A DNA stretch of 64,000 nucleotides from Heterotrichella gracilis. Its lineage: Eukaryota; Sar; Xanthophyceae; Tribonematales; Xanthonemataceae. Of the stretch, positions 1-64,000 are shown in pieces. Both the position numbers and the translations under genes were made by a program. Where the stretch lies: NCBI GenBank assembly GCA_032358255.1, contig JAULBX010017081.1:1-64000 (forward strand), given 5' to 3'. Every line of letters starts with the position of its first letter. Within the stretch, counting starts at the first letter, position 1. Below the pieces are notes generated by a model. It saw only the letters and a program-made list of their open reading frames with translations. It did not search any database and had not been told where the DNA came from.

Positions 1-254
1 TAGGACTGGGGTGAGGCATACCCAGACATGCTAACCTGGCTTCGAAGCTGGAAAGCAAATACTTACTTACTTACTTAGGGCTCCTCATGATCAAAGAAAA
101 AATAGAAAAATGTTGTCTAGAGAGATAAAGAGGTGAAGAAAGATGCTGTAACCCCCATGACTTAACCTGCTGCGTTGGAACATTAGCCCTATCCATGCAG
201 CTAATGGCATGTGCGCTTTGGCATAAGCATGCGGCGCAAACCTCATGCACGTAC

Positions 255-3200
255 CTTGGTAGCAAAGGCGCTCCTGTAGCCCCAGAACTCCACATCCAGC
301 AGCTCCCCAGATACCTGGTGCTGCGCAGATCTTACGTGCTCCCCGCCACAGCCCCCATCCACGTACACACAGCTGAAGTTGCCCGTCGACAGGATCACCT
401 GCACGGTTGGCGGGGCAATGATCACATAGGCGATAAAATGCAATATTGTGGGGCAAAGTGATAAGCCTTGCGCAAGGCTGGCTGCTAACCTGGTAGTACT
501 ACTGGAAGGCATGTAAGTGTATTACTATTTATTTTGATTTTAAAAAAAAGCACTAATTTTAGTATTATTATTAATACTAGCCCGATGATCACCTGCACAG
601 CTGGCGTGCACTGATCCAACTCCTGCTGGAGCCTGGTGGCCTCAGCTCCAATGGGAGTAGTCGGTGACGGTGGCGGTGGCGCTGATGCTGAGAAGCCCGA
701 GAGGATGTCCCGGATCACGGCGATATGCGCGTTAGTGGCGCATGCGTCCAAGTGCTGGAGAGAGATGCTGAGATGCGCCTGGGTGGCCAGCTTGTCCTGC
801 AAAAGCACAAGAAACATGATCTAACAACTAATTGATTTGCCTAGCCTTTCACGCAGTTGTAATCGTACGTGGTAGTGCAATGTCTCCAGTGCCCCATGCC
901 ACAATGCTTAGGTTTTAGGGTTCAGCGGCATGACCAAACCTCTGGTAGCCTGCACAGGCCAGCGATGATCTGGCAGCTGGTTGGTTTCACCAGGCTCCAC
1001 TGGGCCATCGCAGGCACCTAGGGTTTAGGGTTCAGTCTTTAGGGTTTAGCGGCATGCCACGATACCCTACCTCTGGTAGCCTGCACAGGCCAGCAGTGAT
1101 CTGGCAGCTGGTTGGCTTCACCAGGCTCCACTGGGCCATGGCGGGCGCTGTTTCGCTGCCCAGGCTTAGCTGCAGCGCTGTGGCATTGATGCTGATGTGG
1201 TGGTACAGGTAGGCTTGGGCCAGCGCCTCCTCGTCGCCCACGGATGACAGCCCCGCCTGCACATACAAACAAATCAGCAGCTCATGAGTCATGACCCAAG
1301 CTCTTCTTATATTTCATGCGGCAGGGTTTGCCTGCATCTTACCATACCTAGCACTAAAACAAATGTTGTGGGGGTTGAGGTACACGTGCATCAACGCCTG
1401 TTCATTGCCAATGCATGCCTACCCCCCTCAAATTTAGCTTCCCACAGTCTGGTGGGGATGTTTGGTGAAATGTCATGTAAGGCCAGTGCACACCCACCTG
1501 AACTCGTTCCAGCAATGTATCCACGTCCGCATGCTTGCTGGGCTCTGGAGGCTGGATGGTAAGTCGGCCCAGGGTCAATATGACTGATTGGGCATCCACA
1601 TCTGCGCCTTGCGGGCGAAGAATGACCATCCCATCCTCCACCTAAAAGCAGCCAAGGTTTAGGGTTCGAATTTGCTGGTTGGTGCTGAACAATGTTGCAC
1701 ACTTGGACAAGTATATTTCAAGTCAAAAAGATCAGTACTGACCATGCGCATGTACACGCAGGGCTGTGCTGCTAAGGTGCAATCAGTGGCACAAACTCTA
1801 TCATGCCTGCGCAGTTTGCACTTGAGCCTAAGCTAAGTAGGGCGGTACCCTCCGTCCGCATGCCATTGGTGGAGCCAAATGTTAGCCAATGAGGAGGCTA
1901 AATCCAAGCTTGCAAAGCACAAACCTGAACGATGTACTGCAGCTGCGACGTCAGCGGCCCCAAGTACGAGACCTTCCCCAGCATCCTCCCTGGCGCGGTC
2001 TCCAGGTCATTTATCGCCGCCATCATGCGCGCCTCATGGGTGTCGGTTGGCAGATCGGAAATGAGAGCGCCCAACAGGCGAAGGCAGGGCAGCTGTACAA
2101 TGGCCTTCAGAGGTCTAATCACCACTCGCAGCCGTGCGCCTGTAGCAAGAAAACCCCTGTCATGACCAACCTTGTAAGACAACCATAAACCCAACACCCT
2201 AAACCCTAAATCCTACACTGCAAATCCTACACCCTAAACAGGAAACCATCCACATCCCCCACAATCACCCAACCATGGAAGACATGAAGGCATGAACAGC
2301 AACCGTAATAAGCTATTATCAAAGTCGTGGAAACATGCCGACAGGATGTGATGCAAGAGGTATGCTCACCTGAAGGGCGGGCATCTGAAGCTTGCCTCTG
2401 GGTGTACTGCGCCTTGATGATGGAACTAGTCACTGATGGTGATGACCGACCTGATACTTGCCCTGCATCACATGAGGTGTGAACCACCCCATCATTTTCA
2501 GATTGTAGAGGAAGAAACAAAGCGAGGGGCCAAAATGTATAGGTCCTGTGTTCCTGGCAAGCAAATGCTGCTATTGGCAACTCGTTGTGCCCTTTTGCTG
2601 GCAGGCAATTATTAGTGTGTATATATTTCCAATCAAGAATTACAAGGAAAAAGCCGTACGTTCATCCCAGCGCAAGAGCAGGCACTCTGTCACTCCAGGC
2701 CCATGGCTGCACAGGTCATGGGCATCCATATCCGCCACCGTCATGGTGACTTCAGTGCTCCCATACTGGTGGTTCCCATCCACCCGCAGGTCGTTCAGTT
2801 GCAAGGACATGATTGGCTGAGGCGCGTCAAGCTTGGTGGTGTGTACAGTCAGTGCTGCGTTTGATAACTGCAACAAGAGCAAACAGTGAATAGTTTCATG
2901 ATTTAATTACATGCCATGTGATGAATACAATCACTCAATGGTGAAAGTACATTTTGGAGACTGCATATGGTCCATGCATACGAATGCATGCACAATCTCG
3001 CATTTGTAATGCATTTAAAACGAGGCGTTGACACCAACACATTGACAAGATGTAGAAAGTATTCTATGTTCAAATCCAATGTTGATGTAGGAATAAATAC
3101 ACTTACCCGGACCAGCAAGGCCAGCTGTATGCTCTTTGGTGGTTGGTGCACATCCACATCAGCCTCCGAATCAAAGTCAAGGACATCGTACAGCTCCTGT

Positions 3201-6200
3201 ATGTCTGTCTCTGAGGGAGCGCGAGACAGCGAGCTTGCGCTCGTGGGCTCATAGCCCAGGTCATCGGCAACGCTGTACAGCCCCCAAGCAAACCAGCCCT
3301 TCTTCCTGTGATTACAGAGAGCAGTCAGTTCAGGTGTCATGACTCCAACCCCTCGGCCGCCAAACTGCAATTTAAAGGCATTTAGCACCAACTTCAATTG
3401 GATCAATGTTAGAGGTTGATGCAAGGAAGTACCTTGAAGTCTCAGCCTCCCCAGCCCCTCCCGCTGCCCCTCCAGACTGCTCCATGTGCTTCTCCAAAGC
3501 CTTCTCTGCCAGGGACCTGAACAGCAGGATGTCTGCAATGTCCAGCTCCTCCTCCAATGAATGCAGCTCCTGCTGATCCTTGGGATCCTGCATAAAAAAA
3601 ATGTGCATCAGTACTGTCTACATGAGAATACTAGTCTTTTATGGATGACACCCACCAGTCCTTCATGCAGTCATGTGACAAGGACCACCCATGCATCATG
3701 CAGTCTTCTAATGAGAACCTTCAGTTCCTGATTCTGTCTTCTGAAACATAAACACAAAGTAATTCGTGCTTCCTAACCCACAACTCAAATGCATGGTCAC
3801 TCAGGAATGCATGTACGTACTGTGTTAGCTGTGTTTGCTAGTGCCTCCAGACCGGGCCATACCGAACCCACCACCTCAACTCCTTGCCAAACTGCAATTG
3901 CTGGGATGCATGTCACGTGCTGTCCACCAGACTACTCACCTGCTTTGCAGCAGAGGATGGCCCCTTTTGCAGCAGCTGGAGCTTGCGTTCGTACAGCGCT
4001 ATGTACCACCTTCGCTTGTGCCTCCAGGTGGCCCAGGACTTCCTGTTGCCGGTGCCCAGCCAAGACTGCTGTGTGCTGTGAAGGTCAGCAACCACCGACT
4101 TGATGGCGTACTGCCACACTTTCCTGCAAAACAGAACACACAAATCACCTTTACAATCACAGCCACAACAGCTTTAGGGTGTAGGGTGTAGGGTTGCTCC
4201 GTGCCCAGCCATGACTGTTGCGTACTGCTACACTTTCCTGCAAAACAGCACACAGGTAACCTAGGGGCCATCCTCTGCTGCAAAACAGGTGAGCAGTCTG
4301 GTGCATAGCACGTTTGATGTATCCCAGCAAATGCACCGCAGTATGAATGCAACGATGGATACCGTGTTGGGATTTACATATCTTCATTTACCTTAGATCC
4401 CTTGACCATACTGGAGACTGTTTGTTCAATGAATGAGGATGGCATGAGGATAAAGCCGCATGCACAGTCAAAGTAGGGTTTATCATTTTAGGTTCTGCAG
4501 AGCCAGAATTGCGCCCTCACCGCCATGGCCATGACCCTGAGCGGCATGCACCTCAGGGTTTAGGGTTTTAAGGTCGCGCGCTCACCGCCAGGACACCGCC
4601 GCCGTCCCCGAGCGCCAGCCGTTGGGCCGCAGGTGTGCGTATTTGCAGCGGATGGCGTTGGTGGTGATGGTGTCCGCAAGCGTTGCCAGCGGGGCCAGCT
4701 GCTGCTTGCGCACGTCCATCTGGATGTCCCTGACCACAACCGCTGCACTGATCCTGACCTGGGGCTCGTGCCCCACCGCCCCCCTGTTGCTGAACATCTT
4801 GAGCCGCAGGCCGCCCCCCACCGGCCGCAGCATGTCCCACCCCTCGCCGCCACCGCCACCACCAACACCAACACCGCCACCACCACCGCCGCCAACACCA
4901 TCTCCAATGCCACCACTGCCGTCACTGGCTGCGTGTTCCGAGGTGGGTCCTGGGTTGCAGTACAGCGACAGGCCCTCCAGCAATAGCACCTTGCCCATCA
5001 CATGCACCTGCGGGGGAGACAGGGTTGAGCACATGGAGCAGATTGCATGAAGCCAACAAGCGCCCAAAGCAGTGGAATGCATGAAGCTGCGGCAATCGCT
5101 GCATGCACGGATTCACATAATTTTATGTAAATGCCGCGGGTGCCCACCACAGGCATGAGGCAGAAAACTCCAAAAACAAACCCATGGATGAGCCGTAGGG
5201 AAGCGTACCCGCTTGCTATCCGAAGCGCTCTCCGTGCGGTCAGGGACATCCCAAAAGAGGTCCATAGCCCTGGGATCCGCCTCTGGGACTGTCTGCATGA
5301 GCGCCAATCGCACACCCACTTCCATGCCCGCCGCTGAGGTAGATACATCGTCCTGCACGATGGCACGAGGACATCAGAAGCAGTCATTCACAGCAGCCTT
5401 GCTTAGTTTTGCACTAAATGGGATGCGCTCGGCAGTCAAACCTTGTATATTAAAAAAGGAGCCTGGAATTGCACCTGCATGTCCTGAACGAGCTGAAGAT
5501 TAATGAGCAGGATGGCGGTCATGCGTGACAGGGAGGACAACCACAGCCCTGGCTTGCCCTTGCCAGAGATAGCTTTTTTCCATACGGGTACGCAGCTTGC
5601 ACGATCAAAACCCTAAAACCTAAACTGTAAACCCTAAACCTTGCACAAGACTGCACCTGGGACTGCACACCATGTACACATCGTGCACGTCCTTGATGGT
5701 CCCCACTACTCAGGGTTTTCGCTCAGCCCAAAACCCTAGCACCTTAACCCTAAACCCCAAATGACTGCACCTGGAACTGCACGTGCACGTCCTTGATGGT
5801 CAGCTGCAGCTTGTTGAGCAGAATGGTGGCCAGGCGCGATATGATTGACCACCACAGCCCTGGCTTGCCCTCCCCGGGACTGGCCTTTTCAGACGCCAGG
5901 CGCTGAGAAAGCTTTTCCAGCTCCGCCGCAGCAAGCTTGGCCTGTTTGGAGTGCTTCTGGCGGGTTGCTGCGGGCCCCTCCTCCAGGTCGCTTTCTGATT
6001 GGTGGGTGATGAGCACGCGCACGTTGGAGAGTTCCACCACGATTGGCTGGCTGCCGAGGTTGCGCCATGGCACCTGAATGGGTATGGTGTTTAGGGTTTA
6101 GGGTTTCTGGTTAGGGTTCAGCGTTGCGCCAGGTGCCTGTACAGATAAATAGGAACAGGATCCAGAGTAGCGGTCGGCCTTGCAACAGCATCTGCCACTC

Positions 6201-6810
6201 AACCCTATCCTGACACTGCTTGTACCACCGCTGACGTGTTTTCTGCCGGTGGATGTTTGCACTGTGGTTCACGCGTGTTGGGAGTAGCAATGGGTGGGAC
6301 TGTGCTACCCTGGCTGTCAGTGGTGGCACCCAGAAGGGTTTCCAAGGTGGCCCACCTGTATCTGGCACCTGCCGATGACCCCCTTGTGCAGCTTCACAGG
6401 GAGCTGCAGGTAGTCAAAGGCGTTGTCCCGGAACTGCACATTCTCCAGCACCAGGCCCGCCCTCCAGGCTGCCAAGGGCACAACCACAGCCGTTTCAGCA
6501 GGTGGGAAAAAAACATGTTTTTGTTTAGAAAACAAGGTGGCCTAAGAGACACCGCCGCAGCGGTGAACTGGACCAAGCAAGGGTGTTGTTATGCATGCAC
6601 TGGACCAACACTGTATCATACATACTCCCTCCACAACCGTCCAAGTATATGGAATGACACCAAAACAGAGGTATAAAGGCACAGGGCAAGCAGTGGCATA
6701 GGCATAGAGGGCGTACCGCTCCACAAGCTGATCCGCAGCTGGTCCTTACTAACATCGATGAACTGGCCCAGGTAGCTGGCAAGTAGGTCAGAAACCCAGC
6801 CCTCGAACAT
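255..6810 (-). CDS. VPS13: VPS13-family bridge-like lipid transfer protein, N-terminal part (15 exons, continues off the left edge)
   Basis: VPS13 proteins form long hydrophobic grooves that move phospholipids at membrane contact sites. Exons read from the right are 6717-6810, 6356-6468, 5771-6073, 5209-5352, 4586-5007, 3940-4123, 3433-3587, 3107-3305, 2660-2867, 2370-2462, 1925-2139, 1498-1641, 1071-1256, 593-796 and 255-398. All use GT-AG and all phases agree, giving 936 open codons. The start MFEGWVSDLLASYLG, then LVLENVQFRDNAFDYLQLPV, then VPWRNLGSQP match the chorein-N domain in order. The segment KVWQYAIKSVV with WYIALYERKL, and LEEELDIADILLFRSLAEK, are further VPS13 hallmarks. Residues about 240-275 carry a Gly-rich insert that family members normally lack. 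Bases 1-254 look like intron. Several introns hold degraded exon copies. The family is certain; exon 10 is the least sure exon. Confidence 0.9.
928..1016 (-). repeat. Degenerate copy of VPS13 exon 13 (3' part)
   Basis: This stretch repeats the 3' part of the exon at 1071-1256 in the same orientation (shared core around the words for LVKPTSCQIT). It is separated from the exon by a TTTAGGG run at about 1018-1050. The copy has substitutions and is not needed in the reading frame. Confidence 0.85.
4192..4252 (-). repeat. Degenerate partial copies of VPS13 exon 6
   Basis: The segment repeats the acceptor side and first codons of the exon at 3940-4123 (both contain the words tactgc.acactttcctgc) but lacks the conserved KVWQYAIKS reading. 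A telomere-like gtgtagggtgtaggg run lies between the copy and the exon. Confidence 0.75.
5471..5700 (-). repeat. Two degenerate partial copies of VPS13 exon 3
   Basis: Bases 5471-5570 and 5652-5700 are diverged repeats of the 3' end of the exon at 5771-6073, which encodes the stretch ending QLTIKDVHVQFQ. They share the donor-side sequence and the word gcacgtccttgatggt. CCCTAAA-type runs separate the copies at about 5608-5642 and 5725-5760. They are not used in the phase-consistent model. Confidence 0.8.
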
Positions 6811-7508
6811 CGTTACTAGTCAGACACTCTCATTGGTTCACAACCTCAAGCTTGCGGCACCGGCTGACCTCTGCACCGCACGTTTACCAGCGGAGAAAAC
6901 ATGTGAAAGTTGGCCTAAGTTACTAATGCATGCATATTGGCGCACAAAACCGTGGCCCGCTGTGTGGCTTGGGCCGGCAGGGTATTGTTGCTGCGTCGAG
7001 CGTTAAAGCAGAGTACTCGTTGTTATGAAGTGTAAAAGCCAACAGTCGGTGGTGCTTTCGCCCTTGGCCTGGTGGCTGCCTCGTCACAACCCACTGAACC
7101 AATAGGCAACGCTGGGTCTCAGAGACTGGTGCACGGCTGAGGTATTTTTAAGGCCACCATCTCGAGGTTTGCTTCACAAGAGGGGTCGCCAACCCCCACA
7201 CAGGTTGCTAAACCGTGTGTGTGTGTGACTGCGTCTTTGAGGGCACGTGCACGAACTCCCGCCCTTTCCTCCTTTGCTTTCCTTGGGAATGGCCCGCACA
7301 AAGGCTTGGTCATTGCCGTGATTCAAAGACAGTTCTTTAGGTCGAGCCTCTCTTTTGCCTCCTCTATAGAAGTCCATAACCGCCTGGTGTACCTCTGACA
7401 CGATACATGCAGTAGAACCCAATACACCGCAGGAATGAGGGGACAGCCCCTCTGCGTCCAACTCGGCTGTATTCCACCTTAATCGTTCGTATCACTTGAA
7501 GCAGCACC
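6811..7508. promoter_or_regulatory. Divergent intergenic region between VPS13 and the coiled-coil gene
   Basis: About 700 bases separate two start codons pointing away from each other, so both promoters must lie here. There is no long ORF, no recognisable TATA box that I would defend, and no telomere-like run. Confidence 0.5.
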
Positions 7509-10500
7509 ATGCACTGGAAACGTACGAAAACTCCCAACTTGGACGGTGACAAGGAGGATGGGCAACCAATGCCCCCGGAACCAGCACTGCAGCAACAGGA
7601 CCGTCCAGGTTTGACAGCGCGTATCACGGGGTGGTTGCGAGGGAGCAGCCCTGGATCTCAAGGATCAAGCTCCCAAGCCAGTGGGAAAACATGGGCCAAC
7701 AACTTCCTCAACCTGCCAGGTAAGCACCAACAGTTTGCACATGCATGCATATGGAAAGCCGTGGGTGAAAACGGATCCATCTCGGGTTTGTGCCATCAGC
7801 GGCTCGTGAATACGAGTATTTTACTTCGACACGTCTTCCTGAGTGCCAGTTGCTGAAACTTAACGTGGTGGCAAGCAAGTTGGCAACCTTGTGGGGCCAG
7901 TGTGCCGACCCCAAGAACGGCTTCCAAGCTGGGTTCCCCACCGGCTTGTGACCTATCGTTATGGTGGAGATAGACCCAACCTAGCGTTGGCAGTGGTGTT
8001 GTCGTCCAGATATACCCATCTGCTTGTCTGCCTGCCTGAGGAACAGCACAGACTGGGTGCAAATGTTGCACTGTCAACTGTTTGGCCTCAGGGAACGAAC
8101 TCACGGGTGCCAGCAGTGCTTTCAAAAGCGTGGCCAACTGCTCCCCGCCAAAACCTTGCCCCCCGATTGGTCTATTGACCCCCCACACTGTCAACTGCTT
8201 GACTTCAAGGAATGCCCTGACCGGTGCCACCGGCGCCTTCACAAGGGTCTATGAAACCCTAAATCCCAACTTTGCTGCTTGCACAGGAAACGCACTCACG
8301 GGTGCCACCGGGGCCTTCAAGAAGCTCACCGGCAAGGAAAAGTGGCAGAGCTACGAGGAAGCCAAGGTCAAGCTGGAGGCCAAAGCTGCGGGCGCCTGTG
8401 GCCAAGCCAGGCTGGAGCTCCTCTCAGGCTGGTGTGCTGCTCTCAAAGAGCTCGCACCTGTGGGGAGCATAGTCTCCTCGCTCCCCCAAACCAGCTGCCA
8501 GAGGGACGCTGAGTGGCTGCTCATCTCCCCCACTGGGGGCAAGAGGGTGGAGTGCCTGCTGAACCAGGAGCACGGGCAAAAGGTAGGTCAGCCTGCAATG
8601 GCTTTGGGATCACCGTTCAGCCGCCTGCACAACCAGCCACATAGGCACACAGCTACCTACACTGCCACCTATACTGCCACCTTCGGGCTACCCACCTTCA
8701 CCTATGTGACCACCAGCCACACGCCCCACATACTTACACTGACCGCCTGACACACGCCTATATTATACAATGCCCGCCTGACACATGAGAAGGGCAGCGT
8801 GTGTGCAGGAGGTAGGATCGTGAACCCCTAAAACCTAATTGCAAACTGCAGCGGCCTGCGTGCAGGAGGTGGCGACGCTGTCCTAAACCACAACCCCTGC
8901 ATTCTAAACCCTAAAACCCTAACTTTTGCGCGCGGTGGCCTGTGTGCAGGAGGTTGAGACGCTGTACATGGACGTCTATGGGGAGCCAATGTCCTTCAGG
9001 GACGTCTTCTTGTCCAGCAAGGCCCTGGAAAACACTGTGAAAGGTAGGCGCCACCAACCACCACACCGCTGAGCACATGCATATGTGCACCTCCTTCATG
9101 TGGCCAATTTGGGTTATAACACCTCTGCACTGGTAGGCTGCCTTCCATTGAATCCTAAATCCTGTACCTAACTTGGAGCTGTTTTTTGCCCAACCACGAA
9201 CACTTTGATAAATGTATAAGTACAGTTGCAAGGGATCTTTAGGGGGGATACAACCCTAGGATACCCCCTTCATGCACCCTTGCTCATGCACTGGGAAATG
9301 CTGCAGGCTACATCCAGAACCCAGCTGAAACCGAGGAGGAGGAGGAGTTGTGCTACGCGCTGCTTCGCCTGTGCCTCACCGCGGGCGATGAGGTCATCCT
9401 GCAGCTGGTGAACGTCATCAGCCGACTGTCGTGCTCAGCAGCGCACCACAAGGAGCATGTGCTCATGTCCAGCGAGGCCATGCTGGCAAAGGTAAAATGC
9501 CATAAATATTTCATATCTCCAGAGGTGTGGGAGGGGGATATCCTACAATAAATCCTGAGCGCAGTAGCGTGTGTGGAAATGATAAACCTTAAGCGGGCGA
9601 CGAGGTCATCCTGCAGCTGGTGAACGTCATCAGCTGCCTGTCGTGCTCAGCAGCGCGCCCCAAGGAACACGTGCTCATGTCCAGCGAGGCAATGCTGGCA
9701 AAGGTATAAAATAAAATTCCTCTTTCTAACCCAAGGTTGCAGCTGGTGGATACCCTTAATCCTAAAGCAGTTGAGCGCATGTCAAGCTCAGCAGCGCACA
9801 ACAAGGAGCATGTGATGACGTCAAGCGAGGCCATGCTGGCACAGGTGTGCACTTAACCCTTAGTGTTGACATTGCTTAATCCTGTGAGGAAGTTTGCCTC
9901 CTCATAACTGTGAGGAAAGTGCCCTCCTCATATGTATACCATCCTTGGTTTGGCAGGTGTGCTCAGCAGTGAGCGCGCTCAAGTCGAGCGCTGAGGCTGA
10001 GATGCTTGACAGGAGGGCGTGCATCCTGAAGCAGGCAATCGAGGACAAGCTCCAGGGCCTTGCATCGGATGCTTGCCCGGAGCTTGATCAAGCAGATCTG
10101 GCTTCCCAGACCCCGGGGGCTGAGCTGTTGGAGCAGCAGCTTGACAGCACATTCACGGTGAGCTCAGGAAAATGCGTGAAAAGGAGATGAGTATTAATTA
10201 TTCACAGACTAAGCATTATATTTAATTAATTTGTGCACATTCTCGGTGAGCGTGGGGAAACTGCGTACAAAGAAATGATTAATTAATCGTTAACAGAAAA
10301 TGATCAATTCTTCATCATCAATATTACGTGCATGCCAGCACATTCACAGTGAGCTGGGTACACTTGTACACTTGCATGACCCTGTATTAGCGCGTCCAAA
10401 AAATTGCATGCATCAGGGGTGACGTCATTGTCAGTGGCTTGGGTGGGCAGGAGGCATGTCAGCTTACCTCATACCAACTGCCCCAAACACCCCACGGACG

Positions 10501-13500
10501 TATTCTCTTAATTCGTACATAAAAACAGCCGCACATCAATTAATTGACTTCCGCTGCAGATCGTCAAGTTGTGTGCCCAGCTGCAAAGCCTGGTGGCCCA
10601 GCGCGCTGCCCTAGTGGAAGGCGAGCAGGCCAACTTCTCAGCCGCAATTGCATGCAACCTTAGCACATACAGTACACCCCACGCCCTAATAATCCTGAAC
10701 CCAAACCCTGTATTTCACATAAACTGGTTATGTGTTTCCGCTGCAGATTGTTGAGTTGTGTGCCCAGCTGCAAAGCTTGGTGGCTCAGCGCGCTGCCCTG
10801 GTGGAAGGCGAGCAGGCCAACTTCTCAGCCGCAATTGCTGACCTGGTGCAGTGCAAGGAGGGCCTGGCCACTGCCGCGCTGTCCATTGAGCAGAAGATGC
10901 GTGACACGCAGGTGGAGCGCGAGAAGGGCGACGTGTTCAAAGGTAGGTTGTTGTCTGTTTATTATTTACGGTTGACGGTTTAGGGTCCAGGTCAACACCA
11001 AATCTAAAAAACGTATGCACGATCGTCGCCAGTCGCTGTCCTGTACCAATCTTCCAGCCATGCATGATCTATTATCGCCCTTGCGATTCATGTGCTTCAG
11101 CAAGTCCTCAATGGCGCATGCAGTTCGGAGGTTGGAGGAGATGAGCGTCAAGCTTTCAGCTGCCGCTGCTGACGTGCAGAGGCTTCAGGCAAAGAAGGCC
11201 CTGCTGGAGGCTGAGCTTGCTGATGTCACCGCAGAGTATCAGAGGGCGATGGCCAAGCAGGTGCGCACGACATGCACGCATTTGTGTAAAGGGTTAGCAT
11301 GTTAGCAATACAGCCGGAGTAGCACTTTGCTTATTGTAATGCATTATGCCCTGCTAGAGGCGGAGCTGGCTGGCGTCACTGCAGGGTTTCAGTGGGCGAT
11401 GGCCAAGCAGGTGGATGCGGCATGCGCGCACTTCGTGCCGGTGTTGATAAGGCACCATGCAAGCACTTGCCATGCTGGTATTTGGTCCAAAATGATGGCA
11501 CTGTGCATGTACCATTGTTTGATGTTTTGGCTTTGCAGGGCACTTGGTATCCACTGTCACCGCTAATGACATGGTGCCCTGCCAGTATTGACAAACGCTG
11601 CATGATGCAAACAATGTTAGGAAGCCATCAATGATGGTGCATGCGGATCCCAAGGATGCTGAGCATTCATGTTGTGGCTGTTGCAGGCTGATGTTGAGGA
11701 GAGCAGGAATGTGTTTGAGGAGGGGAGCGCGTTCACATTGGACGCACTTCTCTGCCAGCAGGTAGGATGGTGTTTTGTGTCATGCTTCACTGTTGCATTC
11801 CTTAGCTTTCTTGTTACCACCTCTGTATACACTACATGGAGGGGGAGGGGGGAAGGGATGCAATTCACCGTATGCTGTATGCTGTATGCTGTATGCAAAT
11901 ATCCTGACCCCCACCTCCATACTATGCTAAGTATACCCTTAACATACCATAGGAGGAGCTGACGGCTGCCCATGGCCGCCACGTGGCTGAAGCCGCCGCC
12001 ATCAGCGACTGCAGACAGCTCATGGAGATTGCCTCACGAGGGTAAGCCAAGTTTGTTGCATGTGGAGGAGGGCCATTCCCTGCCCCACTTCAAAACCCTA
12101 TCCGAAACCATATCCCATTATTTCTGAAGAAGGGGTGGGAGGGGGGAGGTCGGTGCAGCGCCATGGGTAGATCCCCTGCCATGCCATGCACCACAGGAGT
12201 GTTCAGTGTTTAGGGTTTTAAGGTCCCACTCTTGCACCCTGCAGGTACGCCAAGAAGGTTGCGTGCAAGCTAGACTTTGGGCTTTAGGCTTTAGGGTTTA
12301 GGGGAATTCTAGGGTTTGAGGTTCTGCTCTGGCACCCCGCAGGTATGCCAAGAAGGTCGCGTGCGAGCGCGAGTTTGTGCACCAGCTGCAGCACACCATG
12401 TGCCACGACTACGTGGCTGCAGCCACGCACCATTGCAGGTGGCAGCAGGCGCAGCTTGTGCTGCTGCTCAGGCAGCTGCAGTTCTGCACAGCGGAGTTGG
12501 ACGGTGGGTGCCATGATGATGATAAATTAAAAATACATTAAACGTAAATAATTAAATAAATGATTATAATAAATAATAAAATGCCATTGGCAGCAGGTGC
12601 AGCTGCTGCTGCTGCTGAGGCAGCTGCAGTTCTGCACAGCGGAGCTGGACGGTGGGTGCCATAGTATTTAGAGTATTAGAGGGTATTAAATCACCAATAA
12701 TAAATGGGAATTGTCGTGCTTCGGCAGCATAATAACAATGAATATACATTGTCATTGGCAGCAGGCAGTAACATCTGCTGTTGGTGCTAGTGCACTTCTG
12801 CACAGCGGTGCTGGACGGTGAGTTTAGCAACAACAAGGGTGTTGCATAACGAAACCAATTCCCAGCTGATATTCCCAGCTAATTAGCGTAACAAAATATA
12901 TTCCCAGCTTCTCAGCCAGGCAATGGATTCATTTGACACCGATCAGCGCTACGAGATGCGAGACAACAGCTGTGCGCACACCTGCATTGCATGACAAGTG
13001 TCATGGAAAATTGGTGGTTGACGCCCATTCCCCACCTGCGCAGGCTTGAAGGGCAAGGATGTGCGGCTGGCAGCGATCGGCATGGGCAGCATGATGGCTG
13101 ACGTGAGTACCAACCGGCAGCAGCTTCAGAACAAGTACCTGCAGGCTGAGCTGGCTTTCTACTCCCACCTCAAGCAGGTGGCTGCCATCCGGAGCTCGCT
13201 TGACATCATACTTGCCAAGGGCAGCCCCGCCAGCAAGGGCAACGCAGTGCACACGGTGAGTGGGTCCATCAAATCCACAAACCTCAGAAATAGATAAGTG
13301 TTTACAATGATCAAATTTGGGTTTATGATGGGGGTAAGAATGGGGTCATGCGCATGCTTATATATATATTTTTTTCCTGTCCAAGAAAGATTTCCATCAG
13401 GAGCTTGCTTGGGATCATTTTTCCCAAGGGGAGCTTCACCAGCAAGGGCAGCACAACTCAAATGGTGAGGCTTTCACCGGGTGATCAAATGCAAGCTATG

Positions 13501-14856
13501 AACCTTGCAAAGGTCTGATTAGTGTAAAGAGTCGAATTGCCTTGTCCAAGGGTGGAAGTGGTGGTAAGTGTGGGCTAACAGTTGTCATTACACTGGATTG
13601 GATACTTCCAAGCGGAGCACTGTATTGATCAAAATGGTAAGTGGGAGTAAAGCAAGTTAACAAGAAGGCAACTTTCTTTATGTGAACGCATGCAATCAAA
13701 TATTGACGTACACCCTCCCATCGGCATCAAATGTGGCAATCTAAGACTATGCTAAAACTATGCAGGCACAGGATGGAGAGGAATGCGATGCCAGCTCCAC
13801 CTCCAGAAGGCGCTCCACCAGTGGGACAGTGCATGGCCTGAAAGGCATCATGGCCAACACTGAGAGCGGCGGGGAGTTCCTGGCAGTCATCGCTGCCATC
13901 GAGGAGCTGGGGTGAGTCAAATTTGCCTTGCATTGAATTTTGGTGTACCTGTCAACGCTTTTCAGTTTTCTGTAAACCTAGAAATGACTGTTTTTGTACT
14001 GCAGTTTTGAGATTTTTCATCATATCGTTTTATAAAACTAGGTGTGATTCCACTCTTTTAGTATGTCAAATATCGTATGACGCCTGCTGTTGATGCAAGT
14101 TGGGGCAAGGCATGGTACCAATGACTGACGATTGCCACGGTGTCCCATAGGAAGCAATTCGAAGCCCTGGACCGCCCCATGGTGCCCCCACCTCTCGCTG
14201 AGGACACCCCGTCCGACAAATCCCCGCCCGACATGGACAGCTTACCGGACGTGGGTGTGGGGAGCGGCATGACAGACGCAGAGCTCCAGCATGCAAACCT
14301 TGACCAGCCAGTGTGGCGTGGCTCGATGGGGGTAGGCGCTTCTGGTTCGGCAACACCGAGCGATGGGGATGAGTCGGTGCCATCCACCGCACAGGAGGAG
14401 CGGCCGTTTTTGGCATCAAGCGCAGGGGAGGGACAGCCCATGGCAGTACCCACTGCACTTGTGGAACAGCCAGTGCCGTCATCAACCGCACAGACAGAAC
14501 AACCGTTGTCATCATCAACCCCACAGGTGGAACAGCCAGTATCGTCATCAACCGCACAGGTGGAACAGTCAGTATCACCATCAATTGCACAAGCAAAAGA
14601 GCCATTTTCAGCATCAAATGCACAGATGGAACAGCCATTAGCATCATCAATCCCACAGGTGGAACAGGCAGTGGCATCATCCACCGCACAGGCAAAACAG
14701 CCAGTGCCATCATCCACCGCACAGCTGGAACACCCACTGGCTCACAGTGCGGCACTGGCCGATGCCAGTCAACAGGCTGGGGAGCAGGCACATACACAGC
14801 CTCATGCGCAGCCTATGCAGCATGCGGAGGCGCGATATGATCAGCAAGCTGAATAA
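7509..14856 (+). CDS. Unrecognised 902-aa coiled-coil protein with C-terminal 12-residue repeats
   Basis: Thirteen exons join with consistent phases and no stop: 7509-7719, 8287-8582, 8950-9043, 9307-9491, 9957-10157, 10747-10942, 11124-11260, 11687-11761, 11953-12041, 12343-12503, 13044-13255, 13766-13911 and 14151-14856. The N-terminus is Ser/Gln/Gly rich. Residues about 70-330 are helical and start with GNALTGATGAFKKLTGKEKW. Residues about 330-480 are strongly coiled-coil, rich in Ala, Glu, Gln and Leu. The last 235 residues are acidic and disordered and carry about nine 12-residue units of the type VEQPVSSSTAQ. There is no signal peptide or membrane segment. I cannot name the family; a BAR-like or vesicle-tether role would be a guess from helical content only. 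Eight of its twelve introns contain degraded exon copies. Confidence 0.82.
8069..8252 (+). repeat. Two upstream degenerate copies of the 5' end of coiled-coil exon 2
   Basis: Bases 8069-8135 and 8187-8252 both repeat the start of the exon at 8287 (core: acg.actcacgggtgcca..), each preceded by a shared ctgtcaactg tract. The AG of the acceptor is preserved or nearly so. Neither copy has a donor in the correct place. Confidence 0.8.
9594..9845 (+). repeat. Two downstream copies of the 3' half of coiled-coil exon 4, with donors
   Basis: Bases 9594-9702 nearly duplicate the last 110 bases of the exon at 9307-9491, including the end GCAAAG followed by GT. Bases 9741-9845 are a more diverged copy that also ends in a usable CAG/GT donor. 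The first copy still encodes GDEVILQLVNVIS and MSSEAMLAK. Confidence 0.9.
10545..10651 (+). repeat. Upstream near-identical copy of coiled-coil exon 6
   Basis: The run ctgcag plus the first about 90 bases of the exon at 10747 is repeated here almost unchanged, including the functional-looking acceptor, then diverges where the real exon continues. No GT donor follows in frame, so it is probably skipped. Confidence 0.9.
11346..11412 (+). repeat. Downstream partial copy of coiled-coil exon 7
   Basis: The sequence repeats the last 65 bases of the exon at 11124-11260 (words for ALLEAELA and AMAKQ) and ends in CAG/GT like the real donor. Confidence 0.85.
12239..12275 (+). repeat. Upstream partial copy of coiled-coil exon 10 start
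   Basis: It carries the acceptor gcag and the first about 30 bases of the exon at 12343 (YAKKVAC), then breaks into ttagggtttagg. The telomere-like run lies directly between copy and exon. Confidence 0.85.
12583..12823 (+). repeat. Two downstream copies of coiled-coil exon 10 end
   Basis: Bases 12583-12656 and 12748-12823 repeat the end of the exon at 12343-12503, including the LLLRQLQFCTAELD words and the GACG/GTGGGT donor in the first. The second is more eroded. AT-rich sequence rather than telomeric repeat separates them. Confidence 0.85.
13384..13466 (+). repeat. Degenerate copy of coiled-coil exon 11 end
   Basis: It matches the last about 80 bases of the exon at 13044-13255 (the words for SLDIILAKGSPASKGN) with many changes and ends in a GTGAGG donor-like site. 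Confidence 0.7.
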
Positions 14857-16910
14857 TTGGCTGATCAGAAGCTGAGGTTTGGGGTTGGGGAGCAATGATG
14901 TGATCAGCAGGCTGATTGATTGGCTGATCAGCAAGCTGAGGTGCGGACTGGGGAGCAAGCTAGCTGTCTCAGCACACAGCCGTGTGTGCCATGTGTGTGG
15001 TTGAAAGGTGGTCCATGGGGTTGAGATTGGAGAGTCAAGACCTGATGGCGTGAGGGAACAGTGAGAGGCACAACTGCCCTGATGGCAACTCACTGGTTGC
15101 CAGGATTGCAGACTGAAATGCTATGTATGTGGCTTGAGCCGGTGCACTTCAAAGGGGTCCATTACAGGAGGGGCCTGCCTGTGGTGTATGCATGCTTTGG
15201 CTGCGGGTTTGCCGGTAAAAATCAAAATGCTTCGGTTTGTACAATAAACGTGTTGGTATCAAGGGCTGCGCATGGGTTGGCAGTGGTACATGCACATGCT
15301 ATTTGTAGTCCTTTTCCTGCCTTGCTAAGTTAAAGACGTATCAATTAGTGTTTGCTACTGTTGTGATGTATATATGTATTCTAGTGTAGGCAGCAGGTTT
15401 GGTCATTTGCCAACCTGCTGACCAATTGTTGAAGCTGAGACCCACAAGAACCCACTAGGGTGCTGCACCATGCTAGTGGAACAATGCATGCCATTGGTCT
15501 ACCACTACAGTGTTGTTCTCAAGCGGGTTTTCTTTGCAAGTAGAAAGGAAGAAAGAAAGGGGATGCCCAGAGGTGGAATCAGGGGCCACTGATGAAATGC
15601 AGTGCTGCTGCTGCCAGGAGCCTCTCCCATTTACACTACAGTTATTTTCAATCGGTTGGTTTCAACCATGCGCACTGTGGCACTTTACAACAAATGGGTG
15701 CTCATCAGTGCACACAATCAGCGCAGCTCTGATTCCGAATGGGACACGCCCGTCGGGTCATGTGATGTGCGTCCATGTCAATGGGGCACAGTGTGACTTG
15801 GTCCACGCCTACTGTGCAGATTGTGAAAGGAGCAGCATGGCTACCTGTGTGTTGGCATGGCATTGTCTTTGTTTCCACATTTCATGCTCTGACTGATCTT
15901 GGCTTCCGCTGGAAATTGGCTCCACGTGCTACTGCCAAACTGGTCCCTCAGCCTGAGTTGCAACATCTTTGCCATTCAAGGCTCCAAGAGGCCCATTCAT
16001 GTACACCAATATTTAAATAATTAAGCCTTGCAAATTGCTTGACCAGCCTTTCTGCCAGTGGCCCAGCGGCTAGTTGTGGTGCCCTGGAGCGAGTCAGTGG
16101 GTGGAGTATAATCCACCTTGAAGAATATGTACGTTCTATTTCTAAGAAGACTTTCAATGAAAGGCTGGTGACGCCTGGTGACCATTACAGCTGCCGCAGG
16201 CCAGCCTATTGACTGGGTAAGCAACATCTTGGAACTTTTAAATAGCCAGCGGCTGTGTGAGGTGTCAATGCCGAAAATGTAAGTCACTGTGGTGTGATGT
16301 GCTCGTCGAGCAAAACAGCGAGTGGTGAACTCGTGCACGCAGGCTGCCTGCCTCTGCGGCCACAGATCAAAAGCCAAGGGAAAAAATGGCCCTCACCCGT
16401 GTATAGCCAGCCAGGCAGGCCCAAGTGACAAGCTTGGTGCCCTCTGAGGCTCACTACACAGGCTCACTACACATGGAGCAAACTTGTTGCGGTCAGGGAT
16501 CGTGATAAAGTAATAGTGGTTGCGAACATTTAGTAAACAATGTTACGTACTCAATAAATTATTATAAACATAAAAAAATGGTCAACATTTGCAATGTTCA
16601 GGATGGCACAGCAAGGCATCTGTTCCCGTGGTCAGCCCTGCACCAAGACAAGGGATCCTCCCAGAGGCAAAAGAACAACATATTTGGAAGAATCACAAAG
16701 ACAAATCCAACATGAACCTTTGAGGAGAATTTGAAACAATGGCAGAATCCAAACTCGGTAGACATACTAAATCTACTATTTAAACGTCCGCTGTGTTCTG
16801 GCTTATGAGTGTGTCCTATATAGCGGAGCGCATGACATGTGTTACTACTGGTGTTGGCAGCTGTGCTTTATCAGTCTAATCATAAATTGCAGGGCGCCCT
16901 TCGCAGGCAT
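14857..16910. other. Convergent intergenic region, presumably two 3' UTRs
   Basis: Two genes converge on this 2-kb stretch. The first 90 bases contain two imperfect copies of a tgatcagcaagctgag segment that extends the coding repeats past the stop. The longest open frame (15510-15896, plus, Cys-rich) shows no family resemblance and is probably chance. No telomere-like runs were seen. Confidence 0.5.
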
Positions 16911-19900
16911 TTATACCTTGACCCACAGTCTGAACAGGTAATCGTTGGCCGGCTCCGAGCTGTATCCCAACCAATAGCCATTCCCAGGAATGACATTAGA
17001 GCAGTAGGAGAAGGCACCGCTGTAGGTTGATGTCCTCACCAACTTCCATGCATACATCTGGCCAGCTTGGATGGGGGCGGAGGTGCCGGCCATGGTGTAG
17101 GACACCCTGCAAGCATATGGGCGGAGCTGTTAGTGGGCAACATGCATACGCAACTTCAAGGATAATTGTTTAGCCTTCATTATGCCTGTTTGTATTACAA
17201 CTGCCTAGCCGTGGAATGGCAAGGGCAATTTGACCTCCAATGGTTCCCTGCAGGAAATGTGGGTCATTCCTTGAATGCCACATTTACAACATCCAAGACC
17301 ATGCATCTGTGAATGGCATCAGCCACATGCTCAGTATTGCATGCAACTGCGCGGCATGCACCCATGCCCCACGCACCATGCTGCTGATGCTGAGCTCTGG
17401 TTGGGGACATTCACCACCCCCGAGGTGGCCACCAGGGCTCCATCGGGGCTGTCAAGATGCAGCTCCAGCTGGTAGGAGGTGACGTAGTACAGGTTAGGCT
17501 TGATCCACACATCAATCTTGTCCACATACAGGTTGGCCAGGGTGCTGAGCGGGGTGAAGGTCTGGCCAATGGCGCTGTTGATGGCAATGTTGCTAGTCGG
17601 GGAGCCGCAGCTGACGGCCACATCCAACCCTGCACAGGTACGCACACACACAGTCTGTATAAGGGTCTAGGATTTAGGGTGGCGGTGGTGCAGGACACGA
17701 CCCCATCCAACCCTGCACAGGCGCAAGCACACAGTCACTCCCTTGTCATTGGCTGCCAGAGAATGCATATGCCGCTGCTTGATCATTCGGCTGGTTGCAC
17801 TAATGGGCTGCCTGTGCACATGATTTAGGGTTTGGGGCTAGGATTTAGGGTTGCACTGTTGGCTGCATATGCTGCACATGCTGTAGGCGGAAGGGGACAA
17901 TGGTAAGGAAACCACTACAGGGATCATGGTACGCATGACACCTCATCAAGTGGGTGTAGATGTACAATACAAGCCTTGTCTGAAAAATTGCGGTATGTGC
18001 TCACAACACCTGACCAAAAATGATCCTACATCGTTCTGTGGATGTACCTGCGCAGTACTACTGTGACAGATCCACCCCTAAAAACGATTTTTATTACATC
18101 AATGATGTATTTTTACTGTATTTCTCCATTTGCATAAAATCTGTCCAGTCTTCAAACCCAATGACCACAGCGATTTTGGCTCAAAAGTGTGCACCAAGTA
18201 TTTGGCAAATCCCAATATAATAATCCCCAGGGCGAACACTCAAAAATCCAAAAAAAGCTGTTATGGAAGACCCGCATGAACATTTTTAGTTTAGTTACAA
18301 TGGGACGCAAGCCATATCTAAGACATCCACAGGGAAATGGGGACAGGCTGACTCACCTAGAACCACTTTGGTCCACAGCCTGAACAGGTAATCCCTGTCC
18401 GGCTCCGAGCTGGTCCCCAGCCAGTAGCCATTCCCGGGGATGACATTGGAGCAGTAGGAAAAGCCACCGCTGTAGGTGGATGTCTTCACCAGCTTCCAGG
18501 CATACATCTTGCCAGCTTGGACGGGGGCGTAGGTGTCGGGGATGGTGAAAGTCACCCTGCAAGCACATGGATGGCGTTGTTAGGGTTCAAGCGGCATATT
18601 CTCATCTTAAAAGACAACTTCCTAGCCTTCATAATGCCTGCTCCTGTAACAACTGCCTAGGTATGGAATGGCAATAGCAGTATGTACCTCCAATGCCCTT
18701 GCCATTAGTTCCCAGCACTAATGATGGGTAACTTTCTTGGACGCTTACAACATCCAGCACCATCTGTGGATAGGACCACCCATATATTGACATTGTACAT
18801 GACTGCACCCATGCCCCACCACCCACCATGCCGCTGAGGATGGGCTCTCATTGGGGAGTACATTCATCACCCCCGAGGTGGCCACCAGCGCCCCTCCAGG
18901 GCTGTCAAGATGCAGCTCCAGCTTGTAGGAAGTATTGTAGTAGAGGTCAGGCTTAATCCACACATCGATCTTGTCCACAAACAGATTGGCCAGGGTGCTG
19001 AGCGGGGTGAAGGTTTGGCCAATGGCATCGTTGATGGCAACGGTAGATGGGCCGGCACAGGAGACGGCCACATCCAGCCCTGCACAGGCACACACACATA
19101 CATTGTCACTCATTTTATGAGGTGCCACGGAATATGGGGTGCTAGTCTGGTGGTTACGTGCGAAATAAAACACGTCAAAAGGATGAAGAACAGAAACAAC
19201 CATGACGCCGATGTGCATATGCCATGTATACACATGTATGTTATAGGCGCAGACAAAGCAAAATGTGAGCAGATGTAACAATACCCTGATAGGTTGACAT
19301 CAATATGAGGGCATCTACCGAGACGGATCACACAATACCTTTGGTGCCATGTGCATAGGACACATGGCTAATTTTAAGCAACGGCATTCATGAGCAAAAG
19401 AATCACAATCAGTGTACGCATGTATACAATCCTAGCCTTGAATGGTTAGCTTCCAATTACGCAATATTGCAAGGAGGAGTACCTAAAATGGCTTGTTATA
19501 GAAGGGTTTGCTCACCTGCTGGGAGAGGCGCTGGGGGTGACGGAGGGGAGAAAGGAGGTGATGGTGGGGTAGGAGGAGGGGGGTTTGGAGGGGGTGGCGG
19601 TGGGAATGGGCTTGGTGGGGGTAGCACCGCCTTGGTCCACAGCCTGAACAGGTAATCATTGGCCGGCTCCGAGCTGTATCCCAACCAGTAACCATTCCCG
19701 GGGATGACATTGGAGCAATAGGAGAAGGCTCCGCTGGAGGCGGATGTCCTAACCAGCTTCCATGCATACATCTGGCCAGTGTGGATGGGGGCGGAGGTGC
19801 CGGCCAAGGTGAAAGACACCCTGCAAGCACATGGATGGAGCTGTCAGGGGTTCAACACGAGGAAGTCCTAGGACCATTTTTAAATATCCTATTATATAGG

Positions 19901-22900
19901 ATCCACAGCGACTGCATTTGCAACTACTGTACTTCAACAGGTATGGGGTGATGAAGGCAGCCTATTCCTCAACCTCCCTTGACATTTTGAAAACACGGTT
20001 CCTATTTTGGATGCCACACATACTACATCCAACACTGGTGGACATGCAATCACATACTTGGCAGTGTACAAGACTGCAGCGCATCACCCTTGTCCGACCA
20101 CCCACCATGCTGCTGAGGATGGGCTCTCGTTGGGGTTCACATTCACCACCCCCGAGGTAGCCACCAGGGCCCCCCCAGGGCTGTCAAGATGCAACTCCAG
20201 CTGGTAGGAGGTGACGGAGTAGAGGCCAGGCTTGATCCACACATCGATCTTGTCCACATACAAGCTGGTTAGGGTGCTGAGTGGGGTGAAGGTCTGGGCA
20301 ATGGCATCGTTGATGGCAATGTTGCTAGTTGGGTAGGCACAGGAGACGGCCACATCCAGTCCTGCACAGTCGTATGCACGCAAGGTTACTCCTTGGTGCC
20401 TCCTTCCATCATCCCGCTGATTAAAGCAATGATGTCACATTGACAGGCATGCACGCATTACGGCAATTGGGCAGGATTGGCGCCTAACATGCTAGGTACA
20501 TGCCTGCATGCCATACAACCAATCCAAGGCGCCGTCTTGCATACCACCCTGGCATGGCTATTGTGGGTCTCGGACTAGTAAAAGCAATCCCGAACAACCA
20601 GGACATGAAAATCCCTGACAAGGCTGTGTGACATAATAGCGAGAACAGGGCTGCAGCTCACGCACTCTATAGTGTTGGTAGTGCAAGTGTCCTAGAATGT
20701 TTCACCCCGAATGTCATTTAAGATCCTCTAGATCCCCGAGTCGTGAGCGTGGCGAGCGTGGCAAGTGAGATGGCAGGGTACAAATTTCAAGTATCAATCA
20801 TGGTACGGTGATATTTACGAGACAAGGAGAGTTGATCTGGCTCACCTGCTGGTAGAGGCGCTGGTGGTGGGGGAGGTGGTGATGGTGGCGATGGCGGAGG
20901 GTTTGGAGGGGGTGATGGCATTGGTGGTGGGGCTGGGGGTGATATCACCACTTTGGTCCATAGCTTGAACAGGTAATCCTTGTCCGGCTCTGAGCTGTAT
21001 CCCAACCAGTAGCCATTCCCAGAGATGACGTCGGGGCAATACGAGAAGCCACCGCTGTAGGAGGATATCCTCACCAGCTTCCAGGCATACACCTTGCCAG
21101 CTTGGATGGGGGCGGAGGTGCCGTCCATGGTGAAAGACACCCTGCAAGCATATGAATGGTATTGTTGGGATTTTTTGAAACTTATACGCTGCATACTGGG
21201 ATCAACTGAATAGTCACCCTACTTGCCCGATGTCTTGCTGGAGCTGTTTCGCAGCTGCTTATGTAATGACAAGGGCCTTCTTTGCTCTACTTGATAAACA
21301 TGAACATTGCAATGTCTGCATTGCATCCCAATCAGGTGTGTGACCCATTGATGCACCAATGACTCATGCACCATCTACACCATCCTACATCAACTGTATG
21401 GATCACACATGTGTTGGCACTGTACATGACTGCACCCATGCCACACATACTCCATCCAATACTGGTGGTCATGCAACCACATACTTGGCAGTGTACAAGA
21501 CTGCAGCGCATGCACCCCTAACCCCCACGCACCATGCCGCTGAAGAGGAGCTCTCGTTGGGGTTCACATCCACCCTTCCCGAGGTGGCCACCGGGTCTAC
21601 TCCAGGGCTGTCAAGATACAACTTTAGTGTGTAGGAGGTGACGTAGTACAGGTTAGGCTTGATCCACACATCGATCTTGTCCACAAACAAGTTGGATAGG
21701 GTGCTGAGCGGGGTGAAGGTCTGTCCAATGGCATTGTTGATGGCAAGGGGTCCTGTTGGGCTGTCGCAGGAGACGGTCACATCCAGCCCTGCACAGCCGC
21801 AATTACACACAATTAGTCCCTTGGTTCTTGGTGCATGCAATATACAAGAGTGCAAACAAATGCGCTGCTAATGTGGGCACCCCTCACAGCTCCACATTTC
21901 ATTTACAAAATGACAGGGTATTCCAACAACATTTATGTGGGTTAAAGCAAACCACACTACCTAGAAACTCAGCAAGTGCTGCACCAGTTTCTTGCTTATA
22001 AGAATATCACTGAATGGAAGGATGTAGAGCACTTGTTTGTATATACACATTTCTAGGCAACAAAGTGGACCATGGTGCTTTATTACATCTTCTGCTAAGT
22101 CTTGAAACAACATGATACTCCTCAGAAAAGCGCTGTTTTTAGTAACGGGAATACAGCCAATCCTCGTCTTTGAATGACCGAAAAGCGCTTGTTTCTGAGG
22201 TGTGTTCCTATTCTCAACAAGTATGCAAATTAGTCCTCCAAGATTGCAATATGGGCGTTCCCCATTATGTGGACAATTACGGCATGAGAAAGGGAGGAAG
22301 GTCGGAAGAGACAGGGATGGGGTGGAAGGTGGTGATGTTGCCGGGCGCAGAGGGTGATGGCAGAGGGGGTTTGGGAGAGGGTGGCGGCAGAGAGTGTGCG
22401 GCTGGTGCGGGTGGTGGAACAAGCCCAGCCGGGTACCAACCCCAACTACCCCAACACTGGTGCCAATCATGGACAGGGAGGGTTGAGTAGGAGGAGCTGG
22501 ATCACCTGCTGGAAGAGGCGCTGGGGGAGAAAGGAGGTGGTGGCGGGGTGGGCGGGGGGGGGGGTTTGGAGAGGTTCAGGGTTTAGGGTTGTAGGGTTTA
22601 GGGTTTAGGGTGGGAGCTGGGTCACCTGCTGGAAGAGGCGCTGGGGGAGATGGAGGGGAGGGAGGAGGAGGTGGTGGGCTGGGTACCACCACTTTGGTCC
22701 ACAGCCTGAACAGGTAATCCTTGGCCGGCTCCGAGCTGTATCCCAACCAGTAGCCATTCCCAGGGATGACATTGGAGCAATAGGAGAAGGCACCGCTGGA
22801 GGCAGATGCCCTCACCAGCTTCCAGGCATACACCTGGCCAGCTTGGATGGGGGCCAAGGTGCCGTCCATGGTGAAAGACACCCTGCAAGCATATGGATGG

Positions 22901-25385
22901 CAGTGTCGAGGATTGAAGCTTATACGCCGCATCCTGGGATCAATTCTATACTCACCCTATTTCGCCTGAGGTCTCCAGCTTCCACAGTGCTTTATTTGTG
23001 TTACAGCTGCCTATGAAATGTCAAGGATCTTTTCCATAATTGCTGAACATGAACAATTAAGTTGTGATGCCTTATATGCACCAATGACTCATGCACCACC
23101 TACAACATCCAACTCAATGGATCACCTACATAGGTGGCACTGTATGACTGCACCCATGCCCTATCACGCACCATGCTGGTGAGGAGGGGCTCTCGTTGGG
23201 GTTCACATTCACCACCCCCGAGGTGGCCACCAGGGCCCCATCGGGGCTGTCAAGATGCAGCTCCAGCGTGTAGGAGGTGACGGAGTAGAGGCCAGGCTTG
23301 ATCCACACATCGATCCTGTCCACATACAAGCTGGATAGTGTGCTGAGCGGGGTGAAGGTCTGGGCAATGGCACTGTTGATGGCAATGTTGCCGGTTGGGC
23401 TGTCGCAGGAGACGGCCACATCCAGACCTGCACAGGGCAAACAATTTGACCTAGGTAACCACCTATTTACCTTTGATGGACCGGTTGCATATACCGTATT
23501 TACATAAGGAAATGTCTATTAAATATAGGTGACCTTTTCCAGCAATTTGCGCAGCAGCAGCGCTAGCTAGCATGTGATTTAAGGGCGTGCATATGGCTGT
23601 GACACAAGGACATGACCGGGCGCAGCGGTCACTGAACTGATGCATAGTGTGCACGCTTGTATATGGCGGTGGTTTATGGTCTACCCTCCTTGCGGCATGC
23701 CTTGCATGGTCACAGGTTCATTGTTTGACCGTCATCACTTAGGCTAGAGTCAGGATCTCCATGTCACGGGTTTGGTCATGCAAGCTTAAGGGTTTAGGGT
23801 TTAGCACGAGCACATCCCATGGGCCATGGAGAGGGCGGTTGGGTGTGGTGGGAACAGGTGTGGCGATGACAATAAAAAAGTGAAAAGGGGAGGGAGGGCT
23901 GTCTCACCTGGTGATCGGGGAGCAGGTGGTGGGAAAGGGGGTGGTGGCCGTGGGGAGGGCGGAGGAGGGGAAGGAGAAGGAGTTGGGGTGGGTGGTGGTG
24001 GTGGAGAAGGGGATGGTGGAGGAGGCGATGGTGAAGGGGGCGGCGATGATGAAGGGGATGGTGGTGGGGGCGATGGGGAGGGCGGCGGTGGTGGCGAAGG
24101 GGATGGTGGAGGTGGGGGCAATGGTGGTGAAGGGGATGGTGGAGGTGGGGGTGATGGGGAGGGAGGCGGCGATTGTGACTCACTGGGTGGGCCACCACCT
24201 CCTTCAAAAGGGTATGGTGGAGGTGGAGGTGGTTGTGATGGGGGTTTGGGTGAAGGCGGCTTGGGAGATGGCGGCTTGGGCGATGGCGGTTTTGGGGATG
24301 GCGGCTTTGGGGATGGAGGTTTTGGGGATGGAGGTTTTGGGGATGGAGATTTTGGTGAAGGTGGCTTTGGTGATGGCGGCTTTGGTGATGGCGGCTTGGG
24401 CGATGGCGGCTTGGGCGATGGCGGTTTGGGCGATGGCGGCTTTGGCGATGGCGGTTTGGGCGATGGCGGTTTTGGCGATGGCGGTTTTGGCGATGGCGGC
24501 TTTGGTGATGGTGGCTTGCGCTTGGGTGGTGGCTTGGGCGGTGGGCTGGAGAAAGAGGTTTAGGGTTTAGGGTTTGGGAGGCAACAGCCATGGTCAAGCA
24601 ATTGTGTCTTCTGGGTGGTGGCCTGGGAAAATGGAATGTGACGCACATGAGGGTACAAGAGTCTCAGCTGACCTGCAGGTAGTTACCCCCTTACTTGCAG
24701 GTATTTACCCTCCCGTTGTTTCTACTTTGTTCAAAACTGCATTGATGTGCGTTAGGGTTTACCCGCTTAGTGTCTAGGGTTTGCAGGTAGCTGCCACTGT
24801 GCACATGACGTTTGCACCCGAGCATACTCTCCCCTACTTCCCTCCTCCCCTTATCCCCCCGCATCATCCTCTTCACCGACTTTGAATTCACCCTCCTACC
24901 CAGTGTCCAACCTACTCTACTCAGCCCTGTGGCCTGTCCAAGTACGGTATTCAGGAGGGTGTCGATAACGTGAGCCAACAGCGTTGCGGTGCACGAACCG
25001 GCCGCCAGGTGAATCAAAGACACGCATGCGGTGGGCCACCCCTGGCACCTCCTACGAGGCTCTGCCATCGCGGCCAAAACGGGTGCCGTGTGTGCCGTGT
25101 GTACAAATGGTAAACAGAAAAGGGTCTTGTGGTATAACCCACCTGCTGTCGCCTGCTGTTTTCTTCTCAATTTGACAGCTGGTGATGTGGTGTGCACATG
25201 CACTGACAAGTGTGACAGGCTAGCTTGGATCCTTCTTCTTTTGTCGCGTCAGCTGCAGGGAGGATCAAGCACGAGCTCTGCTCTCAAGCTTACCTGCGTA
25301 GCGCCAACGTGGGAGAGACGCAGGCGGCCAGAAGGATAAGGCTGACCAGCCCGGCAAGTGCGGTGCGGCGCATCGCTGGATCCAT
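16911..25385 (-). CDS. Secreted hydroxyproline-rich glycoprotein with five two-exon beta-type modules (1085 aa)
   Basis: Exons from the right are 25294-25385, 23908-24545, 23172-23427, 22626-22882, 21533-21788, 20846-21141, 20106-20361, 19516-19820, 18827-19079, 18357-18556, 17377-17629 and 16911-17106; all phases fit. Exon 1 encodes a signal peptide (MDPAMRR, then a Leu/Ala-rich core ending SPTLA). Exon 2 is one Pro-rich rod: PPSPK units, then SPPPP. Five modules follow, each an A exon of about 85 aa ([35 protein letters not shown]) plus a B exon of about 66 aa ([30 protein letters not shown]). Modules 1-3 end in Pro-rich linkers; module 4 has none; module 5 carries the stop. Every module starts and ends in phase 1, so units can be duplicated without frame loss. 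It resembles algal wall proteins in its rod but lacks the pherophorin Cys pattern. Confidence 0.88.
17698..17742 (-). repeat. Partial copy of a module-5 A-exon acceptor
   Basis: The word catccaaccctgcacagg at the acceptor of the exon at 17377-17629 recurs here, with a ctaggatttagggt run between the two. Confidence 0.6.
22492..22620 (-). repeat. Copy of the module-1 Pro linker and donor plus a TTTAGGG run
   Basis: The word cacctgctggaagaggcgctgggggaga occurs at about 22504 and again at the true exon end (22625). The spacer contains four TTTAGGG-type units. The copied donor is intact, so a longer alternative module-1 linker would be possible. Confidence 0.8.
23908..24545 (-). repeat. Minisatellite coding the PPSPK rod of the wall protein
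   Basis: Plus-strand units of 15 bases (ggcgatggcggtttg and variants) are tandemly repeated from about 24250 to 24520 and encode PPSPK on the minus strand. Downstream, 23910-24170 encodes SPPPP-type repeats. GP1-type PPSPX repeats are known in Chlamydomonas cell walls. The opposite strand is also open as a Gly/Asp-rich frame, a mirror artefact of the repeat. Confidence 0.85.
24546..25293 (-). other. Intron 1 of the wall protein gene
   Basis: It separates the signal-peptide exon (phase 2 end) from the rod exon, and both boundaries are good GT/AG sites. A TTTAGGG run sits just upstream of the acceptor (24560-24575). Open frames inside it do not resemble anything. Confidence 0.6.
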
Positions 25386-27236
25386 GGCCAGCTGGTCGCC
25401 GTGGATCTGCAGAGGTTCACGCGCGCTCAATCAAGGCCTTTACCAGCGCTTCTGCTGGAGCTGCTAGGCGACAGCTGCGTTATGAGGGCTCTTTGGATGA
25501 CTCGCGGCGCGCCCTGGGTGGTGCCGCATGAACAAGTTTCGCCGCAAAGAGGTATAGGTAACCGGCAGCAGTCAGCGCTACTTGGTTATAACGGTCATGC
25601 ACGACTATGGCCTTGATATATATGTAAAGCCGTTACAGCTCGTTTTATAAACCGACCTTGTCACTAACACGCTGGCTTAGGTGGCTTTATATAGGACTTC
25701 TTCAAGAACCGGTCGGGAGCGACACCGGTTTGGCGACAAGGGACCACGTTGCACACGGTCACACGTGGCGTACTCCTACAAAACTTCGACACATGGACCT
25801 TCACGGTTGGCAACTTGTTGCTCAAATTCTCGAGTCAAAACGCGCGCGCAACCTGCCGTTGAAGTGCTCTGGGTGCGAGTACTTGATCTTATTTATATCC
25901 GAGCTACAGTTGCAGTGATACAGGCGAATCCCAGCGCAACAAGCAAGTGGCTGGGTTTGAGTCTCCGGTGGACCGCAGCATACAGAACCGGACAGTAGCG
26001 GACACCAACAGGCGCTTGGTGAACGGCACTACGGTATGTGAGCTTGCGTAAGAGGTCGCCAGGTTCTTAAACCCGGTGTGGTTTAGCCTAGAGGCAGACG
26101 CATGGATGCCAGCTAGCTAGCTATAGCTGTGGCTGTGGCTACTGAAGGGGTGGCTACAAAAAATGCCAGTTTCCCAGCCACAGTCTCTTTGCGTTGCAAG
26201 CTCGTGGTGCTCAACGCAACCTAGATTACCTAGTCAGCTCACCTGATAAGATACGCTCCTGGAGCCCAGCACCATCTGCAGCTGGAGTTTCCCCCTCTCA
26301 CACCCTGCCCCGGCCCCAGCCAAGCTTACTCTAGGGTACTGGTGAGTGGCAGCTTAGTGGCAGGCAGGCACGTATCTTGTGCTTCTCAACGCAACAGTCA
26401 CCCTGTAGGCGTTAATGCAACTGGAGCGCATTTAAAACAGCCATACAACGCAGGCTGCAGGAGTTGCGCAGGCATGCATGTGTCCAGGGCAAGGCAAAGC
26501 GCTTCTAGCCATCTTGTACCTAAGCCTAGACATACCCAAGGTGCCCTGTCTGCCTGGCCATGACCTGCTGTGGACAAAACCTCCCATTGAAATGTCCCAA
26601 TCGGGTCGTGGCATGATGGCAACTGATGGCAAGGGTCAAGCAGATCAGCTGTGCCATGAGGTCTTCCACCGTTGAGGCCTCTGGGATTGCCAAATGTAAC
26701 AAACTATCTCTCCAATGTGACTGTCAAATAAATATTGTAAACCTTGTAATGGGACACACGAAGTACTAGAAGTACAAGAAGGCGGAGTTAGGGGGCACAA
26801 GTGCAAGCCAAAGGGGCTCAATATTTTGACAACCTTATTACAATCCAGTTATAGAATAATAATGAGCCCCGCGCTTCTCAAAGAGACATAGGCTACACGC
26901 TGGACAGGGGCGGGCTTGCCCAGGCAGGCAAACCCTAAACCCTAATTGGACTCCAATTATTGGAGTGTAAACTCTTGGGATGGGTGCTGGCCATGGGATC
27001 CCCAGTGATTTGTCTTGTGTAAGAAAAAATCCACGTGTGCCCAGTGGACAAACTCTTTACTTGTTCGCCTTGCAACCTATTTACCTTGCCTATCTTTCAG
27101 TCCGCAGCCACATCTGAACGCCTTTGAGACCCCTTCCTAAAGGGTGTGAGTCTATCACTGTTACAGGAGGCTCCGGCATTCCCATTTTTGCACGTGCCCT
27201 CACCACCCTTTACGCAAGTTGGCTGAATACCAAACC
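25386..27236. promoter_or_regulatory. Divergent intergenic region between the wall-protein and ALDH10 genes
   Basis: This 1.85-kb spacer must hold both promoters. I see no coding exon I can support. A short CCCTAAACCCTAA run is at 26933-26945. Short open frames at 25658-25998 and 26342-26675 are unconvincing. Confidence 0.45.
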
Positions 27237-30200
27237 ATGGCAGTGCCACACCGCCAGCTGTTCATCAACGGGGGCTGGGTGCCTCCGGTGCAAGGCAAAC
27301 GCCTCGACATCATCAACCCGGCAACAGAGAAGGTGATCGGGAGCATCCCCGCCGCGACCAGCCAAGATGTGGACATGGCCGTGCAGGCTGCTCGCCACGC
27401 CTTCAAGCGTGGAAGCCCTTGGAGGAACACCACTGGAACCCAAAGAGCCGTATATCTCAGAGCGATCGCTGAGAAGGTAAACCTTCTACCCTGGTTGCTA
27501 CTTGGTTTTTCCTTTCGAGGCATCCATGCATCAGGGTTTTCCACACAAGACTGGCCAGCTGTACCAGATGCCAGTCAGTCTTCACTCCCTGTTCTTCTTT
27601 GTCTTACACGCTGTATTTCGTTTCAGGTGAAGGAGAAGAAAGCTGACCTGGCAAGGCTCGAGACGATGGATATGGGCAAGTCTATCGGCGAGGCGGAATG
27701 GGACATGGATGATGTGGCTGGGTGCTTCGAGTACTATGCTGACCTGGCCGAGAAGCTGGACGCGTCCCAGGACGAGCCCATCGAAGTGGGCATGGAGGAG
27801 TTCAAGGTCACGTTGAGGCGGGAACCCATAGGCGTGGCAGCCCTCATCACACCGTGGAACTACCCCATGCTCATGACCACTGTAAGTGTAGGGTTTAGGG
27901 TTTCCACAACCCACCCATCCTGTGCAGGCTGCCTGCTAGCACAGCTGAAGTGTGCCTCCTGTTAGGCTCCACTCCATGCAGGCTGCAGCTGCGTAAACCC
28001 TAAACCTCAGGCTGTAAACCCTAAACCCTAAACATCTTTTCCCTTGTTCCTGCAGTGGAAGGTGGCCCCCGCGCTGGCTGCCGGCTCCACCTGTGTGCTC
28101 AAGCCCCAAAGCCTAGACCTAAAAACGTACAGCCCTTACCCCCTTCTTCCCTCGTTTCCCTGCAGTGGAAGGTGGCCCCTGCCCTGGCTGCGGGGTGCAC
28201 CTGCGTGCTCAAGCCCTCTGAGCTGGCCAGCATGACCTCCCTGGAGCTGGCAGCCATTGCTCAGGAGGTGGGACTGCCAGCCGGCGTGCTCAACGTGATC
28301 ACGGGACTGGGCGGGGACGCGGGGGCGCCCTTGAGGTGCGTGAGTTAACTGCCTGCATTTTAGCAATTCAGGCAGGTTAGCAGTCGGTGTTGCACATGCG
28401 GCGCCAAGCAGTTAGTTCTTGGCAGTGTTTATACCATTACCTATAATTATGGGCATCAGCCAAGGTGGGCCTGCCAGCTGGCGTGCTGAACGGGGCTGGG
28501 AAGGACGCTGGGGCGCCCTTGAGGTGCGTGAGGGAAATAGACACGGGGTAGACGTCCCTGTGCTGCCCTATTCTGGCGGCATTGTGGGTGCATACAAACC
28601 AGAAAAGGGTAGCCACGGCTGGTAGATGCATGTCCCCTGGGGTACACCGTGCCAAGCGCGTCACGTTCCCCAAACCCTTCCTCGGGGTTTTTCACGCGCC
28701 TCTCAAATCCTCACATGCCACATGCAGCTCGCACACCGGTGTGGACAAGGTGGCATTCACCGGCAGCGTGGCCACTGGGAGGGCAGTGGCGCTGTCTGCG
28801 GCCGCCAACATCAAGCCATGCACCACCGAGCTGGGCGGCAAGTCGCCGCTCATTGTGTTTGAGGATGCGGACATTGAGAAGGCGGTGGAGTGGGCCATGG
28901 TGCGGCGCATTGCAAGACACTAATATTCATGACCTTTTGAATTTTACTGTGGGATTTTCATTCATGTTTTGGCACAGGTAATATACTATCGCAATGTAAA
29001 GGAGAAGAAGTATATCTCATTACCATTGCATGGCTAGGCATTGCACGGTATTGGAATGGATGGGATAGAGCAGCTCATGCAATGCAATGGCACACTGCCC
29101 TCGCAGGCTGGCACCTTCTAGATCGCACCACCTTTACGCCTGCTGCTGCACGCGCCGAAGCCTTTTTGCGCAATATTCAAACGCCATCCGCCACCACAAC
29201 ATGCCCATTCAGAATCGAAACTAGCACCTCATGTGATTACGCGAGGCGGCCTCCTCAGCCACCCACCCCCTCACCCACCCCCGCAGTTTGGCATCTTCTG
29301 GACCAACGGCCAGATCTGCTCCGCCACCTCCCGCCTGCTGCTGCACGCGCCAATTGCCGAGGCCTTCCTGCGCCAGCTCAAGCTGCGAGCGGAGCAAATC
29401 AAGATCTGTGACCCCCTTGCCCCGGATGCGCGCATGGGGCCCCTGGTCAGCAAGGGCCAGTACGAGAAGGTCATGGGCTTTGTCAAGGTAGGAAGCGTAG
29501 GTTTTGGCTCAGGGTTGAGGGCAGCAAATGTTACAGTGACCTAGCATGGATGATTCCACCAGCACCCCCCACCCCACCCCACCCCCCACCGCAGGCGGGC
29601 GTCGCCGAGGGCGCCACCCTCCTCACCGGCGGCAAGCGGCCCCCCCACCTGCCCACCGGCTACTTCCTGGAGCCCACCGTATTTGTGAATGTCACCCCCG
29701 AAATGCGCATCTTGCGTGAGGAGATCTTTGGCCCCATCCTGTGCGTGATGACGTTCGGCACCGAAGAGGAGGCCATTGAGCTGGCCAACAACTCGGAGTT
29801 TGGGCTGGCAGCGGCTGTCATTTCGAACGATGAGGCGGTGAGTGGAGGGTTGGGTGGGGGTGTTTGGCTGTAGTGGTGGCGGTGGTGGGGTGGGTGGGGA
29901 TGGGGGTGGTGTCATGGGGTGAAGATATCCGGCTCCTCTGTGGATGACCTTGGTGGGGTGGAAATTGTGCTGGTCAGCAACTTGCAGCTTTGGGCTAGCA
30001 GCTGCTTTGCTATCAAAGAATGAGACAGTGAGAGCATTCTATGAAGGTGTAGCCCTCCCCTCTTCAGCGCATGCATCCAAATGATACTTTACAATATCAT
30101 ACAAAATTTATATATAAATTAGACACATTTTACCAACCGCTGAATCACCTTTCCCCTCAATCCTCTTTTCCACCCCGCAGCACCATACGTCTTCCGACAT

Positions 30201-30551
30201 ATGGTTGAGGCCATGGAGTGCAGCATCAACTGCTCAATCCTCTTTGAACCCTAAGCATACCCTAAACCCACCTCGCTGCCGCCTCTTTATACCCTAGGCA
30301 GAGCCCTAACCCCCCTCTCTCCGCAGCGGTGCAAGCGCATGGTTGAGGCGATGGAGTGCGGCATCACATGGATCAACTGCTCCCAGCCCACCTTCTGCCA
30401 GGCGCCATGGGGGGGCAGGAAGAACAGCGGGGTGGGGAGGGAGCTGGGCCCCTATGGGCTCAGCAACTACCTGTCACCTAAGCAAGTCACCACCTACTTG
30501 TCGCCCAACAAGTGGGACTGGTACCCGGAGGCACCCAGCGCCAAGCTGTAA
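27237..30551 (+). CDS. ALDH10: ALDH10 betaine/amino-aldehyde dehydrogenase, peroxisomal (501 aa)
   Basis: ALDH10 enzymes oxidise betaine aldehyde or omega-aminoaldehydes from polyamine breakdown using NAD+. Exons 27237-27476, 27627-27881, 28166-28335, 28728-28899, 29287-29487, 29595-29837 and 30327-30551 join in phase. The start [17 protein letters not shown] is family-typical. [10 protein letters not shown] and [10 protein letters not shown] are NAD-binding motifs. Glu256 (TTELGGKSP) and Cys290 (NGQICSATS) are the expected catalytic pair. [15 protein letters not shown] is diagnostic for the ALDH10 C-terminus. The protein ends in AKL, a peroxisomal PTS1 signal, as in several plant BADHs. Length is normal for the family. 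Introns 2 to 6 hold degraded copies of exons 3, 5, 6 and 7. The specific substrate cannot be read from the sequence. Confidence 0.93.
28036..28115 (+). repeat. Upstream partial copy of ALDH10 exon 3
   Basis: The acceptor ctgcag and the first about 55 bases of the exon at 28166 ([10 protein letters not shown]) are repeated with few changes. A CCCTAAACCCTAAA run lies immediately before the copy. The copy has no donor after the shared part. Confidence 0.9.
28453..28532 (+). repeat. Downstream partial copy of ALDH10 exon 3 end
   Basis: It repeats the last about 70 bases of exon 3 ([13 protein letters not shown]) with an internal deletion and keeps the donor gaggtgcgtgag exactly. Confidence 0.88.
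29099..29170 (+). repeat. Degenerate copy of ALDH10 exon 5 start
   Basis: The pattern gcaggctggcaccttctagat matches gcagtttggcatcttctggac of the true exon, followed by an eroded copy of the [13 protein letters not shown] codons. It contains an in-frame stop. Confidence 0.75.
29984..30235 (+). repeat. Degenerate copies of ALDH10 exon 6 end and exon 7 start within intron 6
   Basis: Bases 29984-30035 repeat the [13 protein letters not shown] end with its GTGAG donor. Bases 30170-30235 repeat the acceptor and MVEAMECGI start of exon 7. A CCCTAA run at 30250-30270 follows. Together they mirror the flanks of intron 6 inside itself. Confidence 0.78.
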
Positions 30552-32715
30552 GTGGTGGAGGGAAACAAGGTGTTTTTGTTGGGACGGCGGGGAGGGGGCG
30601 GGGTAGAAGGGGGGGAAGGGGTGGGATATTAAACAAGTGGGGATTGGGTATCTGGAGGCACCCAATGCTTAGCTGTCAGTGGTGCAGCGGGGGTGGAAGG
30701 GTCGGGTGGGTAGGGGTGTGACTCGGGAATATACAGTCTGGGAGGGGGCCCGTGCCCAGGCAGGGAGCTGTGCGTTAATTGTTTCAATTTTTAAGATTTT
30801 TCTTGCCTTGTTGGCTGCCCGTTTCCAGTGTGGGCGTGGTCTTGGGCTGAGCCACTGCATGACGTTTCTTGCTCTTGGGCTGAGCCACTACATGACGTTC
30901 CTTGCACAGCTTAGGGATTTTGGCCATATTCGAGCTTTTGGTCTTGCTTTCCTTTCGTTTTTTCTTGTTATTGTTTTGTGTACTCACACCAGGCGTTCCC
31001 ATTCACCAGGAATGGCGTGTGATCACAAGTGGTGGGCCGCCGGCTGGCGGGTTAATGTGTAGACAGAGGGGTGGATGGGAAGGGGATGCGCCATGCGCAG
31101 GCATCTGGGTGCGGGTTCAGATTCTGAGGAGGGAGGCACAATGTATGCAGGATAGCTTACACCGCACCCCTAAGTGTTACAGTGACATTCCTGCGGCAGC
31201 GTTTTATCCCTAGTTGTGAGGGCATGTTATGGAATGTCATTTTATTGCGGGCCATGGGCATGCATGTTGACTGTTGCGCTGTATTTGCCCAGTATTGTGC
31301 CAGTGTGGATATTCATCCCGACCTTCAAATAATTTAAAGTTGCGGTGACAGTCATGATCCGTAACCTTTGCAACAATACATGCCGTTGACAGTGTGTGTG
31401 TAACTTGCAATTTAAAGCAGGTCACTGACCTTTGGATGCATCCTTTGACTGAGCTGGGTCATCACAGATTGGCCACCAGTAGCATGTACACCAATCCAAG
31501 AGTCCATTGCCCACCAACGCTATCCCCCATTAGTTCCAGCCAATCCCCGCTGGTGGTGGTGCAATGCATGCATGCATATGGCATACAAGAGGCAGCCGTG
31601 CGGAATGCACGCAGAGTGAAAAGAGAACAGTGCACTAAAAGGAAGCACCGTATTCGAAGCAGCAGTTTTGTGCGTACACGTTGCATTGGCACGGTATGCG
31701 TTGCATTGACTTTCTCGGTTTGAACCATCCTCCAGTGCCTGCTTCATAAACTACAGTCTATAGAGCCTCCCCGCCTTCGTATCAACAACTTTATCGACGC
31801 CGAATAAACCTCCCAGTGTTTAACTACTCCAGGCCACTGTCATTGTCAATGCATCAAGGTTGTTGAGGCACGAAGCAGGCATATGCATGCATGCATGCAT
31901 CTGCAGCCTAAGCTAGCCACAAGCTAGCAGCCGCTTGGTAAACCCAGTGCTGCTATACTACTAAGAAGTTGCATGAGTTTGCGCAAGCAACACAGGGCCG
32001 TGGCAGCGAGGGCATCAGCCCTTTAAGTCGTCCGCAATTGCCTCGCTGTCACCTGTAGCTACCTCGTGTGCCAACAGCAATGCGGCAACTCGCCTCGCTA
32101 TCGCTGCCGCATGGCTGCAGCGCTGTTCGTACGACAAGGGCATACGAACGTGTCCCACATGCGTGCCCACTGCCAGTGCGATGTTTGCACACCGGTTGGG
32201 CAACAGAAGGGCCTCGCCAGGCGTACAGGTGGGTCAAAAGGGTGAGGCCTTCTCTCCTTCCGGAACCCTGGAGGGTTCGATTTCCTGGTGCCGTTGGTCC
32301 AACCAAGTAGTAGTTGCCCAAGCCTTTTGTATGTCCCCACTGGGCCCATGTGTGCCACTTGTGTGAAATTGAAGTATGGTGCTACTGCTTTTGCTATGGC
32401 AGGCCACTGGCAGGCCCCGTCCTGCCTCTGTCTTCTGGAGGTGTCGTCTTGGTGTTTGTTTGCTTGACTTCCCCCCTTGCACTTGCATTCACAAACCACA
32501 GATGAAATTCTTTTTGTGTGGTGCCTGGCCCGCCGCCCACCACTGTCCGCCTGTTGCCTCCAGCTCCGTTCAACCTGTGTGAACACCCTAAACCCTAAAC
32601 CCTTAACCCTAAACCTCCGTCTGGTTTGACTGGGGAAGCAACCCGCCTGCCCGGCGGGTCCTCGCTATTATTATTCTTGTTTCTTATTCCTGCCCCTCCT
32701 TTCGCTCCGCTGCAG
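30552..32715. other. Intergenic region downstream of ALDH10
   Basis: After the decayed exon-7 copy there is a 36-base tandem duplication at about 30835-30905 (ttgggctgagccactgcatgacg). Short (ATGC)n runs occur at 31565-31578 and 31882-31902. Open frames at 32049-32586 are short and none starts with a convincing gene. A CCCTAAA run is at 32585-32615. Confidence 0.4.
30628..30700 (+). repeat. Degenerate copy of the ALDH10 stop region
   Basis: Aacaagtggg.attggg and ggaggcacccaatgcttagctgt echo the end of exon 7 ([14 protein letters not shown] and stop) about 110 bases downstream. It is no longer coding. Confidence 0.75.
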
Positions 32716-33364
32716 GTCGCTGCCCCACCCCAACCTGTGCACAGTGCAGCCAGCAAGCGCCTCAGCAGGAAAGCATGGGGCAGCAGCGGGGGCCGGCCTG
32801 GTATCCCAGCCTGTGCCACCACCCCAGATCCTGTGCGTGACCCTAAACCATAAACTCTAAAACCCTAAATCCTGCGGGGGGCGGCGTGCTGTCCTAGCTG
32901 TCCCCGCCACCACACCTGATCCTGTGCGTTTTCCATACCCTAAACCCTAAATCTTGCCACCCACGCGCACCCTACCAACAGTCTGCAGGTGCGCCTCTAG
33001 GTGGGAGACTGCCCAAGCCCGATGCTGTGCTGCAAGTATGTTCTAAACACCACACCCTAAACCCTAAAACTTGCCACCCACGCGCACTTTGCCACCAGTC
33101 CTCAGGTGCGGACCAGGAGTTGAGACTGGCCCAACTTGATGCTGAGTAGAGTGCCTGGTCCAAACCCTAAATCCTAAACCTTGCCACACACGCGCACCCT
33201 ACCTACAGTCTGCAGGTGCGCCTCCGGATGGGAGACTGGCCAAGCTTGATGCTCAGATCAGAGCCGTGTTTACTCAACGAAGGGCAGCACTCGCCAGGAT
33301 GATTGCGGCTGACCCTGGGAGTGTTGCAAGGCGGGCGGCAGGAGAAGACTTGAAGTTAGTCTAA
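32716..33364 (+). CDS. Poorly resolved exons of an unrecognised gene (possible 5' part of the kinase-like gene)
   Basis: A candidate exon begins after the acceptor at 32715 and ends near 32829 (GATCCTGTGC/GTGACC). Read in phase 0 it gives VAAPPQPVHSAASKRLSRK. Its phase-1 end matches the candidate exon at 33216-33364, which reads APPDGRLAKLDAQIRAVF and then an Arg/Ala-rich helix to a TAA stop. A GT at 33355 could instead splice the second exon onward. I cannot find a certain start codon, and the surrounding copies of the second exon make its true form ambiguous. Confidence 0.3.
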
Positions 33365-33570
33365 ATTGTGATTGACAACCTGCAAGGCGCATGGGTACGG
33401 TTGTCTGCAGGTGCGCATTTAGATGGGAGACTGGCTCAGTGTGATGCTGAGTTGAAACCCTGGTCTAAACCCTAATCCTTAACCCTAAACCCTAAACCTT
33501 GCCACCCATGGGTACCTGCAGGTGCACCTCTTGGTGGGAGACTGGCCCAGCTTGATGCCGAGCTAAAACC
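32885..33570 (+). repeat. Array of about five decayed copies of one exon start separated by CCCTAAA runs
   Basis: The unit (tctgcaggtgcgcctc..gtgggagactggcc.agcttgatgctga) begins near 32980, 33100, 33211, 33406 and 33518. Between units lie aaaccctaaa(t)cctaaaccttgccacccacgcgcac segments, so the telomere-like run and flanking intron are part of the unit. Only the copy at 33211 continues into a long open exon. Confidence 0.88.
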
Positions 33571-33867
33571 CTGGTTTAAACCCTAAACTTTGAACCCTAA
33601 ACCCTAAACCTAAACCTTGCCACCCACGGGCATCTGCATTACAAACATCCTAGGGCCTGTTTAGGGTTTAGGGTTTAGGCTGGCTTACCACCAGGCCACC
33701 AGGCCAGCGCACCCCAACCAGCCTGGAATCCACAACCTGTAACTAGTTTGCAAACCACCACTCATATATACCCCTCACCAGTGCACCCCACATCATGCCT
33801 GAAACCACAACCTGAAACCATCATGCATCCCTTGCCGGCGGACCACAGACCGAACCATGGCATGCTC

Positions 33868-33935
33868 CCCCCCTCCTGGATCCGCAGGCCACTCAGCACG
33901 CACGTGAAGCTACACAGCAGGTAGCCCATGTGACA
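33868..33935 (+). repeat. Decayed copy of the kinase exon acceptor region
   Basis: Tcctggatccgcaggccactcagcacgcac resembles tcctggatgcgcaggcccctgccctgcag at 34030-34060, followed by diverged sequence matching the first codons of that exon. Confidence 0.65.
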
Positions 33936-34015
33936 CAGCGTCACGTGCATCATATGCATGCCGAGTCATCATTGCTGACTGGTCATAAAGTAAAAAACAA
34001 AATTGTGTTACATCC

Positions 34016-35494
34016 ATGATGCTCCCGCCCATCCTGGATGCGCAGGCCCCTGCCCTGCAGACCCTCGAGGAGGCGGGTGTGGAGCACGTGGTGCGTCTGA
34101 TTCACAGGGGAACCCACAAGCAGCACCAGTTTTTGGTGCTGCAGCCCTTTGCGCCGCCCATATCCGTGGACCACCACAACCCCGCAACAGTGGCTGCCCT
34201 GTTTGGACAGCTGGCACGCACGCTGCGCGCCATGGCGGAAAAGGCACGAAGGCCCCTAAACTCTACACCCTATACCCTAAACATAAGTTGGTATCTTGCT
34301 AAACCCTAATCCCCAAACCCTACACCCTACATTGGCACTCACGCTGCTCGCCATGGCACGCAAGGCATGAAGGCACCCTACATCCTGAACCTAAAACCCT
34401 AAACCCTGCTCGGGGACCTGGCGCTCACGTTGCGCGCCATGGCGGAACAGGCATGAAGGCACCCTAAACCATGAACCCTACACCCTAAGTCCTGTTTGGA
34501 CAGCTGGCACGCACGCTGCGCGCCATGGCGGAAAAGACACGAAGGCACTTTAAACCCTAAACCCTAATCCCTAATCCCTAAACCCTGAGTTGGCACTCGC
34601 GCTCCGCGCCATGGCCCACAAGGCTTGAAGGCACCCTAAACCCTAAACCCTTAAGTCGCACGCACGCTACTGGCCATGGCGCACAAGGCATGAAGGCGCC
34701 TTAAACCCTAAACCCTAAACCCTAAGTAAGCACTCGCATTGCGCGCCATGGCCCAGCAGGCCGGCATGCTCCATGGCGATATCTCCCTTATTCCTAAACC
34801 CTAAACCCCGCTCTCGCTGCGCGCCATGGCGCACAAGGCATGAAGACACTCTAAACCCTAAACCCCGTGTGCAACAGGCGGGCATGGTCCATGGCGACAT
34901 CTCCCGGGGCAACGTGCTCATCCACAACAACCACCTCTGCCTAATTGACCTCCAAGGGTCTTGCAGCCTCGATAGCGACACCCCAAGGCTGGTAACCCAC
35001 CGCTACTCAGCGGTACTGGTCGACCAGGGCCCCTCACTGGCCGGGGATTTGGAGGCATCCCTGTACACGCTCATGGACATCGCCTCCAACGGGAGGCTGC
35101 ACTGGAGGCATGCCTTGGGCGCAAGGTGGGTCAGTAATCATAATAATTTACATGCAATCCAGCAAGAAAGCCAGATCAGCAATCTAATGCCTTGCACAAG
35201 CGTGCGCCACCCAGCCCTTCCTGACATTGCTTGTACCATTTTTGTAGGGGGGTGAAAAAGGATAAGATCTACGCCATGACGTGGGAATTTGAGCAGCAGC
35301 TGCGGAAATGCAAGAAACCCTACCAGGGGTTAATCAGGCGCCTGGCCGCGCTGTTTTGGACGGAAAACACCTGGGAGGGGGTCCCCCGCCGGGCGCCCCA
35401 GGGACTGGAGGCCAATGTGGGGATTGCGGAGGAGTTTGCCGCGATCTGCGACGATGAGGCCAGCAAGCTCAAAACCCTAAACCCTAAACCCTAA
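34016..35494 (+). CDS. Protein-kinase-like protein, C-lobe (FunK1-type), probably incomplete at the 5' end
   Basis: Exons 34016-34243, 34878-35125 and 35248-35494 join in frame to 240 codons. The first intron would be GC-AG (AAG/GCACG). HGDISRGNVLI is the catalytic loop (Asp and Asn present) and LCLIDLQGS takes the DFG position, as in FunK1-type kinases. LEEAGVEHVVRLIHRG and FLVLQPFAPPI resemble the segment just before the hinge. No Gly loop or VAIK lysine is visible, so an N-lobe exon is either upstream (an acceptor exists at 34045) or lost. The last codons are read from a CCCTAAA run (TLNPKP and stop), which is suspicious. It may be a kinase gene being broken up by local duplications. Confidence 0.55.
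34320..34877 (+). repeat. Tandem array of kinase exon-end copies alternating with CCCTAAA runs
   Basis: About seven units of 75-90 bases follow the true exon end at 34243. Each has the motif (c)tggcactcgcgctgcgcgccatggcgcacaaggcatgaaggcaccc, then taaaccctaaaccctaagt. Unit starts are near 34334, 34418, 34503, 34591, 34660, 34732 and 34811. The unit at 34732-34785 also includes a copy of the start of the next exon (CAGGCCGGCATGCTCCATGGCGATATC), fused directly to the exon end as if spliced. Confidence 0.92.
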
Positions 35495-35705
35495 CTTGGG
35501 GATTGCGGAGAGTTGGCCGCCATCTGCAACGATGTGGCCAAGGAGCTCAAAACCCTAAACCCTAAACCCTGACATGGGGATTGCGGAGGAGTTTCACGCC
35601 ATTTGCAACTACTGTATGTGGCCAAGGAGCTGCGCGCGGCAGCGAGGCCCTCCAGCTGGCGGCAGCTAGGGTATTGCAGCTAGGGTATTGCAGCTAGGGT
35701 GCTGC
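35495..35705 (+). repeat. Copies of the last kinase exon and a 14-base tandem repeat
   Basis: The word ggggattgcgga..agtt..ccgccatctg recurs at about 35501 and 35577 after the version at 35417. Copies are separated by aaaaccctaaaccctaaaccctaac/g. Only the third copy continues into new sequence (KELRAAARPSS in one frame), followed by three gctagggtattgca repeats. Confidence 0.85.
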
Positions 35706-36012
35706 AGCAGGCGTCGCTTTGGGATGGGGCGGATGGTGGCGGCTGTATGCATGCCATGGGATGCGGGGCAAGCAGCCGGTGGAGGTGCGGTGGAGAGGGT
35801 GTAGGGCTTGCGGAGGGGTTGGATATGGAGCGTAGTGGGTGGGGCATGCAGCGGGAAGGGCTTAGGGTGAAGCAGGGAGGGTTTGCGGTTTAGGGTTTAT
35901 GGCATGGGGTTGCAACAGGGAGGGATAGGGGTGAGTATGCAGCGTGCACTCCCATTCAGGGGCCAGGGGGTGGACGTATATGTCAGATGCAGGAATGCTC
36001 TGGATGACATAT

Positions 36013-36125
36013 TAGCGCATTTGCAAGCAGCCATCCTCCTGCCGCAGCATCAGTGGGGTTGTAGGGTTTTAGGGTTTAGCACATTTGCAAGCAGCCATCC
36101 TCCTGCCGCAGCATCAGTGGGGGCT
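36013..36125. repeat. 47-base direct repeat separated by TTTAGGG
   Basis: The word catttgcaagcagccatcctcctgccgcagcatcagtgggg occurs twice without change, with gttgtagggttttagggtttagca between copies. Confidence 0.95.
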
Positions 36126-36432
36126 TTGGCACTAACGTTGCTGTAGTGAATGGCATGTTGAAGCGCAATCAGACCCCAGTGGAGTGGTAGAGGCAGCTGA
36201 GGTTGGATAACGCAACTTCCTATCTGGTTGTTGTATTCAAACTCAGCTGGCGTTAACATTCCGCTAGATTCTGATTGGTGTACAGTATTGATTGTTTTCT
36301 CCATTTTCTCTGACATTCTTGTGTGGGGCGCCATGTGGGGATTGAGGTCCACAGCATTTTCTGAGATGGTGTGCTACGCTACCGGCATCGTATGGCATTG
36401 GCTGGCAAGTGTCCCACACTGCCCTAATTGGT

Positions 36433-36516
36433 TTACCCTGAATATGCAAAAATAGCCTGGCACTTGAACGGCATTCATGCCGTTGAAGTGCCAAACTATT
36501 TTTGTATTCAAGGTAA
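36433..36516. repeat. Near-perfect 84-base inverted repeat (hairpin)
   Basis: The arms ttaccctgaatatgcaaaa..ggcacttgaacggcat and atgccgttgaagtgcc..ttttgtattcaaggtaa pair over about 40 bases with a 2-base bulge, four mismatched positions and a loop of two or so bases. It could be a small-RNA precursor or a tiny inverted-repeat element. Confidence 0.85.
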
Positions 36517-38035
36517 TCTGAGGACTCATGCTCAGAGCGCACTGCGGGGAACTTGCAAGCCAATAGTTTTACGTTGGTAGCCTAGCGGAGTACACCAATT
36601 TGTCAAATGCTACGACAGTGTAATAATGAAGTTCATGTCTTGTATAGCCTGGAATGCATGGCATTGCCTTGCATAGCAGCGGCTGGTGACGATGGATGCA
36701 TGGATGGAGCTGTGCATGCTGTTTGCTACGATAATCACTGCAGGCAAGAAACTGCTGCAGTACAGGAGTTGCATTAGTGAGTAACGCTGTTGATTAGACA
36801 TGAACCCCATTGGCAAGTCATGCCATTTCCACCTGCACTGAAGCCTGCAGGAGCTATTAGAAGTGGTATGCGTGCAGACCGGTGGTTTACATGTCTTATC
36901 GTCAAACTGCGCAGGAGATTAAATCCCCATGTAATCCCTGGGAGTACTCAGGACGTCCCTACCTCACTTAAATCCTAGGAGCCTCGACCAAGCGGGATAC
37001 TGCATGCACGGGAAGGCTTTTCGGCCCCAACGTCTTCTGTAAAGTGCAATGCAATGCACAGGGCCTGACCCTCGTGGGCAATCCTCAGGAGGCTGCTGGC
37101 CCTGGGGCGGTTGTTGATGTCCATGGTCAGTCCACACAATTGTTTTTATTGAAATTCCGTTCGAAACATGTAATGGGTTTTCAAACCAGCACTTTAAAGG
37201 TTTATGGTTTAGGGTTTACCTGACAGTACAGTGTACTGTGGCACCAACCTGAGGTTGACAATGACAAGGACATAATGCAACATCATGTTATCACGAGTCA
37301 TTTATGAACACTCTCACAGGCTGCAATAGTCACTTTACGGTATTACGCTCTATGATTGGAACTCCAAACAGCACCCAAAGACGCACTGGGATGGTCAGAC
37401 AGACTGCCTATGGTATCTACACGCGCGCTCACATTTGCTAGTGTACAAGGAAGAACAACGAGCGGACTGATAGCAGAAACACAGTTTTGTCTCAGACACC
37501 TCGCAGCGATGTTCACAGCAAAATGAAAGTATCCCCTCGCAGGCCCTAGTTGGTGGAGGGGAAGCAGTGCAAGCTTGAGAGTGCTCCCCAGCTTTAAAAG
37601 ACGCCGAGTACACACAACATGTTGAGGTATGATACCAACTTTCAGGTTTGGCTAGGAAAATGGATACAATGGACGTTGGAACCCCCGTGCAACTGGCTTG
37701 CACACCCCAGGCTATAATAAAGAGGGAGTGTCGGGGGCAGCCTAGATTCTGAGAAATAGCCAACTTTAAAGGTCCCCAATACACGCCCAGCATGCATTCA
37801 GTGCTGTGGCCGATATGGTACAACAAGTATTCGAGCCGCACATGCAGCAGGCTAATCCCAGCTGATCCAAATAAAAACCCCACATGTAACAAGCCGCAAA
37901 AGCACCAAGTGGCCATGCACGGGAATGCTCGTTGAAATGTAAGGAACCCTATCAGCAGTGGATTAGGGGGGAAGGGGGCAAACCTAAGCCAAATGCTCGA
38001 CACCCACATGACACCCATCCACATTGTAAGGGGAG

Positions 38036-38136
38036 GGAAAGGCAAATTCTCCCAGAAAAATCCCCATGCACTGCACTGCAAAGGCAAATTCTCCCTTGAA
38101 AATCCCCACGAAAATCCCCATGCACTGCACTGCAAA
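38036..38136. repeat. Direct repeat in the MATE 3' region
   Basis: Ggcaaattctccc..gaaaatccccatgcactgcactgcaaa occurs twice (38041 and 38085), the second copy with an extra aaatcccc unit. Confidence 0.85.
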
Positions 38137-38608
38137 AGCAGCCAGGGTGAACGCTCCTGGTACACACGCCGGGTAGTGGGCAGCCCCCCAAAAGCAAGGT
38201 TACACCCTACAAGAAGAAAACGCGAAAATTCCAAATTGCAGTTCAGCACGTGGTATTACCTGGCAATACGCCAACGATTGGCAATTATCATCTCTGCAAC
38301 TGTTGGAAATGCTCCCCCGCCAGGCCACTGTGCCTCGCTGCACCCCCTTTCCACACTACCTGTACAATCCGTGCTCCCCCCAACAGCTGGTATCGGTCTC
38401 CCCCCAAGCCCCCATCGCCTCTCACTCCCCATGATGAACCCCATCCCCTCACAATCTGCTTCACGTGTGCAACCAGGATGGGCGAGCGCCAGGATGAACA
38501 ACCAGTGTCCCCTCACAGCTGTTTTTGTGTACAACCCCCCTCCCCTCCCTCTCACCCTCCCCGCGTTTTCACCCAACCCACCCCCCTCCCACCTACAGCG
38601 CCCCACCC

Positions 38609-41600
38609 TCAAAGCTGTTTCCTGTCCGGCCCCCCCTCCTCGACCTTGACCGGCAGCAAGGGGGGTACAGGACTGTCTGGGGAGTGGTAGCGCCACAGCA
38701 GGGTGGCTGCTCGCCCCCCCATGAGCAGCGCCAGGGCCAGCCACACCCCTTGCAGACCCATGCCCGTGCCCTCCACCCCCAGGAGCGCGGCTACAGTGGC
38801 GGTGGCAGCCAGCAGCATGGCACCTGGGACAGGGGAAATGGGGCGAATTAGGGTTTTAGACTAGGGGTTCTGCACATGAGGTTTTGAACAGCATTTATGG
38901 CGCAATGGTGCGAATGGGACTGGGGTTTCACATTCCGGCATGTGGTGGCTTTATGAGCTCTAATCTTGATATAGATTGCCCGGGGGAGAGAAACCAATGC
39001 CACCTTTCAATGCCGGTACCGACAGGCTCCAAGACCGCCATCCCAACCCACCTACCACGCACTTGAAGTGCAATGCCCCTACCATCCAGCACAAAAAAAC
39101 TGCATGTGACCACTACCCAGGCAGCATTGGTCACCGTCAGCAGCAGGCAGCAGAAAAATACCCCATCCTCCACCACCACTACCACAGCCACCACCACCAC
39201 CAACCACCTGCCACAACAATTGACGTCAGACGCACCCACCAGCACCCCATCCAGCACATAGACCACAGCATTCACCGCCACCCTGGCCATCACTAGCGGC
39301 AACAGCAACAACACATCTCATCCTCCACCACCACCACCAAGCCACCACCACCACCACCCACCTGCCAGGAACTTGAAGTCCGAGGCCCCAACCAGCACCC
39401 CATCCAGCACATACACCACCGCGTTCACCGGCAGCATCGCCACCGCCAGCGGCAGCAGCGAAAACACCATCGCATCCACCGCGGCATCGTCCGTGAAAAT
39501 GGTGGGGATCAGCGGCGCAGCCGCCGCGTAGCCCAGCGCCAGCGCCACACCCATGGCTACCCCCAACTCAAGGAGTCGGTCCGAGACTGCGCGTGCGCGG
39601 TCGGGGCGGCCCTGGCCGAGGTTGGCGGCCACGAGGGTTTGGCCGGAGATGGCGAGGGAGTCGACCACCATGGAGGAGAGCAGCCACAGCTGCATGAGGA
39701 TCTGGTGGCTGCCCGCAGGGACCGCACCCAGCCTGCAAGAAATAAGTTCTTCAGTGTTTAGGGTACTGCGGGGAAGGGTGGCATTGCCAAGTGGAAGCAG
39801 TGTGCGGGGCAAAATGCTTGGTATGGGTTTAGGGTGTAGGGTTTAGGTGAGGGAGTCCACCACCATGGAGGAGAGCAGCCACAACTGCATGAGGATCTGG
39901 TGGCTGCCGGCGGGGACCGCACCCAGCCTGCAGGCAGATGTAAGGGTTTAATGCTCAGGCCATTGTGCGACGAAGAGGGGTGCAGTGCCAGGGGGTTGGG
40001 TGTGGGAAAGGGTGGGAGGGTGTGTGTGGGTACTATGCATAGGGGGTAGGCAAGCCACTCAGCCACACAGGCGGTCAGCAGCAAGGCTAGGGTTTTCGCA
40101 CCTTGTGGCGGTGGCCGCAGCTAGGGTTTTCGTCCCCAGCAGGAGCGCGGTGCGCATGAGGACAGCCCCCCCTGCCTTGAGCAGCGGCGCATACTCCTCG
40201 TATAGCTTGTCCAGTTGGACCGATGGCGGGGGCCACATCACTGCGCGAGCCATGGGTGCGGCTTAGGGTTTGCTACGTAGGTACAGGGTATAGGGTTTAG
40301 GGTTTAAGGTGAACAGAGGTTGGGGTCACGTCGCTTTGACAGCCAGGCGTGGTAATTCAATTTGGGCATGGTAGTTCAATTTGCAAAATGTGCAGCCCAC
40401 AGTGCGAGGGTGATGCCGCACAAACCCCAAACCCTACACCCTACACCAAGAACCCTACAATTCTACACGCCAATTTGCTCCTGCTTTGCCTAAGATGAGC
40501 ATACCGTCCCGTGTGCATGCCTGCAACGCACGATGCACACCAAAACCCTAAACCCTAAACCCTACAACTCAACGCACCTATTTGCTCCTGCTTGGTGGTC
40601 AGGATGGCCAGATAGGCAATGGCAGCCACCCACTCGGCAGTGGTGGTGGCGATGGCGGCGCCGTTGGGCCCGTACCCCCACCCAAAGATGAGCAGGCAGT
40701 CGAGTGCCAGGTTGATCAGGTTGGCGCCCACGGTGATGTAGAGCGGCGTGCGCATGTCTGAAAGCCCCCGGAACAAGCCCTGGCCTACTGTCATGAGGAG
40801 CACCGCGGGCGCCGCTATCGCCCTGCATGGGGAGTACAGAGAATCACATTTTAGCAGGCAGGGCTAGGGTGTTGAGCAGATACAAGTCCTGCCCACATAC
40901 AGGGGTACACTGCGTCAACCCTTTAGGGTTTAGGGTTTAGGGTCAAGCTCATGTCCGACAGATCCCGGAACAGGCCCTGGCCTACCGTCATGAGGAGTAC
41001 CGCGGGAGCCGCTATCGCCCTGCATGGAAAGGGCATACGGTTTAGGGTTGTGCACGTCTGACTGCTAATCTGGCTGAATTGCTGGAATGCATATAACCAA
41101 CTAACTAACATAACCAAACGGTTCCGCGGCTTATCAGACATGCGCATGCTTAGACCCTAAACCAAACCCTAAACCCTAACAGGGTGGGCGTTTATGGGCA
41201 GAACTTGTAACCTGCGCAGCAAACTCGCCCCGCTTGCTGACTCTGACTGTAAAAGGCAACCTAGTATATCCTTGTGGAACATCTCTTGGTAACACACTCC
41301 TTGCCTGTATTGGAGGCATTTCCGGGACCCTGGTGCAGACCGCATGCACCCACACCCCGAACCCCGAATCATAGACCCTACACCCCTTGCCAGTACTGCT
41401 TGTACTCTGCCTGCAGACCTCCCCGTCCCCACCACTACCCCCACACCCCCACGCCCTCAACCCTACATCCCCCCTTGCCTGTATTGGAGGAACTCCAGGG
41501 ACACTTCGTGCAGGCTGCCTGTCTCCACCCCCGCCCCCATCAAGCTCAGCGCGCCATCCGCCCAAAATGTGAGGGCTCCCGTCAGGCCAAACCCCAACAC

Positions 41601-43618
41601 GAGGGCTAGCCCGAGGGCCTGGTAGGCGATCCGGCCCGCCTGGGCAATACCAAGGACAACGTGTTGAGTGGAGGGTCAACCAGTGGGTGCCAGGCTATAA
41701 TCGGCAAAGCCGCTGTTTCCAGTGCCGAGCAAATGTCTTGCACAGGCTCAACGCTGCTTAGAAGCGTCGTGCAAAGGTTCCCCAACACCGCCAGATGGTG
41801 TAACCGGTGCCACAGATGTTATGACCAGTGCATTGGGCCGCAAGTGGCATGAAAATATTGTGGCGTATCCAGATGTTGCACAGGCGCTTACAACCGGTGC
41901 CATAGATGGTATGTAGGAGAGTTCAACACCATCGTGCTTGGGGCCGCATGTGCAAGGCTGGCTGCTCACATGGACGCATGGATGGGAGTGCGTGGAGCCG
42001 CTACCTAGCTCTAATAGACGGTGTCATGCTTTTTTGGTGGGTGGGTGCAAAACTGTGGCTCACCTGCTCCCGCTGGTTGCCCGCCGCTGCCGCTGCCACA
42101 AGCGGCGTGGTTGCTGTCGCCAGGAAGTTGAAAACCACAAACGCAAAAGTGAACAGCGCCGTGTTCACTCCCAGCGCAGCCTGCATTGCACAGCTTTGTC
42201 AGTACATTAACATACCACTACAGTTGCATGCGTGCCTCGGGGAGGATGAAACAACCAACCACGCCATCCTGCAGGAATGTGGCGTGCGGCATCAAGTTCT
42301 TGAGCTAGAATGGCTCTGTCAATACTGCAGCGACGGCTATTGTGTGCGATGAGTCAGGTCCCTCTGACTGCATAGCGCAAGGGCAGAAGCTGGGGTCACT
42401 GAGCCACTGTGCACGGTATCGCTGCAGGTGGGATCCTGCTGGGCCAAGTCAGCCCTTATGGGGTGCAATATATAACCTGATTGGCGCCGCGCATGCAAAG
42501 CCAGTTGAATCACTTGATTGTATCTGCCCTGATGCATGTAATAAACTGACTACAGTTGGGTTTTAGGGTGAAACCACGCTGCTGCACAGCACTCACCAGG
42601 GCGTTGGGTCCTAGCCGGCCCACAAACGCGGTGTCCACCATCGATAACAGGGGGTCAGCTGCCAGCGCAAGCACTGAGGGGATGGCGAGCGCAAAGATGG
42701 CTGGGTCATGGGGGCTTTGCAGCCAGCGCTTCCACTTGGGCGGCTCCTGGGTTGGTGTGCTGACTTGGACCTCCACCAGCACAGCTGCTGCCTTTTTGCA
42801 CACATCGCGCTGCTTGCTTGACCTGGGCCGCTGGACCCCCGGCAGGGCTGAAAACGTTTCTACAAGGTAAGGATGAATTGAGGGTTGGAAGCAAGGGTCT
42901 AGGGCCTAGGGCCTCAGGGCTGAGGCAACAGGAGGGTTTCAGTTAACCCCTTTTGTAGGCACACAGGTTAAGCGACCTAAGGCACCCATAAAACATTAGG
43001 AAAAATTGTAAAGCGTTTCTGCAAGGTGGAGGTGCAAATTCAATAGGACTGGACTAGAGGTAAAGGGCTGTGACAACTGGGGTTTCAGAGTTGGCACCCA
43101 AGGTGTTCCATCATGCCACACAACTTACGCCCACTCAACCACCCACAAAACACAAGAACACTGCACCAGGTCCACTACTTTCATACACAGCTTCTAATCG
43201 CCTCCATGCATACGTGATCTGTGGATGCAGATCTCCCGTTCAAACCCCAAAATCCAGATGAACCGAGATGCCATCGTTCCATAGAGAGGAGCCCTTTCCA
43301 CTCTGAAGTGCATCGGTTTTCCGAAACGAGGTTTTTCTGTGTGTACCCACCTTTTGGTTCTGTCCCTTGCGGTCTCAAGTCCGACGCTGCTTTCACTGAC
43401 CCAGCTGGACGAGAGGGTAACGAGGCTGGACCCTGTTGGGGCAAACACCGAAAGTGCAGACGACTGTGGCCGAGCCTGGAGCTCTTTGCGGGGATTCTCT
43501 GCAGTTGGTAACGGTTGGAGTGGGCAGGGCTGGCTGGCGTTTCTCCAGAGGCCCTCAACGGAGAGCACGACGGAGTTGGGGTTGTATACAACATGTTACG
43601 GGTCGGACATAGGGCCAT
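38609..43618 (-). CDS. MATE-family transporter, probably plastid-targeted (592 aa)
   Basis: MATE proteins export organic molecules in exchange for H+ or Na+. Exons from the right are 43351-43618, 42597-42859, 42064-42180, 41479-41639, 40578-40822, 40102-40240, 39362-39732 and 38609-38823, all in phase; intron 4 is GC-AG (CAG/GCAAGG). The first about 95 residues are Ser/Arg/Pro rich and read like a plastid transit peptide (start MALCPTRNMLYTT; an upstream ATG at 43774 is possible). SVLALAADPLLSMVDTAFVG is the first helix motif; FNFLATATTPLVA, RAIAAPAVLLMTVGQGLFRG and RTPLYITVGANLINLALDC follow in the order of EDS5-like plant MATEs. The C-terminal exon ends soon after LQGVWLALALLMGGRAA. Introns contain copies of exons 4, 5 and 7. 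The substrate is unknown. Confidence 0.9.
39218..39310 (-). repeat. Downstream degenerate copy of MATE exon 7 end
   Basis: It repeats the VNAVVYVLDGVLVGAS codons at the end of the exon at 39362-39732 with moderate divergence and then runs into a (cca)n tract. Confidence 0.85.
39845..39936 (-). repeat. Upstream copy of MATE exon 7 start, with acceptor
   Basis: The acceptor and first about 75 bases of the exon (LGAVPAGSHQILMQLWLLSS) are repeated almost unchanged. The two copies are separated by gggtttagggtgtagggtttagg. Confidence 0.92.
40945..41030 (-). repeat. Upstream copy of MATE exon 5 start, with acceptor
   Basis: Reading RAIAAPAVLLMTVGQGLFRDLSDM, it matches the start of the exon at 40578-40822 and keeps ccctgcatgg at the acceptor. 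A triple TTTAGGG run (40922-40943) is attached at the inner edge. Confidence 0.92.
41283..41420 (-). repeat. Two decayed copies of MATE exon 4 end
   Basis: The donor-side word ccttgcctgtattggagg at 41474-41491 recurs at 41299-41316, and a weaker form (ccttgccagtactgcttgta) is at 41386-41405. Each is followed by sequence related to the exon end. Confidence 0.75.
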
Positions 43619-44180
43619 ATGTTGCGACCACAACCTTGACAGGTCAGTGACTGCCTGCTTCGCCTTACACGGGTGGATGTCAGGTGGTTCAGCGGTTGTT
43701 ACTTTGCACACAATCCCTAGGTGGGCGCAACGTCCAAGCGTTTTTAAAGTTTGGCTGCAACACCCACGCCACAAGGGGTAGTGCGTGAAGTCAAGCGAAA
43801 CACGGGAGGAAGGAGAATTTAAATAGGATTAAATTTGTTATCAATCGATTTTTGCTTCGAAAAGCTAGGAATTATGTAAAGGCGCCACCTGGCAGCACTT
43901 TTTCGATCAATCACGTGCCAAGATAGCCTCCTTGCGATAGGCCCAGGAAGAAGGCTTGACAACAGCCTTCTAAACCCCGAAAAGAAGCTACAAGCAAAGC
44001 CCAAGTCCCCATTATTGTCCAGCGTTGGGTTCTTGCTCCTCCCAGTGAACGCCACATCGTTCGTAGGCTGTGCCGAACTGCACGACGGTCCTCCACACCC
44101 ACATAGCAACCAGGGCATGTACCCAGCGCTACCCTCGTAACCCATAGTTTTCCCTTCGCATCCCTGGGTTATGTAACGCC
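43619..44180. promoter_or_regulatory. Divergent promoter region of the MATE and copper ATPase genes
   Basis: Five hundred and sixty-two bases separate the two start codons. Both products are predicted plastid membrane transporters, so shared control is possible, but no metal-response motif was identified with confidence. Confidence 0.5.
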
Positions 44181-47100
44181 ATGACAGCGCTGGCCAGCCT
44201 GCTGACGAGGCCCAGCACGCTCACGCACTGCGGCAGGGCAGTCTCTGGCACCAGTCGACGCAGCTTGGCCCCCAGGCCCCTGCTGCAATGCCCCCCCGAG
44301 CTCCTGCGTTCGTGGCCCGTCAAGCTTGGGATGAGGTCTCTTCGGGCGAGCCAGCTGAGGCCGATGCTCCTTGCATCGAGGTGTACCGCTTGCCATGAGC
44401 CCACCGCGAATGGGAAACCCCATGCCCACGCCCATGGGCCCCATACACACACACCGTCCTGCTTTCAAAGCATGCGCAGCGCTGCAAGGAACTGGTCAAG
44501 GAGCTTCAGCATCGCGGCGGTGGGGGGTGGCGGTGGCAGCGTGGGGATTGGGAACGGCTTTGGTGGGGGCGGGGACGGTGGGGGCGGTGGGGCAGGTGCC
44601 AGTGCAGAGGGTGTGGAGGCAACCACTGCCCTGCCTCTGGATGTTGACAAGGCCATGGAGGAGGTGGTCCTGCTGGATGTGTCAGGTAAGAAAGCCTTGC
44701 ATTTTCATTACGATGCTCTGCTTAAGCTGGATGCTGCACCTACCAAGTGGTTATGTTGGATTTGGTGTTGGGTGAAGCTTACAGCGCCAGCAGTTGGCGC
44801 TAAGGTCAGGGCCACGCGGGCTGACATCACCCAGTAGGACCTTGAATGCGCAAACATCAGCATGCTGTAAGTTAGGACCAGGGCACATCCTTTTTTTGCG
44901 CGGCTTTTGCATAGCTGGCTGCCATCTGGCTGTGCTGACGGAACGCATTGGTTACAATGCGTTGGATTTTTCCTGTACACATGCGTGGCGGTGGTGGGTG
45001 TTATTGCGGTATCGTGCACCGCCTTGCACACCCCAGTGCCTAACCCAGCCCCCCTGGTGCAGGCATGAAGTGCGGGGGCTGCGTGAGCCGCGTGCGGCGC
45101 ATACTGGAGGAGCAGACGATGGTGAAGCAGGTGCGAGGCGTTTTGAACCCTAAACAATTACCCCTAAACCTAAACCCTCGCACCCCCTGCATACCGGAGG
45201 AGCAGACACTGGTGAAGCAGGTGAGAGGCATAGCAACCCATGGCGCGGCCGCATTGGGCATTGAACCCTAAACCTAGACCCTCGTAGCCACCCATGGCAA
45301 GCGTGGACCAGGTGGGGCCAACCAGGCCATTAACCCCTAAACCCTAATTCTCCCGCCCCCTGCATACTGGAGGAGCAGAACATAGTGAAGCAGGTGTAGC
45401 AACCCGTTGCGTGCGGGACCAGGCGGGTCCCGACCTGGCCAACCTGGTCATTTAAACCCTTCAAGGCTGCTGTTAAGCTCAACCCATGACACTGCATGGC
45501 AATGTGTCACAGCGTTGTGGTTGTGCCATAAAACCCTGACGCTAAACCCTCCCGCCCTCTGCAGGCTGCGGTCAACCTGGCCACCGAAACCGCGCTGGTG
45601 CGCGTTCTGATGCCTCCTGGGGCGCCTACCGGCAAGCAGGTGGATGGTGCGCTGGCCACAGTGGGGCAGTCACTCGCAGAGGTAAGGAGAGCATGACAAA
45701 TCCCCAGGAGTTGGCATATTAAAGAGGCAGGAATGCATGCACATGGGGTGTCGGCTCGTGGTGCGCTGCATTAAACGAGGCTCGTGGGGTTGGAATAACA
45801 AGCTTTTGGTGAAACTGAGGAGGTTTTGCCGGAGGTGATTTCATTTATCCCCTCTGGACGCCTATGATAACGTTCCTTAAAATGTATAAACCATACACTA
45901 TAATAATATCTAGACATGCGCGAACGAGTGGCGTTGACTTGCAGCCCGAAAGTAGTGTGGGTACAAAGCAAAGGGTTCGGTGGAGTTTGCCAGTAGGGAT
46001 AGGGTTTGCCACGAGGGTTTAGGGTTGGGCACCAGGGGCACAGGGTTTGCTGTGCTGGTTTAGGGTTTTGCCGAGGTCGGCAACGTTTTTCCATCTTTTG
46101 GTGCGTGTTGGAGTTTTGAAGTGTGGATTTCTGGGTTTTCGGGGAGTTGTGTTGACGTTTTGGATGGGGCATGGCACAGGTGCTGACGGGGTCTGGTTTC
46201 AAGTCGGGTGTGCGGTGCGTGGGGGTGACCCAGGCGCTGCTGGCGCAGACGGGGCATAGCCTGGCATAGGCAGGGCATAGCCTGGTGCTGGCAGGGCAAA
46301 GCCTGGTGTAGATGAGGCATGTGGACATGGCTTGACATGACGGGGCATAGCATGCGGGCGTGGCTTGCCATAGACGGGGCATAGCATGCGGGCGTGGTTT
46401 GCCATGGACGGGGCATAGCATGCGGGCGTGGTTTGCCATAGACGGGGCATAGCATGTGGGCGTGGCTTGGCATGGACGGGGCATAGCATGCGGGCGTGGC
46501 TTGCCATAGACGGGCATGCCTTGGTGTGGGCTGGGCGCATGTGGTGCTGGCTGGTATCGCTGGGGCATAGCCTGGCATGGGCGGGGCATAGCTTGGCAGA
46601 GGGAGGGCGTAGCTGGGCCATGGTTAAGGTCCCCGGACATCTGCTTAGGGGCAGCACAGACTTGCCTGGCATAGTAATGGCAATGGCTTTTCCCAGAGAG
46701 TGATATCGTTCGGGGCAAGGACCCCGTGCGATTTGGGCCCCTGCCAGGTGTCAGGCACTAACCTTGACGGCATGCCCTGAATAAACACTTGCGGTTTGTT
46801 TTGGATGAACATTAGGGAGTGGCGCGGGGCGCCGCTGGCACAGAAGGGCCATATTGGACTTGCATTTTGCATGGTTGACTGGCAGCGTCAGTGTCTAGGT
46901 AGGCGTTTGCACAGTGGCAGCACGCATGTAGCGCATGTATCGAGGGTGAGCTAATTAGGAGTGTGCAAGCGGAAGTGGGCCACTGCATAGGGGGCCTTGC
47001 ACCCACATGTGAAGGGGCTGGGTCTGTGCAATTTGATGTCCTTGTAATGGCTCCAGCAAGCCGCCTGGAAGTCTGGTCGTCGGTCAAGAAAGGCTTTTGT

Positions 47101-50100
47101 GGTGGTTTGGCGAGGAGACTGCCACGCGGTCACCAGGGAACGCAGGCTGTTGATGCCATGTGCATTTGGTCAGGGTCATGACGCCGGTTTATATTATGTT
47201 GAATCTCAAAATCCTACCAAGATATGCACAGCAACCCGTGTAGCCCTGTGCGCACCGCGCATCACAGGTCCATTGCCTACAGTCCCCCTCTCTGCAACAA
47301 TCGCAAACCACTTGCAAGCCAACACCGGCTGTCCAATATGAGGAAGAAAATAACCAACAAGAAAAGTTAAATCTACACAATGGTTAAAATTATACTACAT
47401 CTCTAAAACAAACGCGACTGATATAGACTCAGACAAGTCCCCTTCATCCTCGTGAGGCCATTTTGGCCATATCCACCTCGTATTAGATGGTATTAGATGG
47501 TACTAAATGGCATTAAATGGCCCATCCCCGCAGGTCCTCACCGCCAATGGATTCTCTAATAGTTGTTTTAGTAATGAAGTCCATTAAGATGTGATTTCAT
47601 TTGCAAATGCAGGTGCTCACAGCCAACGGATTCTCCTCCAAGATGCGCAGCCTGACGGACGCCACGGGCGCCTCCAACGCCATCGTGCGCCGCAAGCGGG
47701 AGGAGCGGGAGCGGCGCCTGGCTGCCGCCACTGGGCGCCTGGTCACTGCCTGGTTGCTGGCTGCCGCGTGCTTTGTGGGCCACATGTCTCACATGTGGGC
47801 GGGCATGCCCATGTGGCTGCACTGCATGGGCCACACGCCCGTCAGTGCGTCATTGTCCGCCATCGCGCTGCTAGGTGGGTGAGGGCGGGAATTTTGTGGC
47901 ATTAGTCAATAAGAAAATCCATTAATTTCGGTCACCGGCCGAGTAGGGATGGCCTGGTTGTAGTGTGCTTTGTGGACCATATGTCTCACATGTGGGCGGG
48001 TAAGCCCATGTGGCTGCACTGCATGGGGCACACGCCGGTCAGCGCGTCTCTCTCCGCCATCACGCTTCTTAGTGGGTGGGTGCGGGCGGGATGTTTGTGA
48101 CAAATATCAGGGAAATTCATTAGTTGCGGCCACCGGTCGAGTAGAGATGGCCTGGTTGTAGTGTGTTTTGTGGGCCACGTGTCTCAACACTGCCACACAC
48201 CCACCCCCCATCCCACACCCCGCAGGCCCCGGCCGAGAAATCCTAACGGAGGGTTTCCAAGCCCTGCGCATGCGCCAACCAGACATGAACAGCCTGGTAG
48301 GCCTGGGCGCCACCGCTGCGTTTGGGGTATCGACGGTAGCTGCGTTGCTTCCCGGGCTGGGTTGGACCACCTTTTTCGAGGAGCCCGCCATGCTGCTAGG
48401 GTTTGTGCTGGTGGGGCGGGCGCTGGAGGAGCGGGCCAAGCTGCAGGCGTCGGCGGATATGGTGGCGCTGCAGGTAAGGTGGCCTTCAATGGTGTTTATG
48501 GGCCAGGGACATTTTCTTGGCCATTTGTTTCAGTACAGAATTTTAACTCTGCTGCAAGGAATTGTTTGTCGCACCTTGTAACCCATCCTTATGGTCTCGT
48601 CACCCTATGTTAGGGTAATTATTGACACACTGTAAACCCTACCGTAGGGTCTCCTCCCCGCGCGCGCCCGCCTGCTGCTCAAGGACGAGGAATGGCGGGA
48701 GGTGCCCTCCGAGGCCATCAGTCCCGGGGATTTGCTGGTGGTGCTGCCCGGGGACAGGATTCCTGTGGATGGCCTGGTGGTGAATGGGCGCAGCTCGGTG
48801 GATGAGTCGACACTCACTGGGGAGCCGCTCCCCGTCAACAAATTTGAAGGTGAGGTTGCCAAAAGGTTGAAAAAGGTGACCAATATAGAAATAGAAATAG
48901 AATAATAATGTGACCAGTATATGTAGTATTGTGGATACCAGTCCCGGGGATTTGCTGGTGGTGCTGCCCGGGGATTTCTGTGGACGGCCTGGTGGTGAAT
49001 GGGCGCAGCTCGGTGGATGAGTCCACACTCACTGGAGAGCCGCTCCCTGTCAACAAATTCGAAGGTGAGGGCAGCAGAAGGGGCCACAAAGCTGACCAGG
49101 AATTGTTACATGGAATTCATGGGTACCAGTGTGGGGGGTTTGCTGGTGGTCCTGAGGGATTGTATCATGTGCATGGCCTGGTGGTGGTTAGGGCCACCAC
49201 CGTAATTACCCAAACCCCAAGCAACTCACCACAGAAACCCCACACAAAAACACCACAAAGACAATCCACTGACCTACAAATTCCCACGCCAGGCCACAAG
49301 GTAGCCGCAGGCAGCGTCAACTACGACGGCAGGCTCACCGTGCCGGCCGAAGCTGCGGGCAATGCCACCGCCATACCCTAATTCCTATATTGTCTTAATC
49401 CCTAAACCCTAAACCGCCACCGCCATAGCCGACATTGTGCGCATAGTGGAACCACTTTGCCCCCTTGCAAATCACCACTGCAACTATACAAAAAACCCTA
49501 CAAAAACCCTACACAAGCCAGTCCACTGACCCATAATCCCTCGCCAGGCCACAAGGTAGCCGCAGGCAGCGTCAACTACGACGGCAGGCTCACCGTGCGG
49601 GCCGAGGCAGCGGGCAACGCCACCGCCATTGCAGACATTGTGCGCATGGTGGAGACCGCACAGGCCCGCACCGCGCCTGTGCAGCGGCTGGCGGATCAGA
49701 TCGCGGGGCGGTTTGCATACGGTGTGATGGGGGTTTCGGGGGTCACGTTTGCGTTCTGGGCCACGATCGGGACCAAGCTTTTCCCTCAGGTGAGGGGCTG
49801 GGGGGGTTTTGAGGTGGTGGTGGGGGAAATGTGTGGAGGGGCGGATGAGCGGGATTGTTGTGGTGGTGTGTGGGATGTAGAGTGTGCAGCGGTTTGCTTG
49901 CCAGATCATTGAGCGGTTTGCATATGGCGTGATGGGGGTTTTGGGGGTGACGTCTGCATTCTGGGCAACCATTGGGACCAAGCTGTTCCCTCAGGTGCGG
50001 GACTGGGGCAGTTGAGCGTGTGATGGGGGAGTGGTGTGGAGTCTTGGGGTGGTGGTGGGGGGTGGGGGGTGTGGTCGCGCAGTAACGGGCGGCAGGATTG

Positions 50101-53100
50101 CGGGGCGACTTGCAGTGAGCATTGTAACTTTCAAGCAAACGGACAAAAGGATGTAGTGGAAAAAGAGTACAAACAGAAGAATGTTAGGGTTAAAACAAGC
50201 ATTGTTTCATTATCATTTAAAGGAAGGAGCCATCAGGAGAAGTATACCATTAAACTATTATTTCCCTTGAGAGTAGTTGTCACTGAATAAGCCCATTCCC
50301 CGCAGGTGTTGAGTGCGGGCGCGGGCAGCGGCGCGGCGGTGTTGCTGGGCCTGCAGCTTGCATGTAACGTGCTGGTGGTGGCCTGCCCCTGCGCGCTGGG
50401 GCTTGCGGCACCCACTGCGGTACTGGTGGGAACTTCGGCGGCTGCGCGGAGGGGGCTGTTGATACGGTGAGAGGAAATGGGGAGGGGAGAGGTTGTTGTT
50501 CACCCAATGTTATTATATCATGTTTATCATGATTTGGTTACGATTAGTTTCCACCCACCAGCCCAGGTGAGCTTGGAATGATGGGAAAAGCCAATGCAGA
50601 GAGCCATCATTACCCCGAGAAACCCAGACTGGCAAAGCCCCGTCCACACCCACTCATTGCCGAAGTCATATCCTCATGTGCTAATCCATCTCATTTGCAG
50701 AATCATCCCTTTCGATAATTTCTCACATGGAGACACCATCGTGTGTGACAAGGCCAGCACCCTAAACCCTAACCCAGCCCCTAAACCCTTGCGTGGTTCC
50801 CACAGGGGCGGCGACATTCTTGAAACCACCTCCCACATCGACACCATCGTGTTTGACAAGACCGGCACGCTGACTGTGGGTCGGCCCTTGGTCACGCGGG
50901 TAGCACCCATTCAGGCAGACATGAGCGAGCAGGATGTGCTGATGGTGGCTGCGGCGGTGGAGCGCCAGACCACGCACCCCATTGCGCGGGCTATTGTGGC
51001 GGCTGCGGACAGCGCAGGTGGGCTTCTTTTTGGCTTTGGGAGAGGGGGATTGGCTTGCGGGAGTGCAGAGTTGAGGGTTTAGGGTATGACACGCGTGGCA
51101 CCACTGCACTGTCTATTGTGGTGGCGCCGGGGAGCGCAGGTAGTGATGGGGCATGGGTGTGGGGGTGAAGGGGAAGTCAGGGAGTACAACGGGAGCCAGG
51201 CACCAGGGAAGGGGCTAAAGTACTCCGAATTAAACCTCTACATGTGCAAAAACAAATATAAACAGTTAGTATTAATTCAAAGGAAAGCGCCATCTCTTTG
51301 CCATAATCCCGACGCATTTGCAACTCTGTTTGCGCAGGCGGCCCCAGCCTGGCCATAGACCCCGACGAGGCCTTTCAACAGGAACCAGGCAGCGGAGTGC
51401 GCGCCAACGTGGGGCAGGTGGCGGTGGTGGTGGGTACTGCAGACTGGCTGCAGCGGCAGGGGGTGACCGGCACCCCCTCCACCCCCAACCAGGTGGACGC
51501 GCTACTGAAAACGCAGGGGGGGGGACGCAGGAGTGGGGGGTACAGCAGCGTGACGACGGTGTTTGTGGGGGTGGGGGGGCGGTGCGTGGGGGTGGTGGAG
51601 ATGGCGGACGAGGTGCGGGAAGGGGCTGCGGAAACTGTGGCGGGGCTGAGGAAGGCTGGCGTGGAGGTGGTGATGCTGTCAGGTGCGAATATTATGCGAT
51701 GGTGGTGGGGAGGAGGGGACAGGAGAGGGGGGATGTTGTGGGGGTGGTAGTGGTGACTTGGGTGGCTTTTGTGTGAGGGTGTAGGGTATTTTTGGGGCAA
51801 GGCTGCTGCTATATATAATCCCAACCCTGCACCTCGACCCCCATTTGCTGATAAACAAAATCCAAAAACCCTGGGTGGTGAAAGTCCTAAAACCTAACCC
51901 CTACACCCCACCCTCCACAGGCGATCAGGAGTCTTCAGCCCACATGATCGCGGCCGCGGTGGGTATCGACCCCCACCGGGTTCTAGCCAATGTCAAGCCA
52001 GCGGGCAAGGCTACTGCTATTTTACCCCAGACCCTATACCTCAACCCCCACCTGCTGCTAAACAAACGCCAACAACCCTGGTGGTCAAACCCTAAACCCT
52101 ACACCCCCCCCCACAGGCGACCAGGAGTCTTCAGCCCACATGATCGCAGCCGCAGTGGGTATCGACCCCCACCGGGTGCTTGCCAATGTCAAGCCAGCAG
52201 GCAAGGCTGCGGCAGTGGCTGCGCTACAGGCGGAGGGGCGGAGGGTGGCCATGGTTGGCGATGGGGTGAACGACGCGGCTGCGCTGGCGCAGGCGGACGT
52301 GGGGGTGGCGATGGGGGGAGGCGTGGATGCAGCGAGCGAGGTGGCTGATATTGTGCTGCTGGGGGACAGGATTCCGCAGGTGGGTGGTGGTGGTGGGTGG
52401 TGGTGGTGGGTGGGGGGGTGGATGGTCGGGTGTGGTGGTGTACGGATTGGTGATGGGGGGTAGGGTGGTTGCGGCATGACAAGGTGGCGGATGTCGTGCT
52501 GCTGGGCGACAGGATTCTACAGAGGTGGGTGGGATTGGGTGTTTGAATTTTGATAGCACTTAAACAGATAGGCAGGTGGGATTTATGTGGCAGGAGTGCT
52601 GGGAGTACGTGATATGGGCCTTTGCATACCCATGTACTACCAATTGTGAAAGCGCGTCTGGTTGCCAGGGCCTCCCGCCTCACCTGAACCCAAAACCCTT
52701 GCTTCCCCATCCATAGGTCCTGGATGTCACCCACATGTCCAAAGTCACCGTTGCCAAGACTTGGCAAAACCCTACAAAATACCCTCTCAATCCTCCCTTT
52801 CCACCCTCTTCATAGGTTCTAGATGCCATCCACATGTCCAAGGTAACATTTGCCAAGATCCGGCAAAACCTGATGTGGGCTTTCGCATACAACCTGGTGG
52901 GGATACCGCTGGCCGCCGGCGCCCTCCTCCCCAGCACCGGAATAGCGCTCACCCCCTCGATCTCGGGGGCTATGATGGGCATGTCATCGCTGGCTGTGAT
53001 GGCAAACTCGCTGCTACTGCGGCTGGAGGGGGGCAAGGGGGATGCGATAATGGGGGGAGAGAAAAAGGTGAGGGAGGCGGGTGGTGGGGGGGAATGATGG

Positions 53101-53496
53101 TGTGGTGGTGTTTTGGGTGGGGAGTTGGGGGCTATGATGGGCATGTCACCACTGGCTGTGTTAGCAAGGTCCCTGCTGCATGCGGGGGTAATGGGGGTGC
53201 GCGAAGGGGGGGGGAAGTTGTACGTGGGGGGCTGTGAATTGGTGCAAGGGGACTAAACACCGCGTACTTGCAGTGCGCTCACATCACATGCAGAAAATGC
53301 GATTTTACAAATGTTGTGGCCATATCCTGTTATAGGGGGTGTTGAATGTGTTTCTCCCTTCTTGCAGAAGGACCCCCCCCAGCAGGGTGGGTACCGCCAG
53401 ACAGTGGAGTACGACCTGGAGGCGCAACAGCCGCTCTTGCGCCAGCAGGCGCCACCTGGCGCGATGCCACAGGTGCTGCCGGCAGAGCAGCGCTGA
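44181..53496 (+). CDS. PAA2: Copper-transporting P1B-type ATPase, plastid PAA2-like (1001 aa)
   Basis: It pumps Cu+ across a membrane, in plants the thylakoid (PAA2) or envelope (PAA1). Exons: 44181-44685, 45063-45130, 45565-45681, 47613-47874, 48226-48473, 48648-48849, 49548-49789, 50306-50466, 50806-51017, 51338-51682, 52117-52379, 52816-53067 and 53368-53496; all phases agree. Residues 1-160 are Ser/Arg rich, then Gly rich: a transit peptide plus linker. One metal-binding domain follows ([14 protein letters not shown], about 166-179). Further marks are TGEP (about 457), the CPC ion motif in [10 protein letters not shown] (575-577), DKTGT (phosphorylated Asp619), TTHPIA (about 657) and GDGVND (about 835). 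VSGMxCGGCVxRV favours PAA2 over PAA1, but the choice is not certain. At least eight introns carry exon copies. Confidence 0.94.
45176..45395 (+). repeat. Two copies of copper ATPase exon 2 end in intron 2
   Basis: The word cgcatactggaggagcagac..ggtgaagcaggtg of the true exon end recurs at about 45189-45222 and 45361-45394, with CCCTAAA-type runs at 45145-45178, 45262-45275 and 45333-45346 between the copies. Confidence 0.9.
46230..46625 (+). repeat. Minisatellite in copper ATPase intron 3
   Basis: Units of about 42 bases (ggcatagcatgcgggcgtggcttgccatagacgg) repeat at least five times from 46340 to 46515, flanked by shorter ggcatagcctggcat(a)ggcagg units. The long open frames on the minus strand here come from the repeat and are not genes. 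Confidence 0.9.
47935..48190 (+). repeat. Copies of copper ATPase exon 4 end in intron 4
   Basis: Bases 47940-48085 repeat the [10 protein letters not shown]...[14 protein letters not shown] region and a gtgggtg donor-like end. A second partial copy (ggccaccggtcgag..gtgggccacgtgtctc) lies at 48125-48187. Confidence 0.88.
48938..49067 (+). repeat. Downstream copy of copper ATPase exon 6, with donor
   Basis: About 125 bases of exon 6 ([11 protein letters not shown], then [20 protein letters not shown]) are repeated with one deletion of about 6 bases and the same GAAG/GTGAGG donor. It still encodes the TGEP motif. Confidence 0.93.
49283..49450 (+). repeat. Upstream truncated copies of copper ATPase exon 7
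   Basis: Bases 49283-49376 carry the acceptor and the first 90 bases ([17 protein letters not shown]) nearly unchanged, then break into ccctaattcc. A second fragment at 49412-49450 picks up the next codons ([11 protein letters not shown]) after a taaaccctaaacc run, so the exon copy is split by the telomere-like sequence. Confidence 0.93.
49895..49996 (+). repeat. Downstream copy of copper ATPase exon 7 end
   Basis: It matches the [23 protein letters not shown] end of exon 7 with about a dozen changes and keeps a CAG/GTG donor. Confidence 0.9.
50690..50770 (+). repeat. Upstream decayed copy of copper ATPase exon 9 start
   Basis: Agacaccatcgtgtgtgacaaggccagcacc parallels gacaccatcgtgtttgacaagaccggcacg of the phosphorylation motif, and is followed at once by ctaaaccctaaccc. 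DKTGT has decayed to DKAST. Confidence 0.88.
51084..51146 (+). repeat. Downstream decayed copy of copper ATPase exon 9 end
   Basis: Cactgtctattgtggtggc..ggggagcgcaggta echoes the IVAAADSA codons and donor of the true exon end at 51017, after a gagggtttaggg run. Confidence 0.7.
51915..52014 (+). repeat. Upstream truncated copy of copper ATPase exon 11
   Basis: The acceptor and first about 95 bases ([20 protein letters not shown]) are duplicated almost exactly about 195 bases before the true exon. The copy stops at GKAT. Confidence 0.94.
52480..52776 (+). repeat. Copies of copper ATPase exon 11 end and exon 12 start within intron 11
   Basis: Bases 52480-52530 repeat [11 protein letters not shown]; bases 52708-52776 repeat the acceptor and [14 protein letters not shown] start of exon 12, ending in aaaaccctacaaaa. 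Confidence 0.88.
53110..53200 (+). repeat. Downstream copy of copper ATPase exon 12 end
   Basis: Gggggctatgatgggcatgtcaccactggctgtg repeats the [17 protein letters not shown] region of exon 12, then diverges. Confidence 0.88.
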
Positions 53497-55075
53497 TCCG
53501 CCTGGCCCTGGCCCGCCTGTACCTAATTCACCTGTGCCTGGGCTGACGCTGCCAGGGAGCGAGCTTTGCTGTGGGCAAGCAGGGCAATTTGGGGTTTAGG
53601 GTCTGGACTTTCAACACTCTAAACAGCCACTCATTGTCACTGTGGGCGCGCGGGCGTTGGGAAGTATGCTCTGCCTGTGGCTGGGAGCAGCTTTTGGATG
53701 GTTAGGGATTGGTTTTGCAAGGCCGGGTTCTGGGAAATGAGTGTGGTTTCCCGGCAGCGTTGGCCCAACCCCAGGAAGGGGCAGGAGGAATGGGGTGTGT
53801 GAAGCAACAATGCCGTCCGGACGGCCGCAGGTGTTCCGCCCAGCAAGCTTTTTTGGGTAGCTTGATGGGTATGGGTTGGATTATATTTGAAAGGGTGTGG
53901 TGAGAGGAGAGGTGGGCGTGGTATTGTGTATGGATGGCACTGTGTGCAATAACAGCCAGTGCTGTGAATCATTGTCCAATTTTCCCATTGACAGCCGCTT
54001 TCATGGGACCATCTCCAATTCAATTGTGCACAGTTAACTGGCCACATCACATTGAGTGCACTGATGACATAGAATGCGGCAGTGGGCGCAGTGCAGGAAT
54101 AAGTCCCATATTTTTCAGTGACACGCTGTTTTCGTGACACGCTGTTTTCGTTGCGTGTGGCACGATGTGTAAAGCGGTGGTTCACCGTTGTCCACTTCAG
54201 CTTGTTATGGAAAATTTTCATTGTATTGTTATGTACGCTTCTGTTAATGTAACAGTTATCTTGGGCACCAGTAAAATTGGTGATACAAAACATACGCAAG
54301 GTTGGTATTACTGATACTATACCGGCAGTGACTTTTGACAGCATGTCACACATTGCGACACTATAATAATTGTTGCGCACAAACATCTTGGGTGATTCAT
54401 CCAGGATGTGAAATTCAATGTGCATAATATGCATAGAAGTTGCCCGGGCATGGCACGTATTTACAGAAATCATCGTTAGGCCGATGGGTATGACGGGCAA
54501 AATACAGAAGGTTCCAGACTGGCATGCATGCATTTGCTGGTCACCGTGAAAACGTACGGCCCCGATTGGCAGGCTTGATCTCACAAGAGAAGGTTGCAAG
54601 TTTACTGATTTGAACAGTTGTTGAGAGTTCTCTTTCAACCTTTTCTGGTAAAATCAAACCTGCCTGTTGATGCCGTACGTTCGACATCCATGCACGCGCA
54701 AACTACGGTAACACCTTTACCCTGCATGCAAGTGCACTGGCCCTTCCCCAAAAGCTCGACACCATGATTGCCGCGCGCAGCCCCATCGTCGGGTAGTGCC
54801 ACATGCATGCATTGAGCGCGCGTGTGCGCTGATATAAATTTCTGAGATTGGACCAGGGGTACACTATTAGTAACCTGGACTAAAAGCATGCAAAATACTT
54901 GCGAGATATCCATGACGTGCTAATGGGAAGTGCTGTTCAAGAAGTGTTCTCAAGGGAGAGCTTTCCATCTCGGCAAGCTGTGCATCAGGGCAGGCATGAG
55001 GACCGTTCACTCACCAGGTCTGCATTACCTGGCAGCTTTTCCTGGAAATATGGGGGTCCCCTTATGCCACTGGCC
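53497..55075. other. Convergent intergenic region after the copper ATPase
   Basis: TGTAA polyadenylation-type signals occur at about 54167 and 54246 on the plus strand. A 333-codon minus-strand frame (53637-54638) runs through it with no recognisable motif and ordinary 3'-UTR-like composition; I do not call it a gene. Confidence 0.45.
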
Positions 55076-56250
55076 TTAGGGAGAGGTCAGCTTCACCCTG
55101 CAGGGCTCCACAAGCACCACATTTGTGACCCCCATATTCCCCGCAAATACTGCCAGCTGATCCAGCCCTGGCGACTTCCCCTTCCCCCTGATTGGCAGCT
55201 TAACAATCCGCACGCCCGCCCTGATGCGCAGCTCGCCGCTCCTGCCCGAGAGGGGAACCCCTCCCTTGACCACAGCAGTGACAGTGAGGGGCTGCTTGCT
55301 GATGCTGATAGGGTCTAGATCGCGGGCCGCCATCCAGTAGAACCCCCTCCAGTCCGCGCCCGATGTCCCGGCAAGGTGCGACAGCGTCCCGTCGCGGCGC
55401 AGGTGCACCTCCAGGGCGGTGTCCACGCCCACTGGCCCAAGAAAAGCCTGGCCCCGATCGGGCGCAGCCCAACACATGCTTGGAACCCCCGTGCCAGCAA
55501 AGCTGGGAATGCTGGTTGTGCCTGTCGTGGGCGCCTGCGGGGGAGCCTCCAGCGTGGGAATGGCGAACACATGCTTCAGGTGGCGGTGGCCGCAGGCCCT
55601 CTGTGTGATGGCCTCAAATACCAGACCCTCTGGCTGGCGCTGCGGCTGATGAGGCTGATTAGGCTGATTGCAATCCATGGCCAGCTCGAGGTGCACAGCC
55701 CAGGAGTCCACCACGGCGCAGGTGCAGTTGAGCGCGTCTTGCTTGCAGCCGCTGCATTTCTCCTGAGACACCGGCTTGACTGTGCAGCTGATCCTGTGGA
55801 GCCTGATGCGCACCTGCACCATACGTCCATCAGTCCACACACAGAGACAACAGTACCGTTGCATGTGTCAGGGAGTTTAAATGATGAAAATGATGTAATA
55901 GCTACATGCACGATAGACATTTGTTACAATGCATTTCATCTTTTGTACCCAAACCACGACCCATGGCGTTCCACAGGCAGTGATGGTGTCAGTCAACTGC
56001 AAGGTTAAGTTTCGATTTGCAACACGTACATTACCATGTGACTGCGCCAATCAGCGCTGTACCCGCTGTGAAAAATGCGCCACCCGCCTCAAAACACGCT
56101 GCCTACCTGTGTTCCTTGCACGCAACACACATCCAGTGTCGCCCCCCAATCCACCGTGCCTTGTACTGCTGTGGGTTGCATGGTGATACTCTCCGAGAGT
56201 TGCAGCAGGACAGGCTGTGTACCGGGGCCACGTGCAGGCTCCGAGACAAG
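55076..56250 (-). CDS. 3' exons of an unrecognised Cys-containing protein
   Basis: The last exon 55076-55813 (245 codons plus TAA) follows a clear acceptor (GGTGCAG/GTGCGC). The preceding exon ends at 56107 (ACACAG/GTAGGC) and most likely starts at 56250. Joined, they read PVLLQLSESITMQ, TLDVCCVQGTQ, then CTVKPVSQEKCSGCKQDALN with a CTC pair, a Gln/Pro spacer (about 25 residues) and a beta-rich end (DWRGFYWMAARDLDPI, LRIRAGVRIVKLP). I do not recognise the family. Clustered Cys and beta strands suggest an extracellular or lumenal domain, but no signal peptide is in view. Confidence 0.6.
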
Positions 56251-56925
56251 CTCAAGCGGGGCAGGTTAGCACTCCTCCCCAGGTACCCCTGCACCACAGC
56301 AGGGGTGTGATTTTTGCAGAAACACTGTTGGCATGGCTAATGATTCCAAACCCTGGAAATTTTTTGAAACAGAACTCAAGATGGCCAAAATAACATCTTG
56401 AACATGCATTCAAGCAACGTTTTGTCAGAGCAGCAGCAGCCTTGCAATGCAGCGCAAGCGGTCCTGAAATCCCTGCATGAGGCGATGATTGCAACCAGTT
56501 CAAATCGATGTGGGTTCTGATACAGGGTTTTGGGTAGCCACAGCATCACCCAGGCCCCTGCCCTGACCAGCGGTGCCCCCAGCGGGTTGCTGCTGCTCTG
56601 CTGCCTCAGCGGCAGCTCCCTCGGCAGCTGGACCAGAGCGCACCCTCCACCCTGCACCAGCAGGGTCCTAATTAAGCATGGGTGGAACTGGTGCTGGCTT
56701 TGTTGGCAGCAGGGTTTAGGGTTTTCTTCTGTTTAGTGCTTAGGGTTTGGGGTTTTATCACATAGAGGCAGGCACACCAGCCTATAAGTAAATATATAAA
56801 TTTACATACACAATTGAGTAGTCAAGCTGCCTGTCCTTGAACAGGGCGCGTTGCTTAAGAAGAGGATTTCGTAAAGACAAGGGCATGGCCTTCCTGCCCA
56901 CATTTCCCCTGTCACTCCAACTCAG

Positions 56926-57168
56926 TCACAGATGCGCACACACTTCAACCGCAGTGCCCACCACCTCACCCATGGGCGCGTAGTAGACCAGCTCGCCCCT
57001 GCCCACCACCTGCACAAGCCCTAGGGTATCCACCAAGTCTAGGAGCATTGGAAGCTGTTCCATAGAGGGTCGTGAGAAGGCGATGACGGGTGTCGCACCC
57101 TCCGCAGCACGTGTGGCAAGCTGCTGTTGTACCCAGCTACACATATCGTCTCGCCCTGTGTGCGGACA
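56926..57168 (-). CDS. Candidate exon upstream of the Cys-containing gene
   Basis: After the acceptor CTTGCAG at 57169 the frame reads HTGRDDMCSWVQQQLATRA, then FSRPSMEQLPMLLDLVDTLG and YYAPMG. It either ends at the TGA at 56926 or splices at 56970 (ATGG/GTGAGG) to an exon at about 56531-56650 that reads Ala/Glu/Gln rich. An exon around 57513-57600 (AELAIKGHQKADDDELIA, phase 0) fits before it. It could be the middle of the same gene as 55076-56250 or a separate short gene. Confidence 0.45.
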   Translation of the reverse strand, partial: CPHTGRDDMCSWVQQQLATRAAEGATPVIAFSRPSMEQLPMLLDLVDTLGLVQVVGRGELVYYAPMGEVVGTAVEVCAHL

Positions 57169-57594
57169 CTGCAAGCGAGAACAATCAGTGGATTGACCAT
57201 TGACACAACCCAGTGAAGGTGCGCCAAGGGATACCCATATGCAAAGTACACGTATTTGGCTTTGTTTTAGCACGGATACACCAAAACCGCCCAGTGCAAA
57301 CTTAACACTGTTTTAGGGTTTAGGATTGGGGTTTCGGGCTTAGGATAACTCATGCACGTGCTCTGTGTTTGAACCAAGTAAATATGTCCCCTCAGGCCGA
57401 GTCAGGTTCGGTCAGGATTTAAAAAGGGAAATGGGAAAAAGGGAAAAGTGTGCAGAGGGGAAGGCAGCCTTAGTTACCCTAGTGCAAAGATGCGTGATGA
57501 GCTTGTACGTACCGCGATCAACTCATCATCATCGGCCTTTTGGTGCCCCTTTATCGCCAGCTCAGCAGCTGGCTCAGCAGCTGGCTCAGTCCCA

Positions 57595-57830
57595 GGTCCA
57601 GCCGCACGGATAGGGTTTAGCATGTAGGGTTTTAGCTGACCCAAGGTCCCGCTGCACAGATAGGGTTTAGCATTTAGGGTTTTAGCTGACCCAGGTCCAG
57701 CTGCACAAATAGGGTTTTGGATTTAAGACTTCAGCTGACCCAGGTCCAGCTGCACATGTAGAGATTAGCATTTAGGGTTTTAGCTGACCCAGGTCCAGCT
57801 GCACAAATAGGGTTTAGGATTTAGGGTTTC
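57595..57830 (-). repeat. Array of exon-acceptor copies alternating with TTTAGGG
   Basis: Five units of 50-58 bases repeat tagctgacccaggtccagctgcacaaatagggtttag.atttagggttt (about 57595, 57636, 57690, 57738 and 57788). Read on the minus strand each unit is CCCTAAACCC, then tgtgcag, then the first about 15 exon bases. The copy joined to the open exon has CGG where the others have the acceptor CAG. Confidence 0.9.
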
Positions 57831-58912
57831 ACCTTAGACCTGTGTCAGGTGCATACACAGTTGCAATGAGGTGTTCTGTAAGCAAGCCTGCCTCAAAACA
57901 CAAGCGCAGCATACACCAACCGCCAGCAGGAGAACGGTTAGGGTTTAGGGTTCAGGGTGGGCAAACCAGTGGGCATGCCGCAAGCAGGCAAGGTTGGGCC
58001 AGCACGCACTGGAGTTCAAATGCACTGTGATATTGCCGCAAGGTTACAGGAAGGGCAAAGTAGAGGATTTGGCATATGTGTGAGATACGTTGGACCTGAG
58101 GGTACTTGTACACAGTTGCACCTTGCCATGGTGGCAAGTTAGGCCCTGCTATCAGCTTTCAGGGCACTGGTCCCCTCAAACGAAGCAGTTGGCAACCAAA
58201 AACAAAGGTGGGCAGTGCAGGAGGGACTGTAGCAGCACTCTTGCAAGATTCATGTGACACGCAGCGCTGAAAACCACCTTGGCGAAATGAAGTTGGCAGC
58301 ACTCCACGAGACAGGTTACCATACACTGCTGTGTCGTGCCGATGCTCCTATCGTTCACCGCTCCGCTCTGCATCGGGAGGTTCCCAGGGGCAGTGGGGGT
58401 GTGAAGCGCATCGGACATCACCCCACAGTCCATGGGAACCCTCCCCATACAAAGCGGAGAGGTGAATGCTAGGAGCTTTGGCACGACAGAGCGAGGTATG
58501 GTAACCTTACTGGTGAAGTCCCTCACCCTCTGTCTTGAAGTCTGCAGGGTGGCGTGCCTGGGTGCTGCATTACCTTCCACTGGGTGATGGAGGGTGAGCA
58601 ACGCAGCCAAAGTAAAGGTCGCCGTAAATTTGTGGGGAGGGGTTGACGTTGAAAGCAAAGGTACAACGCTCCGGGTTCACTTTTACAGGAACACTATGGA
58701 ACAGCCGCTCTTAAAGCGAGTATCCATGGATACCCACTGCAGGCATGACGTCAATTTAACTGTCCAGCAGCTTCACAACAGTTGCCACTAAAAACCACTA
58801 CCTCGACTTTGGAAACAACGAGGACGGGCTCCGCCCTTGTAGACTTGTAGTGGGTTTTGACTGTAAGGTCGTCTAGACGTTTTTGTCCATATGCATGCAA
58901 TGCATGCATGAT

Positions 58913-59071
58913 ATGCGCCGGGGATAGGTGATCGGGAACCGGGGATTTCACGTCGGTTTTGAAGAAAATAGGCCATTTGAATCCAATCCCTGTAGGTAGC
59001 TTCACTACCTGCACCTTGTCAATCACCTGTGAGTACACTGGGCCACTTACTTTCTTTTCCTTTTCAGCAGC
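58913..59071. repeat. Dispersed repeat, copy 1
   Basis: It is about 90 percent identical, by eye, to 63845-64000 in the same orientation (core cgccggggataggtgatcgggaaccgggg). On the minus strand it is open: EKEKKVSGPVYSQVIDKVQV, then GFKWPIFFK. It may be a fragment of a mobile element's coding region. Confidence 0.9.
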
Positions 59072-59357
59072 ATGGGACAATTGAACTAGGCCTGGCGTGA
59101 TCTGAATGGGGCCGGCGTTTAGCGCCCATTGGTGTAGGGTTCAGGGCTTAGGGTTTAGGGCTCATCGTGCACGGAGCCGGTGTTTATGTCTAGGTTCTAG
59201 CGTGTTGGGCCCGGCCCAACTGAACGCTAGTAGGGTTCAGCTCATGTGCATGTGTGGCTGGTACCGTGTTGCATTTGGAGGTGGAGCCATGGCTATATGA
59301 CAATTTATGACATGAATTTTGGGGACCTAGCGCCCGTGTGATGAAGGGGAACATAGT

Positions 59358-59485
59358 TCCGTCATACGCCATACGCTTTTTCCATACGCCATACGCCATA
59401 CGGGTATTATACGGGTATGGAAAAAATGGGCTGCAAAAATACGGGTTCCATGCGGGATCTATACGTTGCATACGGGTATGGATCA
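59358..59485. repeat. Cluster of catacgcc / atacgggtatgg words
   Basis: Catacgccatacgc, catacgccatacgccatacggg, tatacgggtatgg and catacgggtatgg occur within 130 bases, on both strands because catacgggtatgg is partly palindromic. A related ccatacgggtacg is at 5580-5592. Confidence 0.6.
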
Positions 59486-60008
59486 TGGGCAGAGGGTGAG
59501 AAATACGTGATGCATTTGTACGCAAAGCCCATGAATGCCCAAGATAACCCTCGGCAGCATTGCACTGGCACCAAATAATGCAGCATTTGCACAAAGCTCC
59601 AACTTTAGCAATGTCTTTTACCTGTCCTAGGGTTTTGTTCAGAAATAGGCCCTCAGATGAGAACCCTAAGTTAGGGTCCTGCTCCTAGGTATAGCTGCTC
59701 GGTTATTTTTGCAGCTCGATTGCCTTCTTGCTCGTCTATTGAGCACCCGCTGATTCGAGAACACTTTGAATGAGTTTTTCGGTCCTCTTTTAGGTCGTTC
59801 GAGTCGTTCGCCCACTTCGGGCCGTGTCTGCCCGCATGACATCAAGCCGGCGACGACATCGGCGTCGTTGCAGCGCAAAACTATGTATACGAAGCGTGGT
59901 GCACGACGAGTTTAACCACGAAATTTGCAAGGAGTTGCAGTGTAATTTTGAACGCCCACAGGACTTATTAGGACATTTTTTTGGGAAAAGGGGGTAAAAT
60001 ACGCACGT

Positions 60009-60782
60009 ACAGTGGGAGCCACGCAACTGAGTAAGGTTTCAGTCAGCTGTCTCAGGTCCCCGTGTCGTGCCGTACACACCTCTCCCTATCAGGGCCTGCT
60101 TACGTGGCTAATTTGGTTCCTATTGGCCCCCCAGATAGGCCGCGACTTGATAGGCACAGTTTGAAATGGTCAACCAAAGTCAAGCACCTCCTAGAGCCAT
60201 GCCCATAAAAAGGATGTGAATGGGGCGCGAGGCGTAGCGGAGCGCAGCAACGCACTTAGCACTTTGCACTTTGCACCTTTGCACCTTAACCCAAAACCCA
60301 AAGGGGTACGGCCCAAGTTAAACGTCTGTGGTGTGTGCAGTCACGCCGGTGATGCAGGGTGCCTTTCAATGGCCTCAATGGTTGTTGACTGCAAAAATGG
60401 GTCCGTCAAGATGTGCACAATGCGTTCTCCACACTCTACCATAGGCTGCAAAACCGGTTTAGAACTGGAGTTAGGTATGTAACATAATTTCTGAAAGCAG
60501 GTGGGCTGGCCAATTGGTTCTCTAAGCGTCACTGCAACTTACTTTTTGCAGGTTTTAGGCCAGGCATGTGCCAGCAGCTGACCGTGCCTGGCCAGTACTG
60601 CCTCGAACCCAGCAACTCTCAGCCAGCAGTAGGCAAACTTAGCAGCTGCACTGACCCGGAAACCAAGGACTGATATGTAAAGAGTCTTTCACTTGTGTAG
60701 CGACCCAACGTGTCGTGGGCATCAAAGTGCCCCCCCCGTTTCTGCTGACTGAAACCTTACTCAGTTGCGTGGCTCCCACTGT
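60009..60782. mobile_element. Putative non-autonomous DNA element with 39-base perfect terminal inverted repeats
   Basis: Bases 60009-60047 (acagtgggagccacgcaact...) and 60744-60782 are exact inverse complements, with weak similarity continuing outward (atacgc/gcgtat). The 696-base interior has no transposase; a short Cys-containing frame at 60216-60482 is unrecognised. No clear target-site duplication was found. The size and structure fit a MITE or solo TIR element. Confidence 0.7.
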
Positions 60783-60789
60783 ATAAGAC

Positions 60790-62018
60790 GCGTATGGATC
60801 AAATTTCTGAAAAAGACGGTATTTTACAGTATGGAAAAACAAAAGGCAACGTATTCCGGAACTATGAAGGGGAAACCCTGCATCCTAAACTCCTACTCTC
60901 AAACTCTATACCCTGGTGCAACCCTCTCCAGGGCCTGCCAGGAATAGAATTGTGTGTGGGATATTTATATGTCTGATGTGGATAGGTGTACAATTGTTTA
61001 GGGTTTAGGGTATCGCTTCCTGGCAGGCTTTCAGGCGGCCAGCAGGAGTTGGACACCCCCTCCCAGGGTCAAGAGAGTTTGCAGCGCACGGACCATTGGC
61101 TGCAGCAGCGATTGATGGAGGTGGTGCACTGCTGCACCCAGCCCATGCAGTTAAATGAGCGTGGGCCCATGCCCCGGGGTGGCGACTACGCTAGCGCGGG
61201 GTGTGTATTACTGTGGTTGTGGAGGTGTTGGATGGCGATGCGGGGCCTAGCGCTGCTCTGGCTGCAGTGATCCAGATGGAGGGGGGCATAGGAAATGCGC
61301 TGACGAGATTTCCATCACACCACATCGTTGCATGCCATGCGAGCAATTTATTGTACCGAGTCCCCTTGGGCATCATTGCATGAGCGCTAAATGGATACCG
61401 TAGTGGCACGAACCCACTGCGCCTAGGGCACTGCGCAGGACGAAAATAATTAACTAAAAATGACTGCGCAGGCCAAATTTATTCCCCCTGCGCAGCCATT
61501 TGGCGAGTGGCCCTGCGTGTCAAACGGTATCTGGCTGCTTGTCCTGCGTGTACTGCAGTGGCAGCAGACCTGTGGCTGTTCACCATCAGTGATTGCCACA
61601 GTAGTATCACTTTGTCAAGGAGGATTTTTATTGTCATGTTGGTATTCTTCCCACGATCCATACACAGGCATTGAACTGCACTATGGTTAGATGCTAATAA
61701 GCCTTAGGGTGGTAAGCACAAAATTAAATGGGCTCCAAATCGTGTTTACATGTAAATAAATATTTTAGCCAAAATACACAAGCATAAAGATAAATGCGTT
61801 GATGGGCCGAGGAGAAAAATAACCCTAAAAGTTGCCCTAAAAATAACAATATATCCACAAACAGTGCAAATTCCTGTTGAAAAAAATCCAATACTAATTT
61901 GTAAGGATAATAATAAATGGCCCTAGAAAAATAGAGATAAGCATAAATGGCTAGTTAATTTATTGCCCTTCACAGCTCAACTAGAATAGATAAAACTCGC
62001 CATTCGAAATGGCCCATT
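60790..62018. other. Region between the TIR element and the fucosyltransferase-like gene
   Basis: One possible plus-strand exon lies at about 61020-61200 (GGQQELDTPSQGQESLQ..), but it has no partner exon. The stretch 61690-61990 is AT rich and is the presumed 3' UTR of the minus-strand gene, with TGTAA at 61746-61750 (minus). Confidence 0.4.
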
Positions 62019-63573
62019 TCAGAGTCCCGACCATACTGTGCCAAGTGACATCAAGTTGTCACTGTGCTTAGGTGTGCACGGATATTTGCCTCGTGGTACT
62101 GTATATACGTTGTCCCAATTCACAAAACGTTTCGCCGCACTCACACCGTAACCACTCATCCATGTCACTATGTGGACGTCTGCCAAACTCAACAGCCAGT
62201 GCTCGGAAGCGATGTCAAAAACGTGGTCCTGCCCAAGGTTTGCTTTCAAGTGTTTTACCGGCTTTAATTCAGAAATGACTTTTGAAGTCCCACCTTCTAG
62301 CTGTTGAAAAAGGCGCTTAGCTTGCGCACTGTCAGACGCCACGAACCATCGCACTGTCTTGCCAACATAAGCAGTGGCATTCTCCAACTGTTGTGCACAG
62401 ACAAAAAAATCCTTGACTTCTTTTTCTTCTTTTTCGCTCAGTGCAAGGGTGACATTTGACATATGTTTGTCACCCAAACGCATGTGTATGCCAATGATGA
62501 ACGTGTTTGGGTCCGATATTATCTGAAAATCCTCAAACCGAGGTTGCAAAACTTCTTCTCTGGGAACGAAAAGAAACTGTGAAGCACAGCTGAATGCGAC
62601 ATGCCCATACAAACTTTGGCTCATGAACCATGGTTTGTGGAAAGGGTTGCTTGCTAAGTACATTGTGACAGAACGATCCAAAGAAAATTGCAACACCCTG
62701 AATGCGCTCAGCTGCGACATAGTATGTGTTATATTTGCCTTTTGAAAGTTCCATGGATGCGTATCGTTTGACAGAGCTTTGTCCCAGTCAAATGAGTGGG
62801 TCACCAACGAAATCTGATGGATTTCCCCCTTGTCCACTTCAGGTGGCTCATCCCAGGCAATACGGTTGGCTGCAAACGCTTGGAGACCACCTTGCTCGTC
62901 AGATACAAAGAGGACTCGTTCAGACAGAACCGCTAGATAAAAAGCAGAAATAAAACCTTTTATGTGATCTCCCAAGCCGCGACCGGGGACCGGGTGATAC
63001 ACGAGCAGCCGCTGGTCGGTTGTCCCTTGCATCTGCCTGGTTTCATCGTGAAATTTTTGGTAGTCTGTAAATATGGGTTGCCCACAAAAGCTCTCAAAGG
63101 CGCCGCGCAGGTGGTCTATATGCTGGCAGTAGACACTCTTGCCTCCTGGCTCAGTGACGTTTGAGCATACCCCGTCGGGATCTCCAGCCCAACTGCAAAG
63201 GCACAGTTGCTGTAGCTGAGTGAGTGTAGTCAATATTGGGAAGGATCTGATTTTCAAAGCAATGCACTACAGGTGGTCCCACCATGCTACACTTCAGTCT
63301 GTCACAATACACACTACTAGACTGGAAAACCGCTGGACGCCAGCGTGTTAGTGACTTGCTGGTCAAACAACACGGTCAGGAAGGTGCTTAGGGTAGAGTG
63401 GGTGGCATGGGTGGGTGGGTGGGATGCACGATGGTATACACATGCACTGCAGGTGATCTGGCATGGCGTGAGATTGCAGGCATCGCCCGGTCCGAGCTTC
63501 TGACATACCTAGCAGACGGCGCAAAGCCCCTTGCAAGCAGGGCCAGTGCGAACCATATTCGTAACGACCCCAT
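62019..63573 (-). CDS. Secretory-pathway fucosyltransferase-like glycosyltransferase (412 aa)
   Basis: Exon 1 is 63509-63573 and exon 2 is 62019-63192, joined through CTAG/GTATGT and TTTGCAG/T in phase 2. Exon 1 encodes a signal peptide (MGSLRIWFALALLARG, then FAPSA). VYHPVPGRGLGDHIKGFISA resembles the GRGLGN-type N-terminal motif of GT23/GT37/POFUT-like fucosyltransferases. TFIIGIHMRLGDKHM resembles the HxRxGD nucleotide-sugar loop. VTWMSGYGVSAAKR near the C-terminus fits the third conserved motif. The soluble form after cleavage suggests a Golgi-lumen or secreted enzyme. The coding exon is long, lacks exon copies and telomere-like runs, and looks less GC rich than its neighbours. It could instead belong to another GT family with the same fold. 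Confidence 0.7.
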
Positions 63574-64000
63574 TGCCAACGCTCATGTGCGCACGTGCTG
63601 CATGGCGCAAACAGGGTTCGAGGCTTCACGGACGGAACTATAGAGGTTTTCGATAGCCGCCGCGGCGCAGAGGTCCAAATAAACTAGCTATAGCGATCAC
63701 TTTGCAGGACAGGAGTGTTGTGTAGACGATACACACCACCAGCTACTACTATGGGCCTTCACCCCTTCGGGAAAGTTGTGCTTTGTGTGCTCGATCTCTG
63801 ACGTAATGTGTAACTGGTCTCGGTGGAACTTACGTCATTCAATGTATGCGCCGGGGATAGGTGATCGGGAACCGGGGATTTCACGTCGGTTTCGCAGAAA
63901 TTGGGCCATTTGAATCCTATCCCTGTAGCTTCACTACCTGCACCTTGTCCATCACCTGTGAGTACACTGGGCCATTTACTTTCTTTCCCTTTTCAGCAGC
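63574..64000. other. Upstream region of the fucosyltransferase-like gene with dispersed repeat copy 2
   Basis: The first about 270 bases should contain the promoter. Bases 63845-64000 are the second copy of the dispersed repeat at 58913-59071 and run off the window. Confidence 0.6.

Follow-up and report, generated by a model that had tools for sequence, protein, structure and literature searches.

Introduction

Introns can reportedly be gained when part of an exon is duplicated in tandem, and in this model, attributed to Rogers, the repeat is said to span donor and acceptor in register. Telomeric insertions at double-strand breaks in mammals consist of short runs of the organism's own end repeat, sometimes with random filler and a direct duplication of the target (PMC2246262, PMC7215372). 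In the portions of these reports drawn on here, target duplication is a minority outcome, present at 6 of 130 rodent, 4 of 25 primate and 3 of 66 horse loci, and the placement of interstitial telomeric sequences in introns fits chance (PMC2246262, PMC7215372). According to the sections consulted, small tandem duplications dependent on CST-Pol alpha arise from staggered breaks (PMC8355091), and the patch-mediated duplications of rice involve nicks on both strands (Vaughn and Bennetzen 2014, as described in PMC7407515).

In the alga Heterotrichella gracilis, many introns contain degenerate, non-functional copies of the adjoining exon edge, frequently beside scraps of the chromosome-end repeat. 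A literature search of titles and abstract beginnings, with most subscription journals outside its coverage, returned no description of telomere-flanked exon-edge copies. The copies were examined in the window (the whole stretch of 64,000 nucleotides analysed, from contig JAULBX010017081.1) and in 20 unbiased loci of 10 kb each, sampled at random from the 68.5-Mb genome, where the pattern was also seen. Gene models were predicted from sequence alone. Identity was 61-69% among the protein matches listed (at least 120), and the assembly gave no match to the RuBisCO large subunit.

Results and Discussion

Occurrence and extent of the copies

In the window, 49 copies were assigned to 37 exon edges in six of our own predicted gene models, one of these models joining two or more genes; the preliminary description had counted at least 35 partial copies in seven genes, and its observation is confirmed. 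Copies outside the exon edge were detected for 73 of 620 edges tested (99 copies in total), and 68 of 557 internal exon edges, or approximately one in eight, bear a copy. The predicted VPS13-like gene on the minus strand contains exon-edge copies at 938-1015 (source 1069-1146, heptamers between, 94% identity), 4220-4254 (source 4106-4140, heptamer between, 94%) and 5462-5560 (source 5770-5871, 76%). On the plus strand, two copies lie within 9593-9846 (9593-9709 and 9780-9846; source edge 9381-9497; 92% and 88%), an ambiguous case as the gene model also calls exons there, followed by an exon-start copy with its acceptor at 10549-10651 (source 10736-10838, 94%) and an exon-end copy at 13394-13469 (source 13185-13260, 76%). 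The putative aldehyde dehydrogenase gene (plus strand) carries both an exon-start copy with acceptor at 28039-28106 (source 28147-28216, 87%) and an exon-end copy with donor at 28463-28532 (source 28266-28344, 80%). Two copies in a predicted MATE transporter gene (minus strand) are separated from their sources by TTTAGGG (39846-39932, source 39651-39737, 94-95%) and by (TTTAGGG)3 (exon-start copy 40947-41027, source 40750-40830, 89%).

Further plus-strand copies include an exon end with approximately 110 bp of intron in a predicted P-type ATPase gene (47954-48186, source 47757-47874, 82%) and, within 48939-49186, two copies of the exon end 48719-48855 (48939-49070 and 49134-49186; 92% and 79%), the first gap being free of heptamers. 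An exon-start copy with the intron end lies at 49258-49374 (source 49515-49629, 91%), and a telomeric insertion, read by eye, lies between two GCCACCGCCAT repeats (49364-49426, plus strand). Exon-end copies were also found on this strand at 49883-50041 (source 49678-49838, 80%), 52448-52532 (source 52306-52387, 79%) and 53127-53215 (source 52965-53060, 75%), together with an exon-start copy at 52696-52771 (source 52795-52870, 78%).

The copies are in direct orientation and local, as had been described. Window repeats separated by less than 1 kb formed 75 direct and three inverted pairs, a count that includes some purely telomeric pairs; with the latter removed and the distance held below 500 bp the values were 68 and two, and with heptamers masked and the distance below 600 bp they were 72 and two in the window and 53 and zero in the 20 random loci. 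Once near-duplicates, pairs located at 16.8-24.6 kb and those with a period above 450 bp had been removed, 75 exon-overlapping pairs remained, among which some edges are counted more than once; 61 involved donor or acceptor edges, nine were internal and five covered a whole exon. Copies usually include just a few bases of intron (median 8 bases over 61 pairs); some events carry more than 100. The content described earlier, an exon edge with its splice site and some intron, is confirmed for the edge and splice site, with the correction that the intron share is generally this small. Weak similarity past the aligned edge was present in 21 of 59 pairs (z >3, partly via third copies), so that an intron share now scored as short may in some cases have been longer before decay. 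A comparison of 325 introns with their flanking exons found the upstream exon end copied in 23 and the downstream exon start in 15, and no copies in inverted, swapped-intron and shuffled controls.

The copies decay neutrally. Differences in unambiguous pairs fall on the three codon positions as 117:95:207 and 57 of 61 indels shift the frame, as expected for dead copies of constrained exons; functional duplicated or alternative exons were rejected on the same figures. An assembly artefact is very improbable: one 99% pair (L034:5804/6020) adjoins a run of N, but the copies are mostly diverged (approximately 76-93% identity, 10th to 90th percentile), carry these frameshifts and this codon pattern, and are spread over many contigs.

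Anchoring on exon edges

The events had been placed in introns; they are instead anchored on exon edges, with 73 of the 99 copies reaching the splice junction. In a simulation of uniform breaks followed by purging, exon-rich edge events were expected to make up 13% and intron events 47%. The 53 events in the random loci comprised 45 of exon type, eight of intron type and none classed as intergenic, while the window contained 38 exon, 32 intron and two intergenic events, a split closer to the uniform model mostly because of an array at 32.9-34.9 kb. The concentration of events at exon edges exceeds what uniform breakage and purging predict. Edges with and without copies did not differ in CpG density, gene position, the GC content or length of the exon, or the length of the adjacent intron, and a GC-driven exon bias was rejected on these comparisons.

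Such anchoring could also arise if a nascent pre-mRNA or R-loop set the copied tract, from the exon interior to the point where coverage by splicing factors ends, perhaps with RNA as template. This transcript-linked copying would fit events on transcribed exons (none of the 53 random pairs being intergenic), an intron share of at most 12 bases in 41 of 61 pairs, and the equal involvement of donor (36 of 276) and acceptor (32 of 281) edges, but copies stop at exon junctions and some events include more than 100 bases of intron, and we consider it unlikely. Mature mRNA is excluded as a source, since copies end at exon junctions without crossing them. Eight of 174 sense matches cross an exon-exon junction, seven of them in a tandem gene family (L038) and one in predicted exons of another locus (L049) that are themselves copies, and 78 terminate no more than 6 nt from a junction; the 57 antisense matches include one crossing a junction and three ending at one. 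A processed retrocopy was rejected on these counts.

Telomeric heptamers at the copies

CCCTAAA is the chromosome-end repeat of this genome: (CCCTAAA)8 occurs in 11 contigs and, contig starts having been examined, begins within 140 bp of the start in six, in the orientation of an end. The coupling of heptamers to exon-edge copies was confirmed, heptamers being present at 116 of 242 inner copy edges compared with 3.95±2.4 for 19 heptamers of the same composition. Of the 72 window pairs, 36 had a heptamer no more than 20 bp from one inner copy edge and 41 from the other (rotation null approximately 5), and the enrichment recurs in the random loci (24 and 19 of 53; null approximately 4). Outer copy edges were enriched as well, to a lesser degree (20 and 28 in the window, 11 and 15 in the random loci). 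By edge, the 61 pairs had heptamers at the source splice side in 30, at the inner copy edge in 24 and at the outer splice-side copy edge in 21. The statement that heptamers commonly separate copy from source is confirmed as an enrichment at inner edges, with the correction that 23 of 72 gaps in the window and 19 of 53 in the random loci contain no exact heptamer.

Heptamer density and duplication number were correlated over 17 loci (rho 0.73), as would be expected if pre-existing heptamer arrays at exon edges mispaired and spread the edge as tandem units by slippage or unequal exchange. This explanation would also suit the plus-strand arrays at 32924-33632 (approximately 110-bp units with heptamers) and 34198-34865 (approximately 86-bp exon-edge units with heptamer runs, in a kinase-like gene), and one tandem pair with no filler, a plus-strand copy of an intron end and exon start at 51795-52012 (source 52003-52208, 83%). 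However, it leaves the arrival of heptamers at exon edges unaccounted for, the gaps with no exact heptamer speak against it, and many sites have a single copy with heptamers on one side only; we judge it improbable.

The strand polarity expected of telomerase acting on break ends (TTTAGGG after a left copy, CCCTAAA before a right copy) was followed at 18 edges and contradicted at 16. Sense-strand heptamers in the sample were C-rich at both intron ends (C-rich to G-rich bases, 519:288 at donors and 357:46 at acceptors). Genome-wide, exact patterns before CTGCAGG were likewise predominantly C-rich in the sense strand (674 vs 297), whereas those after CAGGTGAG were G-rich in 240 cases and C-rich in 158 (a control pattern upstream of CAGGTGAG gave 47 matches), so that sample and genome disagree at donors. 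No mechanism is drawn from polarity. The C-rich bias before acceptors would be expected under pure survivorship, in which breakage and telomeric insertion would be uniform and a scar would be retained only where its filler led to use of the correct splice site, for example C-rich filler before acceptors. We find this quite improbable, as harmless all-intron events should then be common (eight of 53 random events were of this type against the simulated 47%), heptamers are also dense after donors (7.9%), and donor polarity differs between the two data sets.

Origin of the copies

The reading we prefer, to which we give about an even chance, is that each copy is a scar left by the repair of a staggered break across an exon-intron junction. 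Starting from the direct orientation, exon-edge content, neutral decay and heptamer coupling observed above, we infer a staggered break, its fill-in and an origin of the filler as follows. Two nicks on opposite strands, tens to slightly more than 100 bases apart, would straddle the junction and yield complementary single-strand ends, both of which would be filled in, possibly by CST-Pol alpha. The ends would be rejoined through unique filler, often with one to three telomeric heptamers that telomerase may have added or that may have been captured, and the segment between the nicks would be duplicated as a result. The gene would remain intact only if the splice site beside the complete exon still worked; filler and one edge copy would thus come to lie in the intron, where the copy would decay neutrally. 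In keeping with this reading, the genome encodes a TERT domain as well as Ku domains.

Sites lacking the insertion were recovered for two events by alignment of paralogous units of one gene (minus strand). Filler and a copy (17697-17736) of the exon start 17614-17655 occupy 17656-17736 and are absent from units 2-5, and a copy (22493-22565) with telomeric filler at 22493-22612, with the source edge at 22613-22684, is missing from units 3 and 4. These two paralogue comparisons, based on short similarity and partly on inspection by eye, would fit an original intron lying beyond the copy and not beside the real exon, which resembles duplication and insertion at the junction rather than a fragment copied to a telomeric site. 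The recurrent break repair first proposed fits these comparisons, the direct orientation and the absence of filler families. Telomere-primed template switching, one of the routes then named, is not supported by the comparisons. Regarding filler, two fillers matched another sampled locus (25-350 bp, from 125 pairs; loci covering <0.5% of the genome), and an introner or transposon origin was rejected.

Several points sit less easily with repair of a staggered break. Edges following and contradicting the telomerase polarity are nearly balanced (18 vs 16), and exon-type events in the random loci exceed the uniform-break expectation. The outer splice-side heptamers in 21 of 61 pairs are not predicted by a single event, and the intron-side end hugging the splice site is given no account. 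Duplications at experimental breaks are mostly shorter than copy plus filler here. A wider reading, possible but held tentatively, is that staggered breaks recur at junctions in connection with transcription or splicing, that telomeric DNA heals them, and that introns are built and renewed from the edge inward by accumulating dead copies. On the side of edge-inward renewal, the nearer copy was the more similar one in 16 of 24 untied comparisons, which is not significant, and heptamer density fell from 7.9% immediately after donors to 2.45% in the middle of introns; against it, introns beside copy-bearing edges are not longer (mean 301 vs 342 bp).

Comparison with known systems

With source, filler and copy adjacent at approximately one in eight internal exon edges, these genes provide a readable record of intragenic break repair. 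With this record it can be tested whether the everyday repair of chromosome interiors in algae involves telomerase or telomeric DNA, and whether breaks favour splice junctions or the junctions only determine which scars persist. Furthermore, it suggests a transposon-free route for intron growth and turnover.

The model of intron gain attributed to Rogers is similar in that it involves a duplication of exon sequence, part of which turns into intron, and differs in its in-register repeat, for which the alga gave no bulk signal. No in-register donor/acceptor repeat scoring at least 15 was detected, and tandem-duplication intron gain was rejected; short repeats scoring at least 8 were in slight excess (10 vs 3.3 expected). 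Introners, as presented in the part of the account drawn on here, likewise add intron sequence genome-wide, but they form families of similar introns (PMC9860276), whereas the fillers in the alga are nearly all unique. In contrast to the mammalian telomeric insertions as reported in the sections used (PMC2246262, PMC7215372), duplication in the alga is common, and copies and heptamers concentrate at exon edges. The rice patches resemble the algal events in being insertions, of 10-1000 bp, in which nearby DNA is duplicated wholly or partly in tandem, while telomeric filler and exon anchoring go unmentioned in the description consulted (PMC7407515). Direct duplication of the segment between nicks is common to the CST-Pol alpha-dependent duplications, as summarized in PMC8355091, and to the reading preferred here; the alga differs from that summary in the telomeric filler between the copies and in their tie to exon edges.

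Loci and gene models

The window lies in an assembly of 68.5 Mb in 903 contigs and was analyzed together with 20 unbiased 10-kb loci (L031-L050). Three of these loci (L031, L042, and L046, on contigs C1, C100, and C180) probably belong to bacterial contigs within the assembly, since their GC content is 35-37%, their longest open reading frames reach 839-1259 aa, and algal gene models are absent; they were excluded from several counts. C1, the apparently bacterial contig carrying L031, is 894 kb long. Gene models were predicted from sequence alone with an in-house HMM, which was first trained on two genes spliced by hand and then refined by self-training, yielding 39 genes with 372 exons. At times the HMM predicts copies as exons, and the pairs affected were flagged as ambiguous in the codon-position analysis. 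Genes encoded in the window include an aldehyde dehydrogenase (66-68% protein identity to Monoraphidium, Chromochloris, Tetradesmus, and Coccomyxa, among the matches listed), a MATE transporter, a P-type ATPase, and a VPS13-like gene whose match falls under Pfam's cut-off. The identities of the aldehyde dehydrogenase to these proteins assign the genome to a green alga.

Direct copies of exon edges in introns

The preliminary description held that introns carry direct partial copies of the neighboring exon edge, and these copies are real. Close pairs in the window were direct in 75 cases and inverted in 3; with heptamers masked, the counts were 72 versus 2 in the window and 53 versus 0 in the random loci, where duplications were present at 11 of 17 usable loci. 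At least one copy within 900 bp outside the exon was detected for 73 of 620 exon edges (68 of 557 for internal exon edges only), and 73 of the 99 copies outside exon edges extend to within 3 nt of the edge. Comparison of 325 introns with their flanking exons revealed a copy of the upstream exon end in 23 and of the downstream exon start in 15, versus no matches for inverted exons, other introns, or shuffled introns. Copy-to-copy distances apparently have two modes, at ~100 and ~200 bp (89 pairs, window and random loci).

The copies are dead, because differences at codon positions 1, 2, and 3 (117, 95, and 207 in unambiguous pairs; 147, 125, and 270 with ambiguous pairs included) fit a neutral copy paired with a constrained source, and 57 of 61 indels in copy-source pairs shift the frame. 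Mature mRNA was ruled out as the template since copies stop at exon junctions without continuing into the next exon.

Coupling to the telomeric repeat

The TTTAGGG/CCCTAAA heptamer is the chromosome-end repeat: (CCCTAAA)8 was found in 11 contigs, six of which have it no more than 140 bp from their start and oriented as at a chromosome end (distances measured from contig starts). The heptamer covers 3.18% of intron bases, versus 0.58±0.12 for 19 control classes of identical base composition; the corresponding values are 0.30% versus 0.37 for exon bases and 1.09% versus 0.60 outside gene models. Coverage is 7.9% (controls 0.62) at intron bases 6-40 after donors, 3.84% (0.46) at bases 40-5 before acceptors, and 2.45% (0.61) in mid-intron, and in 117 of 314 introns a heptamer is located at most 60 nt from one of the ends. 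The proposed coupling of heptamers to copies also held: of 242 inner copy edges (4 of 125 pairs left out), 116 had a telomeric heptamer at a distance of 20 bp or less, versus 3.95±2.4, maximum 8, for the control classes. Furthermore, heptamer density correlated with the number of duplications per locus (rho 0.73, p 0.0008, 17 loci).

By pair edge, heptamers occurred at 30 of 61 source splice edges, 24 of 61 inner copy edges, and 21 of 61 outer copy edges; as background, 82 of 632 splice edges have one within 26 bp. Repeated events at one edge could account for the outer heptamers. Where one edge has two copies, the nearer was more similar to the source in 16 comparisons, less similar in 8, and tied in 2. 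Elsewhere in the window, five 49-bp tandem units (57591-57829) each contain TTTAGGG-type sequence.

Geometry of the duplications

A gene at 16911-23573 is built from five repeats of a two-exon unit and supplies both filled and empty sites for comparison within the gene: two duplications (source edges 17614-17655 and 22613-22684) can be aligned with units lacking them. Unit 5 is ordered source edge, telomeric filler, copy, and beyond the copy resembles the start of the unit 4 intron; in unit 1, a short stretch upstream of the copy is common to unit 2. These similarities, short and identified by eye, suggest that the original intron flank moved with the copy and that filler was inserted between copy and source, an arrangement that would follow from a staggered break filled in and joined. 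Copying of an exon fragment into an intron is disfavored by the same two paralogue comparisons, in which the flank seems to have travelled with the copy. A telomeric insertion at 49364-49426, flanked by two 11-bp repeats (GCCACCGCCAT), is a smaller example of the same form.

Anchoring at exon edges

In a simulation, staggered breaks were placed uniformly over the random loci and every exon-disrupting event was removed, giving 13% exon-rich and 6% intron-rich edge events, with a further 47% classed as intron, 32% as intergenic, and 2% as complex. Among the 53 pairs observed in the random loci, 45 were exon-type, 8 were intron pairs, and none was intergenic; the window had 38, 32, and 2, and its intron pairs fall mostly within the 32.9-34.9 kb array. 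The intron share of copies has a median of 8 bases and was at most 12 bases in 41 of 61 edge pairs versus 31.6% simulated (p 1e-8, pairs not being fully independent); a minority of copies include more than 100 intron bases (47757/47954, 51795/52003), and weak similarity continues past the aligned edge in 21 of 59 pairs. Simple survivorship, as simulated, does not suffice. Junctions may be break-prone, or splicing may merely let junction-hugging scars survive; exon GC, length, CpG density, and gene position were not predictive of copies at an edge. In a candidate variant of survivorship, two identical competing splice sites would be harmful unless filler alters the context of one.

Other repeats and base composition

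A heptamer array at 34198-34905 interrupts a kinase-like gene, and no GT donor is clearly recognizable next to the left exon. One unit, near 34736-34787, continues uninterrupted over the gap, as though the array had split a once continuous exon, and the gene may be dead. The final ~100 bp of the intron at 35126-35247 belong to a dispersed repeat whose other copies in the genome number at least 39, at 80-89% identity. This repeat provides the acceptor in the window; in two other loci that share it, L003 and L048, the similar stretch does not stop at a splice site. Another short dispersed repeat (56826-56908, about 85-110 bp) recurs in loci L015 and L045. Throughout the window and 17 sampled loci, CpG is at 0.49-0.62 of expectation and TG and CA are in excess, within exons and introns as well as outside genes, suggesting cytosine methylation.

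Mechanism and known repair outcomes

The favored mechanism is a staggered break that would span an exon edge, with its ends filled in and then joined with telomeric filler. Three features do not fit: the exon anchoring, the heptamers at outer copy edges, and break-end polarity, which agrees with the expectation for telomerase in 18 cases and violates it in 16. The genome encodes a TERT domain (two matches, one contig) and Ku domains (two contigs). Small tandem duplications at 3'-overhang breaks need the telomere complex CST-Pol alpha (PMC8355091), and telomeric insertions with target duplication are a minority outcome in rodents, primates, and horse (PMC2246262, PMC7215372). The combination of exon-edge copies with telomeric coupling was not found reported in literature judged by title and abstract start. 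The component repair outcomes are already known; what makes the duplications described here a new variant is how frequent they are, their coupling to telomeric repeats, and most of all their anchoring at exon edges.
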